Shown here: piece by piece, positions 1 to 64,000 of the stretch
How the letters are laid out: each line of letters starts with the position of its first letter
Numbering within the stretch: the stretch's first letter is position 1
From: Owenia fusiformis
Lineage: Eukaryota; Annelida; Polychaeta; Sabellida; Oweniidae
Direction: 5' to 3'
NCBI GenBank assembly: GCA_903813345.2
Contig: CAIIXF020000009.1
Span: forward strand, 23,585,759-23,649,758
Length of the DNA: 64,000 nt
Program-made: the position numbers and the translations under genes
Notes under the pieces: model-generated
Database searches by the model: none
What the model was told of the DNA's origin: nothing
Seen by the model: the letters and a program-made list of their open reading frames with translations, nothing else

Positions 1-2188
1 AGGCTTGAACGAAGCAATAAAATTACGTGAAACCTTTTGTGAAAATTCGAATGATTTTTCAAGAATCCTCTTTCAAAGTGTCACCAAAGTGCTCCCCGGG
101 AGTGGAAATTTCGTCTTGTGTAATCAAAATTATAGCGGGTGGTTTGAATTTTTGTTTGAGTTTATTGCTTACATCTATAAATTTAAAACCATATCGCCTA
201 ATCAAAAGCTACGTGCAGATTTATCGGGCGATCTATCATTATAAAAGGCTAAATATTGTGCAAAAACAGGAGTTGACACGCTTTCATTTGGAAATGAAAT
301 TTCCTACATAATCGTCGGCTCATGCTTTAAAGTCATGAAAACAAGGTGGAACACAAAACATTGACCCAATTACTGTCTATTTAGCATGGGATCACTAAGG
401 GAAATGTTATAAATGACTTAAATCGTTTACAATTAAGTTGTATTCCAAGACACTTATCAATTTAGAAATGCAAAATGTTCAATTTTGTTTTTCAATTATG
501 AAAAATGGCACCTGTAGAAAACGGCGTTTTCAAAATTATTTAAAACGGAGATATTTACTTATGTAACATTCATTGGCATGTGTCAGGGAGTAAATAAGAA
601 GAACATGCATTTGATTCTATGTCTTGTTCCCAAAGGAGTTTGTTAAGGAGCGGTATATCTTAACGTACTTTTATAATCCCGAACTCAAACATTTCGAATA
701 CTTATTTCGAGAACGCTTTGTTGAGAATGGATTCGAGATGTACTCAAAATTAATACGTTAAAATGTGTATTACCATCTTAATAACCACCTCACAAATTAT
801 TTTGGAAATCAAAGATGTACGATTTTTGAGATTTTTATTTTCGAATGTTGACTTACTTACTTGGCTTGACTGTAAAGAGAAATTCGCACTTTTGTGTCTC
901 GCAAAATGACGTGTGCGCGAGTAAATCGAATTTTACGAAGGATGGGTGCGCGAGTCTAACATATTTATATTCATTTTAAACAATTCTGCAAGCTAAGGCA
1001 GAATACAACTCACGTGACATTTGTTTTTGTCATCTTAAAGTAGAAAAAGAGAAACAATGTTCGCGTTGGTGGAAGTCTAGGAGGCCTGCTATTTAGAGCA
1101 CATAAAACAATAAGAGGTAATATGTAAATGAACTACACGCTCATATAGGCATACAAACAAGTCTTTAAGTTAGCCTTTCTTACATGAGAAATTCAACGAT
1201 TACTCATAATAATGTCAAAACATAATTCAGTTCAGAAGTTATACATAATAAAATAAAATTGACTAGTGCATCATTTTCTTATTTATTTACAAGCATTTCT
1301 AACGCATAAACAAAATGAGGCCTTTACCTTGGCACGTTTGTTGCACTTTATTTTATTCAAATAGCATACTTTAAAATATTATATTTATATTTATATCATA
1401 ATACAAATCTGTTATATTGGAGACTTATTTTATGCAATACGAATTATTACTCTTAGAATTTCATTCATGAACATAAGATTTTTAAATGGTATCTTGTATG
1501 ACAATATGTTGGCAAGTTGGCCTCCAACCTGACATATTTGATTGACCTTTATCACAGGTCAAGGTACTAATGAGATGAAATCTATGTTCATCTGTGAAAA
1601 AGTTTAATTAATTTTTATCATTTGTCCTTGATACTAATCTCATATATATTATATGAAATAAATCACTCTGAACGCTAATTAGTGGAGGTTTTGTTATATT
1701 ATGAATAGAAGGAAATTGGTTGAAAGGTTGAACAAATGCTACCATATTACGAAAGGGTTTGTAGCAAAAAAGGAACTACAGAAACACATACCATTAACAC
1801 AAGTGTTTAAAACGTGAATGGTGAAGTGTTTCAAAAACATGGAGGTTTGATTACTGAATGCACACAGGCCACAGGGTCTCTGCTATCATTTCAGAAAAAC
1901 AAAAATGGCAACATTCACTGATCAAATATATATTTATTTCCAATGACATGTATAAAAATATTAAAGATTAAAAATGCAGAAACTGCTAGCCTATAATGCC
2001 ACTGGCGCTAGGCAGCAGTACCATACTTGTATATTCTTCAATAATGTCATAAATAAATGAATATATATATAAAAAAAACATAATTTATAGTTGTAGTAAG
2101 AGGCCAATTCTCTAGAAAATGACATAAGTTTTATATTATTTGCGATAGTTTACCATCGCGTGTAAATGATCCAAAATGTAAATTAACA
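1..2188. other. Intergenic, no gene recognised
   Basis: AT-rich DNA beyond the 3' end of gene A. Short open frames at its left edge (5-311) have no splice-site context, no domain and no recognisable composition, so I do not call them. I see no tandem repeat or clear terminal inverted repeat here. Confidence 0.5.
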
Positions 2189-2194
2189 TTTATT
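2189..2194 (-). terminator. Polyadenylation signal of gene A
   Basis: The plus strand reads TTTATT, that is AATAAA on the minus strand, about 30 nt beyond the TAA stop of gene A. This is the first canonical hexamer after the stop. It would give a very short 3' UTR. Further AATAAA copies exist lower in the window (around 2050) and could be used instead. Confidence 0.45.
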
Positions 2195-2224
2195 CCGAAA
2201 AAATATAGTTCGTATTTATCAAGC

Positions 2225-2679
2225 TTAATAGTCTTCTTTGGGATATGTTGGACTCCGCTGTGTTGATTGCTTAGGCCGTGCTAGTTGTTTATTCATCATA
2301 TCAATCGGCCAGTCCTCTGCATAAAAGCCATTGTTATACCTAACATTGCTTCTTTCTACGGCCTGAAATATATTCCATAATACGTTATTGGGTTGCACCA
2401 TTGGCTTTCGTGGCATTATTTTTAAGAATGTATTCGTACTTGGCATCATATAGTCGTTGATGTGTATATTGAATTCGAACTAACCTGAGTTTTGATGCTT
2501 GTCAAATATCCAACAACTCTTCTCGCTTCATCAATTGTAGATTGTGTATCGCAATATAACGGGTTCACAGTCTGAACCATGTTCAGATCACTTTCACTCC
2601 GCCTTCTTTGTTGTTTACTAATTCTTTGAATATGTCTTCCTATAACCTTCATTTGCCATTCTTCGACGGGCGTAGTTTT
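2225..2679 (-). CDS. Gene A exons 83-84: cytoplasmic tail with NPxY motif
   Basis: Exons 2485-2679 and 2225-2362, phase 0 junctions, ending at TAA; with the last residues before the intron the tail is about 116 aa. It contains RRRSES (basic, a possible PKA-type phosphosite) and MVQTVNPLYCDTQ: NPLY at residues 5166-5169 fits NPxY, the PTB/clathrin-adaptor motif of LDL-receptor-family tails. The C-terminus is TYPKEDY. The intron before it (2680-3514) is filled by a tandem repeat. Confidence 0.75.
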
Positions 2680-5600
2680 CTGTCAGAATTCAGCAAAAAT
2701 CAATTTGTTAAAATTAATTAGAAAATCAGAAACTCCACGGAGTAGCAAATCCCACCGAACAAAACATATTTTGATAATTAGTGGCCATCTTGAAAAATTC
2801 TTCTTGCACAGAACATACCAACATATGCTATTTGAGTTATCAAAGACTATGTTTTTTTCCCAAATATGGCTGCCATTTTGAAATTCAGCTGCCATCTTGA
2901 AACGTTCTTCTTGAGCAGAACTCTTTGTCCCTATAGGTAGCAGAACATAAAATTTGAAACAAATCTGTCGACTGGTATTTGAGTCAGCACATAATATTTG
3001 AACCAATATTTTGATTTATCAAAGATAACATTTTTAACAAAAAATGGTGGCCATTTAGAAATTCATCTGTCATCTTGAAAATTTCCTCTCCAGATTTCCC
3101 TTTTCCGAGGCATCAGCATATAAAATTAACTTGATACATCCATTGATATTTCAGTTATCAAAGATTATCTTCGGCAGGCATTTTGAAATTTAACTAGGTA
3201 GGTATCAACATAGGTAGGTATCAACATATAACATTTGGTTCATATCCGTCCACTGGTATTTGATTATTAAAGATTGTGTTTTTTATGAAAAATGGTGGCC
3301 ATTTTGAAATTCAATAGCAATCTTAAAAATGTCTTCTTTAGCAGAGCTCCTTGTCCCTTTTAATCAACGGACGAACGGACGTCTTTTCTATGTCCTCCTC
3401 GGACTTCGTTCGGTGGGATAACAAGGGATAAATATCCTTGTTGATTACATACATTAAAGAAGCCATCTGTTTTGATGCTTTTACGAAGACTAGAAGACTT
3501 ATTTCAACATTTACCTTTTTGATCCGTTTCTTCACCAAGCACAGAACAATCGGAATGGCAATAAAGGCAAGTAACACTGAAATTGCGACAATGAGCCAGA
3601 CCCACCAGGGGTAGTCGGAACAAGACGATTTCGGATCGCAGTAGCAAATAAAGGAGCCTACATTATCAATACAGGTGTAGCCAGGTCTACAGGGTGAAGA
3701 CAAACACTCATTTATTTCATTTTCACAATAATCACCATTGTATCCTAGAAACAGAAATACAGTAGTTATACATTTAAATCAATGAGATAATTATATTGTA
3801 AAATAAAAGGAACAGGATATTCTTTTAAACAAGTTTTATACTCCAGGCTGTACGTACATTACTACATAATGTGCAAGTTAGATTCTAATGTTAACTTCAC
3901 CTTGCAAACATGTGCATTTGTAGCCTTGGAAACCATTACTTCGGACAATGCTCTTGCAGTCTGTATCGTTCACCTCATCTCCATTACATGTACCTCCATG
4001 TTGACACTTGTTTTCCAACACATGAATATGTATATTGACAACATCAGAAAATGCTCGCTCCTGGTCATAAACCATCACCTGTATCAATTCAGTTCCATAT
4101 TCATTCCTCTTGGGAGTATAGGTCAATGGTTGAAACAACCACTGCATTTTGTCAACTGGCAAAGCTAACCGTGGAAAATCACAGGGAAACTGTATGTGTT
4201 TTTCTACGTCATGAAATACCTGGAGCCACTTTTGAGACCTCTGACTATACGGTAAACTACAGTTTTGGAATTCGAAGAAAACTTTTTTTATGGAGTCGGA
4301 TTTTTGGATTGTACCATTGGTATTGTTAACAATGGAAAATGTTAAGTCGTCGTTTAAGTCGTAATCGTATGCTCCAATAAGAAGACGTAGTGGGTCAAAT
4401 CGAGGTTCTGTCCATTCAGTCATCTGTTCCACTGTGACATCGATCCCATATGTCCGATAAGGGGCCTTATAATCTCCCTTGTGACCTAGGAAAGCTACAG
4501 GGTTGTCGTTAACAGGAGTTACTTCAATAATTAGACTTTGGGTTGAAGAAAGCGCAATCTCCCCGTCTGTTCTGTTCTCCACTACTTCTAATTCAATCAC
4601 ATAGTTACCATTGCAATAAGGACAAGGTTGGTAAGTCAGTAGGCCTTCTGGCGTAAGTGCTGCACGTCGCGAGTCAAACGTTTCATCATTAACAATCAAA
4701 AACACGAACGGATCCGCTTCCTCATCAACTGCTACCAATTGAAATTCCAACTTGGCACTATTTTCTTTTATTTTAAGTTTGTTAGTAGAAGTAATATGAG
4801 GGGCTGTATTGATAAATACGTTCGATACTTCAGTTAGGGCAAATTGTATCTGTCCATTGTACTGACTTATTCTTTGTAGCTGTTTCATTGGACCAGGGCT
4901 ATTTTTAACTGGGGGTAACGAACACACAGATATTTTTATGTCTCCTTGTTTTCCCAAGGTTCTATCAGACGCTTGTCCATGCTCACAATATTTCTCTGCT
5001 TTCATCCACTTACTTAGATCTAGAACAAATACATTTAAAATCAAAGATGGCATTTACCTCTAATTGATTGTAGATGAGATCTCGCCAATCCTATTATTTA
5101 CATTTGTATGTATTAGGAGTGTGTTTTAGATGGAAGTTAGTTAGAAGGCTTATGAAAAAAAACAATTTGAAATCATTTTAATAATCCTCACCTGAGTGCC
5201 AGAACAATAAAGTAAGGTTGCTTGATGAGAAGTTTATATCAGAGGTTGACAATGCAATTGTAAGTGAACCATCTAGTGCCTCTCCTATACTGTTGACGAA
5301 GAAACTTACTCCACTCCACGATCCTAGTCTATTTAGAAACAATGATTGATTCTAGTGTAATGAATGCATCTTATATATTCCGCATTATATAAAGGACGAT
5401 TCTCGGTTTGGAGAACGAAGTTCATCAATCTAAATGAGCATTATCCCTGCTTCGGACAAATTTGATTTTTTTACATAATATAGATTTGAATGTTTTCTTT
5501 TGAATAGTCATAATTTAATTTGGGTAATATTTCTAGATTTTTCGCAAAAAAAATATTAGCGCAGTACACTGATGAGCTTCTTTCCCCAAATCGAGACTTG

Positions 5601-8600
5601 TATTTTATTGAATCTGTCTAATTGAGTGTTATCCCTGCTTCAGACCAATTTGTTATTATAACATCTTGTAGATTTAAATGTCCTCTTTTGAATATTCATA
5701 GTTTAATTTGGGTAATATTTCTATATTTTTCATGAAAAAAATTATTAGCTCAGGAGACTGTTCTCCAAACCGAGAATCGTCCTTTACAACCAGAAAGAAG
5801 TGTCAAAGATAAAACAAAACAATTAAAAACGGTAGTACTTTTCTTTTCACCAACCTTTCTAAATTACAATCAGATGTAAAGATGCATACCTGTGCCTAAG
5901 TTGTCGATCTGTTTGATCAGTTGTACTTTCAGGATCAACAATATATGGTTTGAATTTTACTGATGCATCAGATACATATGTCTCCTTTACGTCTGTGTCT
6001 GCTAATGTTCCGCATGCTAATGTTTTTCCATTGTTGAGACCACCACGTGCATATACATGTACATGGATTGTTGTTTCTGAATTCGCAATTAATAGTTTAC
6101 ATCCCTCATTTGCAGGTTTAATGATATCAGTAGACCTAAGAATGAGTGCCGTTGAAGAAGCGACGATATTGCAAATATCACCTGGTTGGCACTTTTCTAG
6201 GCTGCTGTAAAGTAATCTAAAAACACCAGATTTTGCAAATGAAATCTCTATTTCAATTTGTATCTCCTATGTCTCTGGTAGTTATTCCGTGACACCGAGA
6301 TACACACATGTTCTCTGTAAATTAACTCAAGCTCTAACCCAGGACCAAACAAAATATACATGGAAACTATAAAAGGTTTAGTGATTGGCCATCTTACAAC
6401 TTGAAATACATGAGAAGCGTGTAATATAAAATACTATTAAAACATGTGATTACTTTTGGTATAATTTGGCGTAACGGCGTGATTGCTCATTCGATTATGT
6501 AATCAAAACCCTAATCGTTGTGAATGAATGAAATCTCTTTAAGATATACCTTCCAGGTTCCATATGGAATGTATTGCTAATAGGTCGTTTAGTGTCATAT
6601 ACTTGTCGAGCATCTGAAATATTCACAATACCATAAGGTTCCATAATTATATGACCCTCTTCAACTTTAACTTTTCCACTTTCAAACTTGCCAGCACGGT
6701 CAATTTCTTTCGCTGCAATTTGTAGCTTTGGTATGATATCATCAGCTGTCCAGGGATTCGAACCAACGACGTAATCTGAAATGCACATGCAATCAGTCTA
6801 CATCAGCATTCTATTTATCAATGTATATAGACACTTAGAATTTCATTTGATGGGTCAATTGTTAAAAACGTTTATGGCATGTCTTTGGAAAATCAAAATT
6901 CACTGCCGTCTCGGTTTACTTACATATAACCTGGTCATTTGCTTCTTGTGTTATTTCGTTTAACCAGTTAATACCAGTTCCATCTTGATCTTGGCATACG
7001 GTGACATCTCTGATAATGATTTGGTTTTGATATGGTCTCCTACACGTGGCATTGACTATTGTAAGACCACTTATATTCTTGGGTAAATAGACGAGCACAC
7101 CTTTATAACGGGAAAGAATATAACTATCATCAACCTTAATCAGAACGTAAAAGTAAGAAGTGTATCTTTAAATTGGAATGGCCCTTGGTGTTCTGGTCTT
7201 GGATTGGGATATTAGTTCTTTTTCTCTCTAGGTTCCATTACAATTTTTGATCCCTTCCCTTTGGCACTTGTGCTAAGATATTTCTTGAAATTATTATCTG
7301 TAATCGAAGAAGAAGCTCTGACTATGATATACATATGCTTAAACAAGCATCCTACCGAGAGAAGCGTTGATTGTTTTTCCACCAGCGCCATTTGTAACTC
7401 TGAGAGTGATGAAATATGTACTATTATCATGAAGAATTCCACCCAGATCGTCACTTATGCCCATCCTTTGTAAACCAACAGAGCGATATGGCTGTATATC
7501 TGTGGTAAACGGATTTCTACCAATCCCCCATTCAAACTCGGCTATCTGCAAACATGTTTGAAATAGATACCACCATCGAACAGTGTTCATAGTAAGAGTA
7601 TATGCTATCATGATTCTATCAAAGATCATACACCAAAATGTTTATTCAAAATGATGATCTGACATGTTTACAAGTTCCCCTTGTCTTTGGACCCTAGAAT
7701 CAAATGTTTCAGGTTATTGTATTTAGACATGTATTGCCATTAACCCCTCTCTAATAATAGATTAATGTGAATAAATACCTGGCTTTCTTTGTCATAGGCA
7801 TCCCATCTTGCAGCTATGTATTTATCCTGTCCCTGTCTGTAAACTTTATTCATATTCGAGACAGATACATCGACATGATACAGAATGTCTATGATAGGAT
7901 CGCTTGTGTCTATGGTTACTCCATTTGATGTTGATGTTACAGATATGCCAGATCCTATAAAGGTTGATAGCTTGAACACTAACAAAGCGATGCTAATGAT
8001 TTACGATTCATATGAATCATTTGTTGTAAAAGTATAACTTGATATGTTTTATTTCATGTGTCGGATGCAAACGGCTTTATGAATCTATTTTTCTAATTTT
8101 GTAATAAGGATGATCATATATTTTAAGAGAAAAATTCACAAGTTTCACAATGTGCCAAATGCTAACCTGTTATTCCTTTTACATGTACGAAATAGGTGGC
8201 TGCCATAATGCCAGTTGCGTTGGTGCTTGAAACGTTAACGCGTTGGTAATCTGGTAGATCCAGTCCATCTAAGGTCACTTGGTACAATTTTGTTGCTGCC
8301 TTACAACCTTGGTCACAATATAATCTACTACAGAGAGACGTGCATGGAAGGCAATTGACTCCGATAGGTTTGTAAGCAACGACATCTGTGTCTGTTTTAG
8401 TTGTTCCAAGTCCAGCTTCAAACGTGAATAAAGGAGACCCCATATTCTTAAAAGGTGCTCCAAAATTACAATCAGAGGGCTTAGAACGTGGAACACTAAA
8501 ATAAATGAAAGTAAATAGGTATAAACATCTTTAATTTATTGTTATGCACGTACTTGATAATTATTCCGTTTCATAATACACATTCAATGAGACTCACCTG

Positions 8601-11600
8601 ATGAATTTAAAGTATGCAGCTGACTTTGGTCTGTTGAAAGGGTCAAATATATCAGGATAATAATGCTCTTTAGTTCTCACACCCAAACTTATAAGACCCG
8701 GCTTTTTTATAACAGGGACACCGTAAACCAATGCAATGATCTTGCCATCCACGGCCAGTTCTATAGCATTGGACTCCTGAAATATCGTTCACAGAGTAGA
8801 AACATGTTTATTTCTTATCGAAATGATTGTTTAAAAGGCAACATCCAATCTAAAAATCATTCAACATTACCATTTGTAACTGGAGTGTATATGTGTGTGA
8901 CGATTTAGAGGGATCAAACTGCAATTGTACAATCTCATTGTTTGGCGTTCGTGAACCATTTTCCCAACTGCACAAAAGGACTGCATAGCTGAGATTACCA
9001 TACACAGCTAAAGTGGAATACAAGTGATTATGCTGTATTCTATTCACTACAGCTAAAATGTTATAAAGACGTTACGTATTTATAACAAAATGGACTTTCG
9101 TCAGAGGATTTCTTTATTTTCATAGTTTTCACAAAGAAGGAGGTCGAGCATACATGTCATAGTAGTGCTAATACTGTCTACAATTATCTTTATGATGAAG
9201 AGTAATAGCTAAGTTAAGTTAAGTATGTAGAAGGAATGCTTTTTCAGATTTGGATTGTTTTCCAAGTAACTGGTTATTTCTTAATGTTTTCTAATGTTAT
9301 GTGATGCACTTTGGTTTCCTCTATGGTACTTCTCATATTCAATGTTTTATATACCTGTGTGCACCTGAAACCCACACGAATTTTGAGATGAAGCACTTGC
9401 TGAACCATTATATGTATCGCCATCTAAAGGCAATGTTCCCACCTTGAGATCAGAAGTTGAACTGTGAGCAGGTGGAGAAGATGTTGAACTTGTAGTGTAC
9501 TTATCATTATTCGTTACTAAAATGTTGACAAAAACAAGAACGATAAGGACATGCTATGCTATATTCAAGATAATATAAATTTCAATATGTTACGTCCGTT
9601 AATATATGCACTTAGATACTTTTCTTAGTATTACTAGTTATACATGCATCTTATCCCTTTCATTCATTGTAAATCAATATAATTATATACATTTATATCA
9701 TAATGTAAAACAGTGACGAAAAAAAAATTATTTACAATAAATACATGTTTCAAATAGTTATTCAATATTATATATTTTAGTATACCGTTTATGTACTCAG
9801 ACATATCCACATCGAGATCTACAAAAACTCCACGTGGTCCATCTCTAAGAACCACACTTGTTACACTGTACTCATGGAGATCACTGGCTTGAATTACAAA
9901 CTAAAACACAGAGACAAACCTGTCTTTTAAACTACTTATCGTCTATGTCGAGGGCATTATATTACGGTGTGGGATCTATACCTTCAAAGTATGGGAAAAA
10001 ATAAAATAAATCACGTAATGCAATGTTCAAATCAATCATTCTTCTATGGATTTTTTGGGAAATAGTTCTAATCATGATCAATTTGCAGACATTCTGCACT
10101 TCGAAAGCCTTTCTATCATAACTTTTTTTACCACATTTACACAATGGCTTCTGATAAAAAATATTTTGGATACTCTTGATAACGGTTGAATTTTTTATCT
10201 TCTATTTCTAAAAAGCATCCCGAATTTTTCTTAGTAAAGTGCTGTACCTTCTGTTTAAGTCCTGCTACAGATTAATAATAGTTCAATATTTTGTAAAATT
10301 CATATACATAAAAAATAAAGTATTTCAATGTTATCACAGGGTGGTCAACAATAAAATGAACCCCTGAACGGACCATATTTCCCTTATTACCTGCAAGAAT
10401 CCTTTCACATTTTCACATGTTGTAAAGGAAGGTTTAAAATTTTGTTGGTACTATACATTTTCTTTGTCTTGAAATTTGCAGATATTATAAGCTCTAATCA
10501 ATTATCACTGAAAATGGATAAAATGTGGTTTTCAACATCCACGATTCTTCACATTTTAGCACCCCCCCCCCCTTGACAATTATTTTAGTTGCAGTATTGA
10601 AGAACTAATATTTTTTTGATTGTTTGGTTTTGAATTACTCGCAATGATATTGTGATCTGTTGTGTTATTGGGAAATATATTTCTAAATTGCCTAAGGTGA
10701 AAATTTTCTCTAGTGAAATCGCAACATTTCCATATACATGTATATGATGAAATGTCAATATCCTCATCAATCATGGGCCACTTTTAATGAGCATGGCTCA
10801 AAACATTGAATTTTAAAGTTTCTTTTTATTTTCTAAAATTATTTGATTAAGGCCTCTCAGATTCCTGGTCATAGGGGCAGCTTTTGCCCCCTCTAACCGT
10901 TTGTGGAGGTAACATGCCCCTTACACTCTAAAAAATTATTACTTTGATTTCCTTATATTGAGAAATTGTACGACTCATTTTAAGTAAAAAATTACTTAAA
11001 TAATCTTGAACTACTGAATAATTTTTAAGTAATTTTTTTAAGTAATTCATTTATGGAGAATTTACTAATGCAAGGAGAGAAATTGAAATACTTACTGTAG
11101 TAATTGTAATACTCATTTACATAATTAAGCAATTAAAAAACTCAAAATGACAATATAAGTTCAACCTAAGTAAAATGAAGTAAAACTAAGTATTTAACTT
11201 TAAGTAATTTTTATACTTGGGAAATACTTGGGAAATACTCATTAGTAATTCATTTTTAAGAGTGTAATTGTTGAACGGTTAAAACTGCTTCAAAATGATC
11301 AATGGAAGTGTGAAATGTGTTTTCTGCTCAAATAGTGTACCATTTGTCATACAATATGGTTTTAAATTTGTATCTCTAACTAAAAGCTATTTAAAGATCA
11401 TCCAATGTGTTTCAACAATTTCCGTAAATCACATTGGTAAAACTTTGCACAATATCTAATTTTCAGGCAAGTTTGTTTAAGTATTGCAATTTCTTCAAAA
11501 TTTAAGATTGAGAATAAACTATGGCATCAACACAAATTGTAGACCCTTTCTACAACATGTCATAATATGAGCATATTCGTGCAAATATTAAGGAAAATAT

Positions 11601-14600
11601 AGCCTGTTGTAGGGGTTCACCTTTTTGGACCACCCTGTACGTATATATTTGAGTGACTTTTGTACTAAACGTTTTTACAAAAAGCGATATATACAGCAAC
11701 ACTACACTAATTTTCATATTATTATCATACCTCATATTTTCCAGACACAACCTCTATACCTCTATCAACCGCACCTGCTAACATCCGTCTGATTTTAACA
11801 TCGGGAACAATAGATAATTCGAATCCCGTTTCAATCGATGTTGACTTGAAAGCAAAAAACGCAGCATTGATACCCGGGCATTGATATGAACTCTGTGTAC
11901 AATAAAATCATTGACTCAACTTGATGAGTAATTAGGAATGTTACAATAATATTTTTACCTGAAACTTATGATGCATAATGTTCGAATCTGAACCCCAAAC
12001 TCCTAGATGGTGGATATAATGCCATGTTGTCATTGTGAGCTCCAGAATATTTTCAGGGCACACATCTTTAACGGATGGGTTTAGCTGAGAAAAGAAGGAT
12101 CCTGAAAAAGAAAAATTCAACAAGCTTTTCCTTATATCACGATCAATCTCTCTAGCTACCCATGCAGGAGAATGAGGGTACTGGGTTTGATGATTGATAA
12201 TTTGCAACAAGAAAGATTCTCACCTTGTATCATTTTTGTTGATGTCTGGTATTCAATGTCAGAGTCAAACCTGAGTCCATCCTTTATAGTCCCAGGTAGA
12301 GGAATATATTGTTCTATTAGGATAGGCCTAGAAAAATCAGATGCTACAAGTCCAGCACAGTTTGTGGCCTCAAATTTTACATAGTACGGACGATCTCCCT
12401 ACAACAGAACATCTTCATGACAATAAATACAAGTGCTCCTCGTTGATAATGAATTCATTTAAAGCAAATGGGGTAAAGACAACACGTTACCTTGAGATAA
12501 AGTTGATAGAATGTATACTTTGTTAAATTAGAATTTAACGTAATTTGCTCTGTTATCGCATCTGTAGTGGAAATATCCTGGTTTGTCCCATCACATACAA
12601 TGCCTTCATGCAAGGTCAACTTGTAGTTTTCTATATAAGATTCTGGATCGCTATATCCTGTCCACTCAACAGCGAGTCTGTCAGCCCATTTCTCAAACAT
12701 AATTCCCTGTACCTATATTGCGATAAAGTCGTGTGGTTGGTCGTTTACATGAATAATTTCGAATCAACAAACCCAGAACATGTACAATAAATAAATAAAG
12801 TTAAAGGTAAGTAAATATATCTTTATACACTATAATTGTCATTTGCCGACATATTTTAATGAAACTTGCATATTTGGGTAACAAATATAACATGCACTTT
12901 GAGTATTACAAAATAATTATTCTGTGCTATATTTCATATATTTCATCATACACACCAATTCATTGGCTGGTCCAACTTGAATAGTACCAGACAAAGGAGC
13001 AGTTGTATCTACTAATACTATCTTGGACACCATGGAACATATAGATGATTCATCAGTTGCTATGACCACCACTAAATATGATGACCCATGGACCATTTTC
13101 AGACCAGTTTGCTTAATAGTAGAATCTTGCAGCACATTTGACATTGGCTGGATATCAAATGCCTTAAGATGAAGATCATTTTCTCTCATTCTATGTTCAT
13201 ACAGTTGCTACAACGAGAATGAACATAGCATTAAGTATACACTTAAAGGTGACCTAATTTGATTAAAAAGAGAAATTATTTCTAAAATTCAGCATTCAGC
13301 AAATTCATTTAATACGAACGTCTCCAATTTTTCTTCAACGACTGACTTTGTATGACTATGTATAATCGTTAAGGGTATTTACATACCAATTGTTCACATG
13401 TCAAATTATCCACTGCAGAAAGGTTAGATGAAATTCCCCACTGATAGAACATTACGGGCATGCCAAATTTAAAACCTTGCCACGAGAATGAAATTTCAGA
13501 ATCAGATGGTATACAACTGAAATAATAAAAATAAAAAATTTCATGAACGAATATATATATATTTACGCCAGATGCTAAAGGTTATATGACATTATTTGAG
13601 TTCAAATGAAATACCTGCAGCGCTAAAATCTGGAGACCAATTTAAATAAAGGTCCAAACATTTACATATCGTAGGCTTATATAAAGAAATCTTTAGCGTT
13701 ACTCAGCCAATTTCAGTTCGCCATGTTTAACGACTGTTCCTCCAAATCCTACTCTGATTCCATTGGATGTCTGGCTGCGCACAGCTCCAGACCAACTGGT
13801 AGCTTTTACCGTGATAAAGTAGTGGGCTGTTTGTGGTATCAGATTTAGACTTGTAAAGTGCCACGTTTGATTTAGACCTGCATTAACAAATGGGTAGATA
13901 TTTGCTCTTGTTTTAGGATAACGACGATCTGTCCCGACGGCGACTTCATAGCTATGTATTCGTTGATTGTCTCCAATATGAGGATTCAGGTCCGGATTAC
14001 CTGAAAGCAATATAGTATATACAAAGTAGGTTAAATTCGTGATATGCAAAGTTGGTCAAAATGCCACGAAGACGTTGTAACAAGGGAGGTAAACTGAAGT
14101 TTGGATTTCCTAAATACTTGAGAATATTCAGGTTCCGTATGTGCCTCCTCTTGCGCTCAATCTCGGGATCGTACAAACATATTATTTAAAACAAGCCTAT
14201 TGTTTGCAGTTTTACTTCATTCGAATTTAAAAATACAGAAGTCGAATGCCATTTAAATTGACAAATGACTATAAATTGTTATTACCATTAATGAGATCCG
14301 GCCTGGTTTCTCTATCTTTACCAAATGCATCCCAATTTCCCCAAAGCTGAGTCACAGATGGTTGTACATCAAAGTCAACACCAAAAACAGGACCATCCCG
14401 CACAACCCCAGGCATAAGAGGTTCTTGTTTTATAGTAATACCATCTGACCGCACTGTCTGTGTGAAACCCAATGAGTTGGTACCTTGGACCACCACGAAG
14501 AATTCTTCTCCGTCTCTTAGATTAAGTCCATCGTATACACCATATGTCTGCCCTTTAAAAGTTCATCTAGTGAGACATTGTTTTCAAACAGTTAAACATT

Positions 14601-17600
14601 ATTTCAATACAACAAGTGTGTCATGTCTATACACTATGTAAGTTAAGCATTATAGCTAACGATGATTTACCTTGTGGTACCTTTGTGGCAGACATAAACA
14701 CAGTGCCATCAAATTTATAAATACTCCATGTGTATGTTTCCATCGGACATGGATCTCCATTGAATTCCCAGTTGGCTGTCAGTTGTTCACGATCTTTTTG
14801 GAAGCTCCTAAACCAAAACCATTCACCCAAACGTTTATAAGCATTCATTCATTTAATGACTGTTCACATAATAAAGTTAAATTTGGTTAGAAGATATTGC
14901 TTACATGTCGATTCCCGGGGAACTACCATCATATACAGTAAATCGACCCAAAGGCTGCAAACCAGCTGATATACGACTGATATGAACACCATTTGAAGAG
15001 GATATTGTTGTAAGACCAGCGGCGTTTGTGGCACGAACGGTCACAAAAACCTGTAATTAAAACACAGGTGTGATTGGACAGAACTTATGCATTGATATTT
15101 TTCGAATCTTGTTGATCCGAAAATAATCTCAAAACATAAATTTGAAAAAATGACCAAAATGTAAAGAAAACACGTACCATTTTCTGCTGAGAAAGATCTA
15201 GGTGGCTGACACTTATGATGTAGGTATCTAATGGAACTTCATAAAATGGTTTTAGTTGCGATCCACCTCTAGTAGAACCAACTGCTAGTTCATACCTGGA
15301 ATAAAAGCATCAATGTTGTTTTTAAATAATTCGCATAGATATGATCTGTTTTGTTCATCTTTTCAATATTTGCACAGCACATCTACTTTTGTTATTATCG
15401 ATATATCACCTGATCACGGGGGACTCTTCATCCATGAAAGGTAACCAACTAACTTGGATATTGGTCTGTGATGTTTGACACTTCACATCTGACGCCAAAC
15501 ATTCTGAAAGGTATAAATTATTATATGCAGAGTTGATCAACCTTATTTATATAAATTTTAAAATGTAAATAGTACTGCCATTGTTACATACCTTCAGTTG
15601 AAGAACATCTATTGAGAGGTGGTACTTTTGATGATTCAGTGGCATTTATCTTAAATATACCATCTAGCTCAATGACTAGTCCAGGAAGAGGTGGCGTGGC
15701 ATCAACCACTATTGCAGGAGCATACGATTCTCTAGTTAAACCTGCACCATTGACAACGCTTAGTGTCATGTAGTATACACCAGCAGGAAGACTGTTATTC
15801 ATATATTCTACAAATAGATAAACAATTTTTAACAGAAAATTGCTGAATCAAAACGTTCTTTACTCCAGAAATAATACATACAGCATAACACTGCATATTC
15901 TATACTCCAAAAACAACACAGCGTTCTATAGTCCAAAACAACACTGCACATTTCTATCGAATATTCAACCATACCTTTGAATTCTATGATGGATGCATAA
16001 TGTGACACCGTAACAAATTTATGGATAGATCCATCACCCTCTTTTACGCCAATCCCAGCGCTAAAGTAGTCTATTCCACTCTCGTCATCAACGAAGCCTG
16101 TCCAATGGCAGACTATATTTTCATGTTCTTTCAGAAACAATGGACAGATAATACTGCCCTCTCGTGCAGGTGTATCATCAGCTGTTATGGGATTTAGTGA
16201 TTTACCTGTTAGACCAACCTGTAATAAAGGATACGTTAATGTATTTTCTGGATTTTTTTAACGCAAGACAAGTTCATGTAGTTCCTTTTCTAGTTATCAA
16301 CCCTGGATTTGAAAAAACCACGTTTCATTCCGTTGAAATGAAACACGAGATTGATTTGTATTATTTGTTTAGATGCCGTTTTGGTTTTACCATAAATATA
16401 CTACAGGGTGGGCCTTTTCTACCCAATTTTACCATTCAGTTAAAACTTGCATCATTGTCATGAGACTTTCCTTACTGGATATTATACATTGTTTTCATTC
16501 AGTTTTTGAGCCTATATATACATGCTTGAAACACATATGTATGTTAAAGAAAACAAATTCATTTCTCCTTCAGCCTGTCCATTATATGGCTCAATAGGCC
16601 CACCTTCTGATCGGATTATTCGCTTAAGATGCAAAAGCCATTGGCATAATTGATGGATCTTTGCGGAAGTACCATCCAACTCCTAATTACGTATTAGTTC
16701 TTTCAGTTTGTCTACATTCCTGATAGGCTAGGGATCTCCATAGACCAACTGTTCTAAATGCCCCAAAGTACTATCATATCTCAAGGATATAAAAAAGATG
16801 TGAAAGAAAATTCATTTTCTGAAAGTGCTCCATTAACAGGTCCAATGCCACCCTGGAGGTTTGGGGGATTTGAATTGTCACCATCTCTAGCCCAGACAAA
16901 TGGGTTCCTGGCAGTCTATATGCCAATAATGTTGATTATCATGGGTGCATCTACAACAGTTGGTCTATAAGGATGCCCAGCCTATCAGGGATGTAGAGAA
17001 ACTAAAAGAATGAATAACTAGCAGTTGAATGGAACGTTCCCTTCTATCCATCAATTATGCCATCAACCAGTAGCTTCCGAGTCCAATCAGAGGATGGGTC
17101 TATTGAGCAATAGTAGGACAGACTGAAGAAGAAATGAATTTGTTTTTATAAGCATACACATTTATATTGAGCATGCGTGGGTCAAAAACTGAATGAAAAC
17201 AATAGATAATATCCAATTATGAAAGTCTCATGGCAATGTTGCAATTTTTAACTGAACATGAACATTAGGTGGAATCATTATGTTACAAAATTGAATAATC
17301 TTTTTAATGATATATCATTGTTGGTGTATTTGTTAAAAAATAAACATTTATCAGGAATATTGGCTAGGGGGGGGGGGCACCCTGTATATTTGTTTAAAAT
17401 CGTTTTCTTTCGAATATGGCAAATTAATATATGAGCCTGGCCAAAGGAAAACCGGTCTTATCACAAAAATTAGAATTGTGCTATGACAGAGCCAAAAATG
17501 TGCCCAAGATTAAGAGGAAAATGTTCTAAATTCAAATCCGACTTTTTGGTCTATATATATGCAAGGAAAAATTGGTAAGACATAAGCCATGGCTCATTTG

Positions 17601-20600
17601 AAAGGTCGCTTTGCGCTTTCTAAAATAAACAAAAAATCAGAATATTGAAAAAAATCTGTAATAAGACCCCTTTTCCTGTGGCCTGGCTCATATACCAATA
17701 ACAAAACGTACCTCGTTTTCAGCAATAACATTAAGGAAATTAGGCTTTCCATCAGTTATAGGTTGAACCTGCCCAGGTTCCAATCCCATTTTCCCTCCAG
17801 TTGATGTCATATTGTAAACATCACATTGGCCAGGGCCAGTTCCATAGCAATAGCCAGACCATTCTATTTTGCTTTCTTGGTCACTTATGTTCCAATTAGC
17901 CGAGAGTGAGTCCGTTGCTGTCTGGTACAATGACGACTGAGTCATATTGACATCAAGCCCCATATCTTTTATGATTACCTAGTAAGGAGTTAAATCGGAA
18001 ACAGGTTGATCAGGTAAACGTTGAAATATAGCCTGATACTTATATATTTGAAATTTTTATAACAATTTGATTATAAGGTCACATCATCAAACCTTTGGTG
18101 GAGTCACATCAACGACAAATCCATCAGATATTCCCTCTACGATGTTATCCTTTCCTGTTTTTCCACGCACAGTCACATGGTACTTATTCGAATGAATCAG
18201 ATGTGCGGGAGCCTGAATCATGCCGGAATAGTTTTTCTTCAAGCTGTTTTCGATAAAACCGTTATTGTCAATCACAATGCCTCTATCGGTGAATGGTTGG
18301 ATATCATCAAAACCATGAGCACTACCAACAGACCATTCGAAGCCAACATATCCTGTATTGACGGAATGGACCATGAATTAATCATGTTATTATTGACCAC
18401 CACATTAAGAAATAAAAAAAAATAACTACACTAAATTTACAGAGTGTATTAACCTTCTACCATTAGATGAAAATCCAGTGTATCTGAACATTTTGTAAAA
18501 AATGATTTGTGATTACTTATATATGATAAAATAAGTAGGGTGTTTTTGTGGTTTGGAACTTTGGAAATTGTTCTTTGACACTTTTTCGTAATCTATTAGA
18601 TCGTTGGTTGCATGTTGGTTCTATACATGGTTCGTTAACGATTCGAATGATCATTTGACACATCGCGTTAGATTATTGTAATTGGCTACATGTTGGATTC
18701 TGTAAATGGTCCTAAAAGTGTTCGATTGGTTATCTGTCACTACGCAATTTAGATTGTTGGTTTTATTTTGGTATTTTTGCTTATTGGTGAAGAGTGCTTG
18801 TTTTCCCTCTTCACATACTTCATTAAATATATTGAAGTTAACAACGTACCAAATTCACTTCTGAATTCTACAAAGTGAGCAGTGACAGTTGTTTTGTCCT
18901 TTTGCACATTAACCTCTGGAAAGCCCTCAACACCATCTAAAATTCTCCCTGGTTTATCTTCCTCGACAATTTTCAGTGGTCTGTATGAATGAATATAATT
19001 AACTTATTATTTTGGACAGCTATAATTAATGTATATGAGCTATATTACTTACTATACAAAGAAATACTATCCATTTTCACATTTAAGTAATCAATATGAT
19101 CTTGGATAAATAGAAATGCATGTGTAGTATTGGATTTTACTTTGATACTTTTGCCTCTGATAGCTGATCTGCCCAATTTCTAGCTATAACACTGACATAG
19201 TACAGGGGACCATTTTCTTTATATATCGTAAGATTAAGATTGTCGATGTAGCCATCAAGGGTATCACCGACATTTCGGTAATCTAAAACATCCCCTTCAC
19301 CTAGATTAAGTAAATACAAGTGTTATTTACAATATGTATAAATCACTGCAGCAATGTAAGATCTGAGTATACATTTACCACACACGAAATTAATATTGAG
19401 AAATAACGTTTTCATCTTGTGATGACGTAAGAATTACAAACCTGGTGATGTACCGACAGCAATGTTATATTCTTTAACTCCAGTCTCTATATCAACAGCA
19501 AGCCAAGACGCTTGAATACCGTTATTGTCTGTAGATATCACATTGCCAGCTTCATCCAGATCTTCCATTTCCCCATCAACAACACCTATACGGACGTACT
19601 TCATCTAGCGTGATACAATAAAACTAAACAAGTAAAATGAGTATATATTTTTACGTGTCGAAAATGAATTTTACATTTCTCAGACATATACCTCTGGTGG
19701 AGTGTCGTCTACTGTAACCCCGTCTGTATCATGAACGGTTGTTAAACCAGCTCGATTTACAGCAGCAACTCTCACATTATAATGCCCACCAGTTTCTAGG
19801 TTTAATGACTTTGCCACAAACAAGTTGACAGTTGCATTAAGGCGTTGAGGCTCTAATCTAAATCAACAATTTAAAGATTTATAGAAAGTGAATCAACATT
19901 TATTCATGCAAAAGACTGACATACCCTCATACAAAAATGTAAAACATACAATAACAATATTGACAATTTGATGGGAGGTCAACAAAGCAAATACTATTAA
20001 AATTGCGACCTACCCTTTGGGAAATATTTGTCTCTTTGTGCCACCACTTGTCCCAAATATTGTGAACAAATAGTATTCAATACCAGATTCGGTATCACTA
20101 AAAAGCCAATTTGCTGCCAATTCAGTGAGACTTGACTGGAAATGCAGAAAAACATTATTACAGACCTTTTTGTTAAGAAAAAAATCAAAGTTATTTGCGC
20201 TAATATTTTTTATCTTTCTTTCACTCATCACTATATAAAACATTCAGCTTACCGAAAACATAGCATTTTCCCCTGGAACCAATCCATCGCCTATATATCT
20301 TACTTCGGGTGAAGTAAGGTCAACTCTAGTACCACTAGATTTGGTGTTGATACTTGTATTAGCACCATTTGTTGTATTCATTTCAACATAAATATAGTCA
20401 CCATGGTGATGGTGAAAGTGGTGCCATTCGATCTGGCTAACATTACCACCGATGGATTCTCCTTCGTGTATTAGAATGTCTTCAGTATATACATCATCAC
20501 TGTCTGATGGGCGTTGTTTATATACAGCCAATGAGTAACTGATGACTTCAGATTCAGGGTCATTAAAACCATTCCAATTTGCAAGCACACTCGCTGCCGC

Positions 20601-23600
20601 TGACGTGAAGTTTTTATCAACATTTGCGTCGAGGCCATCCCTCAGTAGACCGGTATTGGGTTCAGTCATGTCCACAAGAACTACATGACATTATCAAAAA
20701 CTATTGTTACAACTTTCTATCTATTTAAATGTTTCTTTGTGTTTCAAGTTTTGATATACTAGTAGTTGGTAAGATTTGTAGCAAGTATATGAAAAAGTTT
20801 AGGGTTTACGAAAAACACCGACCGCAGACCAGTCACTGTCCACAGTGGATAAACGTGGTCGGTGGTCGGCTGTCGGTCTTTTACATAAAGATGAAAAGAT
20901 GTATAATTAGAAGAAAGTAAAACTAAAACTGGAAATCCAATGACTATTGTACCTTTACAAGGTCGTGATTTAAAAATGTATTTAATCATTTCAAGTCACG
21001 ATGAAAAACATTACATCGTTGTGGTGTGTAATCTGAGACCATCATAAAATGTTAGTCTGTGTTAGTCTCAGTGTGTAATGTCATATTTTAAGTGACGTCT
21101 CAGTTGTTAGAAGACCAATTTCATTCTGGTTATTCACTTTGGATTATGAGAAAACGCACGTAACATTGCATTAAGTTCATAAATATGAAACGCAATAACA
21201 AAAACACACTTAATATTGTCAGTGTTCAAGTCGTAACGTAATGTTTGATTTCTCAGTTGTTAAACGTCAACTGGTAAAACTTACATTCAATTTGACATGC
21301 AAAAAGCTTTCTAATGGTGTACTGAAATGGTTAGTCACTTTTAATCCCGTTAAGAGAACGCACGTAACATTACATCGTTTTCAGAATTCAGTAGGCTATG
21401 ACGATAACAAATCATTTTTATTTCGAAATTGTACGTTAGATTTCAATAAAAAAATGAGGATAGATTCACGGAGAAATGATAGGTTGGTTAATGGTAGTTC
21501 AGGAACTTAAGGCAGGGCAATTAAATCGAGAGGAAATGGTCATGCCCAGTTTGTTTGCTTGCCTTTCGTTGAAAGGAACAAAATCGGTAAAAAACGTTGC
21601 CTACGACTGACATACAAACTCGAATTATTAATATTTTAAGGCTGAGGATATGTTCGGTCTTTTACCCATTTCTTCGAAACCCAGTTTTGAGGCTACCAGT
21701 GGAAAACACCGACCGGTCGGTGGTCGGTGGGGTCGGTATTTTCCATAAACCCAAAAGTTAAAAAGGATTTGATGGACATACCTCCATTAGTTGTGACCGA
21801 AACATTGAGGAGTTTATGACCTCCGTTAACAGCATACAAAACAGTGAAGTAAGTTATGTTGTGTTCAAGGTGAACATTGCTTTGATCAGTACAGAATTCA
21901 TAAGTATTGTGTCCAAGTGTTTTGAGGGGTACAATGTCGTCAAGTCCTTCCTGTGTTCCAAATCCAATCTTGTATGCAGCTGCGAAATAACACATATTAA
22001 TAAATTTTTATTTGATTTGGTGATGTTCCATCTAACGGTGGTATTCGGTTTCGTGCTAAACAATGTGTCTACAAATTCGCTGCTTCTAACCCATTTTTGT
22101 TTTCTTGGTTTAACTATTAACATAGAATGCCTAAAGATATCAACTTCGCACGACAAAAGTAGAAAAACTGGAATTAAATTGTAAATGTTCAAAATGTTGT
22201 TAACGTACATATTCCACTGTCAGGATCGGTGAAGTTCTTCCAATTTGCACATAATATATCATTTCTGTTTTGGAACTCCATGTCTGTATCATGCACCCAT
22301 CCATCATACACGTTGCCAGCGATAGGAGGGGATGTGTCAACAACAATGGGATGTTCGGATGGACCAACTTCTCTAAGATCAACTAAAATAATAACAACTC
22401 TTAAAATTACAAATTGTATGAAGTTAAAGATATCCATACCATCATCCATCCTTCCCTACAAGTGCGACCTCCCTACAAGTGCAACCCCCTGGGTTACTAT
22501 CTCTTGTATGTTATGAATTAATAAAGATTTTCCTATGAAGCATCCAAGCTAAATAAAAAATAATTGATTGTATTATTATATATTATTGTAAAAATTCAAT
22601 CAAAAACATGGACATTGATATAAACAATCTCTTAAAAAGAAAAATGGCATCATCTTAACAATTCAAGATTTAGAAAGTTCATCAATTTTGCTGATTTGAC
22701 CAAAAAATAAAAAAATGCTCGCGAGAAAATTTATGAAGTGTAGTCTAACCATTATTTATAGCTCTGATCTTTGGCCACGCAGGGGTCCCATCTGGTATCT
22801 TTTGTCTTTTTTCTAGATGTGTAATATTTGGAAAACGCTCCCAATCCAATATGTAACAGTCACGTCTACTTCTTCCAAGACAGAAGTCCACCTCTCGAAT
22901 ATCAGAGAGTGGGTCACTTAAAGTGAATTTTAGGTTAGTAACAGATGTAAGCAATTTATTTTAGGAATGATTAAAGAAACCCATACTCTAACTACAACTA
23001 TTGTATTCATAACTTACCTTACATCATAATTCATTATAAGTAGGTGTGTATATTCGTCATACGATACTAATTTTACATAGTGCACGATAGGTGGGGTTGT
23101 GTCCACTATATATGGTAAACTATGGCATACAGTTACTGCCATAGGGCCACCAAATTCCACTTTGTTCAATGCTCTGACATTTATGTAATAATGGCCATCT
23201 GAAAAGGAGTTATTAAAACTATGTATTAAAACTAAAAATAAAATACAATTCATCTAATTCAGTGTGGGTAAAGGTGATGAAATGAATGACTAAACCGTAT
23301 TACATACCAGGCATATAAAGCGGGTATAGCATTGCTTCATGTGTCCACTCAGATTCAAACGTTATGTGTGCATGAGGGTCCTTGTGTGGATGGTGATCAT
23401 CTCGACAGACTTCTGTTCCAACTGACACTAAATAACCATATATGCCTGTTTCGTTGTCATGGAATCCATCCCAGTTTGCTAAAATTCAGAACCAAGATAG
23501 GTTGACATGGCAATATTAATTACAAATTGTTACGTTATTGTTATTTACGTTTATTTACGTGAAAATTTAGAGAGAATTTATCTAAATGCGTCTCATTTCG

Positions 23601-26600
23601 ATATACCTGAACAATATTTGTTGTCTCTTGTCCATCTCATGTCTGTCATCGCTTCATCTCCATTAAAGACACACATGGAATGAGGGCCATGTGGTTCTGA
23701 TACACCATCTACGATAACCCTGTAATTTTTTAAAAATATGAGACAATATGTTATATACTTCTGGAATATGAAATTGATGGGTGGTTGCACAATAATCATA
23801 CTAGCATCTTCTATTTTAGTGATACTAGTAAACTGAACATGTAATAGATATTACATTAAATGTATTAGACGATCAACATCAATATAAATCAAGCTAAATT
23901 ATACGGAAGAAGAATACTGAACTAACTCGTACCTATGGTTATTCAAAGTTGTTGGTTCAATACATCTATGTGCAAAGATGTCTGTTACGTATTCCTCACA
24001 CTTTTCATGAATAGTTTCATCAGTTAATGGAATTTCTATAGGTCCCGTGGCTGGTGGAGTGAAGTCGGCTATGATTGATTTTGAGCTCAAAATATTTTCA
24101 TAACCTATGAATTTAAATCAGTGCACTATAATTGTACCATATTAGAAAAATTAGGCAATGGTCCGTGTGTAGATGACAAAGTGATAATTTGGATTAAAAA
24201 CAAAAAAACAAGAATTTTCTTACCCAACGTATTGTTAACAAAGAAATTAAAATAGTAAATGGTGTTGTGTTCCAAGTTAACCTTATTGTATTTGTACTCA
24301 GCAGAATGACCAATACCCAATCGTTCAAAATGGTGGAAATGGCCCGACTGCAAAAATGAAAAAACAAGGTAATGCGCGTATTGAACCAAATATAATATGA
24401 TTGTATGGATGTTTTAAATCAATTCAAATATTTACTTCGTGGACCTCTGCTTGATGGCCTTCAACAAAGTCTAGCAATTCACATATTCCATCAGAACCAT
24501 AGTCATAGTTAAAACTCGAGCACTTTGCAGGTGGAAGTAAGAGGCATTCTTTAGCGCATGCTTGTGGAGTTCTGACATTAAACACAGAATGTGGCATTGC
24601 TGGGTGCTTCGCTTTAGTAATTAACCTTCCAAGCCGAGTAGCTAAATACAACAAAAGTCAAATTGATAATAAAACGGAAAAATTAAAATATCGTTTTACA
24701 TATAACATCTCAGCGGGATGTGAACGACATTGCAAGTCTTACATGTAAAATAGTCCAGGCTTCTACTACCATGGGGATCATCCCCTGTATCAACTATGGT
24801 TGCTGTTTTGTTAACAGTCACAACATGCCAGGGAATCAGTTGGTCACCCCATTGCCCTTGTCCATATCCAACTGCCAACTGCGAACAAGCAAATGTATGA
24901 ACAGTAATAGTTGAGTAATTTAAATTCCAAGATGATCTATAACAGAAAATGATGATTAAAGTGTCGACACAAATATATGTCCATTAAATATATGTACGCA
25001 CAATGCCAAAATGGAAAGGGCAAAGATTGTTACAGAACATACCAACAAAAATAGTCCCATTTTGTCAGACGATGTATTACGTATTGTACAGGAAACTATT
25101 TCAGACAATGTTGAACAAGGTAAAATGGTAGTTATTACAACAACAGCTATTCGAAAAGCTTTTGACTCTGTTTGGATAGATGGCCTGTTTGTGGAAATGT
25201 GGTATCGTCGGTAAACTTAGTAAGGGGTGCGTGTTCTGATTAATTTCCTGTTCTTCAGGGCGCACCTCAAGCCGGCGCATTGTCTATGCTCCTTTATCAA
25301 CTATATATGTCTGACATAATTGAAATCATGACAAAATTTAGCATTGGTTCCACGATAGGCGACACTAGCTGTGTCTATCCATGCAACGCTGGCGATATGT
25401 GTATTTTAGTGCCGATTGTACAGTAAATTAGGTACAATATGTGAAACTGTAATGACAATATGTTTTAAATGCAAAAATTATAGAGGACATTAATAAAGCT
25501 AGAAATGTAGATATTAAAGAAGCACATGACAGCCTTATTGAAAAATGGCGGCCTTTCCACGCTAGTTTGCGATTGTTGCTATAACTACAAAGGTAGTGGT
25601 GTGATTTTGCTCATATTTGGTATGTGAATACTATAAGCATGGGTCACTGTCTAATGACACTTTTGGTAGTAGGCGGCCATTTTGAAAAATGGCCTCCATT
25701 TTCACGTTTTTACTATGAGTAGTAGATCGATTTTGTTCACATTTGATATTTGAATACTGTAAAGCATGCCACACTGTCTGATGACACTTTGGGTAGTAGG
25801 CGGCCATCTTTCAAAATGTCCGCCATTTTTACGTTTTTCTCTAACTATAACTCGAAAAGTAGTGGTATACGCACTGCTTGACGATCAAGAGGAGAGTCAT
25901 CAATAGCCTTTGCAGAAGCTCTAAGTGCATGTGGATAGCTTGTCGAGCGAAAGTCTGGGATAACACGTCCAGTTGGTAGCGTCATATCATATGTAGGTAG
26001 TTCACATTCAATACTTGAACTTCCGCCCTGGCTATTCTTAGCAATTATCAAGTAATATAAGGGAATACCCGAAGTTAGTCTCTGCAATGTAAAACAAAAT
26101 TACGACATTCAACACAGCCAAACTGCTTATCAAATGATATGTAATTCTTTTCAGATGAGTATCATCTTAATCTAATTTTTAAGATTAAGAATTACAAAAT
26201 AAAATCTTACCCGAGACACAACTGTAGAAAAACCTCCCATGGGCTCAGTTGGGACTAGATTACACCCTCCTAAATATGTTCCTACGCAGTAGTGTGTGTC
26301 CACCTGACTTACATCATCATATACAGCTACAGCAAGTTGGAAAGCTGGTTCAGTAAAATCTCTCCCCGCCAACTGTTTTACTGAACATTTAACTGTAGTT
26401 GCTGCTCTTTTAGCAACCAAAGACTCATCTTGCTGAAATAAATTTTGTGAACAGTTAACCGTTCAAACATTATTTCTTCATTAATCTCGTGCCAAAGTTG
26501 TCCGATTCCAACTTGGTATTATACAACAAAGTGTTACACAAAACGTATGTAACGTAAGGTATATATTTCCAAGTTCATTTTGATAAAAGTAGTATATAAT

Positions 26601-29600
26601 TACATTAATGTAATGTAATTCTCTAAATATAAGCTAGACATTATTAATGTATTAGATCAACACTGTATGTATGTACAGGACTTACATCAACAGTATAAAA
26701 ACTGAAATCGGGCGGTGTATCATCGGGTTTTGGATCGTTATGTTGGAAGATGTTCTTCTTTATTGATGGTGTCGTATATTCCCATAGGTTGATCCGAAAG
26801 ATTGTGATGTCCATCATTTCAAATGGAACAGGAATTGACATAAAAAGGCCAACATCCAACACAAGTCTGAGTGGAATTAATTCTAAGTCCATGCGGGCAC
26901 TGGAAATAATAACCCTGATCATATAGTAAATATGGAAAAAACAGATATTTTTATTAAGTTTGAACAATCTTTAGAATTTTAGCTCTTATATCAAATTTGA
27001 AAATTTAAATATAGCGATAGAATACCTTACCTAACATCGAGTGGAAACTTGCTGTATCCGAGTCCTACTCGAGTGGGAAAACTTGTTGTCATTAGGTAAC
27101 CCGTGATCCTTACTTTAGTATAAATAAACACCAATCCTACTTCTATTGCACCACGAACATATGATCCCATTGTAGGCCTAACTCCTCCCTAAATGCAATT
27201 AGTAAAGGATTAAACACAGAGGTCAATAAATTGTGGACCGTTTTAAATATAGGGGACTTGTAGATCGAAATTATGACAAAATGTTTCAGTCAAATAGTTT
27301 TTAACACCCTAGGCTATCATAAATATTTAATTCAAAGTTCTTACCGTTACTTTCATGGATAGAATACAAAACTCGCAATTAAACCCCATTCCGACGGAAC
27401 CTCCTGCCTTAAAAGCTAAATGTCATAAAATATTTTTAACAGAATATCTGAATAATGTGATATGCTTATATATGAGTAATAAGATGAATCTTTTCAAGTT
27501 GTTCTGACTAATTTTGCCCAATTATTTAAAATCTAACGATATTTCAAATAGTACTATAGTACAAATAGTACTATCACTCCCTTATTCTTGACACACCTTG
27601 ATTTTTGACAGTTCATAAACTCCAACTCATCCATCCGTCTTTCAGTTATTATACATTTATGAATCGTAATAGCAGATAAAGATCAAAAGCAACTTATCCT
27701 CAAATATAACAAGTCGATTTATAGTTCACATATAAGAGTCTAAACTAAATTAATTCTGAGGTTACGAAAGTTAATATGATAAATATAATTTTAATGAGAT
27801 GAAATTTCGCTTTCGAGAAACCTAACATTGTCTACAGATATATATTACTACATACTGAATGTAAGTGGAATTGGTCCAATCATTACAAGTGGGGATGTGA
27901 CCTCAAAGAAAGCAACATTCAGTGGTCCAAAATATGTCCCTCCTTCCAGGCAAATGTCAAATGATTCAAAATCTTCAGATATCGCTTTGGTCATGAAGTT
28001 GTTGATTTTTCTATCCAACTGAAAAATTTCATTTTCAATTAAGTTTTCACTCAACCAAAACGATATATTATTATTAAAAATGTTAATCGTGATCAGTTAT
28101 GACCATAATTTGAAAATTGTTTATTTGGATCAGGGTGTCCTTATGTGGTGTAACTGAAAACAATTCAGTAGCATACTTACCAAGTGAACGTATATCATTC
28201 GTATATCTTTCATAAGGTCCGATATGGTGGCACCATCAATAGGTGCGGAGAGTTCTTCAAACTCACCAAGGGTCATTTCGCCGAGAGCTAAATTAGTGAT
28301 GAAAAATGTATTATTGCAACATAAGATGAGTTTACAATCGTAACAAATAACAATCGAATAACACATTCCATTAACGTACATGCTTTGCTTTCCATATGGC
28401 TTTCTTGTACGACACGACAGTCTGGTTGTGTTGGTATCGTCAATACGGCTGATTGAAACATAACCACTCGTGGCAAACATGTCTCAGGACTTGCCATTGA
28501 ACAAAGTTGCAAGGAAAGGGTGAACTGAAAGTAAATTCATCAAGGTTTAAACAGAAATTATGATCAGTCTAAATGATAAAATAATAGTTTCCCACTAATT
28601 CACCATATAAAAGGTATACTTTATTATAGCAATAATTTCCTATTTGCTTGCATTGTAGTTTGTACAGAAAAATAGAAAGTGAAAAAAATCCCCGTGTTAA
28701 TTTGTTAATTGGTAAAATTTAAACAATGGAGGTTTTTTTCACTTTTACATGTTACCATGTCAAATGTTTCTCATTACCTTTATATTGGTCCCTGATTTTG
28801 TCATTTTGAAGGAGACTTTTGGCTGTACAACTGACATACTAGAATTGTCAGTGAACACAAATTCATCTAAATATGTATCTAAAAAGCAAAAACAATGGTT
28901 TACTCATACAATGTTGAATATTACCGTAGATTTGTATTTCAAATTATAAAACATTAATTACAACTATCAATTCAAAATCAGATATTACCTGTTTCATTTA
29001 GTACCAGTGATGTAACATGTGACCAATCATTCAACTGAAGCTTCAGCTCTAAGTTACATGGGTCAAGCTCGACAGACACCCTCGATAAAACGCTTGTGTA
29101 GAATAGGGGTAAATCAACACAACAGGAAACACTCAGACAATCTGAGGATGGAGTACAGTAACTCTTGGGAGGATTTTTCGTTATAAGCTCAGGACAAACT
29201 AAATAACAATCACAAAGATAAATGAAGGTCATAAGTAATACGAAATTCCATCCAATGTTGAATGATATATTTCAAATAGAATCAACTAAAATAACATTAA
29301 CAGAAATAATTTTAAATGAACCATGTTTTAATAATGAAGAGGAAAACTTTATCACCATTTTTAATCTGATAAAATTTCTCCAGTAGCTGTTCCCTGTTTC
29401 CACTGCTGTCTTTCTTTTGTTGAGCAAGAGCATGCTTCAACTCACTATCGCTAAGCTCTCTAGGTCTTATACAACCATTAATGTCAAAAAGTCCAGTCTG
29501 AAATAATGAAGGTGAGCAGTTCATATCAGTCCTTAAACTTGTCGGTGACATATTTGTAAGCGTACTGAATGTGAAGGCGCGTGTACTAAAAAGATTGCAA

Positions 29601-32600
29601 AAACAAAAAGTATTAAAAACACAGTATGCAAACGAAACTCAAGAAAAATAGATCTGCTATCCAACTTAAAATGATACAAGGCATAAAAACGATGTCGAAC
29701 ATCCACTACCATTGAAGATCCATCATTAGGCCTACAAGATAACAAAGCCACAATGGGATATTTTATTCATACTGAAGATCATTGCAATACACGTTGAAAA
29801 ATTACTTACCATGATAGTTTGCGTTAATGCATCAATGCGTGTCACCATCTGATCGTTCTTTGATTCCCTTAAAAAAGTTTTTACTTTTTTCAAGCTAAGA
29901 TCACGTGTACGAAATCTAGCATCAGGACCAAATTCAGTAATATTCGGGATGCCCATTTTTATCACGAGGCTTTCGCGCAGGGCATTCAGAGTGATGTCTA
30001 ATATGTTTCCATCGGAACTTTCTCGCTTGCGTCGTTCATCTTTTGTCAAATCTGAAATATGATTGCTTAACGTTTTCAAAAATATTTTTGATATTTTTAA
30101 TAAAAGGTGAATATAGCGATTTAAGCTTAAACATGTATCGGTTAACAGATAGTATGGAGTATGCCAGAATTATACGTGAACTTGTATTCTGAAATCAGTG
30201 CTACGGAATTAAATGCAATACATTGATTTTACATGAATAGTATCCTCCCAATAGTTTTACGCGATCTTTTTAGTTTTTGGTGTAGATGTAGTTTAGTAAC
30301 ATTTAAGTTGCGAATAAGATAGCATGCACTTTTATTTAGTTACCTTCCGGCATACTTGTATCTGGATTGTTTTCTAGTGTTGGTGATGTGTCTTTTTCTT
30401 CTGGACCCCCTGTAACCGTTCCAGTTGCAAATACGATCTCCTAAGGATTGGACGAAATACAATTAAAATCTGACATATATATGATATGTCACTGATTCAA
30501 GTTGATGTAAAATGATGCCTTTAAATGATACAAAGTTGAATTTATATTTAAGAATCATACCTTCCATATGACATTATAGTCATCACACTTTTGAATCCAC
30601 GCAGGTTTATTCATTCTACGTTTTTCAAGATATCTTGTAGGGTCTATAATAGCATTGCTTCCAATCTTTTTCATTGTGAAGTGAATATGGCTGTCCATGC
30701 AAAGGGACGCAGAATATGTCACATGTCCAAGCACCTCATTTTTCTTGACCTGAAGATGTATGGTGTTTCTACTATTGAAGCATGATTTTACATAATTCAA
30801 ACTAAAGCCTCCATTTGAAGGCTAATTGAAACATAATACATTTATGGGAAATGATAGTAAGGCGTGTAACTAGATGATTGTGTATTTACATAAGTGTAAA
30901 GTGGAAATTCAAATATGATTAAAAATAAAACGACTGATTTTTAAGAAAAAGTCTCAAATTAATTTTTAAGTCAACTATGTTTTAAAACTTTACACGGGTC
31001 CTTTAAAAATCAATAACAATAAGTCCCTCAAATGAAACTGACCTCCGTTCCGTTTTTGGCCGAATGCACCTCGACATTTTCTATTATAATTTCCGTGTCC
31101 TTCAATTCAGTTGTAAGAATTGTGACCTTCCTTCTGATGCTATTGATTGTAAGAATTCCAGAAAATGGCACAACTAGCTGTAATAATGCAGAATATAGAA
31201 TAGATTATTACAGAGAGCAATGATAACAATGAGAATGAAGATTGTATTCCTTTTAGTTTATGGTTTATTCGAATAAAGCAAGGAAATCATTTTTTGAATC
31301 ACGTGACTCATGCTAGAACGAATGTATTGATGAATAAAAGCTTACTTCTGATCCCACTTCAGCTTCCAGTTGTACTCCTTGGTAGTCGTAGTTTCCTCCT
31401 TGAGTGGAAGGATAAAAACCGTTGCCACAATCTTCGGATTCCAAATACTTTTTTGGAAAACCTTTTGAAATCTTTGGCCCGAAAACATTGTCGAGCAACG
31501 ACTTCGCAGCATCATACCTATTTATTGATATTGATAGATGTAGATATTTTATAAATATATCAACACATAGAAGGGTATGATTTTAAATACAGTCAACGTA
31601 ATCTTATTCAAACAAATGTTTTGACAAAAGATAAGAACTCCAAACCCTTCTTGTATGCCCCTAAACGCCTCTGTAAGGTTCTGTATTGTTGATATTGTAT
31701 CATCAAAAGTGGTAACAAAGGGCAAAACTACGGATCCTATTGGTTCGATGGCTTTTTCAATGGTATCCAAACTTGCGAGGAGCTCTTGTAATATCTGATG
31801 CATGACTGTGTCCTGGAATAGAAGATTTAAATTGTAGAAAATCAAAGGTTAGAGAATATTTTCTACAAACAATATTATATCTTTTTAATATTATGCATTT
31901 CATTGTAAGTAATACGTAATTTATGCTGAAGAATGCATTGAAAAGGCACTTACTGCATTAACTGCAAAGAAATGATTAAAGTCTTTGGCAAACGTTTCAG
32001 ATGTTCTGTTCAATTTTGCGATGTTCCTTAGTGATGCAGCAGCTTCAGCGATGTCAGCTTCAATATTTTCAAACACGGGTTTAAGATCCATCCAGTAAGG
32101 CTTTTCATCTAGAAACGATACACCGTATAACTGGCTCATCATTTAGCAGGTAAATGTTTCGTAAGCTCATAATGAGAATAGCTAGGAATTAGAGACTAGG
32201 GGCGTGAATAGGACCTTTTATACATATGGAATAAAAATAGCATCCATGATATTTCTTTTATTCACTCATGGATATTGATGTCTAATATCATGTCCGCCCA
32301 TTCGTCGATAAGAATCATATCTCTTAAAAATTGTAGGATATCCTCTATATACAAAACGAGAATCTCATGTAAAAATTCAAAATTGATCATATATGATACC
32401 TTTTGAGAAGGAACAAGCCTCTCGTATTTTATCCCTCGCGCCGTAAACAATCTCTACAGCCATTCGTTGTCTAAAAAGTAAAAACTCTAATATTCAATAT
32501 TTTTATTTTCTAAACACGATTTTCTTAAAATACTTAATATCAAACATACTTACATACTTCACCAATTTATAAATATGTGTGCATATATTATAAATTCCTA

Positions 32601-35600
32601 TATAGTTATAAAATTATGTTGTGTAAAGCTGGTATGTTACTGTGCAACTGCTTTTGCTATATTTGCCATAGCTGTTTTAGGAGATTTTGTCAAATCGGTA
32701 ACACTTTTAGCAGCATTCTTGAGTGCTCTTTCGATCTGCAATCCAGCCCATGGGAGGGACACTTCTACAGCGTCAGCTATGGACTGAATGGGAGAGAAAA
32801 ATTTACATTAACAAATAAAACCGAACATACATGATATACTTCCTCCAAACCATGCAAAAACTGCCAAAAGGCAGATTTGTAAAAAATAATTGCATAGTAA
32901 CCGACTTACTAATTACTCTTACTTTACTTTATTTAATAAAAGATTGCTCAGGTGCTCACATTATAAAACTCCATGACATCTTGTCTGACGCCAGTTAAAA
33001 CAGTTTGAGTTTTTCGAAGTGCATCATTGACCCTTTCAACAGCATCTGGTAATTCATTATATTTATAAAACATCTTGATGTGATTGTCGAACTCTGAGTT
33101 AAGATACAATGTCTTCGGTATGTATTCTATGGAACCTGCAATACTGTCAAATATATCTGCTATGGAAAATGTTCGGGAAGATTTCAATATATTGTTGAAT
33201 GTGATTATAGCAGTCTTAACACTATCAACCACGTTGTTGATGACTTTGTCGTATGCATTTACTAGTTTCACGGTATCATCATAACCAAACTCCTAAAAGT
33301 ACATAACTGACATTCAGTTTACTTGTCGAGAATAACACATGATACAATCTAATATTCAATATAATTCTGTTCCCATCAACCACTCATGCAGCCAAAATGA
33401 CAAATTGTGTATAAAATAACACACGTAATAATTGATCTGTTAATAACGTCGAAGGAATTTACAAAAGATTATGAAAGCATGACCATGGTATAATTTGATA
33501 ATATGAATAATTATATCACATGGAGTCTATCATAAACTACATTACCTGCAATATGTTAAGCCCATATTTGATTTCTCCATTGAAACACATTTCTCCGACA
33601 AAGAATTTTATATCAATGCCTACAAACCCAACTACTCCTCGTGCATATGCTGTATCGAATATGTCAACAAGAAAATGTCCCCGAAGCGGCTCTGAAATCA
33701 AATGAAATCACCAACATTGAATTGCGATCGGCTGTTTGTGGGATTTGATAATTCAACAATGTGCACAAAGTGAGATACGACAACTTTCGAAGACCGATTG
33801 GAATGCAATCCCAGGATTATGAACTTACACTTCAAGACATTAGTTATCAACGTTTTATGAACTTCTGCAAGTATACCAATTACACATCCAAAACTCCCAA
33901 TGGGGCTCATAGCAGCAGTAAACTTGTAGCAGGGGTACACTTGACGTATATTTGCCGCATATTAAATACTTATTTTCCCAATAAGAGTCATTTAGTGCCA
34001 TCTTAGACTTATACTAACAAAAACCCAGCCGGTAACGGCCTTTTCTGAAAGATCAACAAACCAAAGGTTGTGAACGAACCCAAATCTCAGAGATGACAAT
34101 GCATACTATGTTACTGTTGATTAGTTTGTTGAAACCGTTTGTCTTGCGACCCTCCCCTTCGCCTCGAACCCGGCCGGGAAAAATGAACCCCCTTGGTAAA
34201 TCGTGGCTACACCCTTGGAGAAGCATCAGAGAGTTGAAACAAGAGATAAGAAGAATGACTAGAGCCATTACACATGATATATGTGAGCTTTTGTAAAACA
34301 ACCACCATAAAATCGTGGTCATTTAAGACAGACCAATGAAATTTGGAAGAGTGAAAGGACATTGGACACGGTTCAATTATGCCAAATCTGATTTTAAACC
34401 CATGCTGGATGACTGAGTTCTTTGCATTTGTTTGGGTGACCTTTTTTGGCTCACCCTGTACTCCATAAATTTGAACTTCATTGAACCATTGTTCGATAGC
34501 AATGCTAAACCTGCGCCTGCCGATAAAAATTAATCGTGGGATGATCCGTAGCCTTGCCCAATTCGGTCTCTTTTACTTGTCTTGATTTCTGTTATGACCG
34601 CCTTGTACCAAAGAGAAAGCCACGTGCTTTACCGACAGTTTGTTGATGTAGGTAAAATTTGACCAATCAAAGACGGCCCTGTAGCGATAGCTCATTATTA
34701 TGCACGGTCAAAAACAAGTACACTTTTCACCGGGACTTTTCACGAACAAATCTTACGAATCTGAGCACGAATTCATCATGAAGATACAAATATTTTATCA
34801 GATAAATATCAATGAGAGTTTAGTGGATGCCGGTGCATCGATCGGATAACCAAAGGTGAGAAGAGTTCAACAATAAACGTTGGAACGATCGCTGAACATG
34901 TAGGCTGAGATTCAATCACCGATCGACGACAACATGACCCGCTACATTGGACTAGGTCTTCGTGCATTTTCATCGCGAAATCAGTTTTAAATCAACATTG
35001 AATCGCATGATTTAATTTATATTAATGCCTCTTACCTTCCAATGTACATTTAATTGCATAATATATTGTAACTCTAAAGAAACACTCGATCAGATCATTG
35101 CATTTCAAGTCGTAGATGGGAAGTTTGTTTTGTTTATGCAGCTCAACCTGATAACGTTTTAATTGGTCATTCAGCCTGAAGTCACACGTCGTGTCCACGC
35201 GATATCTGTCAATCAATAAGGTTTCGCGATACCCCTGATAGCGTAGGTATTATGGAAATCTCGAAACCGTTGAATATTTCAACATAATAACAGCGGAGAT
35301 GTATTGGATTGTACAAGGCGGTAATAATTCAAGATCAGATAAGTAAAAAATACCGACTTGGGCAAGGCTAGATGATCCGATGTCCCTTGTGATACTTTTA
35401 ACACATTTTTAGATCAATTTCTAGTTTTGCAAACATACGTATTTGGAGATCCATAAGGTTTCGTATCACCAGCCCGAATTTGGCCCCGATGTCATCTGTT
35501 CCAACTTGTGCCCTCCAGTCTATACCAGGAAGTTCGACCTTGAAATCAATCCCTCTGAATAACCATTCAGCACTTCGTTTGTTTCTGTAGTGTGACTTTA

Positions 35601-38600
35601 TTCTCATGGCTTGTTCATAAAGACTTGTATTACGATACCTACAAATTAAATAAAGGGATGATACAGCCAAATGTGGTAGTTCATATTGCACGTTCGTTGT
35701 GATAAGGTTTAATACTATGAGACAAATCGTTATACCCGCTTTAAACGAAACGTATGTTACACTATTATAATATACAATCATAGTATATCATATAAACAAT
35801 GTATTTTATTATTCGTTCCTAAAACTCAGTTGTAAATAGTCATTAGAAGCATTCTAATGCAACACAAAGTAAACTGCATTTTAGGCCATATCGTACCCAA
35901 GATGAACTATCTGGCGTATTTCATCTACGTTGGCAGCATGAGGGTGACTCCAGTATTGGAGACAGGCATGGTGTCGAACATGGTCCTCTGGATCGTTCAA
36001 TGCGACTGACATAATGTGATGAGCAGCCTGGAGAAAAATGAATAAAATTTCAAAAAATCATATTTTGTTAAAGTGTGTTATTGCTGCTTTAATTAGGAAA
36101 AACGTATGTCTTCGTAATGAAAAAAGAGAACCTCTTCATAATTGAAATGTCGAAGCGCTTGAACTGCACTGCGTTTCAGTAGAGACGGTGTCTCGGGGTG
36201 GTCAATGTATGATAGTATATATGGATATGACGTGTCGTGTGCAGCATTCCCCAAGGCATGTATATACCCTGCTTTCTGATGCAGATGCTTTTCAAGTTCC
36301 TTTTCCGAAATCATTGATCTAACCGTTCTATGTTCGGTCTCATCTGCAATAAGTGAAAGATAATTTACCTCTAGTTTCATGAACTACATATTTGTGATTG
36401 GTTTACGGAAGTAATGCAATGCAAGATTGTCATAGAGTTTGCTATACACACTCACCATGATGGCCTAGGTTGGTATGAATTCTCTCCAAAATCGTTAGAC
36501 CTTTTTCCACATGATGGTCATTTAGTGTCCTTGCGATAGCTCCAAATATCAGCAACGCCCTATTTCTTACAATATGCTCTTCCTCGTCATCTTAAATCAA
36601 TCAGTTAAATAACATGACAGCATAATGCAATGTACAATTTCATTATAAGACACTGTATTTGCGTAGAACACTCACCCTCATAATTTGTTTCCTTGGAAAA
36701 GGCCCAATCCTCGATGGCGTCAATTGCAATCTAAAACAGATATACATGTTGCGTGTTACACACGAACTATTTTCTTAAATACTTATGGACGATGCACACT
36801 TGGATTTTACTACGTTACTCACCTTTGGAGGAGGCGTTTCACGCCCTGCAAAATGTAGCATGGCTCGCGATACGAGTCTAGAATCATGCCCTTTGTTCAA
36901 AAGTACAAACTCGGTGATGATTGAAAGTGAATGATTAGTGCCCACCATTCCTAACACGTCTGTTGCTACAGTCTGTAACGTTTTGTCCTTGCCAAACTTT
37001 GGTTTTGTTGTAATGTATTGTTCCGCTACTAATCTTATGTCTGGATCTGATAAAGAACTCGCCAGTTCAACAGCCAACTGCAAGTGATGGTTGTGCTCTT
37101 TGGAATCTATGTTAAAAGCAGAATGATATATTCAGAGCGCACTTCAAGGAAAATGTGCATGATGGTAAAATTATGAAATCACTTGCATATTTGGCAAATA
37201 GATATTTGGCTGATAAAATAAGCCAGACAAAGAAGCGGATATGTCCGGTTCTATAGTCCAAATAGCGTGGTAGGCAAACTTATATTAGCTCATATTTAGT
37301 AGAATTAGAAATAGTACTAACTATACTAGTGGTCCGCCAAATCTCTTGGTATAGGTTATGTCTCTACAACATGGGAGATACGGGGCATATTTCAAACTAT
37401 GTTAGGTGATTTAAGAGTATAAGAAACAGGAGAAACGTTGACTATGTAGCCTTTTTACAATTTTGGGGGGATTAGCTGGAAAAACATACATAGGCAGGAA
37501 TTACTTCCATGTCTAAGTATACGCCTAGTACATAATACTGTGATTTGTAACACATGTTGGTCTTATCCCCTTTGTCACGCATGCTTACATATTTGTAGGT
37601 GCATTGCTTAACTCTAAGTACATTTTTTATTTTGTGTATTGAATATTTTAAACAATTGCACGAGAAACAAATTTGAATCTCTGTTCGAATGTTCTAAATC
37701 TTTTATCTTACCTGCACGATCTGTTTTTGCTATGACTGTAAAGTGGTTATGTAACTGATCCTTAACCACTTTAAGAGGTCTGGAGGGATGCATTGGTTTA
37801 TTTCTCACATGTATCGTATCTTCCTCAACATTTTCAGATTTAGGATTTTCCCAATTCCTGTCACTGTCCGTTATTCTTTTAAACTCCAGATGCTCGTTTG
37901 ATGTTACGGTCATTACAGGTAGATCTAAAATCAAGTAAAAATGTCCTGTGGAAAGAATAAGTTTACTTACCTTCACACGGGCCTTCACAAGTACAAACAG
38001 ACAAACTTAGCTATTCAAAAGACATATATATTAGAGGTAAAAGGGGTCAGATATTTTTTGGGTCGGGTCGGGCCAGAAAAAAGCGTGCGGGTCAGGTAAT
38101 TTCGGGTCTGATCAGAGGAAAACAGAAAAATAATTTGACTTAATTGTCTTAGTCTTTTATGAAATATTTCAAGAACATCATACTGCATATTATGCTTTTA
38201 TAAAGGAAAATGATAAAAAGCATTAAATCATTGGGGAAGAACTGTGAATTGTAATTTATACGTGTACAAAAATAGGCCAGTTATGTTTTTTGACACGAGC
38301 CTTTCGACCCAATATATTTCGAGTCGGTATGACACCTCTAATAAATATACATATATTCAAATCATCTCAATCGATCAACTATTTGTATAATGATGCTTTC
38401 ATATCTAATGCTGTAACATATCGTCCATTTTAAATCGTAGTTTGGATATTGGGATTTGTTTTTAATGCATTATATTTGTTTTTGTTGGTCTACTAAGTCT
38501 TTAAAACGAGAATAATTACTTACTAAAATCATTTGCGAATCCGTTCCCGTGTTTTTTGTTCGGGTCACCAGGCAGCCCTTGATTGGGATTGTAACTGAAA

Positions 38601-41600
38601 TATAACAATTTTAGGAATAATATAATCATTTTCCCATGCTGTAAATGTTATCCGGACTAATGTCCTGTAACGGGATACGTGAAATTGGTTCCTATAATCG
38701 AGGTTCTAAAAAGTTTTGACAATTTTTCTATTATCCACGTTTTGGCAAATGTTTACAAAGAAGGTTACTTCGCTAAGGCTTTTTATTCTTCTATGCGCAT
38801 GTTAACAATTATTTTATGTACAAAATACAATCAAGTCCCAACAAACCGAGCGCTGTAGTGAAGTGCGCCGAACTAGCTGTGAAATATTATTTCAATTTCC
38901 GAATGGTAAGGTCACCATTTTTAGTGATCGATCAGTTATATCTACCATTTCCACAGAATGAATTAAATGGATGACGTGTAATTAGTGATACATAACTATT
39001 CTGTACATAGCTACAATTTTAAGTTTCACGATCATAAGTATGCTCTTGGCAATATTTATTGTGTCGAAAGGGAGAAAAATACTACGAAATTTTGCTTGAG
39101 GCTCCATATCAATTCTAACTTGTTCAAAGAAATCATACATCAAAAGCATTCTTGTGAATGTTCTGATAAAATGTTGTAGCGATATTTTGGCTCCAGGCTA
39201 CTATATAAAGTATAACTCGCCTTACCCTGGTACCGCTTTATTCGGGGCTGTAAAGTCAATTGTGGACATCACTTTCTTTGGGATGCTTGCCTCTTTGTTC
39301 AACTCGATTGTCTGCAACCAAACGATGCTCTTGCTAACCATACAATATTTACATCTACTGAATTTCGTTTCGTCTCGACAATAAAAGTGATGGCAATTTT
39401 GAATCTTCATGAATACATAAGCATTAGTGCCAAAGGGAAAGGACCAAAAGTTGTAATGGAACTTAGCAAGACAAAGCAAACTCTAAGTGCATACCAGTAA
39501 AGAAGAACAAACCCCATATAGCCCAAAACCATGATCTATCGTGAAAAGAAACAATGTCTAATGCCCCCTTTCAAAAACCAATATCACAATCCAAGACCAG
39601 AAGACCAAGGGACATTTCATTCATACTGAAGTCATTACAATGTCATTACATGTTGAAGAAAAAATTAGAAATTGATAGCCAATACCCATAGCCTCAAAAA
39701 TAGTAATGTAGGTACAAGTACTCATAAAAGATAGAGCATTCAGTCTCAAATGATAGATGGGATAGATACAATCTATCATGATATAGATAGTCGAAAACTG
39801 TAGTCATTATTGTCATTACTTTTAAGGTAAGGTAGTTGTACAATTTCAAGCTAGTCGATTGAACACTTTTGGCGTTTTTACTAAAAAAGCCGAAAAATGG
39901 ATTTCTGCAATTTAGTTAAAGTGACAGCCATTTTGACTGTTTGTGATACATTTTACCGAAAGGAGACATTATGGATATGTATATTAGGCACTTGTACAAA
40001 ATTGCAAACAACATAATGGAAATCTTGTGGAGCTATGACCCAAAAGCTGATTTCCCGGAATAAAAGTGGAGGTCATTTTGAATCTGCAGCATATTTTGCC
40101 GAAAATTGTAGACCTCATTGATAACTTAGAAAGGTACCTGACTGTACAATTCCAAGCAAATTGATTTAATTCTTAAAGAGTCATGACCAAATCTAGGAAA
40201 ACTCAAAACTTTCAGCAACAAGGCAAGCTTTTGAGATGCCACTTAATGGACAATTGAAGACTTTTATGGAAAATTTTGAAACCATTTGAAAAGTTTTACA
40301 AATGAAACTATTTGAATTTTTGAGACGATTTCGAACTAAATACCAATTTGAAGACAGACAGTCTAGAGGATTGACGGATGGACCGCGGGCAGACAGACGG
40401 ACAGATAAGTGGGTGATTACAATACAATGTAGCTCACATGGGTGAGCTACAGTGAGGCAGTAAAAACCAACATTGTTACCTTTCTATGGAAGCCTTCACT
40501 ATTAGGAATGCTGTGTCCATGTTTGTGTTTCACAAACGTTATACTGTTTCCAACATCTGTCGCTGCATAGTTTGAAGTATGATTTCCTGCAGATGGGACA
40601 AACATATTATAATATTATATATACATGTACCACTTCTTCGACCCCAGATGTCCCGGGCCGGTTGCCGCAGGTATTTCTCTTTTTCGGAAAAGCTACAAAA
40701 GCTTTAAGTAGGAGTGAAGCAAGTGTGATTGGAGCATAAATATACTTTCATATGATGAAAAATATGTCGACCTTACCAGAAGAATCGGTTTCATTGATAA
40801 GATATGCCCATTTCTTTGTTCCTGACACAGTTTGCAAACTAGAGACGTGCAGTCGTGTAGATAGGTGACTGACAATCGATTTTTTGATTATGATAACATC
40901 TTTGTTTTCCAGCTTAGGATACCAAACTTTGTCCACTTCCCCATGACAGCTGATTCTAAAGCTGAACCTAAAATTGTAGACATCAACGGTATCCAACTAG
41001 ACTACACATGTTCTTCACTTTGTAATAATAAAGTTGATAATGATAAAAATATGACTTCTAGTTCGGGTTGATTCCCAATAGACCCCATGTAACAAATTCA
41101 CAAAAAGTGAGTTTTTTCTACTATAACCGTCATGCTATCTGACCCGAACGAGCCACCTGGTTGTGAAACTACTAACTACCTATGAAATATAATTTTAGAA
41201 AAACTAGACCTACCATTTTTTAAAATTTAAGTGTCCAGCAGCATTTTCTATTCCTAAAAGAATGAATAAAGGTGACATGAAACGATATACTGTTTATTCT
41301 ATTCACAATTCTTTTGATCACATAGCCAAATAACTTATAAGCTCTGGTTGATTTTTACTTATACTTCTTCAGAAAAAACTTTATTGTCAAACAAATTGTA
41401 TTTTGTTTTATATTTTTTACTTTACCATGCTGGTACTGTCCATCGTGTGTTATTGAAAGTGTTTCAATATTCAACACAGCATATGTTTTACCCTCGTCTT
41501 TTTGGTATGGCCTGACTGAAAACTAAAAGTTCATTCATGAAGTTTTATCAAAATATATAAAACTAGTCAGGGTAATTGTAAATTGTAAAAACTACATGCT

Positions 41601-41905
41601 AGCTTGTTTGAAATGACCGAGGATGATAGATCTTTCAAATAATAGCAGTTTTAGATTTATCAAGTCCAGTACAAGAAATAAAAAGCACGGAGATTAAAGA
41701 AAACTTCACATTTTTATAGTTTACTTACTAATGCCTTTGTAGAAATGGGTGTCATTCCCTGCGCTGAGGTATCAGCTGCATAACTGTAAGTATATGTTTT
41801 ATTGAGCTGGAAATTGACGAGTCCTTGTGTCGGCCGGGAGGTGTGCCGTCCCATTACCGACGTCATTAAACCCAGCAAGATCACTATGCATCCTTTCCAC
41901 ATCAT
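2225..41905 (-). CDS. Gene A: giant membrane-anchored lipid-transfer (vitellogenin/apolipophorin-like) protein, 84 exons
   Basis: One minus-strand gene of 5,237 aa. I followed AG acceptors and GT donors exon by exon; every junction from the ATG at 41905 to the TAA at 2225 keeps the frame, and the exons sum to 15,714 nt, a multiple of three. Most introns are 100-900 nt. Domain order: signal peptide, LLTP N-terminal module, helical stretch, LECT2/M23-like domain, Cys-rich and beta-rich regions, PAN/apple, FN3-like array, cadherin-like repeats, two EGFs, transmembrane helix, NPxY tail. Known LLTPs (vitellogenin, apolipophorin, apoB, MTP) lack such a C-terminus, so the likely role, a surface lipid or lipoprotein receptor or transfer protein, is inference. 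Least certain are acceptor choices at 40967, 39311 and 14552, and the donor of the exon ending at 35405. Exon blocks are listed separately. It could be two genes if a start or stop lies in an unseen exon, but unbroken phase argues against that. Confidence 0.8.
2700..3340. repeat. Tandem-like repeat with GGCCATTTTGAAATTCA core
   Basis: Three to four degenerate units of roughly 150-190 bp in the last-but-two intron of gene A. Shared phrases: ATGGTGGCCATTTTGAAATTC, ATCTTGAAA...TTCTTCTT.AGCAGA.CTCCTTGTCCC, and ACTGGTATTTGA.TTATCAAAGAT. A short direct duplication (TAGGTAGGTATCAACA) lies near 3200-3230. Confidence 0.7.
3515..3744 (-). CDS. Gene A exon 82: EGF 2 and transmembrane helix
   Basis: Residues 5051-5127. 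YNGDYCENEINECLSSPCRP closes EGF 1 and opens a calcium-binding-type EGF (xINECLSSPC, then GYTCIDNVGSFICYC). A 25-residue hydrophobic span follows at about residues 5097-5121 (WVWLIVAISVLLAFIAIPIV), with a basic stop-transfer VKKRIKK. With the N-terminal signal peptide this predicts a type I single-pass protein, ectodomain outside. Confidence 0.85.
3901..5019 (-). CDS. Gene A exon 81: cadherin-like repeats and start of EGF 1
   Basis: The longest exon of the gene (1,119 nt; residues 4678-5050). It carries cadherin-like sequence: VAVDEEADPFVFLIVND, a closing SLIIEVTPVNDNPVAF that mimics the DxNDNxP calcium motif, then LIGAYDYDLNDDLTFSIVN and a third strand set ending VNIHIHVLE. The end is the first half of an EGF: CQHGGTCNGDEVNDTDC and GYKCTCLQG, completed by the next exon. 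Typical of juxtamembrane regions of large adhesion or scavenger-type receptors. Confidence 0.75.
5192..9900 (-). CDS. Gene A exons 70-80: Ser/Thr-rich linker and divergent FN3-like modules
   Basis: Exons 9786-9900, 9355-9516, 8871-9052, 8598-8776, 8167-8495, 7779-7978, 7356-7545, 6924-7100, 6550-6775, 5890-6216, 5192-5328; residues about 3936-4677. Exon 9355-9516 is a Ser/Thr-rich spacer (KYTTSSTSSPPAHSSTSDLK), a possible O-glycosylated segment. Exon 8167-8495 holds a six-cysteine cluster (CLPCTSLCSRLYCDQGC). Exons 7779-7978 and 7356-7545 repeat the RWDAYDKESQ / GIGRNPFTTDIQPY / YFITLRVTNGAGG pattern of the upstream array. The region around exon 5890-6216 is not recognised beyond being extracellular in composition. 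Confidence 0.7.
5390..5786. mobile_element. MITE with perfect 27-bp terminal inverted repeats
   Basis: 5390-5416 (TAAAGGACGATTCTCGGTTT...) is the exact reverse complement of 5760-5786. Inside are two direct copies of a 150-170 bp unit, each with TTATCCCTGCTTC.GAC and AGTTTAATTTGGGTAATATT. No coding capacity. It lies in the intron between gene A exons 79 and 80. No clear target-site duplication was seen. Confidence 0.8.
10336..11640. mobile_element. Non-autonomous DNA transposon with CAGGGTGG ends
   Basis: Left end ACAGGGTGGTC...ATGAACCCCT and right end AGGGGTTCACCTTTTTGGACCACCCTGTA are inverted copies, about 1.3 kb apart, in the gene A intron between exons 69 and 70. The CAGGGTG terminus resembles mariner/Tc1-type ends. 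No transposase frame was found; a poly-C tract sits near 10561. A second element is nested within. Confidence 0.65.
10921..11267. mobile_element. Nested MITE with TTACACTCT ends
   Basis: Left TTACACTCTAAAAAATTATTACTT is mirrored by AGTAATTCATTTTTAAGAGTGTAA at the right. The interior is rich in AAGTAATT/AATTACTT palindromes, which would fold. About 347 bp, inserted inside the larger CAGGGTG element. Confidence 0.65.
11731..24347 (-). CDS. Gene A exons 40-69: array of FN3-like modules with VDxTPP signatures
   Basis: Exons: 24224-24347, 23933-24104, 23607-23719, 23308-23478, 23018-23198, 22750-22916, 22209-22382, 21782-21979, 20253-20680, 20014-20135, 19692-19857, 19442-19604, 19141-19300, 18850-18980, 18093-18352, 17712-17978, 15975-16218, 15592-15807, 15410-15503, 15178-15295, 14905-15050, 14671-14807, 14286-14552, 13703-14000, 13387-13516, 12956-13207, 12491-12712, 12224-12398, 11959-12101, 11731-11892; residues about 2070-3936. 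A repeating pattern is visible: ANW..F.DPESGI..Y, then GFDDI.PF, then YYV.V.A.N.AG, then a linker such as VDTTPP, VDTSPP, VDDTPP, VDVTPP or VDATPP followed by G.V.DG. These look like divergent fibronectin-III-type sandwiches, probably an extended extracellular stalk with many N-glycosylation sequons. The acceptor at 14552 is weak but needed for phase. Confidence 0.75.
16402..17386. mobile_element. Foldback element with long imperfect inverted arms
   Basis: The two halves are reverse complements over hundreds of bases. Examples: CATGAGACTTTCCTTACTGGATATTATACATTG (left) matches the complement of the block at about 17190-17240; GGCATAATTGATGGAT (about 16642) matches 17050-17065; CATAGACCAACTGTT (16740) matches 16957-16971. 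Ends are TACAGGGTG...CACCCTGTA. It sits in the gene A intron between exons 55 and 56. The 70-aa frame inside is not a recognisable protein. Confidence 0.75.
20794..21759. mobile_element. TIR element with ACCGACC-rich ends
   Basis: AAAGTTTAGGGTTTACGAAAAACACCGACC at the left is mirrored by GGTCGGTATTTTCCATAAACCCAAAAGTT at the right. Both ends carry extra runs of ACCGACC/GGTCGGTGGTCGG. It fills most of the intron between gene A exons 47 and 48, ending 22 nt from an exon. No convincing protein inside. Confidence 0.65.
24436..26081 (-). CDS. Gene A exons 37-39: FN3-like module and apple/PAN-like domain
   Basis: Exons 25875-26081, 24743-24878, 24436-24641; residues about 1887-2069. The first exon ends an FN3-like sandwich (PLYYLIIAKNSQGG) and starts the next. 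The third has the PAN/apple signature: RTPQACAKECLLLPPAKCSS, then FNYDYGSDGICELLD, where CAKEC..........CSSFNY.......C.L is the expected cysteine spacing. PAN domains bind protein or carbohydrate. A reverse-transcriptase fragment and a short tandem repeat lie in the intron between the first two exons. Confidence 0.65.
25010..25440 (+). pseudogene. Non-LTR retrotransposon reverse-transcriptase fragment
   Basis: Two frames together carry decayed RT motifs: AIRKAFDSVWIDGLF (the K.AFDSV.H..L motif) and, after a frameshift, GAPQAGALSMLLYQLYMSDI (the QG..QG..LSP.LY.LYINDL motif), then a degraded catalytic box where YADD should be (CNAGDM). Truncated at both ends and broken by stops, so inactive. 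Inserted in the gene A intron between exons 37 and 38. Confidence 0.7.
25540..25850. repeat. Short tandem repeat with GGCGGCCATTTTGAAAAATGG core
   Basis: Two full units of about 130 bp and a partial one. Shared: GTAGGCGGCCAT, CCATTTT.ACGTTTTT, ATTTG.TAT.TGAATACTGTAA and CACTGTCT.ATGACACTTT. The right edge abuts the donor of gene A exon 37. Confidence 0.7.
26211..28878 (-). CDS. Gene A exons 29-36: beta-rich region of unknown function
   Basis: Exons 28778-28878, 28380-28524, 28181-28287, 27856-28018, 27345-27415, 27031-27188, 26686-26899, 26211-26432; residues about 1493-1886. Strand-rich sequence with many Gly and aliphatic residues (GGVRPTMGSYVRGAIEVGLV, VRITGYLMTTSFPTRVGLGY), ending in a Pro/Asp linker (NDPKPDDTPPDF). 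No named domain recognised. The donor of the exon at 27856 was chosen as GTATGT because it alone restores the frame of the following exon. Confidence 0.6.
28989..29198 (-). CDS. Gene A exon 28: small Cys-rich module
   Basis: Residues about 1423-1492. The cysteines follow CPELI...YC....DC....CCV...(23-24 residues)...LDPC, a compact disulphide-rich module between phase-1 introns, so it could be shuffled as a unit. I recall similar C-x-CC modules in large uncharacterised invertebrate extracellular proteins but cannot name a family. Bounded by clean splice sites. Confidence 0.55.
29356..30440 (-). CDS. Gene A exons 25-27: acidic linker, second furin-type site, SAP-like helices
   Basis: Exons 30344-30440, 29810-30051, 29356-29497; residues about 1263-1422. 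The first is a Pro/Glu/Thr-rich linker (GGPEEKDTSPTLENNPDTS). The second begins DLTKDERRKRESSDG: RRKR at residues 1301-1304 is a strong furin-type cleavage site. The third contains ELSDSELKHALAQQKKDSSG followed by REQLLEKFYQI, a helix-turn-helix resembling SAP motifs. A SAP-type DNA-binding role makes little sense outside the cell, so I treat this as a fold resemblance only. Confidence 0.6.
30561..31517 (-). CDS. Gene A exons 22-24: LECT2/M23-peptidase-like domain, metal site degraded
   Basis: Exons 31346-31517, 31043-31177, 30561-30821; residues about 1100-1260. CGNGFYPSTQGGNYDYQGVQ, then GSELVVPFSG, then a KKNEVLGHVTYSASLCMDSHIHF block and IIDPTRYL follow the order of lysostaphin-type (M23) folds and of the secreted chemotaxin LECT2 (CG...HQGVD...GS.VYAPF.G...IKKGEKLG...SHVH...DPT.YL). 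M23 enzymes bind zinc through H-x-x-x-D and H-x-H. Here the first pair is replaced by YQGVQ, while the last motif (His1220-Ile-His1222) is kept. It is therefore probably not a peptidase, but a binding module. The assignment rests on motif recognition only. Confidence 0.6.
31646..33292 (-). CDS. Gene A exons 17-21: long amphipathic helical region
   Basis: Exons 32960-33292, 32641-32783, 32400-32470, 31954-32108, 31646-31812; residues about 784-1073. No named domain recognised. The sequence is low in Cys, Pro and Gly and rich in heptad-like helices, for example NNVVDSVKTAIITFNNILK, AVERVNDALRKTQTVLTGV and LASLDTIEKAIEPIG. In an LLTP context such helices could bind lipid or form a coiled-coil bundle; that is inference. 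Confidence 0.65.
33546..35638 (-). CDS. Gene A exons 14-16: furin-type site and beta-sheet of the lipid cavity
   Basis: Exons 35405-35638, 35036-35205, 33546-33691; residues 600-783. The first begins YRNTSLYEQA and soon reaches HYRNKRSAEW: RNKR (residues 618-621) fits the RXK/RR furin consensus and sits just after the helical domain, close to where apolipophorins and apoB-like precursors are cut. The rest alternates hydrophobic and polar residues as in LLTP beta-sheets. The donor of exon 14 was taken at 35405 (GTGTTA) because it gives the phase needed by exon 15; a stronger-looking GTATGT at 35438 would break the frame. Confidence 0.65.
34537..35385. repeat. Inverted repeat pair flanking gene A exon 15
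   Basis: GGGATGATCCGTAGCCTTGCCCAATTCGG...ACCGCCTTGTAC (34537-34611) is mirrored by the block at 35308-35385. The arms are about 75-78 bp and enclose about 700 bp, including exon 35036-35205. Either the arms are ends of a transposable element that has come to enclose an exon, or they are two independent copies in opposite orientation. Confidence 0.6.
35897..37106 (-). CDS. Gene A exons 9-13: LLTP alpha-helical (superhelix) domain
   Basis: Exons 36823-37106, 36676-36730, 36456-36590, 36132-36343, 35897-36027; residues about 328-600. The translation is a run of paired helices of the vitellogenin superhelix. Landmarks are LLIFGAIARTL, HLHQKAGYIHALGNAAH, SYIDHPETPSLLKRSAVQAL and MSVALNDPEDHVRHHACLQY. 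The ALGNA..........Y...PETP..LKRSAVQALR pattern is typical of vitellogenin, apolipophorin and MTP and is the strongest family evidence in the gene. In LLTPs this part cradles the lipid cavity. Confidence 0.8.
37712..41905 (-). CDS. Gene A exons 1-8: signal peptide and lipid-transfer N-terminal beta module
   Basis: Exons (high to low): 41729-41905, 41426-41522, 41214-41253, 40777-40967, 40480-40586, 39226-39311, 38524-38594, 37712-37924; residues 1-327. Residues 1-19 form a classic signal peptide (MMWKGCIVILLGLMTSVMG). Then comes FQLNKTYTYSYAADTSAQG, the usual opening strand of vitellogenin/LPD_N domains (F..gk.Y.Y.Y). FSFRISCHGEV..VWYP followed by an IIIKKSIVSHL segment matches the later part of the beta-barrel. 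Exon 8 is hydrophilic and looks like the disordered linker to the helical domain. The 86-nt exon 39226-39311 is the least certain: its upstream boundary was chosen because TTGCAG gives the required phase; a longer version is open in the same frame. Confidence 0.75.
38028..38343. mobile_element. MITE with TTAGAGGT ends and GGGTCGGGTC
   Basis: Left TTAGAGGTAAAAGGGGTCAG...GGGTCGGGTCGGGCC is mirrored by CGACCCAATATATTTCGAGTCGG...ACCTCTAA. About 316 bp, in a gene A intron. Flanking 8-mers ATATATAT and ATAAATAT differ at one base, compatible with an 8-bp hAT-type target duplication, but the flank is low complexity. Confidence 0.55.
39830..40250. repeat. Degenerate repeat, CCATTTTGA type
   Basis: Phrases recur at about 170-300 bp spacing: GTACAATTTCAAGC / GTACAATTCCAAGC, AGCCATTTTGACTG / GGTCATTTTGAATC, ACATTTTACCGAAA / ATATTTTGCCGAAA. 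It is in the 39312-40479 intron of gene A. Related in style to the other CCATTTTGA arrays in this window. Confidence 0.5.
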
Positions 41906-42407
41906 TATTGATATGGGTGGGTAGAATACCCCAATTTGCTCGTTCCCATGTAGAAATTATTTAATTATTTTCTCAAATATTTTTCTAATACACCTCTGGG
42001 TTGGAGCTTGACATTTATCACGTAGGTCAACGCAATTATGATGTAGCTTATTTTAAGTACTTCCTTCTCTGTAATCTCGAATCGACCTTGTCTCTGAACA
42101 TTCATTTTATGTTATGTCAAAATTAATGAGTTCTCCTCTAAATTGGATTTTAACCCTCTTGGTGATTAGACAATAAATAGCTCATGATCAACATTTTGTC
42201 TGACATTTTCTCCGATAATTTTTATAGGTCAACACATTTATTTTTGATATTGTATTTGCACAAGACTCATACTTCAATAGAATATTGGTGACTCACTAAG
42301 CAACGTGCTTACAGGTCAAATCTGCAATTGCCCCTTGCGGTGTGAAAGGTGTTGTTGGAGATTGATAAACATAATGGAGTAATGCCGACAGAAGTTTTTG
42401 AAGTACA

Positions 42408-42620
42408 GGGTGTCCATAAGTTTCATAAAAGCTAATATTTTTGGCTTGCTTTAAAATTGTAAAATAGATGTTTGTCATATGCAAAATTAAAATATCAACT
42501 TGGTTTAAGAGAAAAAAAATCCCGAAGGGATGCTGTTTTCTGGGGATATAACCCCTTAATTCACAAAATAGATTTGATTTAATGACGTCATATAGAACAT
42601 CGACCCATTGGTTCATGTTT
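42408..42620 (-). mobile_element. Possible truncated transposon end
   Basis: ACAGGGTGTCCATAAGTTTC at the left resembles the CAGGGTG/TGTCC termini of the other elements here, followed by about 200 bp with an open minus-strand frame (42296-42616) that matches nothing I know. No opposite end was found, so this is at most a solo or truncated copy in the gap between genes C and A. Confidence 0.3.
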
Positions 42621-42812
42621 TAAAGTCAATCTATCTCATAAGGTGCATTGCATATAGTCCTGCTTAGAAAGTTCATAGATGTATGTAAGAAGGATATATG
42701 TTCTATCTTATATTCTAATAATGCACAGATGAACATTTTCTTTCGATAAGTTTATCTCTATAATATACACATTCTATTGTCGTCTAATATATGTCCTTTC
42801 TCTATTTTAAGT

Positions 42813-45487
42813 TCAATTTTCTGTAAGTGGTTTGTCTACATTCCCGTAGTTATCATCACCACCAACGCAACTTGATAAATACTTTGAGCTTAGATGTGTT
42901 CTATGCACACGTTGTACCTGCAATAAATAAGCGAGCGTTATATCAAATTATTTATTAAATTATATTTAAATCCACGGATCAGTGAAATGTAGGATGGTTG
43001 AAGAATGAATATCTTGTTTCCAGACTTTAAATGAATGCAGCAGCATGAATTGAAAGTCTAGGATACAAGACATGAGTTTATCTATTAAGACATATCGTTT
43101 GCAGAGTATCAGCTCATATCACCGTCTCAATCGATTGATATACAATGCGTCCCAAAAAACGCAACAAAGAAAACATTGTGGCTTCCTGGAAAACTAAATC
43201 AAATTGGTGTAATCATCACTGGTTTTGTGATTTTATTATGTCTTTTGTTTCTGGCGTTTTTTATGGGACGCACTGTATATGATTTAATTTAGCTAAGCTA
43301 TTAAAAAATAACCAACATTACTCGATAAATGTGGATGATACATGTACCTGTCGTTACATTGTTACAGGTGAGTTGATTTTAACAAGGAAGCGATTGTAAA
43401 GTGTTCTACGTACACTATTAAAAAACAGCTGAAGTATGAAAAATATTAATTTTAATGTTCTTGAGATGCTCGATAAAATATTATTCTGCTAGCTCATCTT
43501 TAAATTTTCTTCACTGTTCCAAAAATGCATTCTCACACGCCCCATCCGTCTATTTAGAGAAATATCAAAAAATCCCCGTTTATAGGTGATTGTTATAGGT
43601 GATTGTTATCACCTCGTAATGTTTCTTCACCTCATTCAGAAGAACGGGTTCAAGCGTAATTTCGAAAATTCATGTCGTGAGTGAAAATACCTGATGAATG
43701 AGGTATGTATCGTCGTACTGTTCCGCCAACGTTAACTGTCTTGTAGAGGTCAGTAGGGCATCTGCCGTTTGCTTCAGTCAAAGCCTTATAGCTTTCATTC
43801 CATGTTACACTACGTTTCCAAGACAGTAATGATATACTATATCTGTTAGTTGGACATAAGCGAATGGTGCACAATTTTCCCTCGGCAAAATAGCAGTCTG
43901 CATGGTGTAATGCACTGGCAGAGAGGTCAGCACAATTTGATGTTGATGATATTGCTTTAACATTTGTCACCATACATCGCAACACCGACAAAGCCCATGC
44001 CTTACCCTAGAAAAGACACAGAATCAGATGAATATCGGGGATATCTGAAAAAACATACATAGCATTTGAAGAGAAATCCGTTCTCATAATACCTATGTGA
44101 GACTATCATTGCACTGTTCTACAACATGTATTGTAATTATGAAATGTCCGCCATTAATCCCGTGTATTTTGATTCTGATATTATTTCTAAATGATGGGGA
44201 TCGGATGCTCTAGAAACTGTTTTTTGTGCGTTTGATAAGTTTAGGATATTCGGCGTTTGTTTTCTGTTCTGTTAGATTGTATTTTTCTTGCTGCACTTTT
44301 TATCCTCTTCGGCCCTATCTTCTAATATATCATTTTGTACCATTTATTTTATGAATCTTTTTTATACCATTAAAGTTATTTATCTCGTTGACTACCTGCT
44401 CAGTCATTCCAGGTCCATTTATTTTTGCTTGTAACTCTTGACAATGCATTTTACCGAATCCTATTGGAAACCCATGGATGCCACATCTCATGTTGCGTTG
44501 TGCCTCCACTTCGTCATAGAAACCACAGTCAACGATGTCTACAAAAATAGAACATCATACATTGTCCTTAAAACAATAAGCACAAAATGGACTTTTCATA
44601 TAATAGCATTTTCTGTCTTTATATAATAATAATTAATTTGATCAAGCAAGTATGAGGACAGTTTGCAAGCCATACTTAGATTCGAGACAGCAGAATTTGG
44701 TGTCCGTAGGCCACCGAAACGTCAAAATTAGGTAGTTAAATGAGAACTTTTTCCTTATGGATTGAGTAACCTACAAAATATAGTCTGCATTGGCTTCATT
44801 CAAATATTTTGATTTCAGGAAACTTTAACTTTACTGTACTGTTGAGCTTATACAGCGTGACACACAAAAAATGCAACATTACTTTTATCTACATGCTTTC
44901 AGACTTGTTCCTTAAAGCACAAGAAGTTTCAGATGGCTAGCTGAATTAGATGCAACTTTATGAGGGTTACACGATGTGTTGATTTTTCCTTTGTAGACAC
45001 ACCTGGATTCTACACAAAAATGCCACCCACCTTTTGAAACATAAGTTATAATTATTTTATGAATAGCACATATTTCACCAAGTGTGTTTTATTGAATGGG
45101 CCTCCTTTCCCTGAAAGTATATTAAGCAAAAACATTAGTGTAAGTTATTCTAGAGCACATCTCATTAAAGTGATCTAGATAATCAAATCATCAACTTCTT
45201 GTTGAGTTCATGCTCCATATAAGTTAATTTTAATGTGCCAGAGAACAAGTCAGAAAACATGTAAAAGTAATGCATCATTATGTTGGTTGTATTTTTGTGT
45301 GTCACTCTGTATTTCAGTAGCATTTGATACCAAACGTCCTACTTCTAGTCTAGGGGTATTGCTAGATGCAGGTTTATGTATGAACTCCATTCATGTTATA
45401 ACGTCCATTTAAACACTTACCATCTTGTTTGTACCCATACACAAAGGACAGTGAGATGGTCAGGAGGAGGATATGTCCTTTCAGCAT
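42813..45487 (-). CDS. Gene C: secreted Cys-rich protein, stanniocalcin-like
   Basis: Four exons: 45421-45487, 44396-44538, 43719-44006 and 42813-42917 (stop TGA), about 200 aa. The first encodes a signal peptide (MLKGHILLLTISLSFVYG). The core reads ...CGIHGF....GKMHCQELQ, then GMTEQGKAWALSVLRCMVTN, ...NCADLSASALHHADCYFAEG KLC. The order C...C, then QGKA....L.C, then C........C....LC parallels stanniocalcins, secreted glycoprotein hormones of calcium/phosphate handling. The end is uncertain. Exon 3 could instead run to 43691 (better donor), but then the frame stops soon after entering exon 4; the donor at 43719 (ACA/GTACGA) keeps a 34-codon final exon open. It is tandem with gene A and divergent from gene B. 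Confidence 0.55.
43139..43280. mobile_element. Small MITE, ATACAATGCGTCCC ends
   Basis: TATACAATGCGTCCCAAAAAACGC at the left is mirrored by GGCGTTTTTTATGGGACGCACTGTATAT at the right; about 140 bp. It lies in the last intron of gene C. Confidence 0.65.
44851..45311. mobile_element. MITE with TACAG.GTGACACACAAAAA ends
   Basis: TACAGCGTGACACACAAAAAATGCAACATTACTTTTA at the left is mirrored by TAAAAGTAATGCATCA...TTTTTGTGTGTCACTCTGTA at the right; 461 bp, first intron of gene C. No coding potential. Confidence 0.7.
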
Positions 45488-45604
45488 GCTTTCCTTTTAC
45501 CAACAAACAGTTTTAAAAGTCTTCGGAGCTAAACTGTAAATCGTCAAACTCTTCAAAAATATGTTCAACTTGTATTTAGAATAATAAATCATTAACTTTG
45601 GCGG

Positions 45605-45810
45605 TCCAGTTCAACTTTGCGAATCAAAATTTCAATTTAGACCCAAATTAACTCAGGCCCAGATTAATCCATACGCAAGTCAACTCGGACCCGGTTTAAC
45701 TCGAACAAAATCAGCGCTGACATTAGTTAACTCGACAATAGGTTAGCTTGGACCCCTAGTCAACCCGGGCCAAAAGTAAGCTCTGATCCAAGTTAATTCG
45801 GACTCTATAT
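45605..45810. repeat. Degenerate short repeat, AACTCGGACC type
   Basis: The phrase (A/G)TTAACTC(G/A)GACCC or variants recurs about eight times at 20-30 bp spacing (for example CAAATTAACTCAGGCCCAG, AAGTCAACTCGGACCCGG, TAGTCAACCCGGGCC, AAGTTAATTCGGACTC). It lies upstream of both genes C and B. Confidence 0.5.
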
Positions 45811-45811
45811 G

Positions 45812-47119
45812 CTCATGGGACTAATGTAATATATGTTTTATATTGATTTGTAGCCCCGGACATTATAGACTGACGGACAGTATAAACGTTGACAACGAAT
45901 GTGTAGTCCGTCCAGGTTTAGGACTGTAGGTCCTAGTTTTTTAACTCAGTAGAAATGTATACATGTGGTCAAATACAATCCTTGAATAAATTAATTTGAT
46001 ATCAAATGACAATTATAAGAAAAGCATTGCTTCAACCCCGTCGTATATGGCCAGAGGCTTATGGGCCTTATATTACTCCATGGTTTGAATCACGTCCGTT
46101 CATTCTTTGTTTGTGCTATTTTGTATTAATATTTATTAATTTTACATTTACATTTTAAAGATTATATATTTTACACACTCAGACTTAATCTTCGCATATT
46201 TTTGTCGCCATATACCAAGACCATTTTCAAAATAATTTGTATCCAGGGGGCGGCAATAATATCCAAACATAACAAGTGTGTACTGACAAGTTCATCATTG
46301 ATTTTATGTTTGTGTTGAATGGATGTCATGGTGGTGAAACTGTTAACGTTGTCAGTGTTGACTTAGTTTAATCCATGCAGTTTATGTTTTGAACTAGTTT
46401 ACGTTTTAGAAATACTTAATAGGGGTTTTAAGTTACAATCTATATCACTTTAAAAACGTTTTAGAAGGTTTTATTCATCAAAATATTATAGGAAGGTAAA
46501 ATAATTAATTTGATGCATACTTTTGCTGTAAAATTATGAACGCTTAGTCAGAAAATCAGAGTATTGACTGAAATTAATACTTTTATAATATGCTGCCATC
46601 CTTTTTATAAGAATAGCCCTGTTTAGCCCATGCATATATCAAAAATGAAATGCACAGCATAATCCTTTTTCTGCATATACGCATAAATAAACGCACTGAA
46701 ATGCTCCAAGTTGATTGGCTGAGACACACTTGGTATGTTTGAATCAGTATAGTCATAGCGGTGACCGATTTTTAAAGCGTTTAACCTCTTGAAACCAGCC
46801 GCTAAAAAGGGTTTGAAACCAGAGCATTTTTGCCAGTTTATGGACATTTGCCATCTAAAGACACAACATGTGATGGTTGATTTCATATGTATAGTAAAGA
46901 TCGGCCCATAACATACATTTTAAAACATAATTTGTGTAGATTGGATAAAAATTGTCAAAGAGCAGTTTTAGTAAAAAAGTCTAGGTGTCTGTCGCTCTGG
47001 GTGTTCAAGAGGTTAAACTTCGACTTATATGCTTATGTAAACTCGGTGCTTTATACACGTACGTACCAACTATTATCGCACTCTTTTACAGGATAGTTTA
47101 ATCAACCACTTAATAAAAA
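45812..47119. other. Intergenic between divergent genes C and B
   Basis: No exon recognised. A weak inverted pair, GTTTAACCTCTTGAAAC (about 46775) and GTTCAAGAGGTTAAAC (about 47007), is visible. With 45488-45811 and 47825-48331 this gap must hold the promoters of both genes, but I see no convincing TATA box or initiator. Confidence 0.4.
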
Positions 47120-47824
47120 CTAAAAAGACCGCGAGTTATTTGTAGAATGAATCTGGAGAGCCTTTTCATGCATTTCGCTTGTGTTTTTCATCTAAAAACC
47201 ATCAATACACTTTAAAACATTTTATTGACTATAAGGTTACACCATATAATCCTAAAACATATATTTCTCATTTTCAAGGATTATCTATGGATTAACACCC
47301 AGGTATTGTTATTTTTCAAACTTCAGAGGGCTGGGAATCATTTTTTACGATCGCTTTTGAATAATATTAATGCTGTTTTAAATAGATTTCATGTATGTGT
47401 AAATGGTACCCCTTCCTTAATCCCAAGAATTTTCTCTTTGAGGAATTTCCCATAGTAATCCAATGGTATAGTTCCAAGCAGATTTTGATATAAACCAAAA
47501 CAACCCAATAAGATATGTATTAATGATTAACTTTCCTGTTATTTCAAAATCTGCTCAAAACCTGTTTAAAACAGCATTAATATTATTCGAAATCGATCGT
47601 AATAATGATTCCCAGCCCTCTAGAGTTTGAAAAATAACAATGCCTGGGTGTCAATCCATTGATAATCCTTGAAAATGGGAAACATTTTTTAGGATTATAT
47701 GGTGTGATCTTATAGTCAATAAAATGTTTTAAAGTGTATTGATGTTTTTTAGATGAAAAACACAAGCGAACTACATGAAAAAGCTCTCCAGATTCATTCT
47801 ACAAACAACTTGTGGTCCTTTTAA
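47120..47824. mobile_element. Foldback element, ~280-bp inverted arms
   Basis: Arms 47120-47400 and 47540-47824 are reverse complements with few mismatches: TTGTAGAATGAATCTGGAGAGC matches GCTCTCCAGATTCATTCTACAA; GAGGGCTGGGAATCATT matches AATGATTCCCAGCCCTC. The loop is about 140 bp. No protein. It occupies the region upstream of gene B and could form a large cruciform or hairpin RNA. Confidence 0.8.
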
Positions 47825-48331
47825 CTGAATATCTAATAAAATAATATTGTATTCTACTTAGACTTTGAAAAACAGAAAGTACAAATCTAGACTTCTCAAT
47901 TCAAGATGCGGTCTTAAATAGGGGTAGGCAATCAGTGCCTACTAGCTCCATACGTGAGAAGAAGTTGCAGTGGTTCTATTTAGTAATTTAAAGTAAGTCT
48001 ATACTTGCCAGAATGACAGAAATAAACGTAACAACAATTAGTCCTGAAATTGTGATCTTTGTGTGAAATATGTGGTACAAGTTGACACTTTATCAAGCTT
48101 AGGATTAAGTCAAGTTGGTATATACTTTACAAAATAACTGAACTGGCTGTTGCTATCTTTGCGTGAACTATATATTCCTCTTCTTCAAAATATATTTTTA
48201 TCTTTTTTCAGAAAAGTGTAAATCATTAACTATCACCGGGCACATCACATACCTATTCGTTAAATATGCTGTCTGAAAGCAACAGGAAGTAATGATATAC
48301 ACATTTGCATTTTCGGCTTGGTTATTACTAA

Positions 48332-50473
48332 ATGGCGTACTCAATTAAAATATTAGGCTGCTTGACCCTTATTTTGACAATTATTTCAGTCAGTGAACAA
48401 AGCGGTAAGTGTTTTACCTTTCACGATTTCTTAATACATTTTTAACAGTTATATTCATTTAACATATATGGAGAGTAATATTGTCTATGCTCTGTTCAGT
48501 TGTATCAAATGTTACTTTACTATTTTCAACAATTTGAGCATACGTACATTTTCAGTGTTTTTGTTTCGTATTTAGCTGCACAATTCAATGTTTTTGTTCC
48601 GTATGTAGCTGCACAATTCAGTGTTTTTGTTTTGTATGTAGCTGCACAATGCTCGTGGGTGTCTACTATATGCGAGGGCTACAGTGGTACTATTTCTTGC
48701 CCAAGGAATGCTAGAAACAATAAGGAGTCCAAGATTAGAATCATTAAGGCCAATTATGGACGAACAGACAGACAAACATGTCAACATGAAAAGTAAACTA
48801 ATTCTACTTTTTACTCGTATGTACTTTTATAATACAGTGGGCTCTAAAATTCTCAAAAATGTAAATTTTATTCTGAATAGCCCCTTTGAATAGCAATTCA
48901 AAACTGACTCGCTCATCTGATAAATACTGACAAAGACTGAAATTGTCTTATTTCCTAATCAAGACTGATTTGGCATGAAATCAATGCCTAGACATATTTT
49001 TCTCATTGGTGCTTTGTAAGTACACAGTCAGAATCTGTTTCACAAAGAAAGCACTAATGTACAAATTGAATTCGTGAAGATTTCATCCTGAATCAAAAAA
49101 TTACTCCAAAAATGAGAGTTTAGTTTTCATGTCACTCTGTATATTGTATTATAAACGCATTTGGAGTTTACAATTGGAGTAGACCGCTAATGTATAGAAC
49201 CTCCATCTTGGATTATTATGTCGTCACACATCCAGAAGAAGTGAGTAATTCCCATAATTCTTTCATATTCTATCGTATTCGGAGATTCCCCATTACATCA
49301 TCTCCCGCATCATCTCCAATCCAATTAAATTTGAAATCGTGGGAATGGCGTTAAGATCAGTTCAACATCATCATTTCAAACCTACGGTAATACTATATTT
49401 GAAGTTACTCGATCCATACTTGTAGAGAATACTCATAAAACTACAGTGAACATTTGGAGATCTATTTCAACGGCAAATTGAGGCCTGTTTATAAAATTTG
49501 TTTTCGAACGTGCCAATATGATAGGTTATCTTTCGGAAATCCCCCCCCACTCCCCTTGTCACACATCGGTCTAAAAGTGGTTGTCAGGTCTCACTTCATT
49601 TTAAGTCCTGTATGACCATGCAAATTCTACTATATTAAAATTATTGAATCAGATATAAGAATGGCCCAAAATATGCTGTGTGTTGTATATTTGATTGATT
49701 TAAGTGATTGTTCCATTGTGTAAGCACAACCAATAATTGTTGTCAATAGGTGTCACTAGTATCAGCCTCGTTTTGAAATATAGATTGTATACAGAATATG
49801 AAAGTTGTGTCCATTTATTGCTTTGGGATATTAATAGACATTTGTATCTATAATTGACATATCCTACACTGTGGTTCACTAGTTTTTTTAATGCCAGCAT
49901 CTAAGCTACAGGTTGTATTTACTACTTTTCATTTCTTACAAACCCTGCTGCGAGATTAGCCTAATTCACACTCAAGTGAGATCTCCAGTCTTATCCCGCG
50001 ATATAAGGCTAAAAATGATTATGAGATGATAAATCTTATTAAATGACACAAACAGGTAATAGGCATTTGGTGTGATGAGCCTATTTGCAGATGGGAAAGT
50101 ACTAAAATAATGTTGACTGAATACAAAATAAACTACCTACTTTTTGTCCTTCGATGCTGGCTTTTATAATGCATTTCCTACTCGACGAAAATACTAGATA
50201 CTAGATATAGTACCCTTTTCAACCCCCTGATATGGGCAATAGGAATTAACATCGTTCCAATGTACATGTATATAACAACCCCAAGCTAAAGCTATTTTTA
50301 ACATTTTAGTATCAGGGACACAAATTGCCGCAATTATGAACGTTCGTTGAACGTTGTTCGTAGAAGATGCGACAACAAATCAACATGTACATTGCACGCT
50401 AACAATGCCGAATTTGGTGATAAATGCGTAGACACGTACAAATATTTATTGGTTGAATACAAGTGCGAACGAG
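48332..50473 (+). CDS. Gene B exons 1-3: signal peptide and SUEL/rhamnose-binding lectin domain
   Basis: Exons 48332-48404, 48642-48792, 50310-50473; residues 1-129. The start is MAYSIKILGCLTLILTIISV, a signal peptide. The lectin domain has C...CEGYSGTISC, then IRIIKANYGRTD..TC (YGR motif), then VVRRRCDNKSTCTLHANNAE followed by FGDKC..TYKYLLVEYKC. SUEL/rhamnose-binding lectins carry YGR and DPC motifs; here DPC is DKC. All the expected cysteines appear present. These lectins bind rhamnose or galactose and often act in recognition or immunity. Confidence 0.85.
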
Positions 50474-53400
50474 GTAAATGCATGAGCCTGGATCTATCAA
50501 TCTTTATGAATATTAGTTTGCATTTGTACACAGCATAAAATGCTACAACACACCACTTTAGAAATATATATTGAATGTCATGTACGTAAGAACTTCATTT
50601 ATAGCCGTCGTCAGAGAATATCTAGGGAGCATCTCTAAAGTTCAATGTTGATTAACTGTAGTTGAACAGTTTATTCTGTGACCCCCTCCTTTCCTCTCTT
50701 AACTGTGTTTGAAAATATTGATGTGCGTTATTTTGTTAGTCACCCTGTATATTATGATCATGATTTTTTAATGTCAGAATGTCACAACTTTTAAGGTTAA
50801 TGACCCCCTTCCCCTAACTGTTCAAGCAATGTTAATTTACTGACATTGATCTTTTGAAATGCTACTTTACCGTTACAAAAACCTTATCAAGTACTCTATA
50901 TCAAGTCATTAAAACTGATATATTATATATATTATATATAGATATATATTATATATCATGTATGTATAATTATATTTTAGAGATAAAGTACTGTTCTTCT
51001 TATAACTGTGCAAGTGGTCCTACTTGTGAAAAGTGTATTCTTGACTATGGGGAAAATGGCAACGCTTATATTAATAAACGTCACGCGTGTATTGGTAGGT
51101 AGATACTTAACACAGTTTTCGAATAAACAACAGTGACTTCCAAGCTGTCTATATTCTGTATATATTAATATTAAAAACCCACAATGTTAGACATTTCAAA
51201 ATGATAAAGCGCGAACCATGCCGTCCAAATACTCTTAAAAACTGAAAATTAAAACACCATACGTCAAAATCAAGGTAGAAATATTATGCAAACAACTGAC
51301 ATAATGAGAAAAGTTGCTACACGGCATAACCGAATGTTTTCTTCGATATGATGAACTGAATTCAACAATTGAGAACATTCTGAAAAGAAACACGGTCCTT
51401 TATGTAATGTTGACTGATTGTCAACAATTTAATGAAAAAAGTAATTTATATATATTTCAATTAACTGTTTTGTTAACATTTTTTGTTTTTTTAGTGCATT
51501 TTTTTTGTTCCTTTTTATCGTACCTAACAAGAGGTACGATATTGTAGTCAGCTTGACGGGCGGGCGGGCGGCGGGCGGCGTCTCACTTTTCAGCTTGTCT
51601 ACAGGTTTCCAGCCAAACCATTTGAGGGATTCATCTGAAATTTTCAGGGATGTTTCTACATATCAAAGTCAAGAACTGATTAGTTTTTGGACATTCTGGG
51701 TAAATTTTAAGGTGGCCATTTTGGATTTTCCGTCCTAAAATCTTTACTTTCAAGACTTGTCTACAGGTTTCCAGCCAAACCTTTTGAGGGATTCATCTGG
51801 AATTTTCAGGGATGTTTCTACATATCAACGTCAAGAACTGATTAGTTTTTGGGCATTCTGGTTAAATTTTAAGGTGGCCATTTCGGATTTTCTGTCCTAA
51901 AATCTTCACTTTCAAGACTTGTCTACAGATTTTCAGCCAAACCATTTGAGGGATTCATCTGAAATTTTCAGTGAAGTTTCTATCAACGTCAAGAACTGAT
52001 TGGTTTTTGATCATTCTGGGTAAATTTTAAGGTGGCCATTTTGGATTTTCCGTCCTAAAATCTTCACTTTCAAGACTTGTCTACAGGTTTCCAGCCAAAC
52101 CATTTGAGGGATTCATCTGAAATTTTCAGGGATGTTTCTACATATCAACGTCAAGAACTGATTAGTTTTTGGGCATTCTGGGTAAATGTTAAGGCTGCCA
52201 TTTTAGATTTTTCGTCCTTAAATCTTGTCTATCGAGGCTTGTCTACAGGTTTCCAGCCAAACCGTTCAAATTTTTACATATGTTACACAGTGATAAGTTC
52301 TAGAGCTGATTAACTTTTCTGCGGCCATCTTGCTTTCTTGGTCAACAAGACCACAATGCTGTGTTTTAGGTACGATATTGTTCACGTCTGTGCCTTGTTA
52401 CCAATTCTTGAGAATGAAATAAAATATCTTTCCGAAGCTTATGGGAAAATAATACAGGGTGTCCAAAAAACAGGACCGAAAGAAAGTTGAATAACTCGAT
52501 CAATTTTGCATATTTTGCCTTGAAATTTCAGAATTATTTAGTTCATTCAATGTGAATTTAGTTGTGAAAGTTTCATAATAATCTACCAATTGAGTCAAAA
52601 ACTATACCTCCTTACAAAACATGCCCCAAATGTGCACCTCTCCTCTCTATGCACAATTCAATCCGACAAACAAAGCTGTTGATGATCCTCCTACACACAT
52701 GTCTTTCTAAATGGACAAGTTTGTTCCAAGAACAATTGCTACTGGGGCTTACATCTTCCTGATGAAGTGTTACAGCATCCATTGCATTCTGAACAATGTA
52801 CTGCCTGGGTGGCAATAATGAAACATGGAATCATCAGTCCTTTTTGGTTCGAAGGTGACTGGGGTAATGCCATCACCATGAACAAGGACCAGTAAGTTGT
52901 TCACTAAGTTTTGGAGGTCACTTAAGCACCAGAAGGGACATCTAAGGAGATAAGCAGTGGTTTCAACAAGCCAATACCACCCAAACACTGCAAATGATAT
53001 GCTGAAATGGTTTAGGCAATGCTTTGGTGGTCAGCTCATCAGTTGCAGAACGCAAACCATATGGGCAGCTCATTCGCCAGATCTAAATCCCCCAAATTTC
53101 TATCTTTGAGGATTTCTCAAAGCCAGTGTGTATACTGACAGGCCCCTAACAATCTAAAGAGGGGAAGAACTACCCCAATATTTACCATTCACATTAATTA
53201 ATTAAGGGTCATTAACAACTTTATTTGCAGGATTCGTTTGTGCATAGAGAGGAGAAGTGCCCACTTTGAGCATGTTTTGTAAAGTACTGTAGTTTTTGAC
53301 ACAATGAACAGATTATCATCAAACTTGCAGAACAAAATTCACATTGAATGAACTAAATAATTCTTAGACTTAAATTTCTTAGACTTCTCAATATTATAGT

Positions 53401-56400
53401 TATACAAAGGAAATTTTGATTGATTTAACAAAAGGTATTCAAAAACTCCAAAATAGATAAAAAACATTAAGATGAACCCTATCATTTCATTAACAAGATA
53501 CTTATTTTTATTTTAAAATCAACCAAACTTGAACGATTACAAAATTGAAAAGACCTAAACACATTGTGTTTTCTAAAACAATATAGAGAAAAGTAACGTT
53601 TACATAAATAAACATCACGCGTGTATTGGTAGGGAGATATTTTACACAATTTCCAAATAAAATAGCACATTAGAAAAGGATATTTATTTATTTCAACTTA
53701 CTAATCGTTAACATTCAAAAGATGACCATTAAATTTACAATGTGTAGAACTTTCAGAATATTTGATGACTGGTTAAAGAGAAACGTGTGTTCAAAAAGAT
53801 CACCATATCGATACACCACACTCATCCAGTAGATTTGTTTTGTGTGGTCTGTTAGAATATTTGCACAAGACACTTTTTATTAAACATTTGCGTGAAATAA
53901 AGCATCATATTCAATAATGAATGCAGCTGAAGACGAATCTGTACGGGCGAGAGTTTGAAACAGAGTACAATTAGACGGAATGATTATTTAACCTACAATT
54001 GATATGCTAAAAAGCAATTTTGTACATATGGCAAAACATTTTAAATAGTATCCTTATTTAGATACAAATAGAGATTGAAAATTAATAATATACTTCTAAA
54101 CTCATTTCAATACACAAACAGAGCAACCGCAATTTCATCTAATACTTTACAACTATAAAGTATAGTATAGAAAAGTATCTATAGTATGCAATATTTGAAA
54201 ATTCTATATCTATTGTGTTTAGAAACCTGCTCTTGGCGAAGTAATTTGTGTTATCCTGGAAGGTGCCCTGGGAATGTTGAGTCGTGTAAATGTGATGATG
54301 GGTTTTCCGGTGTTCACTGCAGAAACAGTAAGGCCTTCTGGTTTAATTTCAGTTTGTCAGTGATAAAGATACAATATAAAGATAATCAAACATAATTTTA
54401 TGAACACGTTCATAACGTGATAAACATGTTCATAAAAGTATGTTTAGTAATTATTTACCATTCGAACTATTAAGTTATTGCGCTCTATATATCCATATGT
54501 ACGGTATTCTTTTGTATAGAAGTGCGGCGGTTTATAAGAATATCACACTTATGGACGTACAGAGCTGCGCAATAGATGATGTCGTAATCAAACGCTTCAT
54601 AAGATATACTATATGTATACGTTATGAACATGCTCTAAGTTAGGTTGCAAAATCTCTCTATTTTAAGTGTACTTTTTACTTTTATGAGGTATAGATACTC
54701 ATTACCCTATCATAAACACACCAGCAATAGACGTAAAAAACGTTTTGATCATTAACATTACTTCTTGTGCGTCATAATATGTTAAATCTAATATTTTATA
54801 GTTGGTGATAAGTACCAACCATTGTTCCCTTCCTGCGAAGCATCCTTACGCCGCATGGTTAATGGAACAGATAAAGACACAGTTCTTGGAAGCTGTTATA
54901 CGCCTGGGACTACAATATACACAAACATACAAAGGTATTTGTGTTACTTCCAAATCAAGACGCCAGTAGACGTAGGGACACAATCGATGTAACCCGCTTT
55001 TGTTTGTTAATTCATCTTAGCCGGACCATTTTAAGAGCATAGTACAATTTTAACAAGTACCCAAACAACCGACTGTCAGAAACACAATTTGAAAGAATTG
55101 CCATTTATAGATTTCCCTTGGTGACGTGATCATAGTTACCAAGACGATAACATAGTTTGTGAATAATTGTCATTTCCGTTCTCCACCCCCCTCCCCTTCG
55201 CAGCTGCGCTTGTAAATCGAAATAGTAACACCCGTTACTCTTTTCGCCATCTTGGGGCCCGCCTGGCTATATCGCAAACAATGATAATAATCCGTGTTTG
55301 TGCACTTGCGAACCAAAACGACGTTATATTATTCCACGCTCCCAAGACTCTAGTATATGTCTGCGTAAGATATCTGTAGTCTCGTTAATATGTAAAACTA
55401 AATTGGAAAGTAAGAAGGGTGTATGTAGTGACATTAATCTGTACTGCCATCTTAAACGTATCCTTCCAACGTTGCTGTTTTGTCAAAATAAACTGTAAGT
55501 ATTTTGAAACCTATGTTTAATAATGTATATCAAATAAGAAAAAATAAACCCGCATGGAAAATATTGATTCCATTTCAATACAATAAAAATTTACATACAC
55601 AATCTGCATGTATAAAATATACATACGAGTATATGTATACAATGTATGTATACACGTATATATATATAACATTAATTTTACCTATTTTAGCCTTAATCAT
55701 ATACAACTTAAATGGATAACAGTCTTCGAATTGGGCATAAACAACCTTACAGATCCTCGCAAATACATACTTCCCAACACCATCAATTTTGGCATAACGA
55801 ATTCTTCCGGAATAGTTGAGCACAAAAGAGGTATCTAAAATAAAGGCAGTGACATCACTTTGCGGCCATGGTGATTTCTCGCACCTTTACTGATTGGTTA
55901 TCAAAGGATCGGGAAAGTGGTTACTTAGCAACATTCCTTGATTGAAATAAGTAAATGCTAAACATATTTAAATGTATTAAATATGTATCTTAAATGCATA
56001 TTTTTAATTGCAGAAGAGTCGATTTTGAATTCCTTGGCATTTACTTGTGAAACTAGAATGAGTGCAAACTACTCAAGTAAAATTACTTGTAAATCTAATG
56101 ACTCATTGACATGGGAGTTCAAGCACAATGATAGGTGAGGTGTTCCTTCATCCTTCTACAAAGGACTTCGTTTATGCTTAAATTCAGATACTTGTAAAAT
56201 ATCCTTGCAGCAAGGATGGTGTTCCTTGTATGCGACAGCTTATGTATGTAGATTATTGACTGAGATTATACTTTTAATGTAAAAAACTCATGAATGATCA
56301 TTTTCACAAGAATAAAAAATTGATGATGTAAACGCACCGAAACACTTTGCATTTGATAAATCATTTTGAACTGACATGGCTTCTAATGGCTTTACATTTT

Positions 56401-59400
56401 TAAGCTCTTATGTCGCGTTTACCAGTTAGCTGTTACCACGTTTTTCAATTTTAAAGAGTTGTTGGTACGGTATATTCAACAAATGGTGGACGATTTATGT
56501 ATGAGAATCCAGAGACGGATGAGACAAGCATGCAATATTACAATGGGCAAACAAGTAATAAGCATGTAGTATTTGTGTTTGACACAGAACCGCCATATCA
56601 TTGTTCTCACATTGCTTCTTGTCATAAGCCTGACCTTGCAGTGATGGATATAGGAAAAGACATAAGAAAGGTAGTTACAGTTGAAAAGAACAGAACTATT
56701 CATGAGAGATATATGTAACTCATATACAACAAACAACATTAGGAAATTGACATTCATAAGATATAGATATTTTCCTTGATTTATGTATATCGGTATTCAT
56801 TTTATTCTACAGTGGCTAGACGATGGGATACTTATAGGATATCCTATGATTTTGAGGAATATCATTTTTATCTACGAGATGATATTGATATCTGCACAAG
56901 AGAGCAAAGCGAACGAGTGCATATATCAATATCACCGAGTAGATTAATGTGAATTGTTTGTAATTATATGTAATGTTTAAGTCTTCACCTATGTGGAGGA
57001 AATAAAGACACTGAACTGAACTGAACTTACAAGGAGCGTACTAAATGTATAATATCATTGCAAAATGAATTTCATGCCAAACAGAGTCAATTTGGCGGGA
57101 AATCAACAAGCAGAGTACAATATCCTCCGCATATTAGGGTTTTCTGGAGTATATCGTCACGATATCCTCCGCCCGGAGTATATCATCACGATATCCTCCG
57201 GTTATTCATTTTGCCAATAAATATCAAATTTACTTTTTAATGTTACTTGGTATTATACATTTAGTACACTAAGTGTATAATCTAATATAACTCATTTGCA
57301 CATAACTACCAACATTAGAACATTGACATTTACGAGTATATCCAAACGAATATGGATATTTGCTTTGTTATATGTCCATCGTTATTCATTTTATTCTACA
57401 GTGACTAGACGATGTGATATTCTAATGTAACTCATTTGCATATAACTACAAACATTAGAACATTAACGTTCATATCCAAACGAAGATATATATATTTTAT
57501 TTGCTATATGCCCATCGTTATTCATTTCATTCTACAGTGACTAGACGATGGGATATTCTAATGTAACTCATTTGCATATAACTACCAACATTAGAACATT
57601 AACGTTCATATCCAAAGGAAGATATAGATATTTTATTTGTTATATGTATATCGGTATTCATTTTATTCTACAGTGACTAGACAATTGGATATTCTATTAT
57701 AACTCACTTGCCCTTAACATTTCTAGGAAGGCGTCGATGTCCGTTGGGACGGCTGGAATGATAACCTGGCTGGAGTAAAGATATACGAATGTGAAATATT
57801 CTTAGCAATTTCACCGGATGGGAAGATTCTTGTCGAAAATGCTAGTGCTTCATATAGGATGATATTTAACAAAACATCAGAGGATGAACACGTTTGTAGT
57901 TTTACGCCCAATATAACAGGAACCTACTCCATAATTCTCACTGTTGAAGATGACACAAGCCATGGCGGCTCTGACGCAAATTATGAAAGCGCTCGTCGTT
58001 TGTTCATATATGACCAGAATAGTACAATTGACATTGTCATGGAGAAACCCCTTAGACCCATATCAGCATCGGGAAATACAAGCTTTTTATGGCAAACAAA
58101 CTTACAAGATAAACTCGGAAATGGGCCTTGTGTTAATTTTACTTGGAAGGATAGGTTTATTAATCGCTATCATCATACAAACAAAATGCTTAATGCATTT
58201 GGTAACTTTAAAAACATCACACCGGAATATGATGATTATGAAGGCGAGCGAACCCTCGAGGAGATCCCAAATGCAAACGCAATAGTGATGTTCAACTATA
58301 CGTATCTTCGAGACCGGAAGGGAGCAAACACACTTCCCAAGGTTCCGATTGACACCAATTGGTACACTGCTGATAACGTGCGTCAAGAGGGGCAAGCTTT
58401 TAATTTAGAAAGACAAGATGGTGATTCATTTAGATTCTGGGTAAAGGCTATAGATGTTATGGGGACATTAATCACGTTGATCTTCACATCGATTCATCTC
58501 CACCTATTATAGAAGACCTGATGCTCGCGAATAATGCTTTGGAAGGGCATGTTCATGCAGTGCATAATGAAACAGATCTTTTCAAATTACAGTAGGTCAT
58601 AATTAATATTCAGTTTAATACGCATATACGATACTAAGCTTTGTCGAACAACTCAATAACTGCGGGGCAAACTAATCAACGATAATCGAACTGATTTTCG
58701 AAATTTACTCTGTAATGATGTTTTAGTTGAACGAAAACCTCCAAATACTATCACATAATAAAAACCATGATATTATATCACAGGTTTACATACAAGGCAT
58801 ATGATCTACACAGTGGTCTTCATTCAATTCATTGGGAGTTATTTGATAACCACACGGGATCGAAACAAACACTTGGCCAAAACAACACTAATGTCATAAG
58901 ATATAATGACACATCTCCGAGTGATCACTACTGCGTACCAGCCGGACAGTGTTATGGGAGCAGTTATGCGTTCCAGCCAGACTATAAACATTTTAGATTG
59001 CCAACGGGGACACATGATCACGATTATTACATGAAACTTACAGTCACAAATGTTGCACTTCTTGTAGAAACCCATGAGCTCAAGGTATAGTAAGTAAATG
59101 GTAGAGACACATTATACCAAGCGATCCTTTTCTTAATTTACCATTTTAGTGTCACGTATTTCTCAAATTCGTTAGTCTGACAATCAATTCTCCGAAATCC
59201 GTGTAATAAATTGCCGGGAGGTTTCGTTACACCAATTAGATTCGGATCGTTGATGTAAAGTTTTGCTAAAGTAAAACAAAGAGTAAAAACTGAATGAAAA
59301 TTATAATGTGAATAAATTATAGATAACGATTGATACAACACCGCCACATCCAGGTGTTGTCCACGATGGTCTACCTGGAACTCCAGATGTTGACTTCCAA

Positions 59401-62400
59401 CAAGACTTTTCTCTGCATGCTCATTGGTCAGAATTCTTTGACAGGGAGAGTGGCGTTAAATTCTACCAATATGCATTTGGTAGAAATTGTCTAGGGTTAG
59501 ATGCCTTTCATCCAAACAATGGAATAATGGTATGCTTAACTAGCTAATTATAATTATCTTGATAAATAAAATGAATCTTATGCTCGGTAAGACCATCAAA
59601 TGGATCTTGACTTTACCAGGTGCCTTCTTATAGACCCGATGTGATATCAACGTATCATGCCAACATATTAGTATCCATTTTGAAACTAAGAATAGAGCTT
59701 ACTGTTAAACATTAACGCTACAATGTTTTCTGATTATGGTACTTGACATAATAAATAGATACATAATGTAAAATGGTTGGCACTTTTCAACATCCATAAC
59801 CATTTGTACTTTACTATCCAGATAACGAAAACAATGAATACTATTGCCAACATTAATGTGACTCAGTATGGAAAGTATCACATCACTGTTGTTGCATATA
59901 ATGGCGCAATGTCTCCATCAGTTCCTGTTTGTTCAACTGGCGTTACGATAGATATTACTCCTCCTGTTTTACATTCTATTTTGGTGGATCATATACATAC
60001 CAAACCTGGTTTAGTGTCACATGGAAACGCAACGTGGATTGTAAACGAACACGGCAACAAAATTAAGATGACCAATACAACTTGCAGGTATAATAATAGT
60101 GAAATATTTAATAAGAACTATCATGTTATGAATACCATAAACCTCACTGCCACCTGAGATGAATAATAAGCGACTTGTTACTTCTTTGACTTCATTAGTC
60201 GGGTAAATATAATTGTTGACAAAGCTATAATTGACATACTAGCAAAAGTACATTACAATGTTGCTTTCAATTCCATACACATTTTCCAGATTTGTATAAT
60301 TATCAGTTGTAATCCATCGCTGACTTTTTCAGTGGCATTGAAATGACTGATGTTACAATATTTCCCGATGCTGGTCACCAAAGTGAAGAGGATGATGAAT
60401 GCAAACTTGGTCAATTTAGCAACAGGTTCTATCTTACACAGGAAAAACAGGTAAGAAACGATTTGATGAATATTGCATTTTAATCGTAATTTAACAAACA
60501 GTGTCACGTTTTCTTATATTGATTTTCTAGTTGAGTCTAACTTGGATTGGAATGGACAATGAATCTTATATATTTGATTATGAAATCGGACTGAGCAGTA
60601 CTCCATCATCTATGAAACCAGATGTAATGCCATTTCATTCAACAAATCAAAGGGCATCTTGGAGGCTGTACCACCCAGCAATATCAGAAGGGCAGTTATT
60701 CTATATACTTGTGAAGGCAACTAATAGAGCGAAAATGATAACCTTAAAGGTAAATGAATGCGAAAATGATAACATTAAAGGTAAATGAATGTATGTTTTC
60801 AATTTCATTCTTGCGCCTCTTGATTATTTATCATGATTGTATATTTCAAACATTTTCGCATAGCCCTATTTGTTTTTTCCATCATTTAGGTGTTTGGTCC
60901 AGTTATTCTGGATGTGACCGAACCTGTATTTGACAGTGACATTTTAATCGAGGAAGAGAAAGGTTATCTGAGAGTGGCATGGGATGAATCTAAAGTGTAT
61001 GACATGGAAGATAAGGAACCACTTACATTTCTAATTGCAATAGGTAATGAATATACACGTGTACACGTTCTCTTTCCCATGCTGTTTTGTTTCTGTCAAT
61101 TGAAATCATTATCAAACATTCGTTTGTCTATAGGTAGCGATTATTATCACCAGGACATTTTATCGTATCGAAAACTCACCTCTGGTCCAAGATGCGATTC
61201 CTCTCACCAGAACTGCACAGCTATTCCGATGAATGAATTGAACCTTCATCCTTCACAACCGCAAGCCCTAGCAATATCAATTTTAGTTATTAACTCAGCG
61301 GGGTTAAGCACAGTTGCAATGGCAAAACCGTACGTGGTCTACACAAAACTTCCATCGCAGGGCATGGTGATAGATGTTCTTCCAGAAAGTGAAAGAGAAG
61401 ACACAGAGGTACGATTCTTACTTTATCACAACAATTGCGATAATGACTATTAAAATACGGCAGATAATATGCCAGTGTACATCGTACTTTTCTATATACA
61501 GGGCCATCTGGGCAAGGATATAAACTTTCAACTCACAACATCTTCTATCCGTGGTAAATGGAGAGGTTTCGCTCATCCGCATCTCAATGTTTCCTACCAT
61601 ATGGGAGTAGGCTCTGTGAGAGGCTATGATGACATTGTTCCGTTTATGGCGGTAGCTGGAACAGAATTTGAGGTTACTCAGTTGGAATTGGAAATATTCA
61701 AGGTTCGTAAATAATGCATAGTAAACTGCAACCTTTCGCATATGTTCACTATTTTTTCTTTTAACATATTTATGTAATTGTACTTATCTGTAAGATGGTA
61801 AATAAAAACATGACATAAACGGAAAATATGACTATAAATCGTCTTCCCTGGACATTAAAGATGTTTGTTTTTGTTTATTTCTTTCTAGACTTACTACATT
61901 ACAGTTATTGCAGAGTCCAGCACAGGTTCAGTAAATGCTACCTCAAATGGAGTTACTGTTATGGCCAATAACCATACAATAGATATTTCATTACATGATG
62001 GTTTTGGGTGTAAAGATAAGATAATTACTGGCCACCCTATTGTCCCCATGGTAAATTCACATCATTTGAGGTCAACAATTAAATGATATCCATCTAATTT
62101 GATGACATAACAATTACGTTTTTGTCACTATAGTGTAGAATATACAGAATTAAACAAAGATAGACAAAACGTACTACAAAATTAAATGCAATTTAGTGTG
62201 AAACACAGCAATACAAATTGTAAAAATATCAGTTTGATTATCTTGCCATAATGCAAATTATGAAAAAAGCATGCCAAGTCATATTAAACATCGAATTATC
62301 TCTTTTTAGAGAGTTTGCGAAAATGATGCGATATTTCAGTCAAGTCCAACCGAATTATCGGTTCACTGGGAGCTTGCAGATAACACTCTCAGATACCTAA

Positions 62401-63951
62401 CGCATGCTTTGTACAGAGCTGAAGAGTACAACAAAGGTGAGCATTTGAGAGTTTTTACTACAATATTCATTAATGTATTTGTTCATATACTCTCCACTTG
62501 ATAATATTCAAGTAAAACAGGCAAAACAGAAGCAGATTGTTTTCATAAGTGCTTGTGCTTTTAATATCGATGTTTTATTCTATTCTAGGTTCTAGAGGTT
62601 GGATGCCTATATTTCAATACAGAGATGTCAGACCCATTCCAGATCATATCGTCATGGCCAATCTTGATTTAGATCAAGGTTCAACTTATCGTACAATTGT
62701 TAAGTTTTGCACTCCAGCATCATGCTTTAATCCAGTGGTAACAAATGGTGTTACAGTTCACAGTACACCACCAAAGACTGGAAACATTGACATAGCTATA
62801 AATAAAACATCATTCGGAGATGTAACTATCATTTTTGAAGAATTTGATCAAAATTTGTATGAAAACCAGACAACCATGAATTTCTACGAATGGACGGCCT
62901 CGTTAGACGATTTGGGAAATAGTATTGCACTCCCTTGGAAAGAAGTAAACCGCACGAGTTGTAAAGGACATATTTCGTTTAGTTTTCCAATACCAACTTA
63001 CATTATATCAAACGACGCGGTGGTACATAAGTGCTGGAAACTTTGTATTCGTGGATGGAGTCTTGCTGGTCTGTGGTCAGTAAAATGCAAGCCATTTATT
63101 CCATGCGATACCTTAATAAAAACGAGGAAATCGGACGCAGTTGTACTTGATCTTAGGGGTATGTGATTCACTATTAAAACCGTCATTGAAATAATAATGA
63201 AAGTCTGTCATTATATGCATTTCAAGGAACCACTTCTTGGAGAAGCCCTGTGTTCTTTTATGTGCACTCATGGTCTTTTCAATTATAAGGATATTCGCCA
63301 TCGTCGCTTGGTATTAGATTGTGATAATAGCTCTGAATTGTGAAAAGGGGATACAGGCAATAGACATAGTGTCGTTGTCTGTTAGATAAATGTTTAAGAT
63401 GTAAGAACATACCTATGGGACTGATTGCTCAAACAAGATACTTCTAACTGTTCCTTTTCGAACTGATTTTGTACCCTTTGTTTTTTCTTAAATCACAAAG
63501 AAGTCACATGATTCGTTGTTTCCGCACAGGGCCAGTTGTGTCAAATGATGACTACTTGAAGCACGGTGATATTGATTACACATCAAGTCAGAATACACTA
63601 TCTGCGGCATGGCCTTTTCTACAACATGGTAATTACGCATGGGCTGTAATAGAACGGGCATCTGACTCATCCGATGACAACACACCCGTGAACATATGCG
63701 ACGATCCAGAAACAATAGTATGTGGGAGTACAAACGAGGAGTATGTCAACGTATTTAACCTCACCCTAGTTCAAGGAAGGAGATACGTTGTATGTGTATC
63801 TGCTAACGAAACTTATATTCAACACGAACGATTTGAAGCTCATCATGCTGCTGTGAAGACATGTAGTGATGGCGTTATAGTAGATACAACACCGCCCACA
63901 GCTGGAACAGTAATACTTCACGCAGAAACATATGGAACTCAACATTATCAG
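48332..63951 (+). CDS. Gene B: SUEL-lectin/EGF/FN3-like extracellular protein, 3' end outside window
   Basis: Twenty-two exons joined with consistent phase, encoding at least 1,701 aa; the last donor (63952) shows the gene continues to the right. Order: signal peptide, rhamnose-binding (SUEL) lectin domain, Cys-rich exon, EGF-like exon, four exons of unknown type, then FN3-like modules with IDTTPP/VDTTPP signatures like those of gene A. Role inferred: secreted or surface carbohydrate-binding protein. One frame break, at GGGG 58461-58464, needs an extra base to keep the protein going; all other junctions agree. No transmembrane helix is in the part seen. Confidence 0.8.
48560..48641 (+). repeat. 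33-bp tandem duplication of the exon-2 splice acceptor
   Basis: TTAG/CTGCACAAT occurs at 48576, 48609 and 48642, spaced exactly 33 nt. All intervening sequence is open in the exon-2 frame, so any of the three acceptors yields an in-frame protein, adding 0, 11 or 22 residues (AAQFNVFVPYV, AAQFSVFVLYV) before the lectin domain. Confidence 0.85.
50981..54327 (+). CDS. Gene B exons 4-5: small Cys-rich module and EGF-like module
   Basis: Exons 50981-51094 and 54223-54327, both bounded by phase-1 introns; residues about 130-202. Exon 4 reads KYCSSYNCASGPTCEKCILD...HACI, a six-Cys stretch of no family I know. Exon 5 is EGF-like: CSWRSNLCYPGRCPGNVESC followed by KCDDGFSGVHC, with the C.C..GF.G..C ending of EGFs. 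The 3.1-kb intron between them holds a tandem array, a transposase relic and a partial copy of exon 4. Confidence 0.75.
51532..52381. repeat. ~160-bp tandem array bounded by 14-bp direct repeats
   Basis: About 4.5 copies start near 51599, 51760, 51922, 52080 and 52242, each with CTTGTCTACAGGTTTCCAGCC, TTGAGGGATTCATCTG.AATTTTCAG and AAGGTGGCCATTTTGGATTTTCCG. AGGTACGATATTGT occurs at 51532-51545 and again at 52368-52381, bracketing the array like a target-site duplication. A GGGC run (CGGGCGGGCGGCGGGCGGCG) lies at the left edge. Confidence 0.75.
52453..53390 (+). pseudogene. Mariner/Tc1-type transposase relic with long inverted ends
   Basis: Starts TACAGGGTGTCC. About 160-bp arms (52516-52680 and 53225-53385) are inverted copies (AATTATTTAGTTCATTCAATGTGAATTT is found in both orientations). 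Between them, frames on the plus strand carry DDE-transposase phrases: LHSEQCTAWVAIMKHGIISP followed by FWFEG (compare W..I...GIIGPYFFE) and AAHSPDLNPPNFYL plus FLKASVYTDRPLT (compare RSPDLNP.DFFLWG.LK..VY...P.T). Stops and frameshifts make it inactive. Confidence 0.65.
53590..53655 (+). pseudogene. Relic copy of the end of gene B exon 4
   Basis: ATAAATAAACATCACGCGTGTATTGGTAGG with the following TTTACACAATTT..AAATAAA closely matches the last part of exon 4 and its donor (51066-51130). The Cys-rich first half of the exon is not recognisable here. It looks like a duplicated, decayed exon downstream of the original. Confidence 0.55.
54802..56670 (+). CDS. Gene B exons 6-9: extracellular region of unknown type
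   Basis: Exons 54802-54934, 55691-55830, 56014-56134, 56457-56670; residues about 203-405. Extracellular composition with scattered Cys and N-glycosylation sequons. Phrases include FPSCEASLRRMVNGTDKDTV, LGINNLTDPRKYILPNTINF and FDTEPPYHCSHIASCHKPDL. In position it lies between the EGF and the first FN3-like module, and resembles a degraded FN3/sandwich pair. No domain named. Confidence 0.65.
56715..57725. repeat. ~136-bp tandem array in gene B intron 9
   Basis: At least three and a half contiguous units (repeat phase marked by CAGTGACTAGAC at about 57400, 57536 and 57672) and a separated older unit at about 56715-56840 (CAGTGGCTAGAC). Each has CATTAGAACATTRACGTTCATATCCAAA and ATTCATTTTATTCTACAG. 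A short palindromic tract (ATATCCTCCG / CGGAGTATAT) lies at 57120-57200. Confidence 0.75.
57727..58591 (+). CDS. Gene B exon 10: FN3-like modules, frameshifted
   Basis: Opens EGVDVRWDGWNDNLAGVKIY, an FN3-like start as in the gene A modules, and runs through SFRFWVKAIDVMG. There the frame breaks; one base later the expected continuation (INHVDLHIDSSPPIIEDLML) is open to the donor. The exon has 865 nt where 866 would give the phase its successor needs, so one G seems missing from GGGG at 58461-58464. It may be a sequencing/assembly error or a real null allele. Confidence 0.75.
58784..63951 (+). CDS. Gene B exons 11-22: FN3-like modules with VDTTPP signatures
   Basis: Exons 58784-59084, 59323-59529, 59822-60087, 60333-60450, 60531-60749, 60890-61043, 61134-61408, 61502-61702, 61889-62050, 62310-62436, 62589-63158, 63530-63951; all junctions in phase. 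Module marks: IDTTPPHPGVVHDGLPGTPD, HWSEFFDRESGVKFYQYAFG, IDITPPVLH, GVGSVRGYDDIVPFMAVAGT, VHSTPPKTGNID, VDTTPPTAGTV. They match the gene A array in pattern and suggest shared ancestry of the two ectodomains. The array is unfinished at the window edge. Confidence 0.8.
60726..60788 (+). repeat. 31-bp tandem duplication of the exon-15 splice donor
   Basis: GCGAAAATGATAAC(C/A)TTAAAGGTAAATGAAT occurs twice in a row, so two identical AAAG/GTAAAT donors stand 31 nt apart. The first keeps the frame into exon 16; the second adds 31 nt and shifts it. Confidence 0.8.
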
Positions 63952-64000
63952 GTAGGATGGTTATTCGCTTGTGCTTTGGAACTCATATAGATTACTTATT

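Follow-up and report, generated by a model that had tools for sequence, protein, structure and literature searches.

The LLTPs are described, in the sections of PMC1783640 and PMC10799875 that deal with their classification, as vitellogenin/clotting protein, apoB/apolipophorin and MTP classes that are extracellular or intracellular, with no membrane-anchored class among those set out there. In the family descriptions of PMC10799875 the vitellogenins carry LPD_N, DUF1943 and VWD, ApoB and the apolipophorins carry LPD_N and DUF1081, and the LLTPs are believed to predate the cnidarian-bilaterian split. Insect apoLp-II/I (by furin) and crustacean apoCr, which carries DUF1081 and VWD, are cut at RX(R/K)R in a place similar to that of the site reported below, according to the portions of PMC1783640 concerned with these proteins. 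The skeletal vitellogenin-like protein of Acropora digitifera joins a vitellogenin N-terminus to VWD and a kinase domain, and the passages describing it make no mention of FN3, EGF or transmembrane regions (PMC4890752). The Owenia fusiformis protein described here likewise has an unusual LLTP-like architecture, and a search of the open PMC literature found no description of it.

The window (the whole stretch of DNA that was analysed, 64,000 nucleotides) contains on its minus strand a gene whose final model, m4, runs from an ATG at 41905 to a stop codon terminating at 2225 and has 83 exons and 82 introns encoding 5105 amino acids (Table 1). All 82 introns are GT-AG, with lengths of 85-1830 bp (median 170), and the reading frame is phase-consistent with zero in-frame stops. 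The original prediction had placed a phase-consistent gene of 84 exons between the same two coordinates, which agree with m4 to the base; its phase consistency stands, but its exon count does not. The model was obtained with a splice-aware dynamic-programming gene finder, the free model of which was an open phase-consistent chain of 97 exons, followed by correction against the paralogue P0001 and the public model P0003. This correction removed 14 exons (one of zero length), as P0001 or P0003 is contiguous at those points, extended 2 and shortened 1. An early 157-exon model, overfitted under a weak intron penalty, was rejected, as was a gene start upstream of 41905 (weak exons reach to 44491 and beyond), the paralogue alignment beginning at the signal peptide at 41905. 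There is a hexamer resembling a poly(A) signal 31 bases beyond the stop, at 2194, which is weak evidence because 15 similar hexamers also occur within 30000-36000 on the same strand. Pfam was scanned with three pieces of a draft protein of this gene, which included some later-dropped exons and lacked about 45 final residues. Elsewhere in the window, at 57727-64000 on the plus strand, lies a draft multi-exon gene that includes a SUEL/galactose-binding lectin domain (PF02140, E 3.8e-20) as well as, by eye, EGF-like sequence; single open reading frames in this interval gave no Pfam match.

Table 1. Features of the m4 gene, in positions of the window.
Feature	Position	Strand	Basis
Whole coding region, 83 exons, 5105 aa	2225..41905	-	gene model and relatives
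Signal peptide-like start MMWKGCIVILLGLMTSVMG	41849..41905	-	by hydrophobicity only
LLTP N-sheet (beta region), m4 aa 30-300	37791..41818	-	AF2 model of P0001 1-726 and PDB comparison; bounds transferred by eye
LLTP alpha superhelix, m4 aa 301-600	35635..37790	-	Vitellogenin_N above cut-off, HEAT_2 below; AF2 model of P0001
Furin-type site RNKR, m4 aa 617-620	35575..35586	-	R-x-[KR]-R at this place in 45/45 sequences
Amphipathic beta segment 'link' (possible C-sheet), m4 aa 627-717	33284..35556	-	conservation, beta moment
Helical/coil insert, m4 aa 722-995	31672..33271	-	conservation; helices in low-confidence model
M23-like domain, zinc site incomplete, m4 aa 1001-1167	30567..31656	-	alignment with relatives
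Conserved 'mid' segment (SAP-like in some relatives), m4 aa 1171-1326	29366..30437	-	conservation
Segment ending in LLTP A-sheet-like amphipathic sheet, m4 aa 1490-1700	26743..28264	-	members' Pfam, MTP-only PDB matches, beta moment
PAN domain, two exons	24224..24641	-	PAN_1 E 1.7e-5, 25.0 bits vs cut-off 21.4
Tandem FN3-like repeats	9786..24104	-	fn3 E 6.5e-5, 23.5 bits, just below cut-off 25
Conserved segments of unknown fold ('LamG?', 'pre'; working labels) before cadherin-like part	4913..9394	-	conservation
Cadherin-like/Big_9-like segment, m4 aa 4604-4884	4004..4846	-	below cut-offs in m4; Big_9 in relatives
Two EGF-like modules (the second assigned by eye), m4 aa 4882-4955	3635..4012	-	below cut-off in m4
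Transmembrane segment, same exon as second EGF	3536..3592	-	19-residue Kyte-Doolittle mean 3.08
Cytoplasmic tail, 117 aa, spliced	2225..3535	-	gene model
NPLY motif in tail, 46 aa beyond membrane segment	2554..2565	-	motif search

The front end of m4 is almost certainly an LLTP domain, with its fold predicted on the paralogue P0001. Vitellogenin_N scores 47.2 bits in the m4 gene (cut-off 24, E 1.7e-12), the outcome of a profile search proposed along with the original prediction, and is matched in 9 of 9 chosen members (E<=0.1); together with the hydrophobic start, this bears out the signal peptide and vitellogenin-type superhelix that had been foreseen. All 10 PDB matches at E<=0.001 to the AF2 model of P0001 1-726 are LLTPs, the best Foldseek match being MTP, with 1lsh and honey bee vitellogenin also among them; the model has a pTM of 0.44 and scores low against the ten LLTPs (TM-score 0.25-0.31, by query length). 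Structure matches ranking below the LLTPs include HEAT/armadillo-type repeat proteins, as expected when the front end is a superhelix, and with the A2 profile designed repeat proteins (2.1e-7) score better than lipovitellin (1.5e-4).

The receptor-like back end also took the predicted form, with PAN, transmembrane and cytoplasmic regions all present in m4, and with FN3-like, cadherin-like and EGF parts that fall below cut-offs in m4 but rise above them in the relatives P0018, P0034 and P0073. PAN_1 also exceeds its cut-off in P0018 and in the sponge proteins P0073 and P0082, fn3 reaches 43.6 bits (3.5e-11) in P0018 and 43.5 bits (3.8e-11) in P0034, Big_9 exceeds its cut-off in both of the latter, and EGF does so in sponge P0073. 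The Cadherin repeat PF00028 scores 12.7 bits in m4 against a cut-off of 28.8, and this match falls in the FN3-like part; the working label 'LamG?' for one conserved segment was withdrawn, as nothing supported that identity. The m4 product is very probably membrane-anchored, its transmembrane and signal-peptide calls being made by hydrophobicity only. A C-terminal transmembrane segment is present in 51 of 85 sequences, and among the 35 in which the LLTP segment is present together with most of the cadherin-like segment it is found in 27, so that anchoring is common, not universal. The eight without it are amphioxus P0004-P0006, Haliotis P0057, P0059 and P0060, and P0011 and P0043, the last two of which end early. 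P0004, P0005 and P0006 have Sushi and C-type lectin domains in place of the membrane segment and are possibly secreted forms. NPx[YF] motifs occur in 14 of the 51 family tails and not in the other 37 (13 of 50 genes, the m4 gene having been counted twice, as m4 and P0003), whereas shuffled tails averaged 1.6 and never exceeded 6 in 500 trials (shared ancestry ignored), an enrichment that is new here and suggestive only. C-terminal [PA]xx[DE]Y-like ends are seen in 8 sequences (the m4 gene twice).

By its domain and predicted fold the m4 protein belongs to the LLTP superfamily, and by the features tested it fits no named LLTP family. In MTP the C- and A-sheets come after the N-terminal domain. 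According to a section of PMC9219001, this is also the order in vitellogenin. In m4 the superhelix is followed by the link of about 90 residues, the helical coil, the M23-like domain and the partly SAP-like segment, and then by the A-sheet-like segment, which stands about 770 residues from the link in m4 and about 3000 in the long echinoderm and mollusc forms. There are weak grounds for suggesting that an MTP-like lipid sheet has been displaced by the inserted coil and M23-like domains, a proposal that is new here. In the alignment of A-sheet-like segments (14 members chosen out of the 76 proteins having the segment plus m4), 6 members match MTP_lip_bd (best 2.6e-4) and 3 match Vit_open_b-sht (best 0.002), m4's own segment having no Pfam match at E<=1. 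When three single segments were compared with Pfam one matched, below both cut-offs (18.5 vs 23.7; 12.0 vs 27), and MTP is the sole PDB match of the A-sheet-like profile at E<=10 (residues 739-826, E 0.013). The beta-strand hydrophobic moment of link and sheet exceeds that of the FN3 region in 11 of 11 chosen proteins, a comparison biased by the A-sheet-like segment having been picked partly by eye for its amphipathic look. No credible relative was returned for the link profile from PDB or Pfam, or for a profile of the whole P0001 612-1650 region from PDB, the fold model of which has low confidence (pLDDT 46). In P0025, P0026, P0038, P0040, P0050 and similar sequences the stretch from the 'mid' to the A-sheet-like segment is longer by more than 2000 residues.

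Peptidase M23 and LECT2 bind zinc through HxxxD and HxH motifs. The m4 domain has lost the first (YQGVQ) and kept the second (HIH), and is probably a binding module rather than an enzyme. Peptidase_M23 is above its cut-off in P0018 (37.3 bits vs 28.7) and below it in P0034 (25.8) and P0001 (16.8), is found by Pfam in 5 of 6 members of alignment A3 (E<=1), and is not among the Pfam matches listed for the draft protein of the m4 gene. SAP is matched in 3 of 6 members and reaches 12.4 bits in the m4 gene against a cut-off of 23.9. In amphioxus P0011 a long run of 'DISVQVP'-type tandem repeats is inserted after the M23-like domain.

With the MTP large subunit m4 has in common the N-sheet and superhelix and the sheet resemblances given above; MTP, however, is intracellular, with 884-894 residues in its solved chains, whereas in m4 the sheet lies far downstream of the coil and M23-like inserts and is followed by stalk, membrane segment and tail. 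Vitellogenin and lipovitellin share with m4 the Vitellogenin_N domain and the fold match, but m4 has neither VWD nor an open-sheet match (VWD was absent from the m4 draft protein at E<=0.5 and from P0018 and P0034 at E<=0.05) and does have a membrane anchor and an FN3-like stalk. For DUF1081, a feature of apoB and apolipophorin, the draft protein of the m4 gene gave no match at E<=0.5. LDL-receptor-type receptors are type I proteins with EGF-like modules near the membrane and NPxY in the tail. The predicted m4 protein resembles them in being type I, in its membrane-near EGF-like modules and in the NPLY of its tail; it differs in that LDLa repeats and the YWTD propeller were not found in the draft protein at E<=0.5, and in that the lipid-binding fold would be built into the receptor instead of being its ligand.

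A feature new in this analysis is the furin-type site behind the superhelix, where R-x-[KR]-R lies between the LLTP and link segments in all 45 sequences that have both in order (82 examined, the m4 gene included). The stretch searched has a median of 54 residues; that of P0078 is 782, which makes its match uninformative. Random windows of the same proteins and matched length (<=120) contain the motif in 224 of 8313 cases, shared ancestry being ignored in both counts. The consistent presence of the site suggests that cleavage may separate the LLTP front from the anchored part, with the two remaining associated non-covalently. By analogy, the m4 precursor is quite likely cut at RNKR. Insect apolipophorin II/I and apolipocrustacein, as presented in the corresponding portions of PMC1783640, share with m4 an LLT module with R-x-[KR]-R behind its helical domain, but are extracellular, whereas m4 has a transmembrane segment. 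A second basic site, after the M23-like domain, is found in only 22 of 42 sequences.

We propose a model of a furin-matured, surface-tethered lipid-transfer receptor, which we consider, by a modest balance of probability, the best explanation of these observations. One gene would encode a type I membrane protein with an N-terminal LLT module, a stalk of PAN, FN3, cadherin-like and EGF parts, a membrane helix and a short tail. A furin-like convertase in the secretory pathway would cut behind the superhelix, and the barrel/superhelix subunit of about 600 residues would remain bound to the anchored subunit. The anchored chain would then contribute two amphipathic sheets, the link and the MTP-like A-sheet, that complete the lipid pocket, so that the pocket would consist of two subunits, a reading drawn from segment order and sequence only. 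At the cell surface the protein would take up, hold or hand over lipid or lipoprotein, and tails with NPx[YF] may allow internalisation by clathrin adaptors. That the m4 protein binds lipid is reasonably probable; that it is an endocytic lipid receptor is a more tentative proposal, somewhat short of an even chance.

The protein might instead be tethered only while it is being made, with lipid loading of the LLT module at the membrane followed by shedding of the ectodomain as a secreted lipoprotein. This accords with an R-x-[KR]-R between the 'pre' and cadherin-like segments in 39 of 65 sequences and with the missing membrane segment of eight two-ended sequences, but that basic site is absent from m4 (MKQLQRIS), though its paralogue P0001 has RHKR, and membrane segment and tail are retained in the other 27 of 35; we regard shedding as unlikely. 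We give the same low weight to an adhesion or pattern-recognition receptor in which the LLTP fold binds microbes or matrix and lipid transport has been lost. Such a role would suit the PAN, FN3-, cadherin- and EGF-like modules, the Sushi and C-type lectin domains of amphioxus relatives, the numerous amphioxus copies, a resemblance of the M23-like domain to LECT2-type binders (E 0.9, not significant) and the immune roles that have been proposed for vitellogenin in part of its literature. The amphipathic beta segments and the MTP-like sheet are nevertheless retained (the sheet evidence being weak), which counts against a pure adhesion protein because adhesion would not need them. A tethered lipid-transfer receptor remains our preferred reading.

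Three protein searches at E<=0.001, which scored just the candidates sharing most words, returned 4 of 1962, 80 of 1192 and 5 of 1410 scored candidates, in all 84 different proteins including P0003. By name these come from amphioxus, acorn worms, starfish, a brittle star, gastropods, bivalves, a nemertean, a flatworm, the glass sponge Oopsacas and metagenome-type sources, and in Owenia fusiformis itself the paralogues are P0001 (5087 aa, named 'Vitellogenin') and P0002 (2494 aa, incomplete). The segment profiles match at E<=1e-3 in 46 (LLTP), 76 (A-sheet-like) and 65 (cadherin-like) of the 84, and segment order is violated in 0 of 85 sequences. Many models are without the front end, the nemertean and flatworm matches are to the back end only, and P0080, P0081, P0083 and P0084 match repeats only or no segment profile. 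Fusion of the LLTP front to the receptor-like back is seen in annelid, chordate (amphioxus), hemichordate, echinoderm and mollusc sequences, so that the domain order for which a wider search had been advised was found in amphioxus, acorn worms, starfish and molluscs, and partly in sponge. The glass sponge shows a partial architecture in two overlapping incomplete proteins: P0082 (2527 aa) has Vitellogenin_N above cut-off (30.6 bits), RRRVRR before the link, and coil, M23-like, sheet and PAN segments, and P0073 is without most of the LLTP segment but extends to the membrane segment. In a midpoint-rooted tree of 57 rows, several long branches of which are unsure, the sponge pair lies outside a group of 43 bilaterian rows. 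Amphioxus falls in several subgroups, one of which also contains molluscs and the nemertean, a pattern suggestive of old duplications in the family. P0077, P0078 and P0079, which sit on very long branches, carry LLTP, link and A-sheet-like segments and may be of non-bilaterian or non-animal origin. No vertebrate, arthropod, cnidarian or tunicate protein was seen among the matches listed, and as just the best word-sharing candidates were scored we claim no loss in these groups. The flatworm (Macrostomum) relative P0061 is named 'GPS domain-containing protein'.

These relatives also bear on whether 41905-2225 is a single gene, of which we are highly confident. The public Owenia fusiformis model P0003 is 100% identical to m4 in two blocks and 99.8% in a third, which assigns the window to this annelid, and it starts at 32142. 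It is best read as a truncated model, because its first 11 residues are the sequence immediately upstream of the splice acceptor at 32108, m4 1-896 is absent, and it also skips m4 1283-1431 and 1908-2018, PAN included. A separate start for the back end, named in advance as an observation that would tell against the fusion, therefore exists on paper only. One alignment to m4 crosses the P0003 start in 10 of 10 relatives from six phyla, chosen from the 84 (P0001, P0002, P0004, P0009, P0014, P0028, P0038, P0057, P0068 and P0073), and in six of them (P0004, P0009, P0014, P0057, P0068 and P0073) it also reaches at least m4 residue 4891. Indeed, single BLAST alignments join m4 13-4992 to amphioxus P0014 at 37% identity and m4 31-5000 to oyster P0068 at 27%, and with such colinear relatives chance is excluded. 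That two neighbouring genes, one vitellogenin-like and one receptor-like, were wrongly joined, as the start of P0003 might imply, is very improbable given these crossings, the annotation of the paralogue P0001 as one 5087-aa protein and the consistent splice sites and phase of m4, and the same wrong join would need to have recurred across several phyla. The recurrence of the fusion in five phyla and partly in the glass sponge supports the interpretation originally given to it, and what the original prediction observed is confirmed.

The relatives carry database names such as 'uncharacterized', 'Vitellogenin', 'JAG1', 'HEG1', 'SELE' and 'Delta-like protein 1', by which annotation and studies of yolk proteins may be misled. 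A conserved membrane-anchored LLTP would add a class to those described and provide lipid traffic with a protein at the cell surface that combines the roles of carrier and receptor. It would also bear on the date of origin of the LLTPs, as the glass sponge has Vitellogenin_N inside the same architecture. It is conceivable, and we put it forward tentatively, that the family is a further LLTP branch from the sponge-bilaterian ancestor, a surface receptor with a two-subunit, furin-cut pocket and a displaced sheet, whose tail would link lipid or lipoprotein to endocytosis. If this is true, the secreted yolk and plasma carriers and the tethered form would be sister solutions of one ancient module.
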